In this document: in pieces, positions 1 to 39,294 of the stretch
How the letters are laid out: each line of letters opens with the position of its first letter
Position numbering within the stretch: the first letter of the stretch is position 1
NCBI GenBank assembly: GCA_013214665.1
Contig: JABSSA010000082.1
Coordinates: 1 to 39,294, forward strand
Length of the DNA: 39,294 nucleotides
Source: Paracoccaceae bacterium
Lineage (GTDB): Bacteria > Pseudomonadota > Alphaproteobacteria > Rhodobacterales > Rhodobacteraceae
Reading direction: 5' to 3'
Position numbers and translations under genes: made by a program
The notes under the pieces: model-generated
What the model was told of the DNA's origin: nothing
Seen by the model: the letters and a program-made list of their open reading frames with translations, nothing else
Database searches by the model: none

Positions 1-93
1 ATGCGGATTGAGCTGGCACAGGCCGCTCCTTTGGGCGCAAAGACCGGCTGGAAGCCCAGCTATCCGGTGGTGCAATGGAGCCTGCCCCGGTGA
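1..93 (+). CDS. cobL: CobL C-terminal fragment (precorrin-6Y methyltransferase, decarboxylating), 5' end outside the window
   Basis: Frame 1 is open from the first base and ends at TGA 91-93, giving about 30 residues. The tail contains GWKPSYPVVQW, which resembles the usual CobL/CbiT ending (tryptophan-rich, PV.QW). CobL methylates precorrin-6Y at C5 and C15 and decarboxylates the acetate side chain in aerobic cobalamin synthesis. It overlaps the start of cobE by 19 nt, as expected in a tight cob operon. The apparent ATG at base 1 is most likely an internal codon. The assignment rests on the short tail and on the neighbours. Confidence 0.62.
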   Translation: MRIELAQAAPLGAKTGWKPSYPVVQWSLPR

Positions 94-452
94 TCGTCGC
101 GGGGTTCGGATGCCGCAAAGACGCGCCAGAGGCGAGCTTTGCCGATGCGCTGGCCCGCGCATTGGACGGGCGTTGGGATGTCGACGCGCTGGCCACGTTG
201 ACGGACAAGGCGGAGGCCCTGCGCCCCTTTGCCCAAATGCGCGGTCTGCGCCTGATCGCAGTCGCGCAAGACGCGGCACAACAGGTGGACACCGCCACAA
301 AATCGGTTCACAGCCAGCAGACCAAATCGGTGGACAGCGTGGCGGAAGCCACCGCCCTTGCCGCGGCAGGGGCAAAGGCGCGGCTGATCGCGCCGCGCGT
401 TGTTTCCGCCGATCGCATGGTCACATGCGCCATCGCGCAAGGAGAGGGATAA
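75..452 (+). CDS. cobE: Cobalamin biosynthesis protein CobE (CbiG C-terminal domain family)
   Basis: This 125-residue protein begins MEPAPVIVAGFGCRKD. The VAGFGCRKD-type opening and the later SVAEATALAA.GAKARL stretch are typical of the CobE / CbiG C-terminal family. CobE is needed in the cobalamin pathway, but its exact chemistry is less clear than that of its neighbours. The ATG at 75 overlaps the end of cobL, and the stop at 450-452 directly abuts the cobM start, so translation is probably coupled. The length is normal for stand-alone CobE. Confidence 0.82.
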   Translation: MEPAPVIVAGFGCRKDAPEASFADALARALDGRWDVDALATLTDKAEALRPFAQMRGLRLIAVAQDAAQQVDTATKSVHSQQTKSVDSVAEATALAAAGAKARLIAPRVVSADRMVTCAIAQGEG

Positions 453-1247
453 ATGACGGTTCACTTTATCGGCGCAGGCCCCGGCGCGCCCGATTTGCTG
501 ACATTGCGCGGGCGCGATTTGATCGCCGCCTGCCCGGTGTGCCTTTATGCCGGTTCTCTGGTGCCAGAGGCCATTCTGGGCCATTGCCCGGAGGGGGCCA
601 GGATCGTCAACACGGCGTCGATGGATCTCGATGCGATCATCGCTGAGATCAAAGACGCCGAGGCCGCAGGCCACGATGTGGCGCGCCTGCATTCCGGCGA
701 TCTGTCGGTCTGGTCCGCGATGGGCGAACAGCTGCGCCGCCTCAAGGCCGAAGGCATCGCCTTTACCGTCACACCCGGCGTGCCCTCCTTCTCTGCTGCT
801 GCCGCCGCCCTGGGCGCGGAACTGACCTTGCCCGGCGTTGCCCAATCCGTGGTGCTGACCCGCACGCCGGGCCGCGCCTCGTCCATGCCTGCCGGCGAAA
901 CGCTCACCAATTTTGCCGCCACCGGCGCGACTTTGGCCATTCACCTCTCTATCGGCAATCTCGATCAGGTGATTGCCGATCTCACCCCGGCCTATGGCGG
1001 CGATTGCCCGGTGGCTATCGTTTACCGTGCCAGCTGGCCGGATGAGCGCATTCTGCACGCCACGCTTGAGACGCTAAAAAACGCGATGGACCCAAAGATC
1101 AGCCGCACCGCGCTGATCCTTGTGGGCCACGCCATCGGGGCCGAAGGGTTTGACGAAAGCTGTCTTTACAGCACCGATTACGACCGCCGCTATCGCCCCC
1201 AAACCGCAGAGAGCCCCTGGGCCAGCTGGAGCCATGGTGATGACTAA
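453..1247 (+). CDS. cobM: Precorrin-4 C11-methyltransferase
   Basis: This 264-residue tetrapyrrole methylase begins [20 protein letters not shown], with the GAGPG SAM-site loop near residues 7-11 and the CobM-typical YAGSLVP motif around residue 30. [15 protein letters not shown], near residues 108-122, is the second conserved loop. It transfers a methyl group from S-adenosylmethionine to C11 of precorrin-4 to give precorrin-5. The start follows the cobE stop with no gap, and GGAGAGG lies 6-12 bases upstream. The 3' end overlaps cobB. The family call is strong; CobM over CobJ or CobI rests on the YAGSLVP motif, the size and the gene order. Confidence 0.92.
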
Positions 1248-2553
1248 CCCCCCCGGCCTTCTGATCTCCGCCCCATCGTCGGGCACCGGCAAAACCACCG
1301 TGATGCTGGGCCTTTTGCGCGCGCTCAAAGACGATGGGTTGACGGTGCAGCCGTTCAAAAGCGGGCCCGATTATATCGACCCAGCCTTCCACCTCGCCGC
1401 CGCCGGGCGGCCTTCGTTCAACTTTGACACATGGGCGATGGACAGCGGCCTTTTGGGCGCCATCGCCAGCAAAGCCGCAGGCGCCGATATCTGTGTGGCC
1501 GAAGGCTCCATGGGCCTCTTTGACGGGGTCGCAACCCAAGGCCAGAGCGGCTTTGGCACCAGTGCTGAAACCGCGCAAGCGATGGGCTGGCCTGTGGTTC
1601 TGGTGATCGACGTGGGCGGCCAGGCGCAATCAGCGGCGGCCACTGCGCTGGGGTTCAAAGCCTATTGGCCCGATCTGCCATTTGCCGGTGTGATCCTGAA
1701 CCGCGTGGCCAGCCCGCGACACGAACGCCTGACCCGGTTGGGGATGGAACGCGCAGGCGTCACGGTTCTGGGCGCACTGCCCCGGCGCGGGGATCTGCAA
1801 TTGCCCGAACGCCATCTGGGCCTCATTCAAGCGGTGGAACACCCCGATCTGGAAAGCGCGATTGCGGGCTACGCCAGCTTCCTGCGCGACAATGTTGATC
1901 TCGCCGCGATCCGCGCCGCCGCCCAAAGCGCTGCGGCCCCCGCGCCGACCGATCTGCCCCCGCCCCCGGCGCAGCGGATTGCGCTGGCACGGGATGCGGC
2001 CTTTTCCTTTACCTATCCGCATCTTTTGGAAGGCTGGCGCGCGCAAGGCGCTGAAATCCTGCCGTTTTCTCCGTTGGCCGATGTGGCCCCCGCGGCCGAC
2101 GCCGATCTGGTCTGGCTGCCCGGCGGCTACCCCGAACTACACGGCGGCACATTGGCCGCGGCGGAAACCTTCCGCGCGGGCCTGCGCAAACATGCCGAAA
2201 CAAAGCCGGTGCACGGCGAGTGCGGCGGCTACATGGCCCTGGGTGAGGCGCTGATCGACAAAGAGGGCAACCGCCACCAAATGGCGGGCCTTTTGGGGCT
2301 GGTGACCAGCTATGAAAAGCGCAAGTTCCACCTGGGCTACCGCCGTGCCGTGCTGCAAGCACCGATGCCGGGGTTTGAGCCGGGCGCAGCCCTGCGTGGC
2401 CACGAGTTCCACTATACCACCATCCTCGATGAGCCTGACGCCCCGCTGGCGCAGGTCGCAGACGCCGATGGCAATCCGGTGCCCGAAACCGGATCACGCA
2501 AGGGCCATGTCACCGGCACCTTCTTTCACCTGATCACCGGAGAGCGCGCATGA
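1240..2553 (+). CDS. cobB: Cobyrinic acid / hydrogenobyrinic acid a,c-diamide synthase
   Basis: This roughly 437-residue glutamine-dependent amidase has an N-terminal P-loop ([11 protein letters not shown], residues 10-20) for ATP. Its C-terminal class I amidotransferase domain carries the nucleophilic cysteine in [14 protein letters not shown]. It amidates the a and c side chains of the corrin ring. The frame is open further upstream, but residues before MTNPPGLL look non-homologous. GGAG at 1228-1231 sits 8 bases before ATG 1240 and only 2 before ATG 1234, so 1240 is preferred. It overlaps cobM by 8 nt and cobA by 4 nt (ATGA), which points to an operon. Confidence 0.93.
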
Positions 2554-3269
2554 CCGGCTTTGTCAGCTTTGTCGGCTCCGGTCCAGGCGATCCGGAATTG
2601 TTGACGGTCAAGGCCGTGAACCGCCTGCAAAACGCAGATGCAGTGCTGTTTGATGATCTCTCCTCCGGTCCGATCCTCGAACATGCGGGGCCAGAGGCGG
2701 ATCTTGTCGGCGTTGGCAAACGCGCGGGCCGCCCTTCCCCACGCCAACACCACGTCAGCCAGCTGCTGGTTGACTATGCCCAGACCGGGCAAAAAGTGGT
2801 GCGCTTGAAATCCGGCGATGGCGGCACCTTCGGACGGCTCGAAGAAGAAACCGACGCGCTCAAAGCGGCGGGCATCCCGTATGAAATCATCCCCGGCGTG
2901 CCGTCGGCCTGCGCTGCGGCTGCCGCCGCTGGCATCCCACTGACCCGCCGCCTCACCGCGCGGCGCGTGCAATTCATCACAGGCCATGACGTCAAGGGCG
3001 CGCTGCCTGACGACCTGAACATGGCCGCCTTGGCCGATCCCAAAGCCACCACCGTGGTCTTTATGGGCCAACGCACCTTCCCCGGCTTTGCCAAAATGCT
3101 GATCGATCACGGCCTGCCAGCCAGCACCCCTGCCCTGTTGGCCGAAGGTGTCTCCACCCCTGATCAGGCGCTGCACCGGATGGATATCGCAACGCTGGCA
3201 GAGCGGCTGGGCACCGGCGTCTCGGATGCGCCCGCGCTGATCCTTTATGGTGCGCTTGCAGACGGCTGA
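2550..3269 (+). CDS. cobA: Uroporphyrinogen-III C-methyltransferase (SUMT)
   Basis: This 239-residue SUMT begins with VGSGPGDPELLTVKA and has DDLSS near residue 36, GVGKRAGR near 55 and IIPGVPSACAAAAAAGIPLTRR near 113-134. It methylates uroporphyrinogen III at C2 and C7 to precorrin-2, the entry step to the corrinoids. The usual GGDPFIFGRGGEE loop is altered here to SGDGGTFGRLEEE, while the first GD and the FGR are kept. It starts inside the cobB stop (ATGA), with GGAGAG about 6 bases upstream. It is the last gene before the riboswitch region, and no clear terminator was seen after it. Confidence 0.93.
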   Translation: MTGFVSFVGSGPGDPELLTVKAVNRLQNADAVLFDDLSSGPILEHAGPEADLVGVGKRAGRPSPRQHHVSQLLVDYAQTGQKVVRLKSGDGGTFGRLEEETDALKAAGIPYEIIPGVPSACAAAAAAGIPLTRRLTARRVQFITGHDVKGALPDDLNMAALADPKATTVVFMGQRTFPGFAKMLIDHGLPASTPALLAEGVSTPDQALHRMDIATLAERLGTGVSDAPALILYGALADG

Positions 3270-3315
3270 ATGCCGCAATCAGACAAGTGCGCCCCTGCGC
3301 ATCCTCTACACCCGC

Positions 3316-3482
3316 AGATGATGGTGGCGGGCTAAGGTCCGCCTGAAAAGGGAACCGGGTGAAAATCCCGGACTGCCCCCGCAACTGTGACCGGAGAGTG
3401 GCCCGACACACACCACTGACCCGCCAAGGGTTGGGAAGGTTCGGCGCCGCAATGACCCGCTAGTCAGGAGACCTGCCATCGC
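3316..3482 (+). promoter_or_regulatory. Adenosylcobalamin (B12) riboswitch
   Basis: The region carries the class hallmarks in order. There is a GGGAA plus GGTGAAAATCCCGGACTGCCCCCGC-like core (about 3350-3382), then CAACTGTGACCGG, then CCACTGAC (about 3412-3420) and GGGAAGGT (about 3433-3440). The B12 box GTCAGGAGACCTGCC is at about 3463-3477. GATGG at 3320-3324 can pair with CCATC at 3476-3480 to close the outer helix. It lies 61 nt upstream of the cbiM start. High cobalamin should switch off the downstream permease. Ends are approximate. Confidence 0.95.
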
Positions 3483-3492
3483 CAATGAAACC

Positions 3493-3512
3493 GGCCCAAA
3501 GGGCCCCCTTTT
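3493..3512 (+). terminator. Candidate riboswitch expression-platform hairpin
   Basis: GGCCC (3493-3497) and GGGCC (3501-3505) form a stem with an AAA loop. CCC and TTTT follow, just after the B12 aptamer and before the cbiM ribosome-binding site. It could be the off-state terminator of the riboswitch. The stem is short and the T run is only four bases, so control by hiding the ribosome-binding site is equally possible. Confidence 0.5.
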
Positions 3513-3542
3513 GCCGCCGGGTGGGTGGCGAGGAGACACATT

Positions 3543-4220
3543 ATGCATATCGAACCTGGCGTCGTTGACGGCGCAAAAATGGTGCTGGCCTATGGCACAG
3601 CAGCGGCTTCTGCGGGCTATAGCCTGAAACTGGTGGGCGATGACCTGCGCCAACATTCCATCGCGTCCTTCGTCGTGCGCGGCGTGCTGGCCACGCTGGG
3701 CGTCTTTATCTTTTTCGAAGTCCTTCCCCATTTCGCCGTCGGCATCTCCGAAGTGCACTTTATCCTGGGCACCACGCTCCTTCTGATCCTCGGTGCCGCC
3801 CCCACCGCCCTTGGTCTGGCGGCCGGCCTTTTGATCCAAGGCGCACTCTTTGCGCCAACAGACCTTCCGATGTTCTTTGTGAATGTGACCACGCTCCTGA
3901 TGCCGCTCTTCGCGGTCCATGCGCTGGCCAAACGCATCGTGCCGCAGGCCACAGCCTATGTGGATCTGCGCTATGTCGACGTGCTGAAAATGTCTGCGAT
4001 CTATCAAGGCGGCGTCATCGCCTGGGTCGCCTTCTGGGCGCTCTACGGGCAAGGCTTTGGCGCGGAAAACATGACCAGCGTGCTCAGCTTCGGCGCAGCC
4101 TATCTGCTGGTCATCCTGATCGAACCGCTGGCCGACCTCGCAGCGCTTGGCGCCGCCAAAGGCCTGCGCGCCTACAAAGACAGCCCTGTCTTCACCAAGC
4201 GCCTCTATCACGCGGCCTAA
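3543..4220 (+). CDS. cbiM: CbiM-like cobalt permease (energy-coupling factor transporter S component)
   Basis: This 225-residue membrane protein with about six or seven hydrophobic segments begins MHIEPGVVDGAKMVLAY, matching the CbiM/NikM family. In that family the N-terminal Met-His pair binds the metal, which supports the ATG at 3543 over an upstream GTG. AGGAGA (3531-3536) lies 6 bases before the start. The gene is directly under the B12 riboswitch, so cobalt uptake for cobalamin is the likely role. No cbiN, cbiQ or cbiO follows. A strong terminator ends the unit, so the ATPase and scaffold must be encoded elsewhere, or the protein works alone. Confidence 0.82.
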   Translation: MHIEPGVVDGAKMVLAYGTAAASAGYSLKLVGDDLRQHSIASFVVRGVLATLGVFIFFEVLPHFAVGISEVHFILGTTLLLILGAAPTALGLAAGLLIQGALFAPTDLPMFFVNVTTLLMPLFAVHALAKRIVPQATAYVDLRYVDVLKMSAIYQGGVIAWVAFWALYGQGFGAENMTSVLSFGAAYLLVILIEPLADLAALGAAKGLRAYKDSPVFTKRLYHAA

Positions 4221-4227
4221 ATCTCGC

Positions 4228-4264
4228 GGGGCCGCGCCATGCCCGCGCGGCCCCCTGCTTCTTT
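4228..4264 (+). terminator. Rho-independent terminator after cbiM
   Basis: GGGGCCGCGC (4228-4237) pairs perfectly with GCGCGGCCCC (4245-4254) around a 7-nt loop. CTGCTTCTTTT follows. It starts 8 bases after the cbiM stop and separates the riboswitch gene from cobF. Confidence 0.8.
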
Positions 4265-4376
4265 TGGATAAAAATACTCAAAATTCCCTCCTTGCCGCAC
4301 CTGCAACCTTCCCAATCCGGGCGCCACATTGCGGGTCTTTACCTTCCCCACCCCACGCCATAGGGTGCCGCCTCTC

Positions 4377-5135
4377 ATGACCCATATCCATCTCATCGGC
4401 ATCGGCACCGGCAACCCCGACCACGTCACCGGACAGGCGCAGGCGGCGCTTCACAAGGCCGATCTCATTTTGATCCCCCACAAAGGCGCAGGCAAAAGCG
4501 ACCTCGCTGACTTGCGCAGCCAGATCGTGGCCCAGATCCGCCCCGACGCCCCAACCGCCTTTTTTGACATGCCCGAACGCGATCCCGCACTGCCCTATTT
4601 GCAGGCGGTGGATGCCTGGCATGACGACATTGCACAGCGCTGGATGGCCGCGATTGCAGCCCATAGCGCGCCCGAACATGTTGCCTTGTTGGTCTGGGGC
4701 GATCCCTCTCTGTATGACAGCACCTTGCGGATCGCCGCGCGGCTTGATCCAAAACCACAGCTCACCGTGATCCCCGGCATCACCTCGCTGCAGGCGCTCA
4801 CAGCAGCCCATGCGATGCCGCTCAACACGGTGAACGCGCCGGTCACGATCACCACCGGGCGCAGGTTGCGCGATCATGGATGGCCCGAAGGGGCCGAGAC
4901 CCTGGTGGTGATGCTGGATGGCGGCTGCGCCTTCCAAACGCTGGACCCGCAGGCCTATCACATCTGGTGGGGCGCCTATCTGGGGATGGAGAACCAGATC
5001 CTGAAATCTGGCCGCCTGCGCGATGTGACAGACGAGATCATCAAGATGCGCGCCAAAGCGCGGGCCGATCATGGCTGGATCATGGACACTTATCTGTTGC
5101 GCCGTCTCGACAGCTCTGGCGTGGCCCCGTTCTGA
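4377..5135 (+). CDS. cobF: Precorrin-6A synthase (deacetylating)
   Basis: This 252-residue tetrapyrrole methylase begins MTHIHLIGIGTGNPDHVTGQA, with the GIGTGNP loop typical of CobF. Further CobF features are LVWGDPSLYDST near residue 101 and VIPGITSLQALTAAHAMPLN near 125-144. It methylates precorrin-5 at C1 and removes the acetyl group, giving precorrin-6A. An upstream in-frame start at 4329 would add 16 unrelated residues, so MTHIHL is chosen, although no strong ribosome-binding site is visible. It is separated from cobE-cobA by the riboswitch unit and overlaps the next gene as TGATG. Confidence 0.93.
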   Translation: MTHIHLIGIGTGNPDHVTGQAQAALHKADLILIPHKGAGKSDLADLRSQIVAQIRPDAPTAFFDMPERDPALPYLQAVDAWHDDIAQRWMAAIAAHSAPEHVALLVWGDPSLYDSTLRIAARLDPKPQLTVIPGITSLQALTAAHAMPLNTVNAPVTITTGRRLRDHGWPEGAETLVVMLDGGCAFQTLDPQAYHIWWGAYLGMENQILKSGRLRDVTDEIIKMRAKARADHGWIMDTYLLRRLDSSGVAPF

Positions 5136-6058
5136 TGAGACCCGACGGTCTGGCCTTTGCAGGCAGACATGCCAAATGGGTGCTCGCGGCGGGTCTTGCA
5201 GCTGGCGTGGCGCTGCCCGGTTTGGCGCGTTTTTTGGCTGACTTTTTGGTGCCGTTGATCATCGCCATCATGTTTCTGGGCACCATGCGATTGCATCCGC
5301 GCGCCGCCCAACTCGTGTATCAACGGCCCGGCCTTGCAGTTGGGCAAATCCTGCTGATCCAGCTTCTCTGCCCGCTTCTCGCCGCCTTCGGGTTTTGGAG
5401 CGCGGGCCTTATGGGCACCCCTGTTGCGACTGGGGTGATTGTTGTTTTGTCGGGGCCTGCGATTGTGTCGAGCCCGAACATCGCTGCTATTCTGGGCCTG
5501 GATGATGCGCTGGCGATGCGGATTGCCATTTGGGGCACATGTCTTGTTCCACTGACCGCGCTGCCCGCGCTCTTGATCCTTTTTGGCAGTGCAGATGCCC
5601 TGGCCGTTGGGCACGCCGCGTTGCGGTTGGCAGCGATCATTGCCATTGCGGGCGGTTTGGGCCACCTGCTGCGCCGGGTCATGCTGCCTGACCTTTCGAC
5701 CACGGGCTTGCAAAGGCTGGACGGGCTTTCCGCGCTGACGCTTGGGGTATTCGTGATCGCGTTGATGCCAGCTTTGCGATCCACGTTTGATGCGAACCCT
5801 GTGGAACTCATGGGGTGGATTGCATTGGCCTTTGGCGTGAATTTCGGCAGCCAATGGGCTGTGTTCCGGTTTTTCCGCACACGCACCGACCACGCGTGCG
5901 CAGGGGGCTTTGCCCTGACCGCCGGCAACCGGAACTTTGCGCTGTTTTTTGCGGCCCTCGCGCCCGAGCACACGGCGCCGATGTTGCCGTTTCTCGCCGC
6001 GTATCAATTGCCGATGTTTCTGACGCCTCTGGCGCTTGGCTGGATGTACCGGCGCTAA
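5135..6058 (+). CDS. SBF / bile acid:sodium symporter family membrane protein
   Basis: This 307-residue protein has about nine hydrophobic helices and two family-like motifs: SGPAIVSSPNIAAILGLD near residue 107 and ALTAGNRNFALFFAAL near 262. SBF/ASBT-fold proteins are inner-membrane carriers for organic anions or other solutes; the substrate here is unknown. The start ATG shares a base with the cobF stop (TGATG), implying coupled translation and a possible link with corrinoid or precursor transport. An upstream open frame inside cobF is rejected because it duplicates coding sequence. A hairpin terminator follows at 6128-6174. Confidence 0.75.
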   Translation: MRPDGLAFAGRHAKWVLAAGLAAGVALPGLARFLADFLVPLIIAIMFLGTMRLHPRAAQLVYQRPGLAVGQILLIQLLCPLLAAFGFWSAGLMGTPVATGVIVVLSGPAIVSSPNIAAILGLDDALAMRIAIWGTCLVPLTALPALLILFGSADALAVGHAALRLAAIIAIAGGLGHLLRRVMLPDLSTTGLQRLDGLSALTLGVFVIALMPALRSTFDANPVELMGWIALAFGVNFGSQWAVFRFFRTRTDHACAGGFALTAGNRNFALFFAALAPEHTAPMLPFLAAYQLPMFLTPLALGWMYRR

Positions 6059-6127
6059 GCGGTGAAATAGTAACCCATTGGCATGCCTGCCCCGCACCAC
6101 ACTGCCGCGCAGTTGGATTGTCGCCAG

Positions 6128-6174
6128 CTGGGCAACAGATAACCCTTCTATTATCAGATTGTTGCCCAGTTTTT
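6128..6174 (+). terminator. Hairpin terminator after the cobF-SBF pair
   Basis: CTGGGCAACA (6128-6137) pairs perfectly with TGTTGCCCAG (6160-6169), and GATAA (6138-6142) pairs with TTATC (6151-6155) inside it. TTTTT follows at 6170-6174. It begins about 70 bases after the SBF gene. Because it also sits about 90 bases before flagellin 1, an operator role cannot be excluded. Confidence 0.7.
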
Positions 6175-6214
6175 GCCACACTCTCCCATCAGATGGAAAG
6201 GCGACAAAAGCCAC

Positions 6215-6257
6215 GTCAGTCAGAAGACTGGAAAAAAATGAGAATAAGGGAGAGCAG
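6215..6257 (+). promoter_or_regulatory. Flagellin 1 5'-leader hairpin and ribosome-binding region
   Basis: The leader contains GTCAGTCAGAAGACTG (6215-6230), which folds as CAGTC-AGAA-GACTG. A purine-rich stretch with AAAAAAATGAGAAT and the ribosome-binding site GGGAGAG follows. The flagellin 2 leader (minus strand 37847-37832) has the identical 16 bases. The distances to the ATG are similar: 29 nt here and 33 nt there. In Caulobacter, FlbT acts on the 5' leader of flagellin mRNA, and flbT is in this window, so this is a candidate binding element. Confidence 0.65.
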
Positions 6258-6259
6258 TA

Positions 6260-7084
6260 ATGTCGTCCATTCTCACGAATAATTCCGCGTCCGTCGCACT
6301 GGCAACACTCAAGAGTGTGAACCGTGGACTAACCGAAACTCAAAGCCGCGTGTCTTCGGGCCTTCAGGTCCGTTCAGGTAAGGACAACGCCGCCTACTTC
6401 GCCATCTCGGAGACGATGAAGGGCGACAGTGGCATGTTCAAAGCCATCAACGAAGGCATGACATCCACCAAAAACTCCGTCGCCACCGCGCGTCTGGGTG
6501 CCGAAACTGTCAGTGATCTGGCAGAACAGGTTGTCGAACGTATCGCCTTTGCACAAGGTGATGGCGTGGACAAAGCCGCTGTGCAGTCCGAACTGGATTC
6601 ACTGGCCGCCAACATGCAATCCGCCATTGATCAGGCCACATTCAACGGCGATGACCTCGTCGGTGGTGCCGCGGCAACGCAAACTGTTGTCACCGGGATC
6701 ACACGGTCTGGCGGTACATTCGGCACAACCACGATGACGTTTGACTCCGTTGACTTGCAGGCGATCCAAACGGCGATCTCTGGCATTGATCTGACAACTT
6801 CCACTGACCTGGCCGCCGACCTGGTGACCGCGGAGGGACAGTTGCAGAATGCAATCTCTGCGTCTACTTCCTTGGGTGTTGCGGAAAAGTCGATTGAAGA
6901 CCAGCAGAACTTTATCAGCAGTCTGACGGATACAATCGATTCCGGTATCGGATCTATGGTTGACGCCGATATGGAAGAAGAAGCCGCAAAGTTGCAGGCC
7001 TATCAGGTGCAACAGCAGCTGGCGACGCAATCCTTGGCGATTGCAAACCAGTCTCCTGGCAACATCCTGAGCCTCTTCCGCTAA
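6260..7084 (+). CDS. fliC: Flagellin 1 (filament protein)
   Basis: This 274-residue flagellin begins MSSILTNNSASVALATLKSVNRGL, has LSRVSSGL-like and SGKDNAAYFAISE segments in the N-terminal coiled region, and ends QSPGNILSLFR. The central variable part is short, as in many alphaproteobacterial flagellins. It is exported and polymerises into the filament. GGGAGAG lies about 6 bases before the ATG. A close paralogue is encoded at the far end of the island in the opposite direction. No CtrA-like TTAA box is present upstream, unlike the paralogue. Confidence 0.95.
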   Translation: MSSILTNNSASVALATLKSVNRGLTETQSRVSSGLQVRSGKDNAAYFAISETMKGDSGMFKAINEGMTSTKNSVATARLGAETVSDLAEQVVERIAFAQGDGVDKAAVQSELDSLAANMQSAIDQATFNGDDLVGGAAATQTVVTGITRSGGTFGTTTMTFDSVDLQAIQTAISGIDLTTSTDLAADLVTAEGQLQNAISASTSLGVAEKSIEDQQNFISSLTDTIDSGIGSMVDADMEEEAAKLQAYQVQQQLATQSLAIANQSPGNILSLFR

Positions 7085-7171
7085 TAGCGCACATGTAATG
7101 AGTGTTCCCTGTTCTCAGGCGCAAAAGTGCCTGCACTAAGGGTTGCTGCCAAGTTTCTTTAGTAAACACAC

Positions 7172-7203
7172 GTGGCACCTCGGACAAAATGTCTGGGTGC
7201 CAC
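7172..7203 (+). terminator. Hairpin after flagellin 1
   Basis: GTGGCACC (7172-7179) pairs with GGTGCCAC (7196-7203), and an inner GACA (7183-7186) can pair with TGTC (7190-7193). No T run follows (AATTCATTT). It may protect or end the flagellin mRNA, and lies between convergent genes. Confidence 0.5.
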
Positions 7204-7253
7204 AATTCATTTGTGGAGTGCCGGCAGGATCGCTCCATCGTTAGGCCAATGAC

Positions 7254-7715
7254 CTAGTTTAAATGTGTTCCCACTTCCGGCAGGTATTTGTTCAACCGGC
7301 TCACCGCCGCCTGATCGATCGTTGAAATGCCGGACAGCTTCACATCCCCGCGGGCCAAACCGTTTGTGGTAACCAGATCAACAAGAATGGTCCCCAACAA
7401 ACCGCCCAATTCCGCATCCGACATTAATGTGTCTTCTGCAGAGGAACGCTGTTCAATCAAAACAATGTCATTGTCATCGACATCCACGTCGAGCTCAAGC
7501 GCCAAAACATCAGCCAGAGTTGCATCACCATCCAGTGGTGTTGCGCCGTAGGTTGCAAATGGAGCATCCAATACTTCTTCTGTCACCAAGTGAACAACTG
7601 GACGCGGAATGAGAATTCTTAATACGTCTGCCAGCGGAGACCGCTGGGACTCAGCCGTGTTCCAGATCTCTCCGGACCAAACCGAGCGTAGCAAATATTC
7701 GCCGTTCATAAGCAT
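7254..7715 (-). CDS. Unknown acidic protein between flagellin 1 and the OmpR-type regulator
   Basis: I do not recognise this 153-residue protein. It starts MLMNGEYLLRSVWSGEIWN, lacks a signal peptide or membrane segment, and has an acidic middle (LALELDVDVDDNDIVL) followed by a TLMSDAELGGLLGTILVDLV stretch. The second ATG, at 7709, is an alternative start. It converges on flagellin 1. About 245 bases upstream lies a tandem array of three TTAA half-sites, the densest CtrA-like array in the window, hinting at flagellar or cell-cycle expression. Function unknown. Confidence 0.6.
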   Translation of the reverse strand: MLMNGEYLLRSVWSGEIWNTAESQRSPLADVLRILIPRPVVHLVTEEVLDAPFATYGATPLDGDATLADVLALELDVDVDDNDIVLIEQRSSAEDTLMSDAELGGLLGTILVDLVTTNGLARGDVKLSGISTIDQAAVSRLNKYLPEVGTHLN

Positions 7716-8233
7716 CTCGCACTATATCTTGTACCCCATACAACTGAAGGTACCGACGGGCGTGTCTGAGTTGAATTGCCTTTTTGTAAATATCCCCAGA
7801 ACAATTTTCTGTAGAAATTTGGACACCTGTCTGGAAAAAAGTCCCATTTTTTTTGAGGCCCTCCGACACCTACTGTCTAAACCCCTGTTTTATATGAGGG
7901 CGCATACAACCCTAACGTTTACACACCCAAAAATGGAAACTTCACGTTTTAGGGGAAAATTAAACGATCTTTAACTAAATCTTAACAATTCAACCCTTGG
8001 TGGGATTTGATCGAATCGCGAAGTAAAGAATCGGTTACTGGCGCCCTGAGATCACAGCCTGAATTGACCACATCATGTGTCGATCGCTGTCACGTTTACC
8101 ATATAGACGAAACGGATCACGCTTCAACTTGTGTTGAACGATTGTGCATTGACGCGCGATGTTCGGCTGAGCGCGCCCGTCAGAGCGCGCACTTATCCTC
8201 ATTCAGATGTTCAGAACTGTTGAAGTGTTAAGG
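7716..8233. other. AT-rich intergenic region with a regulatory array and no convincing gene
   Basis: This 518-base stretch is visibly richer in A and T than its surroundings. It holds the triple TTAA array at 7960-7985 and runs of A and T near 7835-7855. A 41-codon minus-strand reading frame (ATG at 7845-7847, stop at 7722-7724) has GGAGG about 12 bases upstream, but no recognisable product. A small RNA or long leader for the 7254-7715 gene is possible. Confidence 0.45.
7960..7985. promoter_or_regulatory. Tandem CtrA-like boxes (TTAA-N7-TTAA-N7-TTAA)
   Basis: TTAA occurs at 7960-7963, 7971-7974 and 7982-7985, each separated by exactly seven bases. The last two are each followed by C, as in the CtrA consensus TTAA-N7-TTAAC. 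The array is 244 bases upstream of the unknown minus-strand gene ending at 7254. No plus-strand gene with a good start follows. Confidence 0.65.
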
Positions 8234-8926
8234 TCAGCCGGCCATTTGCTGAACAGACAGGCGATACCCAGCCAATCGTATCGTCGATACGCTGATTTCC
8301 TCGCCATAGGCTTTCTCAAGCTTCTTTCGGATGCTTGCGACATGCACATCGAATTTGCGATCGCCGTATTCCCAAGGCCGCCTGTCGACTGCATGGCTCA
8401 GCTCGTCACGCGTGACGATTTCATCCCTGCGGTCGAACAACACCTGCAAAATGAGTTTTTCATTTGGCGTGAGCTCAAGCTCGGTCAACACGGACGGCGA
8501 TGACGACGTAAGAGCCGCCAAGCTACGCACTTTTTGAGGGTCCGCCCCTAAACGCACGCACAACCGCGCCGCAGCCTCTTCCAGCGGACCTGGCCACGCA
8601 ACGATATCATCCGCTCCTGCCAGGAACTGTGTGATGCCGTTGCTCGTATCCGGATTATAGAACGATATCATCGCAGGCGGATTTGGGCCCGATTTGATGT
8701 GTTTGATCATAGCAGCGTCGGCGCCGCTGTCTTGGCGCATGTAGCTGACAATAGCAGCCGGGGGATGTTTCGGGTCGTAAGCGCGCAGCACCGCGTCGCA
8801 GCTATGAAAAAGCTCAATCGTTGCGCCCATCTCATCTGCGAGGACAGCGCGTATCGTTGAGAAGTTCTCGATCTCAGGCGTCACAATCCAGCACAAAAAA
8901 GCAGAGTCGCTCGGCGGCTTATTCAA
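8234..8926 (-). CDS. Atypical OmpR/PhoB-type transcriptional regulator with a non-canonical receiver domain
   Basis: The C-terminal winged-helix DNA-binding domain is clear. It has LTPNEKLILQVLF near residue 152, the helix around TRDELSHAV, KFDVHVASIRKKLEK near 191 and the hairpin STIRLAGYRL near 214. The N-terminal 115 residues look like a receiver fold but lack the acidic pair, have Ser61 (AAIVSYM) at the expected phospho-aspartate position, and lack the conserved lysine. It may therefore act without phosphorylation, like the flagellar regulators FtcR and Rem of rhizobia-related bacteria. The TTG start at 8926 is chosen because GGGGAAAGG precedes it and the resulting 230 residues match the family. 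A GTG at 9037 is the longer option. Confidence 0.78.
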   Translation of the reverse strand: MNKPPSDSAFLCWIVTPEIENFSTIRAVLADEMGATIELFHSCDAVLRAYDPKHPPAAIVSYMRQDSGADAAMIKHIKSGPNPPAMISFYNPDTSNGITQFLAGADDIVAWPGPLEEAAARLCVRLGADPQKVRSLAALTSSSPSVLTELELTPNEKLILQVLFDRRDEIVTRDELSHAVDRRPWEYGDRKFDVHVASIRKKLEKAYGEEISVSTIRLAGYRLSVQQMAG

Positions 8927-9562
8927 TGCAAAACCTTTCCCCACAGGCGGGCCCTTGGCGGCTCGCCATAAAATTCTGACTTTACTAGGAAAATCCAACC
9001 GGCTTGATGATCTCAAAGCACGGTTAGGGCAGCGCACAACTCGTTACCGTTATAGCATATCAAGGATTAGAAGACGTGCAAGTATTGTCAAAAATTTAAC
9101 CTTGCGTTGTTAAACACGGCCAAGGCTGCAGAAGCGCCAGGGACATCAATTGAAAGTACCTTATGGCGAAGCCTATCACATCATACTCGCGCCAACCTGC
9201 CGGCGTTGAGGCTATTATGAAGCTCGATCACCTCATCACCTCTGTGCAGCAAACGTCGATATCACGCGGCATCCTTGTCGAAGCCAAGCGCGTGATTCAG
9301 GAGGCTGAACACCGTGGAGTGATTCAAATGGGAAGAACGAATACCCGCAAAAATAGTATGCATTAACAATAATTTGTGGGACAACATTCACGCTATCCGC
9401 GGAATTACGCAGTTTATACTTGAAAAATACGAAAGTTTTATGACGCGGGCGATAAACTGCTCAAACATAGGCGTGATTACATGTCAGAATTCTTGACAAT
9501 CCTTAACGACAACGCAATTAATCGCTCCGGGTCCAGCAAGGACAGTTAAGGTTGGTATAAGT
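8927..9562. other. Intergenic region between divergent regulators
   Basis: The stretch upstream of the OmpR-type regulator and MucR is AT-rich, with scattered TTAA words (around 9098, 9112, 9365, 9503, 9518 and 9546). Their spacings do not fit the seven-base CtrA gap. Only one weak small reading frame (9163-9366) is seen. It likely carries promoters for both regulators, but no clear -35/-10 pair was assigned. Confidence 0.4.
9163..9366 (+). CDS. Possible small protein, unknown
   Basis: This 67-codon frame starts MAKPITSYSRQPAGVEAIMKLDHL and ends in a basic tail. An internal ATG at 9217 would give about 49 residues (MKLDHLITSVQQTSISRG). No strong ribosome-binding site precedes either start, and no family is recognised. 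The predicted helical segment ILVEAKRVIQEAEHRG looks protein-like, which is the main reason to keep it. It could be non-coding leader sequence upstream of mucR. Confidence 0.3.
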   Translation: MAKPITSYSRQPAGVEAIMKLDHLITSVQQTSISRGILVEAKRVIQEAEHRGVIQMGRTNTRKNSMH

Positions 9563-10081
9563 ATGACAGTGTTAACTCCAGAGAACTTTGCCGCGTCGTC
9601 TGCGCAAAGTGAGACGTCACCAAAATCGAAGGGCGCAAGCCTGACGACCAGCGATGCTGCGTTGATCATTTCGGCATTTGCCGGACGCGGCGCCGCAACA
9701 GTCGACGAAGTTGTCGACCTCACAAAACGCCTTTTGGATCTGGAGCCTTCCCCAGTTCAAGGAAACGTCATTGCTGCTGTCGTTGAGACAGCCATGGGCT
9801 CAGCACAAGACACGCCGGCCGTAGACCCGGCGCTCTCTGTCGACCCTGACAAGGTGACATGTCTGTGCTGCGGTAAGAAATTTACGATGCTCAAACGCCA
9901 CTTGATGGCAGAGCATGGCATGACCGAAGCCGAATACCGCACACGCTTTGGCCTTTCGCCGGATCATCCGCTTGTTGCGCCCAATTATTCCAAGCGCAAA
10001 GCGGATTACGCGCGTCGCATCGGGCTGGGCAAACATGAGCGCGATTTGGCCGCAACAGAAGAATTTCGGCGTAGCCAATAA
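9563..10081 (+). CDS. mucR: Ros/MucR family zinc-finger transcriptional regulator
   Basis: This 172-residue protein has the prokaryotic zinc-finger pattern C100-x2-C103-x9-H113-x4-H118 within CLCCGKKFTMLKRHLMAEHG. The family's TEAEYRTRFGLSPDHPLVAPNYSKRKADYARRIGLG block follows. MucR proteins bind AT-rich DNA and in alphaproteobacteria often control motility, exopolysaccharide and cell-cycle genes. The N-terminal 90 residues include ALIISAFAGRGAATVDEVVDLTKRLL, the usual oligomerisation region. It sits directly before motB, so a role in flagellar gene control is plausible but inferred from position. Confidence 0.92.
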   Translation: MTVLTPENFAASSAQSETSPKSKGASLTTSDAALIISAFAGRGAATVDEVVDLTKRLLDLEPSPVQGNVIAAVVETAMGSAQDTPAVDPALSVDPDKVTCLCCGKKFTMLKRHLMAEHGMTEAEYRTRFGLSPDHPLVAPNYSKRKADYARRIGLGKHERDLAATEEFRRSQ

Positions 10082-10136
10082 CCCTATTGGCCACGTACCT
10101 TAATTTCGCCACAATTGCGCCTCACTGAGATCCTGA

Positions 10137-10151
10137 TTAATCGGGGATTAA
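10137..10151. promoter_or_regulatory. CtrA-like box upstream of motB
   Basis: TTAA-TCGGGGA-TTAA, with exact seven-base spacing, ends 73 bases before the motB ATG and 55 bases after mucR. The trailing C of the full consensus is absent on both strands. Confidence 0.6.
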
Positions 10152-10224
10152 GCCCCTGCGGATCGTAGCAGAAGCACTACCGCGCGAATGACCGGGAATA
10201 CCCGGCATCGTCAGGGCAGAGCAT

Positions 10225-11460
10225 ATGGCTGATACGGCGCAGGCAAAGATTTTCAAGAAAGTCGAAGTCGTCGAAGGTGGTGGTCACCACGGCGGCGGTT
10301 GGAAGGTGGCGTATGCCGACTTCATGACCGCGATGATGGCTTTCTTTTTGTTGATGTGGATCTTGTCCAGCTCGGACGAGCAAAAGCTGCGCGGCATTGC
10401 AGAATACTTTACGACTGCGACCTTGCCTGGCGGCAGTGGCGTGTTGGATGGCGCGACATTGGGCCCTCCGGGCACGTTGACCGCATCCAACGGTGCCGTT
10501 GTGGCCCGCGGATCGCAGCTGGGCCAGGTTGATGACCCCTCCCCCGCACAATGGGAAGTGAAAGATGTCACCCCAACGGTTGATCCCAAAGAAGTTGTTT
10601 TGGGCACGCGCGTCGGCGATCAACTCAATCCGGCGGGTGGCAGCCCATCGGACGAAGTGAACGCTGCGCAAGCTGATGCAGGTGACACAGAAGGCGACAA
10701 AGCCAATGACGCCAGCAATGGCGGCGGCGGCCAATCTGATGGACCAAAAGCCGAGGAACTGGCGCAGTTTGCGGATTTGCAGGCCGAGATTTTGCAGGCG
10801 ATGGACGCGCACCCTGATCTTTCGCCTCTCAAACCGAATGTGATTTTTGAACAAACGCCCGAAGGGCTGCGCATTCAGATTGTTGACCAAAAGGGCAAGC
10901 CGATGTTTGCCAGCGGTAAAGCCAATCTGTTGAGCGCATCGAAGCTGCTGATGGCGACCCTCGGGGAATCGATCTCTAAGTTGCCCAATGACATTGTTCT
11001 GTCAGGCCACACGGACTCCGTACCTTTTGCGGACAGTTCAAAGTATGACAACTGGGATTTGTCTTCGGACCGGGCGAATGCCATCCGCCGCACCTTTGTG
11101 CAATCCGGCGTGACCAGAGGGCGGATTATCCGGGTTTCCGGCATGGCAGATACGCAGCCTTTGGTACCCGAAGATACCCGGCATCCGTCTAACCGTCGGA
11201 TCAGCATTCTGGTCCAACATCAAGCAGCGATGGACCGTCGTGCGGCCAATGAAAAGGCGATCATGGAGAAAAAGACCATGATGGCAGATGCGGCGGACGA
11301 CTCGATGGAGAAGTCAGACGCAATGGGCACCAAAATGGCTGACACAGCGATGGAGCCCAAGATGGCGAAACCAGTGATGGAAAAGCCAGCTGAGACGGAA
11401 ACGCGACTGACATCGATTGATGACGAAGTCTTTGAAAAGCTGCGCAACGCGCTGAGATAG
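10225..11460 (+). CDS. motB: Flagellar motor stator protein MotB
   Basis: This 411-residue protein has one N-terminal membrane helix (about residues 29-48). The conserved proton-pathway aspartate is Asp32, in YADFMTAMMAFFLLMWILSS. The C-terminal OmpA-like peptidoglycan-binding domain shows LSGHTDSVPF, DLSSDRANAIRR and HPSNRRISILV. Residues about 95-175 form a low-complexity linker. After the OmpA domain comes an unusual tail of about 60 residues holding ten methionines, then a short acidic/basic end. MotB anchors the stator and, with MotA, converts ion flow into torque. It is separated from motA by a gene on the opposite strand. Confidence 0.93.
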   Translation: MADTAQAKIFKKVEVVEGGGHHGGGWKVAYADFMTAMMAFFLLMWILSSSDEQKLRGIAEYFTTATLPGGSGVLDGATLGPPGTLTASNGAVVARGSQLGQVDDPSPAQWEVKDVTPTVDPKEVVLGTRVGDQLNPAGGSPSDEVNAAQADAGDTEGDKANDASNGGGGQSDGPKAEELAQFADLQAEILQAMDAHPDLSPLKPNVIFEQTPEGLRIQIVDQKGKPMFASGKANLLSASKLLMATLGESISKLPNDIVLSGHTDSVPFADSSKYDNWDLSSDRANAIRRTFVQSGVTRGRIIRVSGMADTQPLVPEDTRHPSNRRISILVQHQAAMDRRAANEKAIMEKKTMMADAADDSMEKSDAMGTKMADTAMEPKMAKPVMEKPAETETRLTSIDDEVFEKLRNALR

Positions 11461-11475
11461 GGGGGTACGACGATG

Positions 11476-12063
11476 CTACGCGTAGTGACGAAAAGCTGGA
11501 CGTGCCGCACCACGGCGCACAGAGGAAAAGACGAAACGCCGCGCGCTTTCCACCGAAACTTTGTGCCGGGTGGTGAGCAGCGGAGCCATTTCGGTCGCAG
11601 ATTTCGGGCGCAATTTACCAAAGTAATTGGCCCCCTTCCGGCCACGCTGCGGCGCGCGGGCGGCGGCGGGTTCGTCAACGGGCAAGCCCATGAATTTGGC
11701 TGGGCTCAATCCCTCTTCCATCGCGAAGGTGTAATTGGCGGCATAGTCTTCGGCCTCATCAAGCAGGCCATCGGTTTCGGCCAAGATGCTCAAAAGAGCG
11801 ATCTCGTCGCTGTAGCGCAGGCTGAACGTCGGATAACCTCGCATCTCGGGGACGAGCTGAAGGCGGTTTTCCGTCACATCCATCATCGCACTCAGGCGGC
11901 GTGGGATCACCTCGCGCTCGTCTTCATGAAAGATAACAACACGGCACATTCCATCGGGCGACAGGCAAACCGCCGCGGAAATCGCCTCTGGCCAGTTTTT
12001 CAAAACGCGCCGGATGTCATGCGTTTCCAGCAACACCACCAGCATTGGTTGTTCTTTGGTCAT
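11476..12063 (-). CDS. Unknown protein encoded between motB and motA on the opposite strand
   Basis: From ATG 12063 this is a 195-residue protein starting MTKEQPMLVVLLETHDIRRVLKNWPEAI. The N-terminal half looks like a compact alpha/beta domain (AAVCLSPDGMCRVVIFHE). The C-terminal 60 residues are basic (PQRGRKGANYFGKLRPKS). An ATG at 12120 would add 19 residues, but it lies inside the CtrA-like box at 12113-12127, so 12063 is more likely. Its stop is 15 bases from the motB stop. It shares a divergent promoter region with motA, suggesting co-expression with the motor. I do not recognise the family. Confidence 0.6.
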   Translation of the reverse strand: MTKEQPMLVVLLETHDIRRVLKNWPEAISAAVCLSPDGMCRVVIFHEDEREVIPRRLSAMMDVTENRLQLVPEMRGYPTFSLRYSDEIALLSILAETDGLLDEAEDYAANYTFAMEEGLSPAKFMGLPVDEPAAARAPQRGRKGANYFGKLRPKSATEMAPLLTTRHKVSVESARRFVFSSVRRGAARPAFRHYA

Positions 12064-12112
12064 GGCCTGTGTCCGATCGATGTTCGCAACCCGATTCTTC
12101 TTACCTCCAAGG

Positions 12113-12127
12113 TTAAGCATGAATTAA
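12113..12127. promoter_or_regulatory. CtrA-like box in the divergent motA promoter region
   Basis: TTAA-GCATGAA-TTAA followed by C is a full TTAA-N7-TTAAC match on the + strand. It ends 92 bases before motA and begins 49 bases before the preferred start of the divergent unknown gene. Confidence 0.68.
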
Positions 12128-12219
12128 CGGTTGTCCACACCCACAAAAAAGCCGTTTTCCTTGAATAGAATGGCAACGAAGCAGTGAACAAAGCAAAAAA
12201 CGAGCAGGCTGGATAAAAA

Positions 12220-13089
12220 ATGACTATTATACTTGGTTTCCTGGTTATTCTGGGCATGGTCTTTGGGGGCTACTTGCTGTCGGGCGGTGAGATGGGGATC
12301 ATCCTCTACTCTCTGCCATACGAGGCTATGATGATCTGTGGCGCGGCCTTGGGATCGTTCATCGCAGCCAATTCATTTGGCGACATCAAGAGCACGGCCA
12401 AAGCGATTGTCAAAGCGCTCAAGGGACCGAAATGGAAGCATGGCGATTACATCGACTTGCTGAACCTGATGTTTACGCTGTCCAAGATGTATCAGCAAAA
12501 TGGCATGCTGGCGCTGGATGAACACATTGAAAATCCGAAAGAAAGCGCGATTTTCTCGAAGTTCCCTAAACTTCAGAAAGATCACTTTGCCATTGACCTG
12601 ATCACTGATAGCTTTCGGATGTTGGCGTTGCAGTTTGACGACCCCTATCAGGCCGAAGATGTGATCAACAAGAAGCTCAAAAAACACCATCACGAAGCGC
12701 TGGCGGCGCCTCATGGCCTGACAACCGTGTCAGACGCCCTGCCCGCGATCGGGATTGTTGCGGCGGTTTTGGGCGTGATCAAAACGATGGGCTCCATTGA
12801 TAAACCGCCGGCTGTTCTTGGTAAGATGATCGGCGGTGCTTTGGTTGGTACATTCCTTGGGGTGTTCTTGGCCTATTGTTTCGTGGCGCCGGTGTCCAAC
12901 CGCCTGGAAGCGATCGAAGAGCAGGATGGCAACTTCTATGCTGTGATCCGCGACATCTTTATCGCGATCCTGCACAACCACTCCCCTGCGATCTGTGTTG
13001 AGATCGGCCGCGGCAACATCCCGACGTCTCTCCAGCCCAGCTTTTACGAGATGGAAGAGTCGCGTCAGGATCTGGCAGAGGCGGCCTAA
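12220..13089 (+). CDS. motA: Flagellar motor stator protein MotA
   Basis: This 289-residue protein has paired membrane helices at the N terminus (MTIILGFLVILGMVFGGYLL and EAMMICGAALGSFIAAN) and again near residues 170-230 (ALPAIGIVAAVLGVIKTMG, GGALVGTFLGVFLAYCFVAP). A charged cytoplasmic loop lies between them. These match MotA of the proton-driven type. It forms the ion channel and torque-generating interface with FliG. The ATG follows GGATAAAAA. The FliJ-like gene follows after 3 bases. Confidence 0.95.
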   Translation: MTIILGFLVILGMVFGGYLLSGGEMGIILYSLPYEAMMICGAALGSFIAANSFGDIKSTAKAIVKALKGPKWKHGDYIDLLNLMFTLSKMYQQNGMLALDEHIENPKESAIFSKFPKLQKDHFAIDLITDSFRMLALQFDDPYQAEDVINKKLKKHHHEALAAPHGLTTVSDALPAIGIVAAVLGVIKTMGSIDKPPAVLGKMIGGALVGTFLGVFLAYCFVAPVSNRLEAIEEQDGNFYAVIRDIFIAILHNHSPAICVEIGRGNIPTSLQPSFYEMEESRQDLAEAA

Positions 13090-13092
13090 GCG

Positions 13093-13521
13093 ATGGCCTC
13101 CAAGCGGCATCTGCGTGCGTTGGAGGTCTTGCACCAAATCAAAGATCATGAGCTACAAGATGTCAGCCAGAGCGTGCGCGCTCTGCTGACAAGACAGGCC
13201 AGTCTCGAACGCGAACGCGAGAGCCTGGATGCTTTGGCCCGACAAGAGGCCGAAAACTGCCCCCCCGAAATGCGCGAATATCTAGTGTCGTATCTGCAGC
13301 AATTGTCGAAGCGCCAGGCTGAGCTGAGCGCGTTGATCGACAACATGCATGCCGAGGCCGAAACGGCGCAGACGCAGTTGTCTGAGGCATTTGTGGAAAG
13401 CAAAACAATCGCTCATCTGCTAGACACGGCACGCGCCGAATTGCGCGACGCGCTGCGCGCGCGTGAAGCAGCGGAAGCGTATGAAGCGGCTGTGAGATCT
13501 GTAAAGACAGATCGGGACTGA
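13093..13521 (+). CDS. FliJ-like coiled-coil protein
   Basis: This 142-residue, highly charged protein is almost entirely heptad-like helix (LERERESLDALARQEAE, RQAELSALIDNMHAEAETAQTQLSEAF), with no signal or membrane segment. The size and coiled-coil habit resemble FliJ, the general chaperone and stalk of the flagellar export ATPase, and no other fliJ candidate is in the window. It begins 3 bases after motA. FliJ is poorly conserved, so the call is structural inference; fliI is encoded 22 kb away. Confidence 0.55.
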   Translation: MASKRHLRALEVLHQIKDHELQDVSQSVRALLTRQASLERERESLDALARQEAENCPPEMREYLVSYLQQLSKRQAELSALIDNMHAEAETAQTQLSEAFVESKTIAHLLDTARAELRDALRAREAAEAYEAAVRSVKTDRD

Positions 13522-14061
13522 GCCTTCGTGCCGCTTGACGTGTGCGGACCACCGTAGCGCTTCGGGTCTGACATCCCACCTGTACTATGAGTGTGCCGGA
13601 AGCGGAGAAGCCGCGACAGCGTCTTCATGCCTCGCGGAAACCCTGCAGCGCTGACCCTTATTCTGACCGGACAAAGGTGCGTCGACGCGCCTTGCCATCG
13701 GCTTCGAAGCCGATGCACCGCGTTAGTATTGCTGGCGATCCGGCATTCACCGTACGCTGATAAACGAGTTGGCTCCGGACGAGCTAAAAGCCGCCTCAGA
13801 ACGTTTCGGGTTTAACGCGAGACACGACAACATTGCCACGGCTACGCCGTTCTCGGAACATTCGCGCCACTGTATGAGTCAGGTGAAATCCGAGAAGCTA
13901 AATGTAAACGCAGAATGAAAAGAAAAAAGCCTCGGATCGATCCGAGGCTGCGACGGTAAGTTTTTCGGGGAAAGTGTGGGGCGACACGCGCCGCCCCAAG
14001 GGGTGATCCGCCTGTGAAAGGGGGCGCACACAGGCAGATCACTGGGAGTGCGGCTTCGACT
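13522..14061. other. Intergenic region with two palindromes
   Basis: This 540-base stretch has no convincing gene. A 20-base perfect palindrome is centred at 13705 (13696-13715, core GGCTTCGAAGCC). A terminator for the leftward operon lies at 13928-13949. A 57-codon + strand frame ending near 13918 reads like protein (ELAPDELKAASERFGFNA) but has no good start, so it may be a gene remnant. Confidence 0.4.
13923..13949 (-). terminator. Terminator for the leftward phosphorelay operon
   Basis: AGCCTCGGATC (13928-13938) and GATCCGAGGCT (13939-13949) form a perfect dyad, best folded as a 9-bp stem with a TCGA loop. A run of A precedes it on the + strand, reading TTTTTT after the hairpin on the minus strand. 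It lies 112 bases after the stop of the CheY-like gene. Confidence 0.82.
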
Positions 14062-14457
14062 TTAAGCCGCCTGTTGCACCTGTGAATTCCACAAGGCGCG
14101 CAATTCATCTGCCAGTGTCATCGGATCAAACGGCTTGGGGATCAGGCCAATATCCTGTGGGTGGGTCATGATGGACTCCCCCCCATCCAGCAGTTTCGCT
14201 GTCATGAAAACGCACGGAATATTCTGAAATTGCGGCATTTTCCGAATTGCAGCGATCGTTTCCGCACCAGTCAGACCTGGCATTTGCATGTCAGACAAAA
14301 CCAACTGTGGATTGAAGTCCGCCACCACATCCAATGCCTTTTCGCCACGGTCCACCTGCACGATGTCCAGCCCGCCGACCAACGTCAGCGCCATACCGGA
14401 AATTTCAAGAATTTCCGGATCATCTTCGACATGCAGAACCTTTACCAAATCGGTCAT
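14062..14457 (-). CDS. CheY-like single-domain response regulator
   Basis: This 131-residue receiver domain has the acidic pocket VEDD (residues 10-13), phospho-aspartate Asp56 in LVLSDMQMPGLTG, the conserved Thr in FMTAK and the lysine in LIPKPFDP. There is no output domain. GAGG lies 5 bases before ATG 14457; a longer frame to 14538 would overlap the kinase and is rejected. It follows the kinase gene by 37 bases and is probably a phosphate acceptor from it or from the Hpt protein. Confidence 0.88.
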   Translation of the reverse strand: MTDLVKVLHVEDDPEILEISGMALTLVGGLDIVQVDRGEKALDVVADFNPQLVLSDMQMPGLTGAETIAAIRKMPQFQNIPCVFMTAKLLDGGESIMTHPQDIGLIPKPFDPMTLADELRALWNSQVQQAA

Positions 14458-14494
14458 GTTTACCTCAAAACTCCATTGTAATTTACAGGTCTTC

Positions 14495-17400
14495 TTAGCC
14501 GGACCGGCGGCGCGCACGACCACGACCGCCTCCTTCACCGCCGGAAAACCGGGAAACGACCCCGCGTTCTGCTTGGATCTCTTGTTCTTTTTCTACGATC
14601 ATCACGATCGGCCAGCCCTTTGGCAGACGCCCGGATGACAGCGGATAGGTGACCATGACAGAGGCCCCGTTCACCGTGTCAAAGAAGGAAATCACGTCTG
14701 CTTCGGTATGCTGGATCAGGCTCACACCCTGGAACCGGTCTTCGACGACCTGTGATCCCTTGTCAGTGAGCCAGTTTTTCACGTCGTCATCATTGCTGAT
14801 GGCGATCTCGGCGATGCCCGCAGGTTTGGCCTTTGCGGGCTCTGCGTCGCCATCTGTGTCTTCTGCTGCATCGGCCTCTTCAGGCTCATCAAAGATCAGC
14901 AGATCGTCACACCCTTCGAACCAATCGGTCATCAACTGGCTGGCGGCCATTGCACGGGTGCTCTCAGTCGGAGACGCCGATGTCACCTCAACGATGCTGA
15001 CTTCACAATTGTCGAGCGCTTCGCGCTGCAACAGATCGCTCAGCAACGCACGCCCATCGGCGGACATCCAGTTCATGATGGAGGATTGCCCCACAACACC
15101 GCGACCCCGAGCCACGGGCAATGCGCTGACACGGCTCAGTTCGAAATCAACCGGTTCGTCGTTGCGCTGTGCTTTTTCGACCAAACGGCTCAACGCCGCT
15201 TCGCCCGGTGCACATGTTTCTACTACATCTGCATCCTGCAATAGCTGGGTAAACTCGCGCGTGCTCAGGTCATCAGCCGCCAGAGCCGGGATCGGAATGA
15301 CATTTTCGCCTTCGACCATTGGCAGGTCGACAAAGAACTCGGTGCCGATGTTCTCTTCACTAACAAAGGAAATCACACCTTTATGCGCTTCAACGATCAG
15401 CTTCACGATCGACAAACCAAGGCCCGTACCGCCTTTGGAGCGTGTGTCAGAGCTGTCGGCTTGCGTGAACTTGTCAAAGATAGTCGGCTGCGCTGCGGCG
15501 GGGATGCCGGAGCCAAAGTCGCGGATGGTGATCCGGTGACGGCCTTCCACTTGCTTGAGCGACACAAGGATCTCGGACCCTTTGGGCGAGAATTTGGCCG
15601 CATTCGACATCAGGTTGTCCATGACCTGACCAAGGCGCGTCTTGTCACCATAAGTCAGGAATTCGCCTTCGTGCTCAGATGGCATCCGACGCAGGGTTAC
15701 ACCAAATTTGTCGGCATAAAATTGATTGGATTCCAAAGAGCTCGTCACCAGCTCATCCAGATCGAATGGCTGCATCTTGAAGTCCATCTTGCCCGCTTCG
15801 ATCTTTTCGAGGTCAAGAATATCGTTGATCAGCATCACCAGACGGTCGCAATTCGTGCTGGCCAATTCGACAACGTTCGACATCTTTTCAGGCATCTCGC
15901 CCACCGCACCAGACATTGCCAAACCGAGCGCCCCTTTCATAGAGGTCAGCGGCGTACGCAATTCGTGGCTCACGGTCGCGATAAATTCGTTTTTCGCCTT
16001 CTCGATCTCTTTACGTTCCGAGACATCGCGGTAAATCGCGATCAGGCGGGGTTCGTCTTGTTCGGGCTGCGCGTATTCGAGGCTGACCTCGTAAGTCACA
16101 CCATTGTCGCCATCACATTCCCAGGTCACGCGGCGTTGCGGTCCTTCGATGATGGCGTCGCTGCGCAGTTTGAATTCATTCAACTGTTCTGGCGACAGAA
16201 TATCCTTGGCGGTGCGGCCCTTAAGCCCGTCCTCCAGCGTCCAGGTGCTTTCAGACGCCGCGTTGGCATACATGATCTCGAGTTGTTTGGGATCGAGCAC
16301 AAGAACCTGATCCTGGATTAACTCTAGAGTGTTGTTGAACCTCTTTTCAGAGGCACCCGCACGGGTTTTGGTTACATCAGAAGCCACAATTGCGATCTCA
16401 CTCAACTCATTACTCATACTGGTCACAGGAACAAATGTACATTGCACCCAAGCCTTTCGCTCTTCGCCTCCGGCCAATTGCAATGGCCCTTGCCACGTTT
16501 TTCCTGCTTCCATTGCCATCTTTATCTCGCCTGCCAATGTTTCTTGGTCAGTGCCGCCCAAGAAATCATCAAATTGGCTGCCAACCAACTCGGCTTTTGA
16601 ATTCCCAACGACCTTTCTGAAATGATCGTTTACATGCGAAATTTGCCCATTTTTTGTCAGCATACAGAAGACAGTGTGTTCTTCGATCGCATTTCGGTAG
16701 AATTCTTTAGATCTAACCTCGGATCTGAGCACAGCTTTCCGGTATTCTGCAATTCTTGCGACGCGGCGCGTTTCCCGCACAAACAGCGCAATTGATCCGA
16801 TAATGAGAAGTAAGATACCAATGATTGGCCATTTGTAAGCGCGAAAGACGCGGACGGTTGCGACGCGCAGATATTGATCGTAAGGGCGAACCCGCAGCGA
16901 AATCAACAGATCATGGATTGCCTGGTAGTTTTGAGGCGCCTGCCAGACAGTATCGCCAGATGTGATTGCTTCGGGGCTGGTTGCCGGCACGCCGAGAAGC
17001 GTGTTGATCACCAGCGTCAAAACATCTTCGTCCACGTTTGGCATCGCGCCCAGAACCCAAGCCGGGAACACCGGGGTGCTGACCCAAAATGGAAAGTCTG
17101 CGAACTGCCTCGGGCTGATTGGACGGAAGTCGTCCATATCCAAAATTCCTTCTTTTTCAAGGCGTTCCAGAACTCCTGCCCGGATGATGCCGACATCCGT
17201 CAACCCTGTGCTGACCGCGTAAACCACTTCTCTTTCGTTGCTTCCGGCAAAGACCATTTCGGAAAACGTGCTCTCGGCTTCCATCCGAAACTTGCGCAGC
17301 TCCTGCATCGCCAACTGCCACCCCATCAACTCGTGCGGCGCGGCAGCGATCACCGAAGTGCCGTCCAGGTCAGACATGTCGCGCAAACCGGAATCCGCGC

Positions 17401-17812
17401 GCGCAAAGATCAAAGCGCCTGTTTCGTCAAACGATTGAGGCCCCCACATATACGCAAGCGACAATAAAGCGCGGGCGCGCTCTTCGACTTCGGCGGTAAC
17501 GAATGTGGATGGATCCGAGAGAAATAAATCTATTTTGTTATCCGAAATCGCCGTTAGCAAAGCCAAATCTGAATAAGGCTCTAGATGGAATGTGATATTC
17601 AGATTTTCTTGTTCAGCTGCTGTATTCAAAAGCTGAATTGTGGGCGTCCAGGATTCAATTGCACGTGTCACGCCTGATGGCGCGAAAATTCCAAACTTTA
17701 TGTCTCTCGATGGAAGTTCGGATGCACCTTCTTCGCTTTCCTGCGCCATTGACGGCAAAAGGAATGTTATAAATCCTAGCGTGAGTATTATAAGTCTGAT
17801 TGACTTTTTCAC
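14495..17812 (-). CDS. Membrane histidine kinase with a PhnD-like periplasmic sensor
   Basis: This 1105-residue protein has a signal/anchor at 1-23 and a PhnD / phosphonate-binding-like periplasmic domain at about 37-310 (DIKFGIFAPSGVTRAIESW, IDLFLSDPS). A transmembrane helix lies at about 328-345, with two PAS-like domains at about 370-485 and 490-600. The HisKA domain has phospho-acceptor His616 in SHELRTPLTSMKGA. The HATPase domain shows the N box NLMSNAAKFS and the G boxes DFGSGI and GGTGLGLS. The last 270 residues (835-1105) match no domain I know: acidic, with a possible decayed receiver near 850-905 and a Gly/Arg-rich end. It is probably the sensor of the relay with the adjacent Hpt and receiver genes. 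The ligand is unknown. Confidence 0.88.
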   Translation of the reverse strand: MKKSIRLIILTLGFITFLLPSMAQESEEGASELPSRDIKFGIFAPSGVTRAIESWTPTIQLLNTAAEQENLNITFHLEPYSDLALLTAISDNKIDLFLSDPSTFVTAEVEERARALLSLAYMWGPQSFDETGALIFARADSGLRDMSDLDGTSVIAAAPHELMGWQLAMQELRKFRMEAESTFSEMVFAGSNEREVVYAVSTGLTDVGIIRAGVLERLEKEGILDMDDFRPISPRQFADFPFWVSTPVFPAWVLGAMPNVDEDVLTLVINTLLGVPATSPEAITSGDTVWQAPQNYQAIHDLLISLRVRPYDQYLRVATVRVFRAYKWPIIGILLLIIGSIALFVRETRRVARIAEYRKAVLRSEVRSKEFYRNAIEEHTVFCMLTKNGQISHVNDHFRKVVGNSKAELVGSQFDDFLGGTDQETLAGEIKMAMEAGKTWQGPLQLAGGEERKAWVQCTFVPVTSMSNELSEIAIVASDVTKTRAGASEKRFNNTLELIQDQVLVLDPKQLEIMYANAASESTWTLEDGLKGRTAKDILSPEQLNEFKLRSDAIIEGPQRRVTWECDGDNGVTYEVSLEYAQPEQDEPRLIAIYRDVSERKEIEKAKNEFIATVSHELRTPLTSMKGALGLAMSGAVGEMPEKMSNVVELASTNCDRLVMLINDILDLEKIEAGKMDFKMQPFDLDELVTSSLESNQFYADKFGVTLRRMPSEHEGEFLTYGDKTRLGQVMDNLMSNAAKFSPKGSEILVSLKQVEGRHRITIRDFGSGIPAAAQPTIFDKFTQADSSDTRSKGGTGLGLSIVKLIVEAHKGVISFVSEENIGTEFFVDLPMVEGENVIPIPALAADDLSTREFTQLLQDADVVETCAPGEAALSRLVEKAQRNDEPVDFELSRVSALPVARGRGVVGQSSIMNWMSADGRALLSDLLQREALDNCEVSIVEVTSASPTESTRAMAASQLMTDWFEGCDDLLIFDEPEEADAAEDTDGDAEPAKAKPAGIAEIAISNDDDVKNWLTDKGSQVVEDRFQGVSLIQHTEADVISFFDTVNGASVMVTYPLSSGRLPKGWPIVMIVEKEQEIQAERGVVSRFSGGEGGGRGRARRRSG

Positions 17813-17853
17813 TTTGGCCGCCCCCGCCCAAAAAGTCAGAATTTTGTATTCAG

Positions 17854-18210
17854 TTATTCCGCCTGAACGTTATCCTCGATTTCATCAAGAAGTGCCGCCA
17901 TCAGCTCTTCTAACAAATCTGTTTCAACATCGCCTTCGGCCCGCATCAGGACATGCGCCTCTTTTTCGACCTGCGCCGCCAAAGCGCCGATCCGCGGAAA
18001 TCCGAACGATCCCGCTTGGCCGTGAAGCTTGTGTGCCAGCTTGCTGATTTCAGAAACAGCTGCGGCGGTTTGAGTGGGCTCAGCCAGGCAGTCCCACAGG
18101 TCATCGAATGCGCTTACATGTTCTGGCAAAGTCTGGACAAAACGCTCTTTCAAGCGCTCCATACCCGACAGAAGCTGCGCCTTCCGGTCATCTTGGTCTA
18201 TCTGTTCCAT
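17854..18210 (-). CDS. Hpt-domain phosphotransfer protein
   Basis: This 118-residue helical protein has the Hpt motif AHKLHGQAGSFGFPRIGALAA, with His60 as the likely phosphorylated residue. It carries no kinase domain, so it should shuttle phosphate between the neighbouring kinase and a receiver. The stop is 41 bases before the kinase start, and a CtrA-like box lies 84 bases upstream. It thus seems to head the Hpt-kinase-CheY unit. The protein is also a candidate link to other relays such as CckA-CtrA, but that is speculation. Confidence 0.87.
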   Translation of the reverse strand: MEQIDQDDRKAQLLSGMERLKERFVQTLPEHVSAFDDLWDCLAEPTQTAAAVSEISKLAHKLHGQAGSFGFPRIGALAAQVEKEAHVLMRAEGDVETDLLEELMAALLDEIEDNVQAE

Positions 18211-18294
18211 CTGCCCTCACTGCCCGGTTTTCCGGGCCTACTCGTTCCGCTTCGTTGAACGCACTTCCTCATTGTTGAAAGAATCAGGTCGCGT

Positions 18295-18309
18295 TTAAAG
18301 CAGGGTTAA
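18295..18309. promoter_or_regulatory. CtrA-like box upstream of the Hpt-kinase unit
   Basis: TTAA-AGCAGGG-TTAA, with exact seven-base spacing, lies between the RR gene (ends at 18372) and the Hpt start (18210). The fifth base C of the full consensus is absent on both strands. Confidence 0.58.
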
Positions 18310-18371
18310 AAGCCGAAAGGTGCTGCACGCTTTGCAAAGAAGAGATGCCGGGATGCAACACCGCGCGCGCC

Positions 18372-19349
18372 TTATGCCGCAAAGACCGACATGATCTTTT
18401 TACCGATGGACTTGCCCTGACGCACTTCTCCACCGGCAGCCACAACATCCAGATCTTCGATGGCGCGCGCGACAAACTTGATCTCTTCGCCACGCTCCAA
18501 AAGACCAGGCGAGACGCGCGGGCCGAGCACAACGGAAAAGCTGGTTTCGACATCCTCGCACCAGACATATTCGTCGTCGTTGATAACGCCCAACAATTCG
18601 GACTGCAGCTCATCCTCGCTAAGCAATCGTGATCGATCACAAACACAGATGAACCGGCCATTGCCGATGTACGCCATAAACGCCTGTGTGCCGACCAGCG
18701 TTTCGGCCACCACCTGCGCGATATCTGCGATGACATACTTATATTCGTCAGGGCGGGCCCCGGCGTGGATCACCTCAAGCTCGCGCACCTTGATACCAAA
18801 GGCGGTCATGGGGAATGTCCGGTTTTGCAGGCTTGTCTTGGTAAAGTTCTCAAGAACCGTTTGGCTGACAAAGCCGTTCACGTCCTTGACGATAACAGGG
18901 TCAGAATAACGCAGCTTGCTCTGCGCAGTATTCGCCGCCAGCACATCCTGACGCAGCCGCGTTTCTGACTGCAGACGATCCGCCAGGCGTACCCGCGAGA
19001 TCAGCTCTGTCACATCAAACGGTTTGGTCACGTAATCCGTGGCGCCGGCGTTGAACGCGCGATCAATGTAGTCGCGTTCGTTCATCGCAGTGATCATGAT
19101 CACTGGCGTCTCTATATAGTGCGCCAGCAGACGCGTGCGGCGGCACAATTCGATGCCGTCCATGTTCGGCATCTGAATGTCGAACATAAAGCAATCAAAG
19201 GGCGTAGCTTCGCGGGAGATGATTTTGAGCGCATGCTCGCCATCTTCGGCATAGGTAATGTCCTGATAGCCGTGGGCGACAAGGATTTCTTTCAGAAGTT
19301 CTCTGATCATTGGGTCGTCATCGACAACCAAAAGTTTCATGCTGGTCAT
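18372..19349 (-). CDS. Response regulator with a degenerate GGDEF-like output domain
   Basis: This 325-residue protein has a complete N-terminal receiver: acidic residues 10-12, phospho-aspartate Asp57 in FMFDIQMPNMDG, Thr87 in MITAM and Lys109 in YVTKPFD. After a helical linker (residues 115-145), the C-terminal half has the order of a GGDEF fold. The signature, however, is GNGRF (about 229-233, in AYIGNGRFICVCD), so cyclase activity is unlikely. Start ATG 19349 (MTSMKLLVVDDD) is preferred; MKLL at 19340 is possible and neither has a strong ribosome-binding site. It is upstream of the Hpt-kinase-CheY genes on the same strand and is probably part of that relay. Confidence 0.82.
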   Translation of the reverse strand: MTSMKLLVVDDDPMIRELLKEILVAHGYQDITYAEDGEHALKIISREATPFDCFMFDIQMPNMDGIELCRRTRLLAHYIETPVIMITAMNERDYIDRAFNAGATDYVTKPFDVTELISRVRLADRLQSETRLRQDVLAANTAQSKLRYSDPVIVKDVNGFVSQTVLENFTKTSLQNRTFPMTAFGIKVRELEVIHAGARPDEYKYVIADIAQVVAETLVGTQAFMAYIGNGRFICVCDRSRLLSEDELQSELLGVINDDEYVWCEDVETSFSVVLGPRVSPGLLERGEEIKFVARAIEDLDVVAAGGEVRQGKSIGKKIMSVFAA

Positions 19350-19823
19350 GATATATCGCGGAACATCCGCGCTCCAAACAAGGCGACACACTACGCAAGC
19401 TACTCGTTTCGCCTTCTGGCGTACCGACACACCGGCCAAATCACGGTGTCATCAGGAGCCCGTTCATACAGCCTGAGAAATGTGGCGGGATTTGGACAAA
19501 AAATCGAACAATGTGCGGAAACGAGGGATTTTGGGCTCAGGATTTGGACAATTATGGGCCTTACCGGCCCCTTTTACCAATCTATGGTCGCATTCTGGTT
19601 GTGCACCGAAATCGATGTTGTGACGAAAATCCGCCCGTAACGCTCTGATTACAGTGGCGGAATCCCAGAGACCGCAAGCGGCGTTGCATTATTGTCACAG
19701 CAGCAATCGCGCATGTAAAAGCAGAGTCCCCGTAGGTAAAGACGCCGATTCGTTAATTTTCCTTTAACTGCGCCCACCTAGTCTGACCTCGAGGCAGAAT
19801 ACAAAAAAACAGGTGCAAAAAAG
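19350..19823. other. Divergent intergenic region between the relay and flaF
   Basis: No convincing gene was found in these 474 bases. A hairpin GGGCC-TTACC-GGCCC (19556-19570), followed by CTTTT, resembles a terminator but follows no plus-strand gene. The CtrA-like box at 19753-19767 is near the flaF end. Confidence 0.4.
19753..19767. promoter_or_regulatory. CtrA-like box upstream of flaF
   Basis: TTAA-TTTTCCT-TTAA followed by C is a full TTAA-N7-TTAAC match on the + strand. It ends 56 bases before the flaF ATG. Confidence 0.7.
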
Positions 19824-20222
19824 ATGGGCTTAACCGCGTACAAGCGGACGATCTCCAATACGGAGTCGCCGCGTCAAATCGAACGTCGGATCCTACAGCA
19901 AGCAACGTCAGAGCTTGAAAAATTTCAGGCAGAGTTCGATCAAGCGGAAAAGCGGTTTGATCGCTTGCAGATGTTGGCCGATGGGGGCCGCAACTCGCTG
20001 TGGAAGAACCAGCAAATTTGGATGTCGCTCAAGCATGACTTGATGGAGAGCGAGAACCAACTGGACGAAAACCTACGTGCTTCCCTGATCTCATTGGCCG
20101 TTTGGGTCGAAAACCACACACAGTCCGTGATGGCGGGGGGTAAAGAAATTCGCCCTCTAATCGACATAAATCGCAGCATAATCGACGGCCTAAGCGGACG
20201 CGCCTTAAGCCCAGCGAGGTGA
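19824..20222 (+). CDS. flaF: Flagellin biosynthesis regulator FlaF
   Basis: This 132-residue protein begins MGLTAYKRTISNTESPRQIERRILQQATSEL and continues with the helical FlaF core, including NQQIWMSLKHDLMESENQLDENLRASLISLAVWVENHT. FlaF is an alphaproteobacterial factor that promotes flagellin translation or secretion and works against FlbT. The ATG follows AGGTGCAAAAAAG. flbT begins 4 bases after its stop. Confidence 0.92.
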   Translation: MGLTAYKRTISNTESPRQIERRILQQATSELEKFQAEFDQAEKRFDRLQMLADGGRNSLWKNQQIWMSLKHDLMESENQLDENLRASLISLAVWVENHTQSVMAGGKEIRPLIDINRSIIDGLSGRALSPAR

Positions 20223-20226
20223 CATA

Positions 20227-20649
20227 ATGGCACTACGGCTTACTTTAAAACCGAACGAACGGATCGTTATCAACGGATGCGTCATCCAAAACTCGGATCG
20301 ACGCCAGATGATCACTATTGAAAACCACGCGGATGTGGTGCGTGAGTCTGACCTGTTGAAAGAAGACGAAGCACGGACACCCGTGAAAGAGGTCTATTTC
20401 CTTATTCAGGCCTCATTGCTGGACCAAAATGTCCGCGAAAAGCTGATACCGAAGGTGCAAAAGAAGCTTGGGCAACTCGTGCCTCTGTTTCATGACGAAA
20501 TGTCTAAGCACTTCTTTGAAGCGGCACAGCATGTGTCAACGTCAGACTATTATAACGCGATGCGGTCCTTGCGACCTGTGATCAATTATGAGGCGCAATT
20601 GTTCGAAATGATCAACGCCAAGAACAAGAAAACCGGCACAGACGGCTAG
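20227..20649 (+). CDS. flbT: Flagellin mRNA regulator FlbT
   Basis: This 140-residue FlbT begins MALRLTLKPNERIVINGCVIQNSDRRQMITIENHADVVRESDLL and contains ARTPVKEVYFLIQASLLD and SDYYNAMRSLRPVINYEAQLFE. In Caulobacter, FlbT represses flagellin synthesis by acting on the mRNA 5' leader until the hook is built. The twin leader hairpins of the two flagellins here are candidate targets. It lies between flaF and the DUF1217 gene in one apparent unit. Confidence 0.94.
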   Translation: MALRLTLKPNERIVINGCVIQNSDRRQMITIENHADVVRESDLLKEDEARTPVKEVYFLIQASLLDQNVREKLIPKVQKKLGQLVPLFHDEMSKHFFEAAQHVSTSDYYNAMRSLRPVINYEAQLFEMINAKNKKTGTDG

Positions 20650-20659
20650 GCGCGATCCA

Positions 20660-21484
20660 ATGATCTCGATTTCAGGCCTTAGCAGCAACGTTGCACTTAA
20701 CCTGCTGGATTCCACACGGGATCGGCAACTTGAGTTGTTGAACAATGAGCCTGTGCACAAACGCGCTGCTGAGGCTTTTGCCGAACGCATCTCTTCTATC
20801 TCCACGCCCGAAGAGTTCGTGGCCGATTTCGAGGTGTACAGCTTTGTGATGCGTGCTTTTGATCTCGAAGATCAGATTTTCGGCAGGGGGTTGATCCGAA
20901 AGACTCTGGAAAGCGACCCGGAAGATCCGGCATCGTTGCTGAACCGCCTCACGGACCAACGGTTTCGTGAAATGCACCTGGCCCTGGGGTTCACCACCGC
21001 GGAAGGCCCTCAAACCCCTGATTTTACGTCGGAAGCTTTTGTTGAGGCTGTCACCACCCGGTATTTCAACCGAGTGTACATCAACAACAGCGGTGACCAG
21101 AATTCCACGGTTGGCACGGTGCTGGAGTTTCGCGAACAAGCCGACTCGATCAACAACTGGTTCGAGATTTTGCGCGACCGCGATCTGACCCGATTTTTTC
21201 AAACCGCCCTGGGCATACCCGAATCCGTATCCGGCCTTGATCTCGATGTGCAGCGCCGGATTTTCGAAGAAAAATTCGATCTGGCTGATCTGGCAGACCC
21301 GGAAGAGCGGGAGCGGCTAACCACAAGGTTCATCGCCATTTCAGACGCGCTAAACCCACCAGCGGCGGCGGCCAGCAGCGTGGCGTCTTCTTTGCTTGTG
21401 TCCTTCGGGACAGGGCCGCAGATCATCCCCATCACACTGGATGTGACAAACCTGCCAATCGGCGCGTCACGTCTCTATCAGTGA
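20660..21484 (+). CDS. DUF1217-family flagellar-associated protein
   Basis: This 274-residue protein starts MISISGLSSNVALNLLDSTRDRQLELLNNEP. Repeated helical blocks such as EEFVADFEVYSFVMRAFDLEDQ, FGRGLIRKTLESDPEDPASLLNRLTDQRF and EAFVEAVTTRYFNRVY match DUF1217, seen in alphaproteobacterial flagellar clusters. Its role is not established; structural or export-substrate functions have been suggested by context. No signal peptide is seen, so if exported it would use the flagellar apparatus. It follows flbT by 10 bases and converges on fliG with a 12-base gap. Confidence 0.75.
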   Translation: MISISGLSSNVALNLLDSTRDRQLELLNNEPVHKRAAEAFAERISSISTPEEFVADFEVYSFVMRAFDLEDQIFGRGLIRKTLESDPEDPASLLNRLTDQRFREMHLALGFTTAEGPQTPDFTSEAFVEAVTTRYFNRVYINNSGDQNSTVGTVLEFREQADSINNWFEILRDRDLTRFFQTALGIPESVSGLDLDVQRRIFEEKFDLADLADPEERERLTTRFIAISDALNPPAAAASSVASSLLVSFGTGPQIIPITLDVTNLPIGASRLYQ

Positions 21485-21496
21485 CGCGCTGATCGT

Positions 21497-22513
21497 TTAC
21501 AGCATCTGCTCATCGTCATCCGGCAGCTCAATTTCGCCATCAGCGGCCATGCGCAGCGTGGTTTCCACCATCTCGGACTGAGCGGCTTTCACGTCGCGTG
21601 CTTTGACGGGGCCCATCGCCTCCATCTCTTCTTGCAGCATACCACGTGAACGTGACGGCATGGCGTTGAGGAAGCGTTCGCGGATGTCTTTTTTCGCGCC
21701 ACGCAGCGCCATCGGCAGGGTATTGCCTGTAACTTCGCGCATCACCTTGGCCAGCATCGTGTCGTCAAGTGCCGCGATATCATCAAACAGGAACATCTTT
21801 TGTTTGATCGACCGGAACTGATCAGGCACCCGCTCTTCCAGCTCGCGCGACAGCGCCCCAAACACGTCTTCGTCCAGCTTGTTGAAGATCGAAACAAGCT
21901 GCTTTTCGGTGCGCGCCTCAGCCTGATTTGACCCAGACGACAGCACATCGCGCTTGATGGTTTGTTCGATCATGTGAAGCGATTCAGCGGAAAGGCTCTC
22001 CATATCGATCACGCGTTCCACCAAATCAGGTATCCGATCATCCCCCAACATCGGCAGGATCTTGGCGGCAACGTCCGGGTTAATTTTCGACAAAATCACA
22101 GCAACGGTTTGATTTTGCTCCCTGCGCAGAAAATCAACCAACACGCGATCGTCAAGATTAGACAATTCCGCCCAAACATCTGTGGTTTCGCGCGACGAAA
22201 TCTCGCCCAAGATCGCATAGACCCGGTCTTCGGGCAGGAACTGTGACAACAGGTTTTTGGCAGAATCAATGGAGCCGAAAACACCCCCGCCATCGCCCAG
22301 TTTCTCACCAAATTCTTCAAGCGTTTCCTCGACCGTCTCCGAGTCGATTTCCCCCATAGAGGTAATGGCATCCGTAATTTTCTTGATCTCAGGCTCTGAG
22401 AGCTTCTGCATCAAGTTGCCCCCCCTGTCCTCACCTAAGCAGAGGAATAGGATGGCCGATTTCTGAGCACCACTAAGCGGCATGTGTTTCCCTATTGGAA
22501 TAAAATGGTTCAT
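21497..22513 (-). CDS. fliG: Flagellar motor switch protein FliG
   Basis: This 338-residue protein has the FliG N-terminal SGAQKSAILFLCLGED block and the middle domain (DRVLVDFLRREQNQTVAVILSKINPDVAAKILPML). The C-terminal torque helix region is MALRGAKKDIRERFLNAMPSRSRGMLQEEMEAMGPVKARDV. It forms the switch complex with FliM and FliN and contacts MotA. AAGGAG lies 10 bases before ATG 22513; MPLSGAQK at 22483 is an alternative start with AGGGAA upstream. It is the last gene of the fliF-H-N-P-G series. Confidence 0.95.
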   Translation of the reverse strand: MNHFIPIGKHMPLSGAQKSAILFLCLGEDRGGNLMQKLSEPEIKKITDAITSMGEIDSETVEETLEEFGEKLGDGGGVFGSIDSAKNLLSQFLPEDRVYAILGEISSRETTDVWAELSNLDDRVLVDFLRREQNQTVAVILSKINPDVAAKILPMLGDDRIPDLVERVIDMESLSAESLHMIEQTIKRDVLSSGSNQAEARTEKQLVSIFNKLDEDVFGALSRELEERVPDQFRSIKQKMFLFDDIAALDDTMLAKVMREVTGNTLPMALRGAKKDIRERFLNAMPSRSRGMLQEEMEAMGPVKARDVKAAQSEMVETTLRMAADGEIELPDDDEQML

Positions 22514-22574
22514 GCGTGGCCATCTCCTTTGTGGGTAAACATGGTGATCATTAATCGAGACTCGTAAAAATGGG

Positions 22575-23396
22575 TCATGGTAAAGCCGTAAAATACGATT
22601 GTATCAACGAGCCGGCCAACATGTACCAACCATCTATAAGTACAAAGAAAATGACCTTAAACGGCAGTGACACCAACACAGGGGGCAGCATCATCATACC
22701 AGCACTCATCAAGACCGAAGCCACGATCAAATCGATCGCAACAAACGGAAGATAAATCAGGAATCCAATCGTGAAAGCCCGACGTAGCTCGGAGAGCATG
22801 AACGCGGGAACTATGACACGCCAAGCGACTTCTTCGCTTTCGGCGGATTGCGCCTGCCCGTTCTGGGCGGCGAATTCCTGGAACAACAGCACATCTTTTT
22901 CCCGCGTATTCGCGGTCATGAACACGCGGAACGGTTCCGCGATTTCCCCTATAGCTTGTTCTTCGGTGATGGCATTGTCAAGCAGTGGCGAGAGGCCATT
23001 TTCCCATGCATCATCGAACACCGGCTGCATCACATAAAACGTCATAAAGAGCGCCATGGCGTTGAGAACAATATTTGGCGGCGTCTGGTTCAAACCCAGC
23101 GCCAGACGCAGCATCGAAAATACAATGACGAACCGCGTAAAACTGGTCATTACAACCAGAAGGCCTGGTGCAATGCTGAGCGCCGTGATCAGCGCAAAGA
23201 GTTGGATCAATCGCCCAGATAGGCTGGAACCTGCGTCGCTGCCGGGCTCCACATCGCCAAACTGAGACGACAAATCTCGGATAAAGCCCCCCAAATCCGA
23301 CGCTTGCGCCCAGGCTGAAACCGGCAGCAGGCACAATACGGCCGCCAGGGTCAGGGCAATGGGCGCAGAGCCGAAAGAGAGGGGCTGACGGCGCAT
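22575..23396 (-). CDS. fliP: Flagellar export gate protein FliP
   Basis: This 273-residue protein has a cleavable signal peptide (about 1-30, ending AWA). FliP membrane motifs follow: LIQLFALITALSIAPGLLVVMTSFTRFVIVFSMLRLALGLNQTPPN, then EVAWRVIVPAFMLSELRRAFTIGFLIYLPF and SVLMSAGMMMLPP. It builds the FliPQR export gate in the inner membrane. ATG 23396 overlaps the fliN stop as TGATG; a GTG one codon upstream is the alternative. Confidence 0.96.
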   Translation of the reverse strand: MRRQPLSFGSAPIALTLAAVLCLLPVSAWAQASDLGGFIRDLSSQFGDVEPGSDAGSSLSGRLIQLFALITALSIAPGLLVVMTSFTRFVIVFSMLRLALGLNQTPPNIVLNAMALFMTFYVMQPVFDDAWENGLSPLLDNAITEEQAIGEIAEPFRVFMTANTREKDVLLFQEFAAQNGQAQSAESEEVAWRVIVPAFMLSELRRAFTIGFLIYLPFVAIDLIVASVLMSAGMMMLPPVLVSLPFKVIFFVLIDGWYMLAGSLIQSYFTALP

Positions 23397-23776
23397 CACT
23401 CGTCGAACGAAATATCTTTGACGATTTCCCGCAGAGCCACGCCCAGCAAGTCGTCTTTCACACGCACCAGATCACCGCGCGCAACCGTTCGGTCGTTGAT
23501 CATGACATCAACCGGCTCACCGACCTTGCGGTCAAGTTCGATCACAGAGCCTTTGGTCAGCTCCAGAAGCTCCCCGATTGGCATTTTCGAGCGGCCCAGA
23601 ACCACCCTTACATCCATCTTCAAGCCCAGGATCGCAGCAACGGTTTTGCCGTTCTCATCCTGCGGCATATTTGCGGCGACATCCTCAGCCTTTGGGAGGG
23701 AGGATTCGGGGGCGTCCGTTCCTTCGGGGGCCGCGTCTTGCACCTCTGCAGTGTCGTCTTGGGGCGTTTCCACCAT
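23396..23776 (-). CDS. fliN: Flagellar motor switch protein FliN
   Basis: This 126-residue protein has an acidic, flexible N terminus (1-45) and a SpoA domain: ILGLKMDVRVVLGRSKMPIGELLELTKGSVIELDRKVGEPVDVMINDR, then GDLVRVKDDLLGVALREI. It forms the lower C ring and docks FliH for export. It lies 4 bases after the fliH-like gene and overlaps fliP. Confidence 0.95.
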   Translation of the reverse strand: MVETPQDDTAEVQDAAPEGTDAPESSLPKAEDVAANMPQDENGKTVAAILGLKMDVRVVLGRSKMPIGELLELTKGSVIELDRKVGEPVDVMINDRTVARGDLVRVKDDLLGVALREIVKDISFDE

Positions 23777-23780
23777 GTGC

Positions 23781-24437
23781 CTATTCCTCTGCTCTCAGGC
23801 CTGCGGCTGCGGCCATGTTATGAAGTTCTTCCATCAGCGCGGCGCTGGCTGTGTCGAGGCAATATTCAAACCGCCCTTCGCGCCACGTGACGTTCGCGGT
23901 TGGCCCTGTGTCATCCGAAGTGATTTTGATGCGCTGATCCGCACCATCACCGCCCCCATCCTGCGCAAGCATGTCTTGCAAGGCCGTCGCCACAGCAGGG
24001 TGCGCCTGAACGCGGATCTCAGAGCTGGTCTGTATTGTCTGCAAAGCCTCTTGAACGCGCGCCAAGGCCAGCTGTTCGCCGTAAGCATCCAGAAATTCGG
24101 GAACGAACCGCTCGGCGATGCCCAGAAACATCTCATAAACTTCCCGGTGCGTTGCCTCTTGTCGTGTGGCGTCGCGTTGTAGAAGTTCGGCCAAATGCCC
24201 TTGGATCACTGCGTGATCCGCCCGCATCTGCGCCGCATCGCTTTCCGCGTATTGTGTTTGCAGCGCCTGAGTGGCCACAGCGTGACCTTCGTCATAGCCC
24301 GCTTGCCGCGCTTCGGCCAAAAGATCATCCAGATTCAACTCGCGCGGCGGCTCAGCGAAGTCTTCTTCGATCTCTTCGACCGGTGGGCCTTCGTCTGGCC
24401 GGGCCTCGTCGAAATTTCTGAAAAACAGGTCAATCAT
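23781..24437 (-). CDS. fliH: FliH-like flagellar export regulator
   Basis: This 218-residue acidic protein has a central heptad-rich region (LLAEARQAGYDEGHAVATQALQTQYAESDAAQ). Its C-terminal domain, RVQEALQTIQTSSEIRVQAHPAVATALQDML then VTWREGRFEYCLDT, is FliH/YscL-like. FliH binds FliI and the C ring and regulates the export ATPase. The start overlaps the fliF stop (ATGA). Sequence similarity is weak, as usual for FliH; position between fliF and fliN supports the call. Confidence 0.8.
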   Translation of the reverse strand: MIDLFFRNFDEARPDEGPPVEEIEEDFAEPPRELNLDDLLAEARQAGYDEGHAVATQALQTQYAESDAAQMRADHAVIQGHLAELLQRDATRQEATHREVYEMFLGIAERFVPEFLDAYGEQLALARVQEALQTIQTSSEIRVQAHPAVATALQDMLAQDGGGDGADQRIKITSDDTGPTANVTWREGRFEYCLDTASAALMEELHNMAAAAGLRAEE

Positions 24438-26158
24438 GCTTCGGCCTCAGCCATCAACCATTGACGCAGAACCCGCAGGGCCTCGTCTGGTTTTTCATCT
24501 GCCAAAGTGCGTACAAGATCGATCTTCTTGCGCTGCAATCCGCCAGCGATACCGTCGGTTGTCACCAACGCCTCATCGTCCAGCGGCGCCAAAGCCCCGG
24601 CTTCGGCGGCTTGCCCTGGCAACGCAGGCACGCCACCTTCCATTGCCCCGGCACCGGGCAATTGACCCGCCCCACCAGCGCCTTCAAGCTGCGGCAGACC
24701 CGGTTGGGCATCGGCCGCCAATGCATCGCCTTGTGGTGCTTCCAATGCGCCTTCGGCTTCTGGTGCATCCAGCTCTTTCGTCGGATCGGGGTTCAACTGG
24801 CGCAGCAGCGGGCGCACGCCCAACAACAAAACCAAGCCGATCAGCACAATACCCATCAATCCACGCACGATTGGCACAATGTTGTCTGCCAGCCGCTCGG
24901 TCGCCGACGTGGATACCGGCTCGCCCAGATCCATCGAATAATCCATGAACCGCATACTATCCACAGACACGCTGTCACCGCGCTCCGCCTCAAACCCTAC
25001 GGCGGATTTGATCAGCTCCGACAACCGCGCCAGCTCTTCTTCGCTGCGCTCGGTGTATTCGACATCTGCCCCATCGACGGCATAGATGCCGTTAACCAAA
25101 ACCGCGACCGTGATACGTTTGACATCACCCGCTTCACGCACGATTTCGCGACGCGTGTTGCCGATCTCGTACCGCACCGTTTCATCCGATTCAGACCGGT
25201 TGTTGGTGGCCCCTGCCCCGCCTGGTTCTGCGAGCGCTGCCGGGATATTGTTTTCCACCCCAACATTGCCGCCGCTGTCGGTATCAGACTGGTTTTCCGA
25301 TTTGCTTTCCGTCGACCGCACCACCTGCTGATCTGGGTCAAACGTTTGTTCGACCAGCATTTCACGCTCAGTTGTCAGATCCACATTCACCCGCACCCGC
25401 GCGTTGCCCGCGCCCACACGTGCGGTCAGGATGCTGGTGATTTCCCGCGACAGGCGGTCTTCGATCGCGGTCTTGGTCGATTGGATCGTGACCTGGCCAT
25501 CGTTGCCTGCCTCTTGCGCCAAAATGGTCTCACCATTGGCGGACAGCACGGTCACGCGCCCCACCTCAAGCTCGGACACCGCGGACGCCACAAGATTGCG
25601 CACCGCAATCGCCTGTTTCTTAGTCACCGCGCGGCCCGAATTCGGGCGCAAAATCACAGAGGCGCGTGGTGCCGGAATTTCCGTGGAAAACGGTTCGCGT
25701 TCAGGCAGCACGAGGTGCACCCGCGCGCTTTGGATACCATCCAGCGTTTTGATCGAACGGGCAAGTTCGCCCTCCATCGCGCGCAGGCGGTTCACCCGCT
25801 GCAGGAAGGAGTTCATTGCCAAACCACTTTGGTCGTCGAAAAGCTCCCACCCCGGTTCGCCGTCCACCGGGCCTCCGGCTTCGGCGACAACCATACGTGC
25901 GCGCGCCAGATCTTCGCGCGGCACTGAGACCCCGGATCCATCCTCTGAAATGGCCGCGTTGATTCCCGCAGAGCTCAGAGTCGTCTGGACCGAATTGGCT
26001 GATCCGGTGGAGAGATTCGTGAACAAAGGCGCATAGTCCGGCCGGGTGATCGCCGTGAGCCCCAAGAACAAAAGTGCAAGGATAACAGCGCCTAAACCCA
26101 CGATAAGGGCGTATCTTTGCGACGCCTGATCAAGTATATTTCTTATAAGATCGCCCAT
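24434..26158 (-). CDS. fliF: Flagellar MS-ring protein FliF
   Basis: This 574-residue protein has a first membrane helix at about 19-42, then YAPLFTNLSTGSANSVQTTLSSAGI and the ring-building motif VPREDLARARMVVAEAGGPVDGEPGWELFDDQSGLAMNSFLQRVNRLRAMEGELARSI. VNVDLTTEREMLVEQTFDPDQQVVRS follows, with a second helix near 440-460. The C-terminal tail with EKPDEALRVLRQWL binds FliG. Start MGDLIRNILDQ (26158) fits the family better than the longer frame reaching 26236, which crosses the CtrA-like box. Confidence 0.96.
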   Translation of the reverse strand: MGDLIRNILDQASQRYALIVGLGAVILALLFLGLTAITRPDYAPLFTNLSTGSANSVQTTLSSAGINAAISEDGSGVSVPREDLARARMVVAEAGGPVDGEPGWELFDDQSGLAMNSFLQRVNRLRAMEGELARSIKTLDGIQSARVHLVLPEREPFSTEIPAPRASVILRPNSGRAVTKKQAIAVRNLVASAVSELEVGRVTVLSANGETILAQEAGNDGQVTIQSTKTAIEDRLSREITSILTARVGAGNARVRVNVDLTTEREMLVEQTFDPDQQVVRSTESKSENQSDTDSGGNVGVENNIPAALAEPGGAGATNNRSESDETVRYEIGNTRREIVREAGDVKRITVAVLVNGIYAVDGADVEYTERSEEELARLSELIKSAVGFEAERGDSVSVDSMRFMDYSMDLGEPVSTSATERLADNIVPIVRGLMGIVLIGLVLLLGVRPLLRQLNPDPTKELDAPEAEGALEAPQGDALAADAQPGLPQLEGAGGAGQLPGAGAMEGGVPALPGQAAEAGALAPLDDEALVTTDGIAGGLQRKKIDLVRTLADEKPDEALRVLRQWLMAEAEA

Positions 26159-26194
26159 ATCTTCACTGCCTGCCTGTTTTCCAAAAATAAACAT

Positions 26195-26209
26195 TAACCA
26201 GGCATTAAT
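26195..26209. promoter_or_regulatory. CtrA-like box between divergent fliF and fliL
   Basis: TTAA-CCAGGCA-TTAA, with exact seven-base spacing, lies 36 bases upstream of the fliF start and 81 bases upstream of the fliL start. It could serve either direction. Confidence 0.65.
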
Positions 26210-26290
26210 TTCAAGTACAATATTCTTGAAAAACAAGGACTGCCCAAGTACAGATTGAATCTATACTTGGTTGGGGATTCGAGTCTTTCC

Positions 26291-27013
26291 ATGGCGGACG
26301 ACAAGGACAAAAACAGCGAAGCCGCTGCGCCGGAAGAAGAGGCAGAGGGCAAAAAGCCCAAGTCCTCCCGGCTGCTGCTGATTGCCGCTGCGGTGACCTG
26401 CCTGCTCTCGCTTGGGGGCGGGTTCTATTTGGCGCGCATGGCCTTTTCCAACGACGCCGCCGCCTACGAGCCTGAGTACGTCGATGAAAAGAAAGACGAC
26501 AAAGGCGATGAGAAGATGGCCAAGAAAGAGGGTGGTGACGGTGAGAAGATGGCCAAGAAGGGCCAGATTGTAGATCCGCTGGCCAAGGATGGGCAGCCAG
26601 CCGAAGACGCCATAGCCTTGAAGGACAAGAAAGACGACAAGAAAAAGGATGACGGCAAGAAAGGCAAAGACGGCGAAGACGCAGTTGTGGAAGACAACGG
26701 GCTTCTCGAGTTTGCCGACTTCCTGACCAACATTCAGGGCTTTGATGCGAACGGCGCGCCGGTGAAGGCGTTTTTGAAAATGAACATCATCGTCGTCTAT
26801 CGCACCGACGAAGGCGCTTCGACGGCAGTGCGCGAGCGCCAGCCGTTCATGCGCGATGTGTTCAACGCCTATCTCCGCGGGCGCACGGAATCGGATGTGC
26901 GCGGCATGGCCGGTTTGCTGCAGGTCAAATCTGAACTCCTCAAACGCGCCCGCGCCGCAGTGGGAAGCGATCTGCCACAAGAAATCCTGATCAGCGATCT
27001 GATCATCCAGTAA
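26291..27013 (+). CDS. fliL: Flagellar basal-body associated protein FliL
   Basis: This 240-residue protein has a short acidic cytoplasmic end and one membrane helix (about 28-48). A long Lys/Asp/Glu-rich linker runs from about 55 to 135, and a C-terminal FliL periplasmic domain has ADFLTNIQGFDANGAPVKAFLKMNIIVVYR and PFMRDVFNAYLRGRT, ending EILISDLIIQ. The linker carries the repeated word GEKMAKK and is much longer than in most FliL proteins. FliL surrounds the stator and modulates torque. ATG 26291 (MADDKDK) is chosen over a TTG at 26255. Confidence 0.88.
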   Translation: MADDKDKNSEAAAPEEEAEGKKPKSSRLLLIAAAVTCLLSLGGGFYLARMAFSNDAAAYEPEYVDEKKDDKGDEKMAKKEGGDGEKMAKKGQIVDPLAKDGQPAEDAIALKDKKDDKKKDDGKKGKDGEDAVVEDNGLLEFADFLTNIQGFDANGAPVKAFLKMNIIVVYRTDEGASTAVRERQPFMRDVFNAYLRGRTESDVRGMAGLLQVKSELLKRARAAVGSDLPQEILISDLIIQ

Positions 27014-27031
27014 CGGGGCGAGCACACACGT

Positions 27032-27982
27032 ATGGCTGCTGCAGACACACAAACCTCAAGTCAGACAGGCGAATTGGTCGATGAGATCATCCGCATGTCG
27101 GACTTCAATTATGAGCGTCTGCCCATGCTCGACATCGTGGCGGAGCGCATGGTGGGCAATCTGTCTGGTATGCTGAGCGATTTGACACGCACGTTGTGTG
27201 AAACATCAATGATCCAGCTGGATTACGTGCCGATGGCACAGGTGGTCGAAGCACTGCCAAACCCGGCGATCTTTGGCATTGGCGTGGGCCATCCTTTCGA
27301 AGGTGAATTGATGGTTGCCGTGGATTACGCGTTGGTTGTTGTGGCCACCGAACTGATGCTGGGTGGGAACCCCAAAAAGATCGAAGTCGCCGAAGTGCGG
27401 GATTTCACAGCCATCGAACAGGGATTTGGTGAAAAACTCTCTGCCGGTGTTCTGAACGAATTGCAAAGCGCGTTTTCCACGGTGTTCCCAACCGATCTTG
27501 ATCTGGTGCGCATAGAGCTGGATCCTGAATCCGTCACAATCGCCAAGCAATCCAGTTTGTGTGTGCGCATGAAGTTCTCGGTCGCTATGGCCGGGCAGAC
27601 CGGTATTCTTGAGATCGTTGTGCCCTATGACGCGCTGGAACCGATCCGCCCAGATTTGGGCAAGATCTATTTTGGTGACCGTGGCGATACAGTGAACGCC
27701 TGGAAGACCCAACTTAACGGCCAAATCGAGCGCGCGGAGACCGAGCTGGAGGTGGTGCTGTCGGAATATGTGGTGCCCATTCAGACCATCATGAAATGGA
27801 AACCCGGCTCCGTGATCGAAGTGCGCGCCGAAGAAGGCCAAGAGGCCACCATCCGCGTGGCCGATACGCCGATGTTCAAATGCGAACTTGGCAAAAAGAA
27901 CAACGGCGTCGCCGCCGTGCAAATCACAGATTTTCTGGAACAAGACGACAAGGAGACAAAAAATGACCGCAATCATCGTTGA
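27032..27982 (+). CDS. fliM: Flagellar motor switch protein FliM
   Basis: This 316-residue protein includes NYERLPMLDIVAERMVGNLSGMLSDLTRTLCE, the middle domain, GIGVGHPFEGELMVAVDYALVVVATELMLGG, and a C-terminal SpoA domain (KTQLNGQIERAETELEVVLSEYVVPIQTIMKWKPGSVIEV). It links FliG and FliN in the C ring and is the target of CheY-P. The N-terminal CheY-binding peptide seen in enterobacteria (LSQ.EID) is not obvious; QTGELVDEII may replace it. It overlaps the next gene by 20 bases. Confidence 0.95.
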   Translation: MAAADTQTSSQTGELVDEIIRMSDFNYERLPMLDIVAERMVGNLSGMLSDLTRTLCETSMIQLDYVPMAQVVEALPNPAIFGIGVGHPFEGELMVAVDYALVVVATELMLGGNPKKIEVAEVRDFTAIEQGFGEKLSAGVLNELQSAFSTVFPTDLDLVRIELDPESVTIAKQSSLCVRMKFSVAMAGQTGILEIVVPYDALEPIRPDLGKIYFGDRGDTVNAWKTQLNGQIERAETELEVVLSEYVVPIQTIMKWKPGSVIEVRAEEGQEATIRVADTPMFKCELGKKNNGVAAVQITDFLEQDDKETKNDRNHR

Positions 27983-28364
27983 TGCCATCATCATGTGCCT
28001 GCTCGCAGGCAGCCTCGCGTATGGATACCGGGTGTCTCGCAAAGTTCAGGTCTTGATGCAGACCTTGAAGGAGCTTGAGCCGCTGGTCGAACAATTCTCA
28101 TGGGCTGTCGATAAGTCCGAGCAATCCGTTAACACCATGCGGGCCAGCATCTCGGATGCAGAACGGGTGGAAAAAACGCTGGAAAACGCGCGTCGGGCGC
28201 CAGAGCCACAGCCTGAGCCACGCGACAAACAAAAAGGGTTGGACATGCCATTCCTGCGCAAGCGAGCAGCCGAGCCTGAGTTTCCCGGGGTCAAATTGGT
28301 GCAAGACAAAAACGATCTGGTGAAGCGCTTTTTTGAGCTCACCCGCGATCCGCAAAAAGCCTAA
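27963..28364 (+). CDS. Small membrane-anchored flagellar-cluster protein (DUF6468-like)
   Basis: This 133-residue protein has an N-terminal membrane helix (MTAIIVDAIIMCLLAGSLAYGYRVSRKV), then a helical segment (LKELEPLVEQFSWAVDKSEQSVNTMRASISDAER) and a Pro/Glu-rich tail. It resembles DUF6468 proteins encoded after fliM in alphaproteobacteria, whose job is unknown. The start lies inside the fliM end, after AAGGAGAC. The overlap and the following motE argue for a motor-associated role. Confidence 0.65.
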   Translation: MTAIIVDAIIMCLLAGSLAYGYRVSRKVQVLMQTLKELEPLVEQFSWAVDKSEQSVNTMRASISDAERVEKTLENARRAPEPQPEPRDKQKGLDMPFLRKRAAEPEFPGVKLVQDKNDLVKRFFELTRDPQKA

Positions 28365-28375
28365 GGAGCTAACCA

Positions 28376-29035
28376 ATGGTTGCTGGGAAATTGATGCTGG
28401 GCGCGTTGGGCGCGTCGCTTTTGGCCAAAGCCGCGGTATCCGTGCCCGACATGTCGATTTTTACCGGCTCAACGGCCGCCGAGCCTGCCCAGATCATTCT
28501 GGCCGCTGGTGAGGATGACAGCAAAAAGCCCGCAGCGGAGCCTGAAGAGAATGTGCCTGAATTGGTCACGGATCTGCCGGAGCCCAAGGTTGACGAAAAC
28601 GCGATCGTCCCGGAAGAGCTGCTGCGCTCTATTCGGGTCGAACGCGATCTGCTGGCCGAGCAAAAGCGCCGCATCGATCTGGACCGGGCCGAAGTTGCTT
28701 TGGCACGCGAGGCGCTGACGATCGAAAAAGACTCGCTGACGGAGCTGCGCGACGAGATTGGCAATCTGCTGGATCGTATGGAAGCCGCCAAGACGGACGA
28801 TCTGGACCGGCTGATCGCCTTTTATTCCAGCATGAAGCCCGCAGATGCGGCGCGGATCATGGACGATCTGGACATCGAAACCACCGTGATGGTGATGGGC
28901 ACCATGAAGCCACGTAGTGCCGCACCCATTCTGGCGAAAATGGCTCCTGTGCGGGCACGAGCGGTTTCCAAGATCATCCTGGAACGTTCGCAATTGCCAG
29001 CGGATCAGGATTTGGTCGGTATCAAGCTCAAGTAA
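28376..29035 (+). CDS. motE: MotE-family motor chaperone
   Basis: This 219-residue protein has an N-terminal hydrophobic segment (1-24), an acidic linker and a heptad region (RVERDLLAEQKRRIDLDRAEVALAREALTIEKDSL). Its MgtE-N-like helical end is DLDRLIAFYSSMKPADAARIMDDLDIETTVMVMGTMKPRSAAPILAKM. This order matches MotE, known in Sinorhizobium as a periplasmic chaperone for the motility protein MotC. No motC is visible here, so the partner is uncertain. A strong terminator follows. Confidence 0.82.
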   Translation: MVAGKLMLGALGASLLAKAAVSVPDMSIFTGSTAAEPAQIILAAGEDDSKKPAAEPEENVPELVTDLPEPKVDENAIVPEELLRSIRVERDLLAEQKRRIDLDRAEVALAREALTIEKDSLTELRDEIGNLLDRMEAAKTDDLDRLIAFYSSMKPADAARIMDDLDIETTVMVMGTMKPRSAAPILAKMAPVRARAVSKIILERSQLPADQDLVGIKLK

Positions 29036-29093
29036 ATCTCTTAAACGTTCCGCCTGAATGCGGGGCGCCGTAATCTCCAACCTCCACCTCAAC

Positions 29094-29123
29094 AGACCTG
29101 CGCACCTGCGCAGGTCTTTTTTT
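29094..29123 (+). terminator. Rho-independent terminator after motE
   Basis: AGACCTGCGC (29094-29103) pairs perfectly with GCGCAGGTCT (29108-29117) around an ACCT loop, followed by a run of T to 29123. It ends the fliL-fliM-DUF6468-motE unit and lies 18 bases before the convergent flhB stop. Confidence 0.9.
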
Positions 29124-29141
29124 CTGCTCGGTGTGGCGAGG

Positions 29142-30266
29142 TTATTCCGTGCGCAGCATGGAACCGGAAGGTGGCTTGCGTTTCACGTTCTTTTGCAGAT
29201 CAAAGACATAGCTGACGATCTCGGCCACGATCTCCCAATGCTCGACTGGCACGATGTCTTCCAGTTCCACCGTATCGTAAAGCAAACGCGCCAGCGGTTT
29301 GTTTTCGATCACCGGCACCTCATGCTCAAAGGCGATCTCGCGGATACGGCGGGCCACATTATCGGCCCCTTTGGCCACGCAGCGCGGAGCCAGATCCACA
29401 TCCGGATCATATTGCAAGGCGACAGCATAATGCGTCGGGTTGGTCAGCACGAGTGTGGCCTGCGGCACAATTGAAACGGTGCGCTGATGCGAAAGATCCA
29501 TCCGCTGGCGCGCGCGCTTGGCCCGTACTTCGGGGGAGCCTTCGCTTTCTTTTTGTTCGTCTTTCAGATCCTTGTGGCTCATCCGCTGCTTTTTCATCCA
29601 CTCGAACCTGCGCCACAGGATATCGGCAATGGCAACTGGCACGACAAAGATGGCCACAGCAATCAACAGCTGGCGGGCAGCATCCGCGATGTAACCCAAC
29701 AGGTATTCCGGCAAGAACCCCGTGGTCTGCCAGATGGATTGCACGGCTGAATAGCTGATCCAGAGCGCCAAAGCGCCCACGACAAACACCTTCACCAGGC
29801 TTTTGGCCAACTCGACCAATGAGTTGAGCGAAAAGAGGCGTTTGAACCCCTCGCGCAGTGATACTTTGGACAGCTTGGGCTGAATGCGCTCAAAGGCGAT
29901 AACGGTCTGGCCCTGAATAACGGTGCCAAGGATCGCACCTACGATGAAGACCAGAAAGATGGGCGCAATGGAACGGGCCAGCATCATCGACACATCGCTC
30001 ATCACACTGCCGGCCTGCACGATGCCGGGCTGGCCGGGGGCAATCACGATCTCACCCGCCTTCTCAATCGTCGCCCAAAGCGCAGACACGATAGCTGGCA
30101 ATTGCCAGGGCAGCACCACAACCGTGACGCCAAGCAAGGCAAGGATCACCGTCATGTTCCCGGTTTCTCTGGAACTGGGTACATCCCCTTTCTTGCGCGC
30201 GTCCTGCAGCTTTTTCGGCGTCGGATCTAGGGTTTTTTCCGTACTGTCGTTTTGGTTCTCTGCCAT
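29142..30266 (-). CDS. flhB: Flagellar export switch protein FlhB
   Basis: This 374-residue protein has the N-terminal EKTLDPTPKKLQDARKKGDVPSSRE block and four membrane helices between about 38 and 215. Its cytoplasmic domain carries the self-cleavage site NPTH at about 276-279 (TLVLTNPTHYAVAL). Cleavage switches export from rod/hook to filament substrates. The start is 3 bases after fliR, and it is the last gene of the flgB operon. Confidence 0.96.
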   Translation of the reverse strand: MAENQNDSTEKTLDPTPKKLQDARKKGDVPSSRETGNMTVILALLGVTVVVLPWQLPAIVSALWATIEKAGEIVIAPGQPGIVQAGSVMSDVSMMLARSIAPIFLVFIVGAILGTVIQGQTVIAFERIQPKLSKVSLREGFKRLFSLNSLVELAKSLVKVFVVGALALWISYSAVQSIWQTTGFLPEYLLGYIADAARQLLIAVAIFVVPVAIADILWRRFEWMKKQRMSHKDLKDEQKESEGSPEVRAKRARQRMDLSHQRTVSIVPQATLVLTNPTHYAVALQYDPDVDLAPRCVAKGADNVARRIREIAFEHEVPVIENKPLARLLYDTVELEDIVPVEHWEIVAEIVSYVFDLQKNVKRKPPSGSMLRTE

Positions 30267-30269
30267 GGG

Positions 30270-31025
30270 TTACACGCGGAACCCCATAAGCCATTCCTGA
30301 AATTGCAGGATGTAGAATTCAAGGATCGACGGCATCGACAGCGCAAAGATTAACAACCCGAACCCGATCAACATGGACGCCGCCACAAAGAAGACCGGCA
30401 GCTGTGGCATCAGCCGGTTGGCCAACCCCATGCCCAGGTTCAAGATCACCCCCATCACAAAGAACGGCGCGGCGATGGCGGTGCCGACATAAAGGCTGTG
30501 CGCGCCCATCCGAACGATCTGATCCGCCAGATCGTGGATCATGATCAATCCCGGAGGAAATACGTCATAGCTGGCCAAAAGCGCTCTGAGGATGATGTGG
30601 TGGGTGTCCGTTGCGAAAATCAACGCCACGGCGCTGACCAACATCAGCGTGGCGACCATTGTCGCGCCTTCGAAGGATCCAAAAGACGGGCCAAAGGCAT
30701 TGGCGAGCCCCGAAACCTGCCCGATCTGGTAGCCTGCAAACTGCATCGACGCCAAAAGCACCCGCGCGCACAGCCCAATCCACAGGCCGATTGTCACCTC
30801 AAGACCCAGCATCATCGCCATACCCACCAGCCCGTCAGGAATGGCCGCAGGCAGCTTGACGATGGGCAAAAGGGCCGCGCACAGCACCAGCGCAAAAGAC
30901 AAGCGCGCCCGCACGGGGATTTGCACTTCGCCAAAGCCGGGCATGAACATCAGCGCCGAACCAAGACGTGCAACCACAAGAAAGTAAGAGAAGATCAGCC
31001 CAGCAACAAAGCCATCCAGCGTCAT
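30270..31025 (-). CDS. fliR: Flagellar export gate protein FliR
   Basis: This 251-residue membrane protein with about six helices matches FliR: RLGSALMFMPGFGEVQIPVRARLSFAL, GYQIGQVSGLANAFGPS, then PFFVMGVILNLGMGLANRLMPQLPVFFVAASMLIGFGLLI. It forms part of the FliPQR gate. The start follows the flhA stop by 1 base and flhB follows by 3 bases. fliP lies in another unit and fliQ is upstream in this one. Confidence 0.95.
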   Translation of the reverse strand: MTLDGFVAGLIFSYFLVVARLGSALMFMPGFGEVQIPVRARLSFALVLCAALLPIVKLPAAIPDGLVGMAMMLGLEVTIGLWIGLCARVLLASMQFAGYQIGQVSGLANAFGPSFGSFEGATMVATLMLVSAVALIFATDTHHIILRALLASYDVFPPGLIMIHDLADQIVRMGAHSLYVGTAIAAPFFVMGVILNLGMGLANRLMPQLPVFFVAASMLIGFGLLIFALSMPSILEFYILQFQEWLMGFRV

Positions 31026-31026
31026 C

Positions 31027-33132
31027 TCATGACCCCAAAGTGCCGACGGTCCGCAGCGACGATTTGCGATGCACTTCGTTGTGCGAAATCACATTGGTCA
31101 TCGGGCTGACCCGCTCAAGAATGGACCGCAGATAGGGCCGCACCTTGGGCGTGACCAAAATCGCGGGCCATTGATCCCCTTCCGAGAATTTCTGGATTTC
31201 CTGACGCAACAACAGCACCAGCTCTTGCACCCGTGTGGGCGACAACAGGAACGTATCCTGCCCATCGGCATTGGAGATCGAATTGGTCAGCTCTGTTTCC
31301 CACGACGCGCCCAGATTGATCACCGGCACATAGCCCTTTTCATCCGCCAAAGACTGGCAGATTTGCTTGGCCAGCTTGGTGCGCACATGTTCGACGATGT
31401 TCTTGATGTTCTGTGTTGTAGCCGTCGCTTCGGCGATGGCTTCGACGATTTTGGGCAGATTGCGGATCGACACGCGCTCGGACAGCAGCGCCTGCAACAC
31501 ATGTTGCAGTGTGACCGCTGGCGCGTTGACCGCACAATCGCTCAGCAGCTTTTGATAATCCTTGTGCAGCCCGTCAATCAGCTCTTGCGTCATCTCGTAT
31601 GACAAGATTTCGGGCAAGTGTTCTTTGATCACCTCAGTCAAATGTGTGGTGATGACGCTTTCGGGGTCCACCACGGTAAAGCCCATATTCTCGGCCTGCA
31701 TTGCGCTGTCTTCATCGACCCACATCGCCTCCAGCCCAAATGTGGGCTCGCGGGTTTTCTCACCGGGAATACCAAGCTCTTCGCCTGTTGGGTTGATGAC
31801 CATCATCATCAATGGATTGACCTCGCCCTTGGCGGTCTCAACCCCTTGCAGTTCAATGGAATAGGTCTTTCCGGGCAAAGCCGGATCATCCTTGATCCGC
31901 ACTGGCGGAAGGACAAATCCGTATTCTTTGATAAACAGCATTCGCAGGCTTTTGACCTTGTTTGGCAAGATCGAATCCATCGACGTGATCAGCGACACAA
32001 GACCGGTGCCAAGGCTGAGTCGCACATCATCGACGCGCAGCATTTCCGGGATAGATTCTTCCTCTTCCTCGCCCTTTTGTTCAGGTGTCTGCGCCTGTGC
32101 ATCGCCCATCCGCTCTCGCAGCGCGACCTGCTGGCGCACGACATAGCCCGCACCGACCAAGGCCGCTGACAGAGCCATGAAAATCACTGTGGGAAAGCCG
32201 GGCAACCAGCCGATGACAAAGATCAAACCAGCAGACAAAAACAGCGCCTTAGGGAAGTTGCCAAGCTGTGTGATCACCGCCTCGTTGGCGGCCCCCTTGG
32301 TGCGCCCCTTGGTCACCAAAAGACCCGCGGACAACGAAACCACGAGCGCGGGGATTTGGGTGACCAGACCGTCACCAATGGTCAGCACGGAATAGTTGCT
32401 CACCGCCTCACCGGCCGTGAGATCCTTGGTCGCCATGCCGATCACGATCCCGCCGATCACGTTGATCAACGTGATGATGATGCCCGCAACCGCATCACCG
32501 CGCACAAACTTGGACGCACCATCCATCGCCCCGAAAAAGGCGCTTTCCTCTTCTACCTGTTTGCGGCGTTCCTTGGCTTCTGCTTCATCTATGATCCCTG
32601 CCGCCAGATCCGCATCAATCGCCATCTGTTTGCCCGGCAACGCATCCAATGAGAACCGTGCCGCAACTTCGGCAATCCGGGTAGCACCTTTGGTGATTAC
32701 GATGAAATTGATGATCACAAGGATCGCAAAGACAATGATCCCGATGATGAAATCACCACCCACGATGAAATTGGCAAAGCCTTCGATCACCTGCCCTGCG
32801 GCACCGGCACCATTATGGCCTTCGCTCAGGATCAAACGGGTGGACGAGATGTTGAGCGCCAGCCGCAGCATGGTCACGACCAACAGAATGGTCGGGAAGC
32901 TGTCAAAGTCCAACGGCGTTTTGATCCAAAGCGCAACCATCAGGATCAGCACGGACAGCGAAATCGACAAAGCCAACCCGAAGTCCAGCATCACCGGCGG
33001 CAATGGCACAAAGAGCATCGCCAGGATCAGCATCACGCCAACAGCAAACAGGATATCCCGGTTGTTTTGGCCGAAAGACGACAGATCAAATGAAAACGGC
33101 AACGCGTTTGCCGGGCGGGTGTCTTCGCTCAT
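31027..33132 (-). CDS. flhA: Flagellar export apparatus protein FlhA
   Basis: This 701-residue protein has about eight N-terminal membrane helices. The conserved FlhA loop includes FIVITKGATRIAEVAARFSLDALPGKQMAIDADLAAGIIDEAEAKERR and SAFFGAMDGASKFVRGDAVAG, which holds the proton-coupled region. The C-terminal cytoplasmic domain (from about 345) binds substrates and chaperones. The length is normal. It overlaps the lytic transglycosylase gene by 4 bases (ATGA). Confidence 0.97.
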   Translation of the reverse strand: MSEDTRPANALPFSFDLSSFGQNNRDILFAVGVMLILAMLFVPLPPVMLDFGLALSISLSVLILMVALWIKTPLDFDSFPTILLVVTMLRLALNISSTRLILSEGHNGAGAAGQVIEGFANFIVGGDFIIGIIVFAILVIINFIVITKGATRIAEVAARFSLDALPGKQMAIDADLAAGIIDEAEAKERRKQVEEESAFFGAMDGASKFVRGDAVAGIIITLINVIGGIVIGMATKDLTAGEAVSNYSVLTIGDGLVTQIPALVVSLSAGLLVTKGRTKGAANEAVITQLGNFPKALFLSAGLIFVIGWLPGFPTVIFMALSAALVGAGYVVRQQVALRERMGDAQAQTPEQKGEEEEESIPEMLRVDDVRLSLGTGLVSLITSMDSILPNKVKSLRMLFIKEYGFVLPPVRIKDDPALPGKTYSIELQGVETAKGEVNPLMMMVINPTGEELGIPGEKTREPTFGLEAMWVDEDSAMQAENMGFTVVDPESVITTHLTEVIKEHLPEILSYEMTQELIDGLHKDYQKLLSDCAVNAPAVTLQHVLQALLSERVSIRNLPKIVEAIAEATATTQNIKNIVEHVRTKLAKQICQSLADEKGYVPVINLGASWETELTNSISNADGQDTFLLSPTRVQELVLLLRQEIQKFSEGDQWPAILVTPKVRPYLRSILERVSPMTNVISHNEVHRKSSLRTVGTLGS

Positions 33133-33962
33133 GGCGTGCCCTCCCCGGCTTGTGCGGTAAAGAATGCGTTGCGGATGGGCATGACCGTATAGATCGAATG
33201 ATATCCGACAGATCCGCCTTCATCCCCGGGCGCGATATTGGCGGTCCAATGCACATCAGGCGGTGGCACAGTGATCTTGGGCGGGCTTTCGGGGTCTACA
33301 TTCGACGCCGCAATCACCAGATCGGCTATATCCCCTAGCCCTTGGTTGGCCCGCTCCTGATTTTGCACCAGCTTGGCGAGATAAGCCGTTTTGTAGCGTT
33401 CGGTTGCCGAATGATAGCGGCCGGCGGCCTCCCACCAGCTGCCGGTCTCTTGCTTGAGACGCACCAAAAACCGTGCTGCGTAATCCACGTTTTCGCGCGG
33501 GTCGAGCGCATGATCCAGATCGCGAAAGGCGCGGCCATGCCAATGCAGATTGATCTGCATACAGCCCACATCAATCGATTGCACACCGTCGGCTTGCCGG
33601 CTGCGCACCCAGGCTTTCACCCCCGCCTTATCGCGCAGAAAGGCCCCCGTGCCGACGGCGTTGGCCGTCCAAGGCCACACCGTATCGGTGCCATCCACGC
33701 GTCGGCCCGCCTCTTGCAGGCCAATGGCCAACAACAGATTGCCCGGAATGTCATGACGGATTTGCGCCTCAAATATCTCAAGCAAACAGACCGAAGACGC
33801 ATCAGTTGCAAAGGTGATCGGCTGCTGCTGAGCTGTGCGTTGCGCAGGCTCCGTGGGGCGGTAAAAATCACCCCAGGCTTCAGACGCCAAAGTCGCCGCC
33901 GAGGACGCCGCGCAAGACAGGCTCACCGTCACGCCCAGAACGGCTGTTCGCCACGCGCCCAT
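33129..33962 (-). CDS. Flagellar-operon lytic transglycosylase (SLT domain)
   Basis: This 277-residue protein has a signal peptide (about 1-26) and a transglycosylase domain. The likely catalytic Glu84 is in LLLAIGLQEAGRR, with the hallmark VGCMQINLHWHG near 137, then ENVDYAARFLVRLKQETGSWWEAAGRYHS. It should cut peptidoglycan to let the rod through, replacing the muramidase domain missing from FlgJ here. ATG 33962 lies 1 base after the fliQ stop; a longer frame to 34001 lies within fliQ and is rejected. Confidence 0.87.
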   Translation of the reverse strand: MGAWRTAVLGVTVSLSCAASSAATLASEAWGDFYRPTEPAQRTAQQQPITFATDASSVCLLEIFEAQIRHDIPGNLLLAIGLQEAGRRVDGTDTVWPWTANAVGTGAFLRDKAGVKAWVRSRQADGVQSIDVGCMQINLHWHGRAFRDLDHALDPRENVDYAARFLVRLKQETGSWWEAAGRYHSATERYKTAYLAKLVQNQERANQGLGDIADLVIAASNVDPESPPKITVPPPDVHWTANIAPGDEGGSVGYHSIYTVMPIRNAFFTAQAGEGTP

Positions 33963-33963
33963 A

Positions 33964-34233
33964 TCAGCCGAACCCATTGACGATGAAATCAAAAATCGCA
34001 TCCGACAACACAGTCAGCGACGCGAACATAAAGGGCAGTGTCAGCACAACAGTCAGAAAGATCGCCGCAATTTTTGGCACAAACGTCAGCGTCATTTCCT
34101 GGATCTGCGTCAGAGCCTGGAAAAACGCGATCACAAGGCCAACCCCCAGCGCAATCAACAACACCGGGGCCGAGGCCCAAAGTGTTGTCATGATTGTCTG
34201 TCGGATCATGTCATAGGCTGTTGTCGCATCCAT
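33964..34233 (-). CDS. fliQ: Flagellar export gate protein FliQ
   Basis: This 89-residue protein with two membrane helices includes ASAPVLLIALGVGLVIAFFQALTQIQEMTLTFVPKI and FLTVVLTLPFMFASLTVLSD. It is the FliQ subunit of the export gate. It follows fliE by 14 bases. Confidence 0.95.
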   Translation of the reverse strand: MDATTAYDMIRQTIMTTLWASAPVLLIALGVGLVIAFFQALTQIQEMTLTFVPKIAAIFLTVVLTLPFMFASLTVLSDAIFDFIVNGFG

Positions 34234-34247
34234 TGCCCTGTCCGCCC

Positions 34248-34580
34248 TTAGATCGGCATTCTCAGAACTTCCTGGTAGGCTTCCACCAGCTTGTCGCGCA
34301 GCGCGACAGACACCTGAACGGTGCTTTCCATCGCCATGGTTGCTTCGACCACCTGCTGGACCGTGGCATTGCCGCTGACCCCGGCAATGGCCGTCTGGTC
34401 CCCGGTGCGCACAGTCTCAACAGCCCCCGCCGCAGCCTCTGCGACCATCTGCGAAAAGCTGTTGGTCTTTTCGGCCATGTCCGCCTGCGGAATACCCGAT
34501 TGCGACGTCTTGGTTTGCGTCGCATTGGCATAGGCAGATTTGATCTCAGCCGCTGATCTGATAGAGGAAAAATCAGTCAT
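34248..34580 (-). CDS. fliE: Flagellar hook-basal body adaptor FliE
   Basis: This 110-residue protein has the FliE C-terminal half VQQVVEATMAMESTVQVSVALRDKLVEAYQEVLRMPI, with an Ala-rich, polar N terminus. It joins the MS ring to the rod and is among the first exported parts. It follows flgC by 9 bases. Confidence 0.95.
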   Translation of the reverse strand: MTDFSSIRSAAEIKSAYANATQTKTSQSGIPQADMAEKTNSFSQMVAEAAAGAVETVRTGDQTAIAGVSGNATVQQVVEATMAMESTVQVSVALRDKLVEAYQEVLRMPI

Positions 34581-34589
34581 CTCAGCCCC

Positions 34590-35000
34590 TTACCGCAACA
34601 GATCGACCAGAAGTCGCCGCATTTCACGCGCGTTTTCCATCATCGACAAGTTGGCCTCATAGCTGCGCGCTGCTTCGCGCATATTGCTCATCTCGATCAA
34701 CGGATTGACGTCAGGCATTTTCACATAACCGTTCTCATCCGCAGCCGGATGTGTCGGCTCGTACCGCAGCTTGAAACTGCCATCGTGTTGTTCAATGTCG
34801 CCAATCTGCACGATGGCCGCATCCACATCGCCCACCTTTGCCGCCTCAAACGACACCGATTTGCGCGCATAGGGCTCTCCACCCGGTGTTTGCGAGGTCG
34901 AATAGGCATTCGCCACGTTTTCGGACACCACCTGAAGACGTTCGGATTGTGCGCGCATCCCACTGGATGCGATGGTGCTGATCAGCTTGAGCGGATCCAT
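34590..35000 (-). CDS. flgC: Flagellar proximal rod protein FlgC
   Basis: This 136-residue rod protein begins with the SGMRAQSERLQVVSENVANAYST motif and contains NGYVKMPDVNPLIEMSNMREAARSYEANLSMMENAREM near the end. GAGGAGG lies 6 bases before ATG 35000, the strongest ribosome-binding site in this unit. flgB precedes it by 16 bases. Confidence 0.96.
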   Translation of the reverse strand: MDPLKLISTIASSGMRAQSERLQVVSENVANAYSTSQTPGGEPYARKSVSFEAAKVGDVDAAIVQIGDIEQHDGSFKLRYEPTHPAADENGYVKMPDVNPLIEMSNMREAARSYEANLSMMENAREMRRLLVDLLR

Positions 35001-35016
35001 GTCCTACCTCCTCAGG

Positions 35017-35370
35017 TTATCGTCTGGTTGCGACGGAAATCAGCATTTCATGCGCTTTCCGGTACAGATTTGCCGCGACGCGGTATTGCCCGGCGTTCGA
35101 TGAGGCTTCCATGATCTGCTCTTCCAGCACGACATTGTTGCCGGTCAGGTCTTCGCCCCAGCTTGCCTTGGCCTCGACCACTTGCGCCTGATAACCCGCC
35201 TGGGCCTTCGAAGAACTGGTCACAAAGCTTTCAAAGCTCTCAACTTCGCGCGCCCGGTATTCGGCCACGTCAGCATTGGCGATATTCTCGGAAATCACGC
35301 GCTGCCGCTCCGACAGCCACTGCAACCGCTGGGACGCCACTTGAAACAGACTGGTTTCTTTCAAGTTCAT
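35017..35370 (-). CDS. flgB: Flagellar proximal rod protein FlgB
   Basis: This 117-residue rod protein has RLQWLSERQRVISENIANADVAEYRAREVESFESF and ends ASSNAGQYRVAANLYRKAHEMLISVATRR. It forms the cell-proximal rod. GAGGTGAG lies 6 bases before ATG 35370. It is the first gene of the flgB-flgC-fliE-fliQ-SLT-flhA-fliR-flhB unit, with a CtrA-like box 46 bases upstream. Confidence 0.95.
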   Translation of the reverse strand: MNLKETSLFQVASQRLQWLSERQRVISENIANADVAEYRAREVESFESFVTSSSKAQAGYQAQVVEAKASWGEDLTGNNVVLEEQIMEASSNAGQYRVAANLYRKAHEMLISVATRR

Positions 35371-35416
35371 CGTAGACTCACCTCTCTCACAAGGTTTATA
35401 CCAAGTAAAAGCGGAG

Positions 35417-35431
35417 TTAATAAAGAATTAA
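35417..35431. promoter_or_regulatory. CtrA-like box between divergent flgB and fliI
   Basis: TTAA-TAAAGAA-TTAA has exact seven-base spacing. On the minus strand it reads TTAA-TTCTTTA-TTAAC, the full consensus facing flgB, 46 bases from the flgB start. It lies only 12 bases before the fliI ATG at 35444. Confidence 0.7.
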
Positions 35432-35443
35432 ATTTTGCTATCC

Positions 35444-36832
35444 ATGAACAAGCAGATGAATAGAACACTGTTCGACATCAAACCAAGATCAGTTTTTGGC
35501 AAGGTCAGCGCTATATCTGGCCTAAACATGACTGTTGTTGGGCTGGTTGGATTTGCCGACGTGGGCGGGCGCTGCAAAGTGCACACCAAGCGGGCGATCA
35601 TTGAGGCCGAAGTGATCGCCGTCGATTCCAATTCGGTGCTGCTGTTGCCTTTCGGCACATGGGCCGGAGCCTCGATTGGAGATTCGGTTGAGCTGGTGGA
35701 ATTCAGCGATCTGGTGACGCCGGACGAAAGCTGGTTGGGGCGTGTCGTCGATGCGCTGGGGCGGCCATTGAACAAGCCCGACACCACCCCACGCCCCAAA
35801 CGGCCGGACAGCATTAGCCTCACGCCACCAAATGCGATGCGACGTCGGCGGGTTGGGGCCAAGCTGGAAACCAAGGTTGCGGGGATCGACATCTTTACCC
35901 CGCTCTGTCGCGGGCAGCGTATCGGCGTTTTTGCCGGGTCTGGTGTGGGCAAGTCGACGTTGATGGCCATGCTCGCCCGCAACGTCGAGGCAGACGTGGT
36001 TGTGATCGGTTTGGTGGGTGAACGCGGCCGCGAAGTGCAGGATTTCATCGAAGAAGACCTTGGCCCCGAAGGGCTTGCCAAGTCAGTCGTTGTGGTGGCC
36101 ACGGGGGATGAGGCCCCGCTTTTGCGCAAGCAAGCGGCCCTGACCGCGCCCCGTATCGCCGAAACCTTTCGCGCCGAAGGCAAGCATGTGTTGTTGCTGG
36201 TCGACAGCGTGACGCGCTTTGCCATGGCGCAACGCGATATCGGTATGACACGCGGCGAGCCACTGGCCAGCCGTGGCTATCCGGCCAGCGTGTTTTCCGA
36301 GCTGCCCCAGCTTTTGGAGCGTGCCGGGCCAGGCCATGCCGACGAAGGCGATATCACCGCCGTTTACACCATCCTGGTCGACGGCGACGATATGAACGAA
36401 CCGGTATCCGATGCCGTGCGCGGGATTCTGGATGGGCATATCATCTTGGATCGAAAAATCGCTGAGAATGGCCGCTACCCGGCAATCGATCTGCTTGGAT
36501 CGGTGTCGCGTATGTTGCCCGGATGTCATTCGCCCGAAGAATACGAAATCACCCGCGCGGCGCGGCGCACGTTGGGGCGTTATGCAGATATGGAAGATCT
36601 GATCCGGGTTGGGGCCTATAGATCAGGCACCGACGCAGAAGTAGACGCCTCGATCCGGTTTCAAACCGGCGCGGTCAGTCTTTTGACGCAAACGAAAGAA
36701 GATCAGATTGGCGCGGACACCGCTTTTGCCCAGATGTATCAGGTGATGCTGGAAGCGGGTGTCGAAGACCCATTGGCGCAGTTTTTTGAACAAGCGCAGG
36801 CGGCGCAGCCCGATCAGCCTCAACCTGACTGA
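35444..36832 (+). CDS. fliI: Flagellar export ATPase FliI
   Basis: This 462-residue protein has the Walker A motif AGSGVGKST (164-172) and the Walker B region HVLLLVDSVTRFAMAQRDIGMTRGEPLASRGYP. It also carries GLVGERGREVQDFIEEDLG and the F1-ATPase-like end, all diagnostic of FliI. It powers early export with FliH and FliJ. ATG 35444 has no ribosome-binding site; ATG 35456 is an alternative, and the message may be leaderless or nearly so. No fliJ follows; the likely FliJ is after motA. Confidence 0.95.
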   Translation: MNKQMNRTLFDIKPRSVFGKVSAISGLNMTVVGLVGFADVGGRCKVHTKRAIIEAEVIAVDSNSVLLLPFGTWAGASIGDSVELVEFSDLVTPDESWLGRVVDALGRPLNKPDTTPRPKRPDSISLTPPNAMRRRRVGAKLETKVAGIDIFTPLCRGQRIGVFAGSGVGKSTLMAMLARNVEADVVVIGLVGERGREVQDFIEEDLGPEGLAKSVVVVATGDEAPLLRKQAALTAPRIAETFRAEGKHVLLLVDSVTRFAMAQRDIGMTRGEPLASRGYPASVFSELPQLLERAGPGHADEGDITAVYTILVDGDDMNEPVSDAVRGILDGHIILDRKIAENGRYPAIDLLGSVSRMLPGCHSPEEYEITRAARRTLGRYADMEDLIRVGAYRSGTDAEVDASIRFQTGAVSLLTQTKEDQIGADTAFAQMYQVMLEAGVEDPLAQFFEQAQAAQPDQPQPD

Positions 36833-36840
36833 GTTGACGA

Positions 36841-36862
36841 CCACCGGGCATACACCCGGTGG
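36841..36862 (+). terminator. Hairpin after fliI
   Basis: CCACCGGG (36841-36848) pairs perfectly with CCCGGTGG (36855-36862) around a 6-nt loop, 8 bases after the fliI stop. No T run follows, so it may be a weak or factor-assisted terminator. Confidence 0.45.
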
Positions 36863-36903
36863 CCGATCGAGCTCGTGGAGGGACACAATGAGGCCCCCCT
36901 TTG

Positions 36904-36945
36904 GTCTGGAGAACTTGTTACACTGTTTACTAAATGGTTCCAGAC
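36904..36945 (-). terminator. Inverted repeat after flagellin 2
   Basis: GTCTGGA (36904-36910) and TCCAGAC (36939-36945) form a 7-bp stem about 32 bases past the flagellin 2 stop. The loop is long (28 bases) and no T run follows. The loop includes TTTAGTAAACA, also found after flagellin 1 near 7158-7168. Confidence 0.35.
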
Positions 36946-36976
36946 GGAGGGGGTGCCTACTGAAACCTGCTACTCG

Positions 36977-37798
36977 TTAACGGAACAAGCTCAAAATGTT
37001 TTGCGGCGCCTGGTTCGCGATCGAAAGCGACTGCGTTGCAAGCTGCTGCTGTACCTGGAAGGCCTGGAGACGTGCAGCCTCCTCTTCCATATCTGCATCG
37101 ACCATGGCGGAAATGCCCGTGTCGAGTGTATCGGTGAGGCTCTCAAGGAACATCATCTGGCCATCAAGCGTTTTCTCGCTTACACCAAGGCTGGTGGCCG
37201 CGGTAATCGCATCAGCCAGCGCACCTTCCGCTGTGGACAGATCCGCCACGAGGTCGGTTGAAGTGGACACGTCAATGGCTGCCAGTGTGGTCTGGATCGC
37301 GCCCAAGTCGACTTCTGTGATGTCGATGGTGGTCAGCGCGAAAGAACCGCTGGCACGGGAAACACCCGTCACAACCGAGACTGTGCTTGTGGAGTCAACG
37401 AGGTTGTCACCGTTAAATGTGGACTGACTGATCGCCGAACCGATCTGTGCGACGAGGCTGTCAAGCTCCAGCTGCACGTCAGCGGTGTTGATACCGTTGC
37501 CCTGGGCAAACGCGACCCGCTCAACAAAACTTTCAGCAAGATCGCTGACTGTCTCAGCACCCAAACGTGCTGTTGCAACAGAGTTTTTCGTGGATGTCAT
37601 GCCTTCATTGATGGCTTTGAACATCCCGCTATCGCCCTTCATCGTCTCAGAGATGGCGAAGTAAGCGGCGTTTTCTTTACCTGAACGCACCTGCAAACCG
37701 GAAGACACCCGGTTTTGCGTTTCATTCAAGCCCCGATTGACATTGTTCAAGGTGGCCAGAGCCACCATTGCCGAATTATTGGTGAGAATGGACGACAT
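36977..37798 (-). CDS. fliC: Flagellin 2 (filament protein)
   Basis: This 273-residue flagellin begins MSSILTNNSAMVALATLNNVNRGLNETQNRVSSGLQVRSGKENAAYFAISE and ends QAPQNILSLFR. It is nearly identical to flagellin 1 in the first 100 residues but diverges in the middle (about 110-200). It is likely a second filament protein. Unlike flagellin 1, it has a CtrA-like box upstream (37890-37904). It shares the leader hairpin and a similar ribosome-binding region (GGAGAGC). It lies downstream of flgI-flgJ-flgN on the same strand. Confidence 0.95.
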   Translation of the reverse strand: MSSILTNNSAMVALATLNNVNRGLNETQNRVSSGLQVRSGKENAAYFAISETMKGDSGMFKAINEGMTSTKNSVATARLGAETVSDLAESFVERVAFAQGNGINTADVQLELDSLVAQIGSAISQSTFNGDNLVDSTSTVSVVTGVSRASGSFALTTIDITEVDLGAIQTTLAAIDVSTSTDLVADLSTAEGALADAITAATSLGVSEKTLDGQMMFLESLTDTLDTGISAMVDADMEEEAARLQAFQVQQQLATQSLSIANQAPQNILSLFR

Positions 37799-37801
37799 TT
37801 A

Positions 37802-37847
37802 ATGCTCTCCTCAATTCTCTTTTTTTATGTTCAGTCTTCTGACTGAC
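37802..37847 (-). promoter_or_regulatory. Flagellin 2 5'-leader hairpin and ribosome-binding region
   Basis: The minus strand at 37847-37832 reads GTCAGTCAGAAGACTG, identical to the flagellin 1 leader. It folds as CAGTC-AGAA-GACTG and can extend through ATGT/ACAT with one bulged A. AAAAAAAGAGAATTGAGGAGAGC follows, similar to flagellin 1, with the ATG 33 bases after the hairpin. It is a candidate FlbT site. Confidence 0.65.
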
Positions 37848-37889
37848 ATCAGCTTTTTCTGCCGACGCCCGAACCTAAGCTGGAGGAGA

Positions 37890-37904
37890 TTAAAGGGGCG
37901 TTAA
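37890..37904. promoter_or_regulatory. CtrA-like box upstream of flagellin 2
   Basis: On the + strand TTAA-AGGGGCG-TTAA followed by C; on the minus strand it is TTAA-CGCCCCT-TTAA. It lies 91 bases upstream of the flagellin 2 ATG and about 40 bases upstream of the leader hairpin. Confidence 0.67.
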
Positions 37905-37943
37905 CGTTTCGTGTATTTTGAAACAATCAAGAAATTCTGGGTC

Positions 37944-38426
37944 TCAAAGCGCGGTATCCACGCCTTTTTTCTTGGTTTTCGGAGTGTCCGACAGTTTGCC
38001 CGATTGGCCGTAAAGGCCATCTAACCCCCTGCGTTCATTCGCCTTTTCCATCTCACGCACAATCGCCTTGGCCGCCGAAGCCATCCGTGACAGCAACAGT
38101 GTGTCTTCTTCGATACGATCTCTGAGTTCTTTCAGAAGATCATCCATCCGGTGCTGCTTGGCCGCTTCATTGTTCAAAAACGGCTCGATCAGTGGCGTGC
38201 GCAGCTCCAACCACTTAAACAACGCCGTCTTTTGTTCGAAAAGCGCGGTCACCTGATCCAACTCTCCAGCCTTGATCGCTGAAATCTCCTGGCTCAGAAG
38301 CGTCAGAACTTCCTGTATCTTCTGGGTATAGGCTTTGATGTTGCCCATATCTTCGGCCGTCGGCAACACCGCCCCGGATGAGGCCGTCGCCGCAAGCGCC
38401 GTCTGTCTTTTTCCAAATCGAAACAC
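37944..38426 (-). CDS. flgN: FlgN-like flagellar export chaperone
   Basis: This 160-residue helical protein contains IQEVLTLLSQEISAIKAGELDQVTALFEQKTALFKWLELRTPLIEPFL, typical of the FlgN family, followed by LLKELRDRIEEDTLLLSRMASAAKAIVREM. FlgN guards the hook-filament junction proteins before export. It lies 20 bases after flgJ and before flagellin 2. The family is divergent, so confidence is moderate. Confidence 0.7.
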   Translation of the reverse strand: MFRFGKRQTALAATASSGAVLPTAEDMGNIKAYTQKIQEVLTLLSQEISAIKAGELDQVTALFEQKTALFKWLELRTPLIEPFLNNEAAKQHRMDDLLKELRDRIEEDTLLLSRMASAAKAIVREMEKANERRGLDGLYGQSGKLSDTPKTKKKGVDTAL

Positions 38427-38446
38427 AGCTTTCCCCCGTGATACGC

Positions 38447-38755
38447 CTACTTCACCTGCGTGCGGCTCGCCGCCTCATACGCACCAATCATCTCATCCAC
38501 AGACCCGCCAAGCCCAAAACCGCCCTGATCCACCAGCGCCTTTGCAACCGCCTCAGACATAAAGGATCGCCACATCTCGGCCTGCTGCTCACCGCCAAAC
38601 GCGGTGGGTGGAATGGTCTTCATCATTTGATCCACAAACTGGGTGACAAAGACAGTTTCGAAATCCTTGCCCAGCTCGGTTTTGGCGGCTCCCTGGGCTT
38701 TGGCAAGTGCAGCACGGACGCCATCTGCGCCCACTGGCAGTGACGGCAGATCCAT
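38447..38755 (-). CDS. flgJ: FlgJ-like rod-binding protein (no muramidase domain)
   Basis: This 102-residue protein matches the FlgJ N-terminal rod-binding domain: LGKDFETVFVTQFVDQMMKTIPPTAFGG, then WRSFMSEAVAKALVDQGGFGLGGSVDEMI. The C-terminal muramidase of enterobacterial FlgJ is absent, as in most alphaproteobacteria, and an SLT enzyme is encoded in the flgB unit. It caps the growing rod. Its ATG shares a base with the flgI stop (TGATG). Confidence 0.9.
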   Translation of the reverse strand: MDLPSLPVGADGVRAALAKAQGAAKTELGKDFETVFVTQFVDQMMKTIPPTAFGGEQQAEMWRSFMSEAVAKALVDQGGFGLGGSVDEMIGAYEAASRTQVK

Positions 38756-39294
38756 CAGATTACCTCCAGATCGGCGTGCAGCGCACCAGCGGCCTTGATC
38801 GCCTGCAAAATCGCGATGGTCTGACGCGCGCCAACCCCGATGGCGTTCAAGCCGTCCACCATATCTTGCAGGCTGACGCTGCCATCCAGAATGGTGAATT
38901 GCCGCTCTTGTTCGCGCACATCAATTTCGGTTTCCGGCACAACAACCGTTGTCCCCCCGATATTGATCCCACCCCCCGAAGCAATGCCCGCGCCACCCCC
39001 GATGGCAAGCGGGTTGGGTTGGCTGACCGCGTAGTTTTCCTGCACCCGGATGGTCAGGCCGCCTTGACTGATGGCGACTTGTCCGATCCGCACGTTGGCG
39101 CCCATCACGATGGTTCCGGATTTCTCGTCCACGACCACCCGCGCGACAGCATCAGGCTGCACCGTCAACCGCTCGATCGCGGTCAGAATGTCGGGCACAT
39201 TGTTCTTGTCACCGATCCACACCTCGACTGTGCCGGGGTCCAGCACTTCGGCGCTGCCGGGTCCGAGCCGGCCAACGATCACATCGCGCACCCG
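38755..39294 (-). CDS. flgI: Flagellar P-ring protein FlgI, C-terminal part
   Basis: About 179 residues of the C-terminal half are present and the 5' end is beyond the window edge. The fragment has VVDEKSGTIVMGANVRIGQVAISQGGLTIRVQEN and the end FTILDGSVSLQDMVDGLNAIGVGARQTIAILQAIKAAGALHADLEVI, diagnostic of FlgI. The middle carries a Gly-rich insert (IGGGAGIASGGGINIGG). FlgI forms the periplasmic P ring around the rod. Confidence 0.95.
   Translation of the reverse strand, partial: RVRDVIVGRLGPGSAEVLDPGTVEVWIGDKNNVPDILTAIERLTVQPDAVARVVVDEKSGTIVMGANVRIGQVAISQGGLTIRVQENYAVSQPNPLAIGGGAGIASGGGINIGGTTVVVPETEIDVREQERQFTILDGSVSLQDMVDGLNAIGVGARQTIAILQAIKAAGALHADLEVI

Follow-up and report, generated by a model that had tools for sequence, protein, structure and literature searches.

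Post-transcriptional regulation of flagellin by FlbT has been recognised since 2000, but how FlbT acts is still counted among the unresolved questions, without any recognition motif being given (PMC4347634). In Caulobacter, FlbT interacts with the 5' leader of fljK (Anderson and Gober 2000, as cited in PMC4894983, PMC3930126 and PMC4347634) and works with a flagellin paralogue, FljJ, as co-repressor, which is relieved by secretion; FlaF is a flagellin secretion chaperone in this organism (PMC7591256). The FlaF/FlbT pair was considered a possible analogue of CsrA-FliW by Dugar et al. (2016). A structured RNA upstream of alphaproteobacterial flagellar genes, the flg-Rhizobiales RNA (Rfam RF01736, Weinberg 2010), is also known; its name appears in PMC2864571. 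In the open-access literature searched (most subscription papers lay outside it), the conserved hairpin, the loop switch and the FlbT-CsrA similarity reported here were not described.

The window (the whole stretch of DNA analysed, 39,294 nucleotides) carries flagellin 1 (W1; 6260..7084, + strand, 274 aa) and flagellin 2 (W2; 36977..37798, - strand, 273 aa), which are the regulated genes in our proposal and the only two full flagellin matches in the genome. The sequence GTCAGTCAGAAGACTG lies about 30 nt 5' of the ATGs of both genes (6260 and 37798), at 6215-6230 (+) and 37847-37832 (-), and occurs exactly twice in the whole genome (4,265,656 bases), once per flagellin gene. No further copy with three or fewer mismatches was found in the window (chance expectation 0.14), and the matches with three mismatches elsewhere in the genome are mostly within long ORFs, none being seen before flagellar genes. 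Each copy folds into a hairpin (SL2) with a stem of 5-6 bp and the tetraloop AGAA, namely, 6216..6231 (+) for flagellin 1 (stem 6216-6221/6226-6231, loop 6222-6225) and 37831..37846 (-) for flagellin 2 (stem 37846-37841/37836-37831, loop 37840-37837). The fold energies are -6.5 and -9.3 kcal/mol; energy alone does not prove the hairpin, because the single-sequence z-scores are only -1.2 and -1.8. Directly 5' of SL2, both leaders contain a candidate second hairpin, SL1 (GGC-GACAAAA-GCC at 6200..6212 (+) and TCGGC-AGAAAAA-GCTGA at 37849..37865 (-)). Relatives often have a short hairpin at this site (44 leaders, mean fold z = -1.34), and SL1 has less support than SL2. Purine-rich spacers and Shine-Dalgarno sequences (GGGAG at 6248..6252 (+) and GGAGAG at 37805..37810 (-)) are present in both leaders. 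Two claims of the initial annotation have thus held: the same 16-nt hairpin in both flagellin leaders with similar purine-rich spacers and ribosome-binding sites, and the location of flaF (19824..20222, + strand, 132 aa; Pfam PF07309, 7.1e-25) and its partner flbT (20227..20649, + strand, 140 aa; Pfam PF07378, 4.5e-34), the latter encoding the proposed hairpin-binding repressor, in the same island. A ROS/MucR-type regulator is also encoded within the flagellar island (9563-10081, +).

Several other features were recognized around the two genes. A box of the CtrA type, TTAA-N7-TTAA, is found 5' of flagellin 2 (37890..37904, -), and similar boxes are present in many related leaders; the assignment rests on the generally known CtrA consensus. 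The W1-type flagellins (leaders L003 and L004, and window 6155-6180 (+)) lack this box and share instead a TTGCCC...TTTTTnCAC-like stretch, whose promoter type was not recognised. An intrinsic terminator was rejected, since the hairpin has a stem of only 5-6 bp that leads into A-rich sequence, where a terminator would have a U run after a G+C-rich stem. In the window and near relatives, GAGAAT ahead of the Shine-Dalgarno sequence can pair with ATTCTC in codons 4-5; this pairing is not claimed here because it is not kept in more distant relatives. Downstream of flagellin 1, at 7116-7200 (+), there are two more C-ARAA-G hairpins, CAGGCGC-AAAA-GTGCCTG and the long GTGGCACCTCGGAC-AAAAT-GTCTGGGTGCCAC, neither of which was observed 3' of flagellin 2 or in the majority of relatives. 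A further sequence, TTTAGTAAACA, is common to the 3' regions of the two flagellin genes (around 7158 (+) and 36934 (-)); its core, TTTAGTAAA, is lacking in those relatives that were checked. No Rfam family matched at gathering score in the window leaders and 31 loci, including Caulobacter-type leaders; elsewhere in the window, a cobalamin riboswitch is located at 3305-3494 (+) (146.5 bits).

With flagellin 1 as query, 79 loci were collected from named Rhodobacterales genomes, of which 77 leaders could be read together with those of W1 and W2, 78 being distinct. These leaders share a structured element, C-[A-R-A-A-(N)]-G, that consists of a covarying stem capped by a nearly invariant loop with C-G closure. 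Examples are GTC-AGAA-GAC in Sulfitobacter, Shimia and Cognatishimia, GTC-AGAAA-GAC and GCC-AGAAA-GGC in Salipiger and Oceanicola, and GTC-AGAAT-GAC and GGCC-AGAAT-GGCC in Yoonia and Paracoccus. The element was found in 64 of the 78 leaders, about 3 being predicted by shuffles, and AGAA is unique among the 256 possible loop 4-mers (60 leaders, compared with 19 for the runner-up and 2.3 in shuffles). Counted against the rest of the same loci, 56 of 77 leaders have the element vs 0.014 per 130 nt elsewhere, an enrichment of about 50-fold. Two Sulfitobacter leaders have tandem copies, with differing stems in one of them. Tandem downstream flagellin paralogues (L032 4086 and L038 3959) have their own copies of the hairpin. 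In two Roseobacteraceae (L027 3969 and L030 3906), ARAA-loop hairpins are found directly before flaF, a possible second target; no such hairpin was seen before flaF in the window.

Tetraloops and pentaloops were counted apart, as a MAFFT alignment failed to separate them. In the tetraloop set, which includes two rows from outside Rhodobacterales, 97.9% of the cells are paired, with 11 both-side changes, double changes at four of the five pairs and a covariation score of 0.356 (0.141 in shuffles); in the pentaloop set, 95.2% are paired and the score is 0.345 (0.194 in shuffles). Neither score was reached by any of 500 shuffles, and the scores collapse when the partner is slid by one column. The rows were chosen from a CAGAA-anchored list and spurious and bulged cases were omitted, which somewhat favours structure. 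The initial annotation would have been refuted by an absence of conservation or compensatory change in relatives; the opposite was found, namely a near-invariant ARAA loop and strong covariation of the stem.

These data also bear on two rival explanations. That the hairpin is merely a remnant of a recent flagellin duplication, or due to chance, is suggested by the presence of two copies in one genome, before genes whose proteins are 74% identical, and the initial annotation had left duplication as a possible cause of the conservation. This caveat has failed: W1 groups with a Sulfitobacter sediminilitoris flagellin (support 97/93) within a clade of 12 genes (99/97), and W2 is outside that clade. 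W1 and W2 are not recent duplicates, because they sit in different supported parts of the tree; their leaders align poorly except for the hairpin and the Shine-Dalgarno region. As the hairpin is, moreover, found in dozens of species, far more often than shuffles predict, this rival is practically ruled out. A second rival regards CAGTC-N4-GACTG as a DNA operator bound by a dimeric transcription factor, and it is true that a perfect inverted repeat lies near a promoter with a CtrA-type box. However, the arms undergo compensatory changes while the asymmetric AGAA loop of the sense strand stays fixed and alone dominates the loop 4-mers, the loop length alternates between 4 and 5, and the position tracks the start codon. 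We therefore find an operator very hard to defend.

The element is not limited to Rhodobacterales. Among 192 genomes across the class, flagellin was found in 113, FlbT in 67, CsrA in 42, FliW in 35 and FliS in 44. In Caulobacteraceae, 23 of 28 leaders contain the element, mostly as a tandem pair with C-AAAAN-G loops directly after a sigma-54-type site. The closest genomes match a C. crescentus FljK query at 84-88% identity; we take them to be Caulobacter-type, a label that rests on that query. In the tandem pair, 92.5% of the cells are paired, with 26 double-change cells and a covariation score of 0.375 (0.175 in shuffles, likewise reached by 0 of 500 and lost on sliding by one column). A covariance model of the pair gave 34 matches (E ≤ 6 × 10-4) in 40 genomes, all at flagellin starts: 29 are about 20 nt before listed flagellin matches, and the other five, read directly, also precede flagellins. 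Because all 34 precede flagellins, the tandem element is flagellin-specific in these 40 genomes.

The hairpin lies close to the probable 5' end and, in Caulobacteraceae, immediately follows a sigma-54-type site. This would suit a third rival, a plain stabilising hairpin that guards flagellin mRNA against decay without any specific binder. Such stabilisers, however, require a stem and not a fixed loop, and in this element it is the loop that hardly changes and the stem that is variable; this explanation seems most improbable.

In flagellated Alphaproteobacteria, FlbT and CsrA are nearly mutually exclusive: both were found in only three flagellated genomes, FlbT alone in 59, CsrA alone in 35 and neither in 16. 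FliW and FliS show the same exclusion with FlbT, and the genome of the window has no CsrA (no match to PF02599), FliW or FliS. The loops of C-G-closed leader hairpins were compared between the two types, by genome and leaving out the Rhodobacterales and Caulobacteraceae groups. ARAA loops were found in 23 genomes and AGGA loops in two of the FlbT+ CsrA- type, vs two and 16 genomes, respectively, of the CsrA+ FlbT- type (shuffled leaders yield about 2 ARAA and 0.6 AGGA). With stems of at least 4 bp, the ARAA:AGGA ratios are 18:1 (FlbT+) vs 0:16 (CsrA+). The p-values for this switch (8 × 10-8, Fisher, and 4 × 10-9) overstate the evidence, because the lineages are not independent and the FlbT/CsrA distribution is clade-structured. 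A small number of AGGA matches overlap the Shine-Dalgarno sequence, which in some CsrA+ genomes is inside the hairpin UCC-AGGAN-GGA and in some FlbT+ genomes inside UCC-AGAAN-GGA. Of the 74 leaders taken from other FlbT+ genomes, just 24 have a clear ARAA hairpin, and where it is missing FlbT may act at other sites. Hairpins with C-AGGTA-G loops recur alongside C-AGGAN-G in CsrA+ leaders (e.g., L377, L379 and L400), so alphaproteobacterial CsrA possibly tolerates GGU. The AGGA loops in two FlbT+ genomes (L145 of G153 and L425 of G158) are possible intermediates of the switch.

The modelled FlbT (pLDDT 94.7) has five short strands followed by four helices. By profile comparison, the N-terminal five-strand region, whose predicted strands are in order, resembles CsrA throughout the core (hhalign, 38 columns, with E-values of 1.4 × 10-5 to 2 × 10-4 that each apply to one pairwise comparison), its score of 25.1 comparing with a mean of 10.2 (sd 2.2, maximum 16.9) for 100 column shuffles. 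The score holds if the Rhodobacterales rows are left out, and likewise if the rows of E. coli and B. subtilis are omitted; circular column shifts were uninformative as a control, the aligned block staying intact in several of them. The near-invariant R39 of FlbT is aligned to R44 of CsrA, a residue generally known to contact RNA, and R6 of CsrA is not kept (Leu in FlbT). The CsrA model of Pfam did not match FlbT, the sole match being PF07378 (FlbT); Foldseek and VIA searches with the N-terminal monomer model gave weak matches without listing CsrA, though a monomer model need not reveal the intertwined dimer that CsrA forms; and a PDB sequence search with the FlbT profile found no useful relative. 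For the C-terminal part, a helical bundle, VIA ranked FliS first (3k1i, Z = 8.5, in a range common for helical bundles), with four further FliS entries in the top 50. A FliS link had no profile support (13.8, below the shuffled maximum of 16.9), and this negative outcome indicates that the profile test does not merely say yes. A bolder reading, which could as well prove wrong as right, is that FlbT diverged from CsrA, its loop specificity moving from AGGA to ARAA, and was joined to a flagellin-sensing helical domain; FlbT and FlaF would then have replaced CsrA-FliW-FliS in one large branch of Alphaproteobacteria, the flagellin leader hairpins being re-tuned alongside.

The explanation that fits best, and that we consider likely, is that the hairpin is a cis-acting RNA element by which FlbT controls flagellin synthesis. 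In this view, the transcribed leaders of both flagellin mRNAs would present a short stem whose AGAA loop is closed by C-G, and this hairpin probably forms a pair with a second one on its 5' side. FlbT, encoded in the same island, would use its CsrA-like N-terminal domain to bind the A-R-A-A loop, probably in the form of a dimer spanning two hairpins or two sites, and would reduce both the translation and the lifetime of flagellin mRNA until completion of the hook-basal body, whereupon export of FlbT-bound flagellin, with FlaF as secretion chaperone, may lift the block. Conservation, covariation, flagellin specificity, the likeness to Caulobacter fljK-type leaders and the AGGA-to-ARAA switch with CsrA-to-FlbT are shown; binding of FlbT to the loop, a CsrA-like dimer mode and repression in the organism of the window are inferred, there being no binding data. 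Two reports count against the model: a Phaeobacter flbT transposon mutant is motile, though a repressor would allow this, and in Brucella FlbT reportedly activates. The FlbT+ leaders without a clear hairpin and the absence of CsrA from the fold matches also weigh against it.

The remaining rival is that another RNA-binding factor (a ribonuclease, a small regulator or the ribosome standby machinery) reads the hairpin and that its co-occurrence with FlbT reflects shared ancestry. The clade-structured presence of FlbT, the many FlbT+ leaders without a clear copy and the missing binding data speak for it. On the other hand, Caulobacter FlbT reportedly acts via a leader of the same kind, the loop switches with FlbT/CsrA, and in the 40 genomes the tandem element is found at flagellin leaders alone; we regard another factor as unlikely. 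The proposal of the initial annotation that the hairpin is a candidate FlbT target is, therefore, supported as a well-grounded inference, direct binding and an effect of hairpin mutations remaining inferred. Its parallel with Caulobacter FlbT is borne out by the same kind of element in fljK-type leaders and by a loop identity that tracks FlbT vs CsrA, and the class-wide spread, the tandem architecture and the CsrA parallel go beyond it.

Of the known systems, the C. crescentus fljK leader shares with the window a flagellin leader with C-G-closed A-rich loops near the 5' end and the presence of flbT/flaF in the genome. The match is at the level of element type, as the mutated loop of Anderson and Gober (2000) was not matched base by base. 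Caulobacter-type leaders differ in having tandem AAAAN loops after a sigma-54-type promoter, whereas in the window the 3' hairpin has AGAA and flagellin 2 a CtrA-type box. The flg-Rhizobiales RNA (RF01736) is similar as a structured RNA placed before flagellar genes, and the window leaders have no Rfam match at gathering score. The flagellin-leader hairpins of CsrA/RsmA systems with FliW (Bacillus, Campylobacter and CsrA+ Alphaproteobacteria) share a short hairpin with a C-G-closed 5-nt loop, A-G-x-A-N, in one or two copies, some overlapping the Shine-Dalgarno sequence. This situation differs in the loop itself, which is AGGA in CsrA/RsmA sites and AGAA (ARAA), without GGA, in the window. In short, the consensus gives a precise, testable target for FlbT and predicts which bases matter, the result ties FlbT to the most thoroughly studied family of RNA regulators in bacteria, and FlbT+ leaders beside CsrA+ leaders represent a natural experiment in switching specificity.

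Follow-up and report, generated by a model that had tools for sequence, protein, structure and literature searches.

Control of flagellar clusters by CtrA, the flgB-fliI and fliL-fliF regions included, is already published for Rhodobacterales. According to the available portions of two reports (PMC4046655, PMC12363192), the CtrA phosphorelay controls the flagellar cluster and quorum sensing in Dinoroseobacter shibae and Phaeobacter inhibens and, in D. shibae, also the GTA; TTAA-N7-TTAAC sites are predicted there at fliI, flgB, flgE and other genes of D. shibae. In Rhodobacter (Cereibacter) sphaeroides, whose cluster is called fla3-type in the accessible text of PMC12363192, the divergent pairs flgB2-fliI2 and fliL2-fliF2 are under CtrA control and have CtrA-type half sites, and the mapped promoters have an A at −11 and a box-to-start distance of 23–24 nt (PMC6180460, in the part available). 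The fla2 type is represented by Marinovum algicola DG898 pMaD5 and by Sulfitobacter plasmids. Clusters of the fla2 type move between species, often on plasmids.

The window, which is the whole 39,294-nt stretch of DNA analysed here, belongs to an island that continues on contig C117 (L043). Judged by FlhA and gene order, which follow those of M. algicola, this island of a Rhodobacterales genome belongs to the fla2-type flagellar gene clusters. FlhA is 58–74% identical to that of 11 genomes and at most 42% identical to the rest, except for a 56% fragment in G091. Gene content and neighbourhoods are those of the M. algicola and Sulfitobacter clusters, in which a response regulator is encoded between flgI and flgL. 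The window differs from the other fla2 islands in having an Hpt/kinase/receiver block, which as a whole was not found in them, and the sigma factor of those islands was not found in the window's assembly. The flgI gene is split, with its C-terminal part at the contig end (38755–39291, reverse strand), its N-terminal part on C117 and about 15 residues missing between the two contigs.

Exact boxes in the flagellar island

The window contains nine exact matches to TTAA-N7-TTAA, at eight loci. Dinucleotide shuffles of the window gave an expectation of 0.09 and none of 100 reached nine; the preliminary description had put chance matches at about 0.15 per 39 kb. When the spacing was varied from 0 to 25, a spacing of 7 gave nine matches and any other at most one; other A+T tetramers showed no such excess. 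The two TTAA halves of these boxes are thus exactly 7 bp apart, the spacing of a CtrA site. The positions described earlier were all recovered, one start being corrected from 26195 to 26194; the neighbouring genes named there were confirmed by Pfam, and the boxes do lie between genes once sensible start codons are chosen.

Two overlapping boxes, formed by three TTAA elements at 11-bp steps (7960–7985), are 244 bp upstream of an unknown reverse-strand gene (7254–7715). The mucR-motB gap holds a box at 10137–10151, 73 bp upstream of motB (10225–11460, forward; Pfam MotB_plug and OmpA). The box at 12113–12127 precedes both motA (12220–13089, forward) and a divergent reverse-strand gene (11476–12120), whose longest reading touches it. 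A further box (18295–18309) lies 84 bp upstream of the reverse-strand gene for a 118-residue Hpt phosphotransfer protein (17854–18210; PF01627), and another (19753–19767) is 56 bp upstream of flaF in the forward flaF-flbT pair (19824–20649) and about 400 bp upstream of a reverse-strand receiver-domain gene (18372–19349). Two boxes occupy divergent gaps. The first (26194–26208) separates fliF (24434–26158, reverse) from fliL (27013 being its end and 26291 its start as set by the gene finder, forward); with the fliF start placed at about 26158 from the N-terminus and relatives, this box is about 36 bp upstream. The second (35417–35431) lies between fliI (forward) and the reverse-strand run flgB-flgC-fliE-(fliQ)-SLT-flhA-fliR-flhB (29142–35370), whose FlhA is fla2-like. 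The last box of the window (37890–37904), 91 bp upstream of flagellin 2 (36977–37798, reverse), is at the position where relatives have the best-conserved box, and a tenth lies on C117 (C117:595–609). Almost all gene groups of the island thus have a box. Within the window, there was no exact box at flagellin 1 (6260), at the regulator gene 8234–9037 or at mucR (9563), and at flgE the TTAA halves are 6 bp apart, not 7.

The arrangement recalls that of R. sphaeroides, where there is likewise one box between fliF and fliL and the box lies at about −35, a placement that the island's boxes may share, whereas flgB-fliI has two imperfect sites there and one exact box in the island (available part of PMC6180460).

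Boxes across genomes and flagellar clusters

The preliminary description had called for a genome-wide scan of the pattern. The window's genome has 42 sites at N7, against 31 in total at N3–N6 and 31 at N8–N11 (7.75 per spacing in each case), and in view of this excess over neighbouring spacings we rejected a restriction of the boxes to the island. Ten of the sites are in the island (C451 plus C117, 51.6 kb; 0.09 expected) and 32 elsewhere (7.75 expected), giving the island about 25 times the box density of the remaining genome. The 33 sites beyond the window collapse to 32 distinct ones, all intergenic; such a location by itself proves little, since TTAA is rare in coding DNA. AATT-N7-AATT (29 sites versus 42) was dropped as a control, AATT being far commoner than TTAA, and the other spacings were used instead. 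Genes behind the other boxes include those for a LuxR-type regulator and PAS-kinases and a GTA-like gene, classes reported as CtrA-dependent in the accessible portions of PMC4046655 and PMC12363192.

We found N7 to exceed the mean of N9–N12 in all 32 family genomes counted, the lowest enrichment being 2.2-fold. Because this holds whether the island is present or absent, the box is a general CtrA-type site.

Exact boxes are unevenly distributed among flagellar clusters. There are 24 in three low-GC fla2 islands and one in 13 other low-GC clusters; high-GC fla2 islands have few (six in eight). Among 23 clusters classed as non-fla2 by FlhA identity of at most 42% alone, which leaves their fla1 status unproven one by one, there are five exact boxes, and the same clusters have 114 one-mismatch sites at N7 versus a background of 46.6 per spacing. 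The D. shibae and P. inhibens clusters are fla1-type and so differ from the island; in our counts, exact boxes were scarcer in non-fla2 clusters. The regions of G021 and G076, our first fla1 controls, were excluded from the final counts as FlhA lies elsewhere in those genomes; the islands of G039 and G066 are partial, with FlhA outside the fetched stretch.

Upstream of flagellin genes of named relatives, a box of the type TTAACC-N5-TTAACC is present at 36 of 68 loci, and in 34 of these 36 promoters an A sits 12 nt after the box. Judged from sequence, these promoters appear to fit the CtrA-promoter geometry in the part of PMC6180460 available.

Candidate readers of the boxes

The window's genome encodes a true CtrA (model NF045991, 423 bits, cut-off 350). 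Together with the spacing excess and the promoter geometry in relatives, this points to the boxes as CtrA-type operators that are probably bound by phosphorylated host CtrA, activating the flagellar units of the fla2 island; binding, activation and dependence on phosphorylation are what we infer. Each TTAA half would be read by one winged-helix domain of a side-by-side dimer with an 11-bp step, from a box placed at about −35, and one box in a divergent gap could serve both genes. The host phosphorelay would yield phosphorylated CtrA, which would occupy the boxes and turn the flagellar units on. Several observations fit less well with CtrA as the reader: non-fla2 clusters, CtrA-controlled according to the literature, have few exact boxes; 12 nt after its box, the flagellin 2 promoter of the window shows a T in place of the A; and no conserved −10 was seen at the non-island boxes (33 oriented stretches, including two that belong to the C117 box of the island). 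The earlier proposal of direct CtrA control of the whole island holds for the presence of CtrA-type sites and was too wide in its extent, some units having no box or, at flgE, a different spacing. Nor is direct CtrA control the sole reading, as the island has a second motif and a CtrA paralogue of its own.

This paralogue, CtrP (C117:735–1442), is present in 11 of the 12 genomes with a fla2-type FlhA, and strong matches occur in 11 of 121 genomes. It is encoded between flgI and flgL in three named islands and among flagellar genes in four records. In a set of 24 proteins CtrP groups with CtrA (99/98 support), with a score of 114 bits against NF045991, below the cut-off of 350. The recognition helices of CtrP (PFDKVIDVYICKLRKK) and CtrA (PELKIIDVFICKLRKK) are almost identical, with IDV[FY]ICKLRKK in common. 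CtrP lacks the acidic pair, VFEPR replacing LVEDD, and the acceptor Asp, and in the Rhodobacterales members compared it also lacks the Lys, VSPI replacing TKPF. Structural modelling predicts an OmpR/PhoB fold, with 2hqr among the matches. OmpR-type regulators encoded among flagellar genes, as CtrP is, include FtcR/Rem of Brucella and Sinorhizobium. The degenerate receiver and the modelled fold are shared with Helicobacter pylori HP1043 (2hqr), a phosphorylation-independent orphan of the OmpR/PhoB family (PMC8345958, available part); unlike HP1043-type orphans, CtrP belongs with CtrA and with flagellar genes. A literature search, thin in its coverage of subscription papers, returned no CtrA-like flagellar paralogue and no paper on CtrP.

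With its near-identical helix, CtrP might be what actually reads the boxes of the island. We consider it unlikely that the fla2-island boxes are read mainly by CtrP as an island-borne activator, independently of phosphorylation, which would partly free the island from the host CtrA phosphorelay. The missing phosphorylation pocket, the grouping with CtrA and the company of fla2-type FlhA and of flgI and flgL speak for such a role, as do the crowding of exact boxes in the low-GC fla2 islands and the absence of any box from the fla2-like cluster of G105, which has no CtrP. However, no CtrP-less fla2 cluster besides that of G105 was seen, the box-rich islands, three in number, are relatives of one another, and the high-GC fla2 islands are poor in boxes. 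Moreover, enrichment is 5.6-fold in the 11 genomes with CtrP (207 N7 sites versus 36.75) and still 4.8-fold in the 21 without it (564 versus 117.25; G002 and G068, where FlhA was not found, included), ruling out that exact boxes occur only where CtrP exists. A role for CtrP as a second reader, sharing some boxes with CtrA, is easier to entertain, although we would put it somewhat short of an even chance.

It is highly improbable that the boxes are instead sites of the OmpR-type protein encoded at 8234–9037 (reverse): its gene adjoins the tandem boxes and its receiver is degenerate, but its recognition helix (YGDRKFDVHVASIRKKL) differs from that of CtrA, its relatives are 28–38% identical over part of the length, most fla2 islands examined have no clear match, and box enrichment extends to every genome counted. 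The spacing control refutes an origin by chance or base composition in A+T-rich intergenic DNA, where TTAA is concentrated and where every examined site lies: neither a different spacing nor a different A+T tetramer gives such an excess, and genome-wide the alternative spacings are five times rarer.

A second motif and a possible wiring of fla2 islands

Early promoters carry a further element, CAAGNATAR, which is present at 60 of 74 flgI|CtrP loci (of 80; L240–L245 were left out as not Rhodobacterales) and at 21 of 23 flgB|fliI loci versus one of 68 flagellin loci. It has no fixed distance from the box, and we rejected it as a −10 element tied to the latter. Its assignment to CtrP or to the island sigma factor is weakened by the G105 island, which has seven copies and in which neither gene was found.

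Since regulation of flagellar genes by CtrA is already in print, there is nothing unusual in the box as such; the boxes alone confirm a control scheme known from other alphaproteobacterial flagella for one more genome and for another flagellar type. What goes beyond the preliminary description is CtrP without a phosphorylation pocket, CAAGNATAR and the concentration of boxes in low-GC fla2 islands. We tentatively suggest, with more doubt than confidence, that fla2 islands are a portable wiring kit of universal CtrA-format operators, a phosphorylation-blind CtrP and CAAGNATAR on early promoters. If so, the operators would be usable by any Rhodobacterales host, CtrP would read them and could drive or gate the island independently of the host cell-cycle relay, and the element carried would set early promoters (basal body, CtrP) apart from late ones (flagellin). 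The box signature and the CtrA look-alike may then explain how transferable islands are connected to the regulation of a new host. Coordinated expression of two flagellar clusters is an open question in the accessible part of PMC12363192, to which a common operator format with an island-borne look-alike would be a concrete answer. By the same token, CtrA site predictions in fla2-bearing genomes may have two readers.

Two minor observations concern the box as such. TTAA-N7-TTAA is its own reverse complement and so gives no strand. The extra C of TTAAC is present on at least one strand of six of the nine boxes, about half being expected by chance on a rough estimate.

Exact CtrA-type boxes on a fla2 flagellar island

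The preliminary description had reported exact CtrA-type boxes, TTAA-N7-TTAA, between flagellar genes, and this observation is correct and far from chance. The window contains nine exact boxes at eight places, compared with 0.09 in dinucleotide shuffles, and their coordinates stood except for one shifted by a single position (the fliF/fliL box starts at 26194). When the spacing was varied (TTAA-Nk-TTAA, k = 0–25), nine matches fell at k = 7 and at most one at every other k, while the same scan of other A+T tetramers in the window gave no comparable pattern. The adjoining genes are flagellar, as had been proposed, according to Pfam; in the window scan, an exact box was absent at flagellin 1, mucR and the regulator at 8234–9037. 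The best explanation for the boxes is that they act as operators of the CtrA type, which would drive this fla2 flagellar island.

The genome comprises 4.27 Mb in 469 contigs, of which the window is C451. Since C451 ends within flgI and a second contig, C117, starts within flgI, with ~15 residues missing between the two parts aligned on a Sulfitobacter FlgI, C117 is very probably the continuation of the island. It carries the N-terminal part of flgI, the gene for a regulator that we name CtrP, with a tenth box (C117:595) between these two, and then flgL, flgK and flgE. Gene content and neighbourhoods match those of the fla2-type cluster found on pMaD5 of Marinovum algicola and on Sulfitobacter plasmids; passages of PMC12363192 describe fla2 as a flagellar type spread horizontally. 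The window's FlhA, the sole one in the assembly, shares 58–74% identity with FlhA in 11 of 120 family members and at most 42% with that of the remaining members having FlhA, except for a 56% fragment in one genome (G091). A local block at 14062–19349 encodes a kinase whose sensor domain is of the phosphonate-binding type, along with an Hpt protein, a single receiver and another, larger protein with a receiver; among 15 other islands or island parts, the kinase was present only in those of genomes G070 and G036, and the Hpt protein was found in none.

CtrA and CtrP as candidate readers

Genome-wide, 42 N7 boxes were counted, against 31 for spacings 3–6 together and 31 for spacings 8–11 together (7.75 per spacing). 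The island (C451 plus C117) accounts for 10 (0.09 expected) and the rest of the genome for 32 (7.75 expected). N7 exceeded the mean of N9–N12 in all 32 family genomes, by 2.2-fold at the least: 207 versus 36.75 in the 11 CtrP-bearing genomes and 564 versus 117.25 in the 21 without CtrP, which include two (G002 and G068) where FlhA was not found. The reader should be a regulator shared by all 32 genomes. CtrA fits this role: the sequence is one that CtrA is known to recognise, and the copy encoded in this genome passes a curated CtrA model.

Thirty genes behind or near non-island boxes were scanned with Pfam. They include a LuxR-type regulator, PAS-histidine kinases and a GTA-like gene, classes given as CtrA-dependent in roseobacters in passages of PMC4046655 and PMC12363192, together with RTX, exopolysaccharide, RadC and RepA genes, which do not come up in those passages; five of the 30 had no Pfam match. 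An open frame of 361 residues (1931–3013 of the stretch L012), with a box ~416 bp upstream, matches terminase, GTA TIM-barrel and phage-tail, and would be either a GTA gene reduced in size or the product of a join in the assembly.

CtrP is encoded just past the window's right end (735–1442 of C117, L043), between flgI and flgL, a position conserved in fla2 islands. By sequence, it is the closest paralogue of CtrA: in a tree of 24 proteins the two formed one clade (support 99/98; long-branch warnings concerned other rows). Its recognition helix reads IDVYICKLRKK versus IDVFICKLRKK in CtrA; the comparison included eight further OmpR-type proteins encoded in this genome, and none of them has a CtrA-like helix. 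In the CtrP receiver, neither the acidic pair nor the acceptor Asp is present, and the Lys is also missing in the Rhodobacterales members compared. CtrP is thus predicted to combine an intact CtrA-like recognition helix with a dead receiver, and its predicted structure keeps the OmpR/PhoB fold (pLDDT 85, pTM 0.54). It was found in 11 of 12 genomes with a fla2-type FlhA, with strong matches in none of the remaining genomes (121 searched). The boxes could thus be readable by both CtrA and CtrP.

Among low-GC clusters, exact boxes are much denser in fla2 islands (24 in 3 islands with 263 TTAA) than in other flagellar clusters (1 in 13 clusters with 552 TTAA), a contrast that is suggestive only because the three islands are related; the other clusters are dominated by one-mismatch N7 sites (81 versus 40 per spacing). 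A sigma-70 family factor accompanies the island in 10 of 10 CtrP-bearing relatives (for example, L144:33308–33988), and no close copy was found in the window's assembly or in G105, a relative's genome. The predicted CtrA-type control of a fla2 island is a fresh case of an already published scheme; new, as far as the literature searched shows, are the island-borne CtrP, how exact and how dense the boxes are in clusters of this type, and a second motif, CAAGNATAR.

Promoter geometry and a second motif

The promoter survey covered 74 named loci from Rhodobacterales that have an island of this type. Flagellin was preceded by an exact N7 box in 36 of 68 loci; such a box also stood in the flgI–CtrP interval in 12 of 74 and in the flgB–fliI interval in 4 of 23. 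At these positions, other spacings occurred 0–3 times. Upstream of flgE, 23 of 66 relatives instead have the variant TTAA-N6-TTAA, as at C117:5460–5473, so this promoter keeps a spacing of its own. When the flagellin promoters were aligned on the box, they showed TTAACC-N5-TTAACC, and in 34 of 36 an A followed 12 nt past the box, which agrees with the geometry of mapped R. sphaeroides promoters (A at −11, start 23–24 nt from the box; PMC6180460). Flagellin 2 of the window (36977–37798, minus strand; box at 37890–37904) has T there, so the predicted CtrA-promoter geometry fits the family, not each copy.

In de novo word counts on intergenic DNA of 11 fla2 islands, the top-ranked 4+4 dyad was TTAA-N7-TTAA, and the top-ranked 8-mers were words of the form CAAG-N-ATA[GA]. 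CAAGNATAR, present for example at window 26261–26269 and C117:573–581, occurs 76 times in the 11 islands versus 11 times in 23 other clusters. The only CtrP-less fla2-like island seen (G105; L129 and L130), where flgI directly follows flgL, has seven copies and no exact box. Genome-wide, the motif was not enriched (106 versus 110 for the reversed motif), and no constant distance to the box was found. In the relatives' loci it stands at flgI|CtrP in 60 of 74, flgB|fliI in 21 of 23 and flgF in 29 of 63, and is nearly missing at flagellin (1 of 68) and missing at flaF (0 of 44). Strongly enriched in fla2 islands, it marks early promoters, not flagellin.

Each of the two flagellin genes has in its 5′ leader the hairpin sequence CAGTC-AGAA-GACTG (window 6217–6230 and 37832–37845), which we take to be a possible site for the translation regulator FlbT; its strict form recurs in 21 of 68 relatives.
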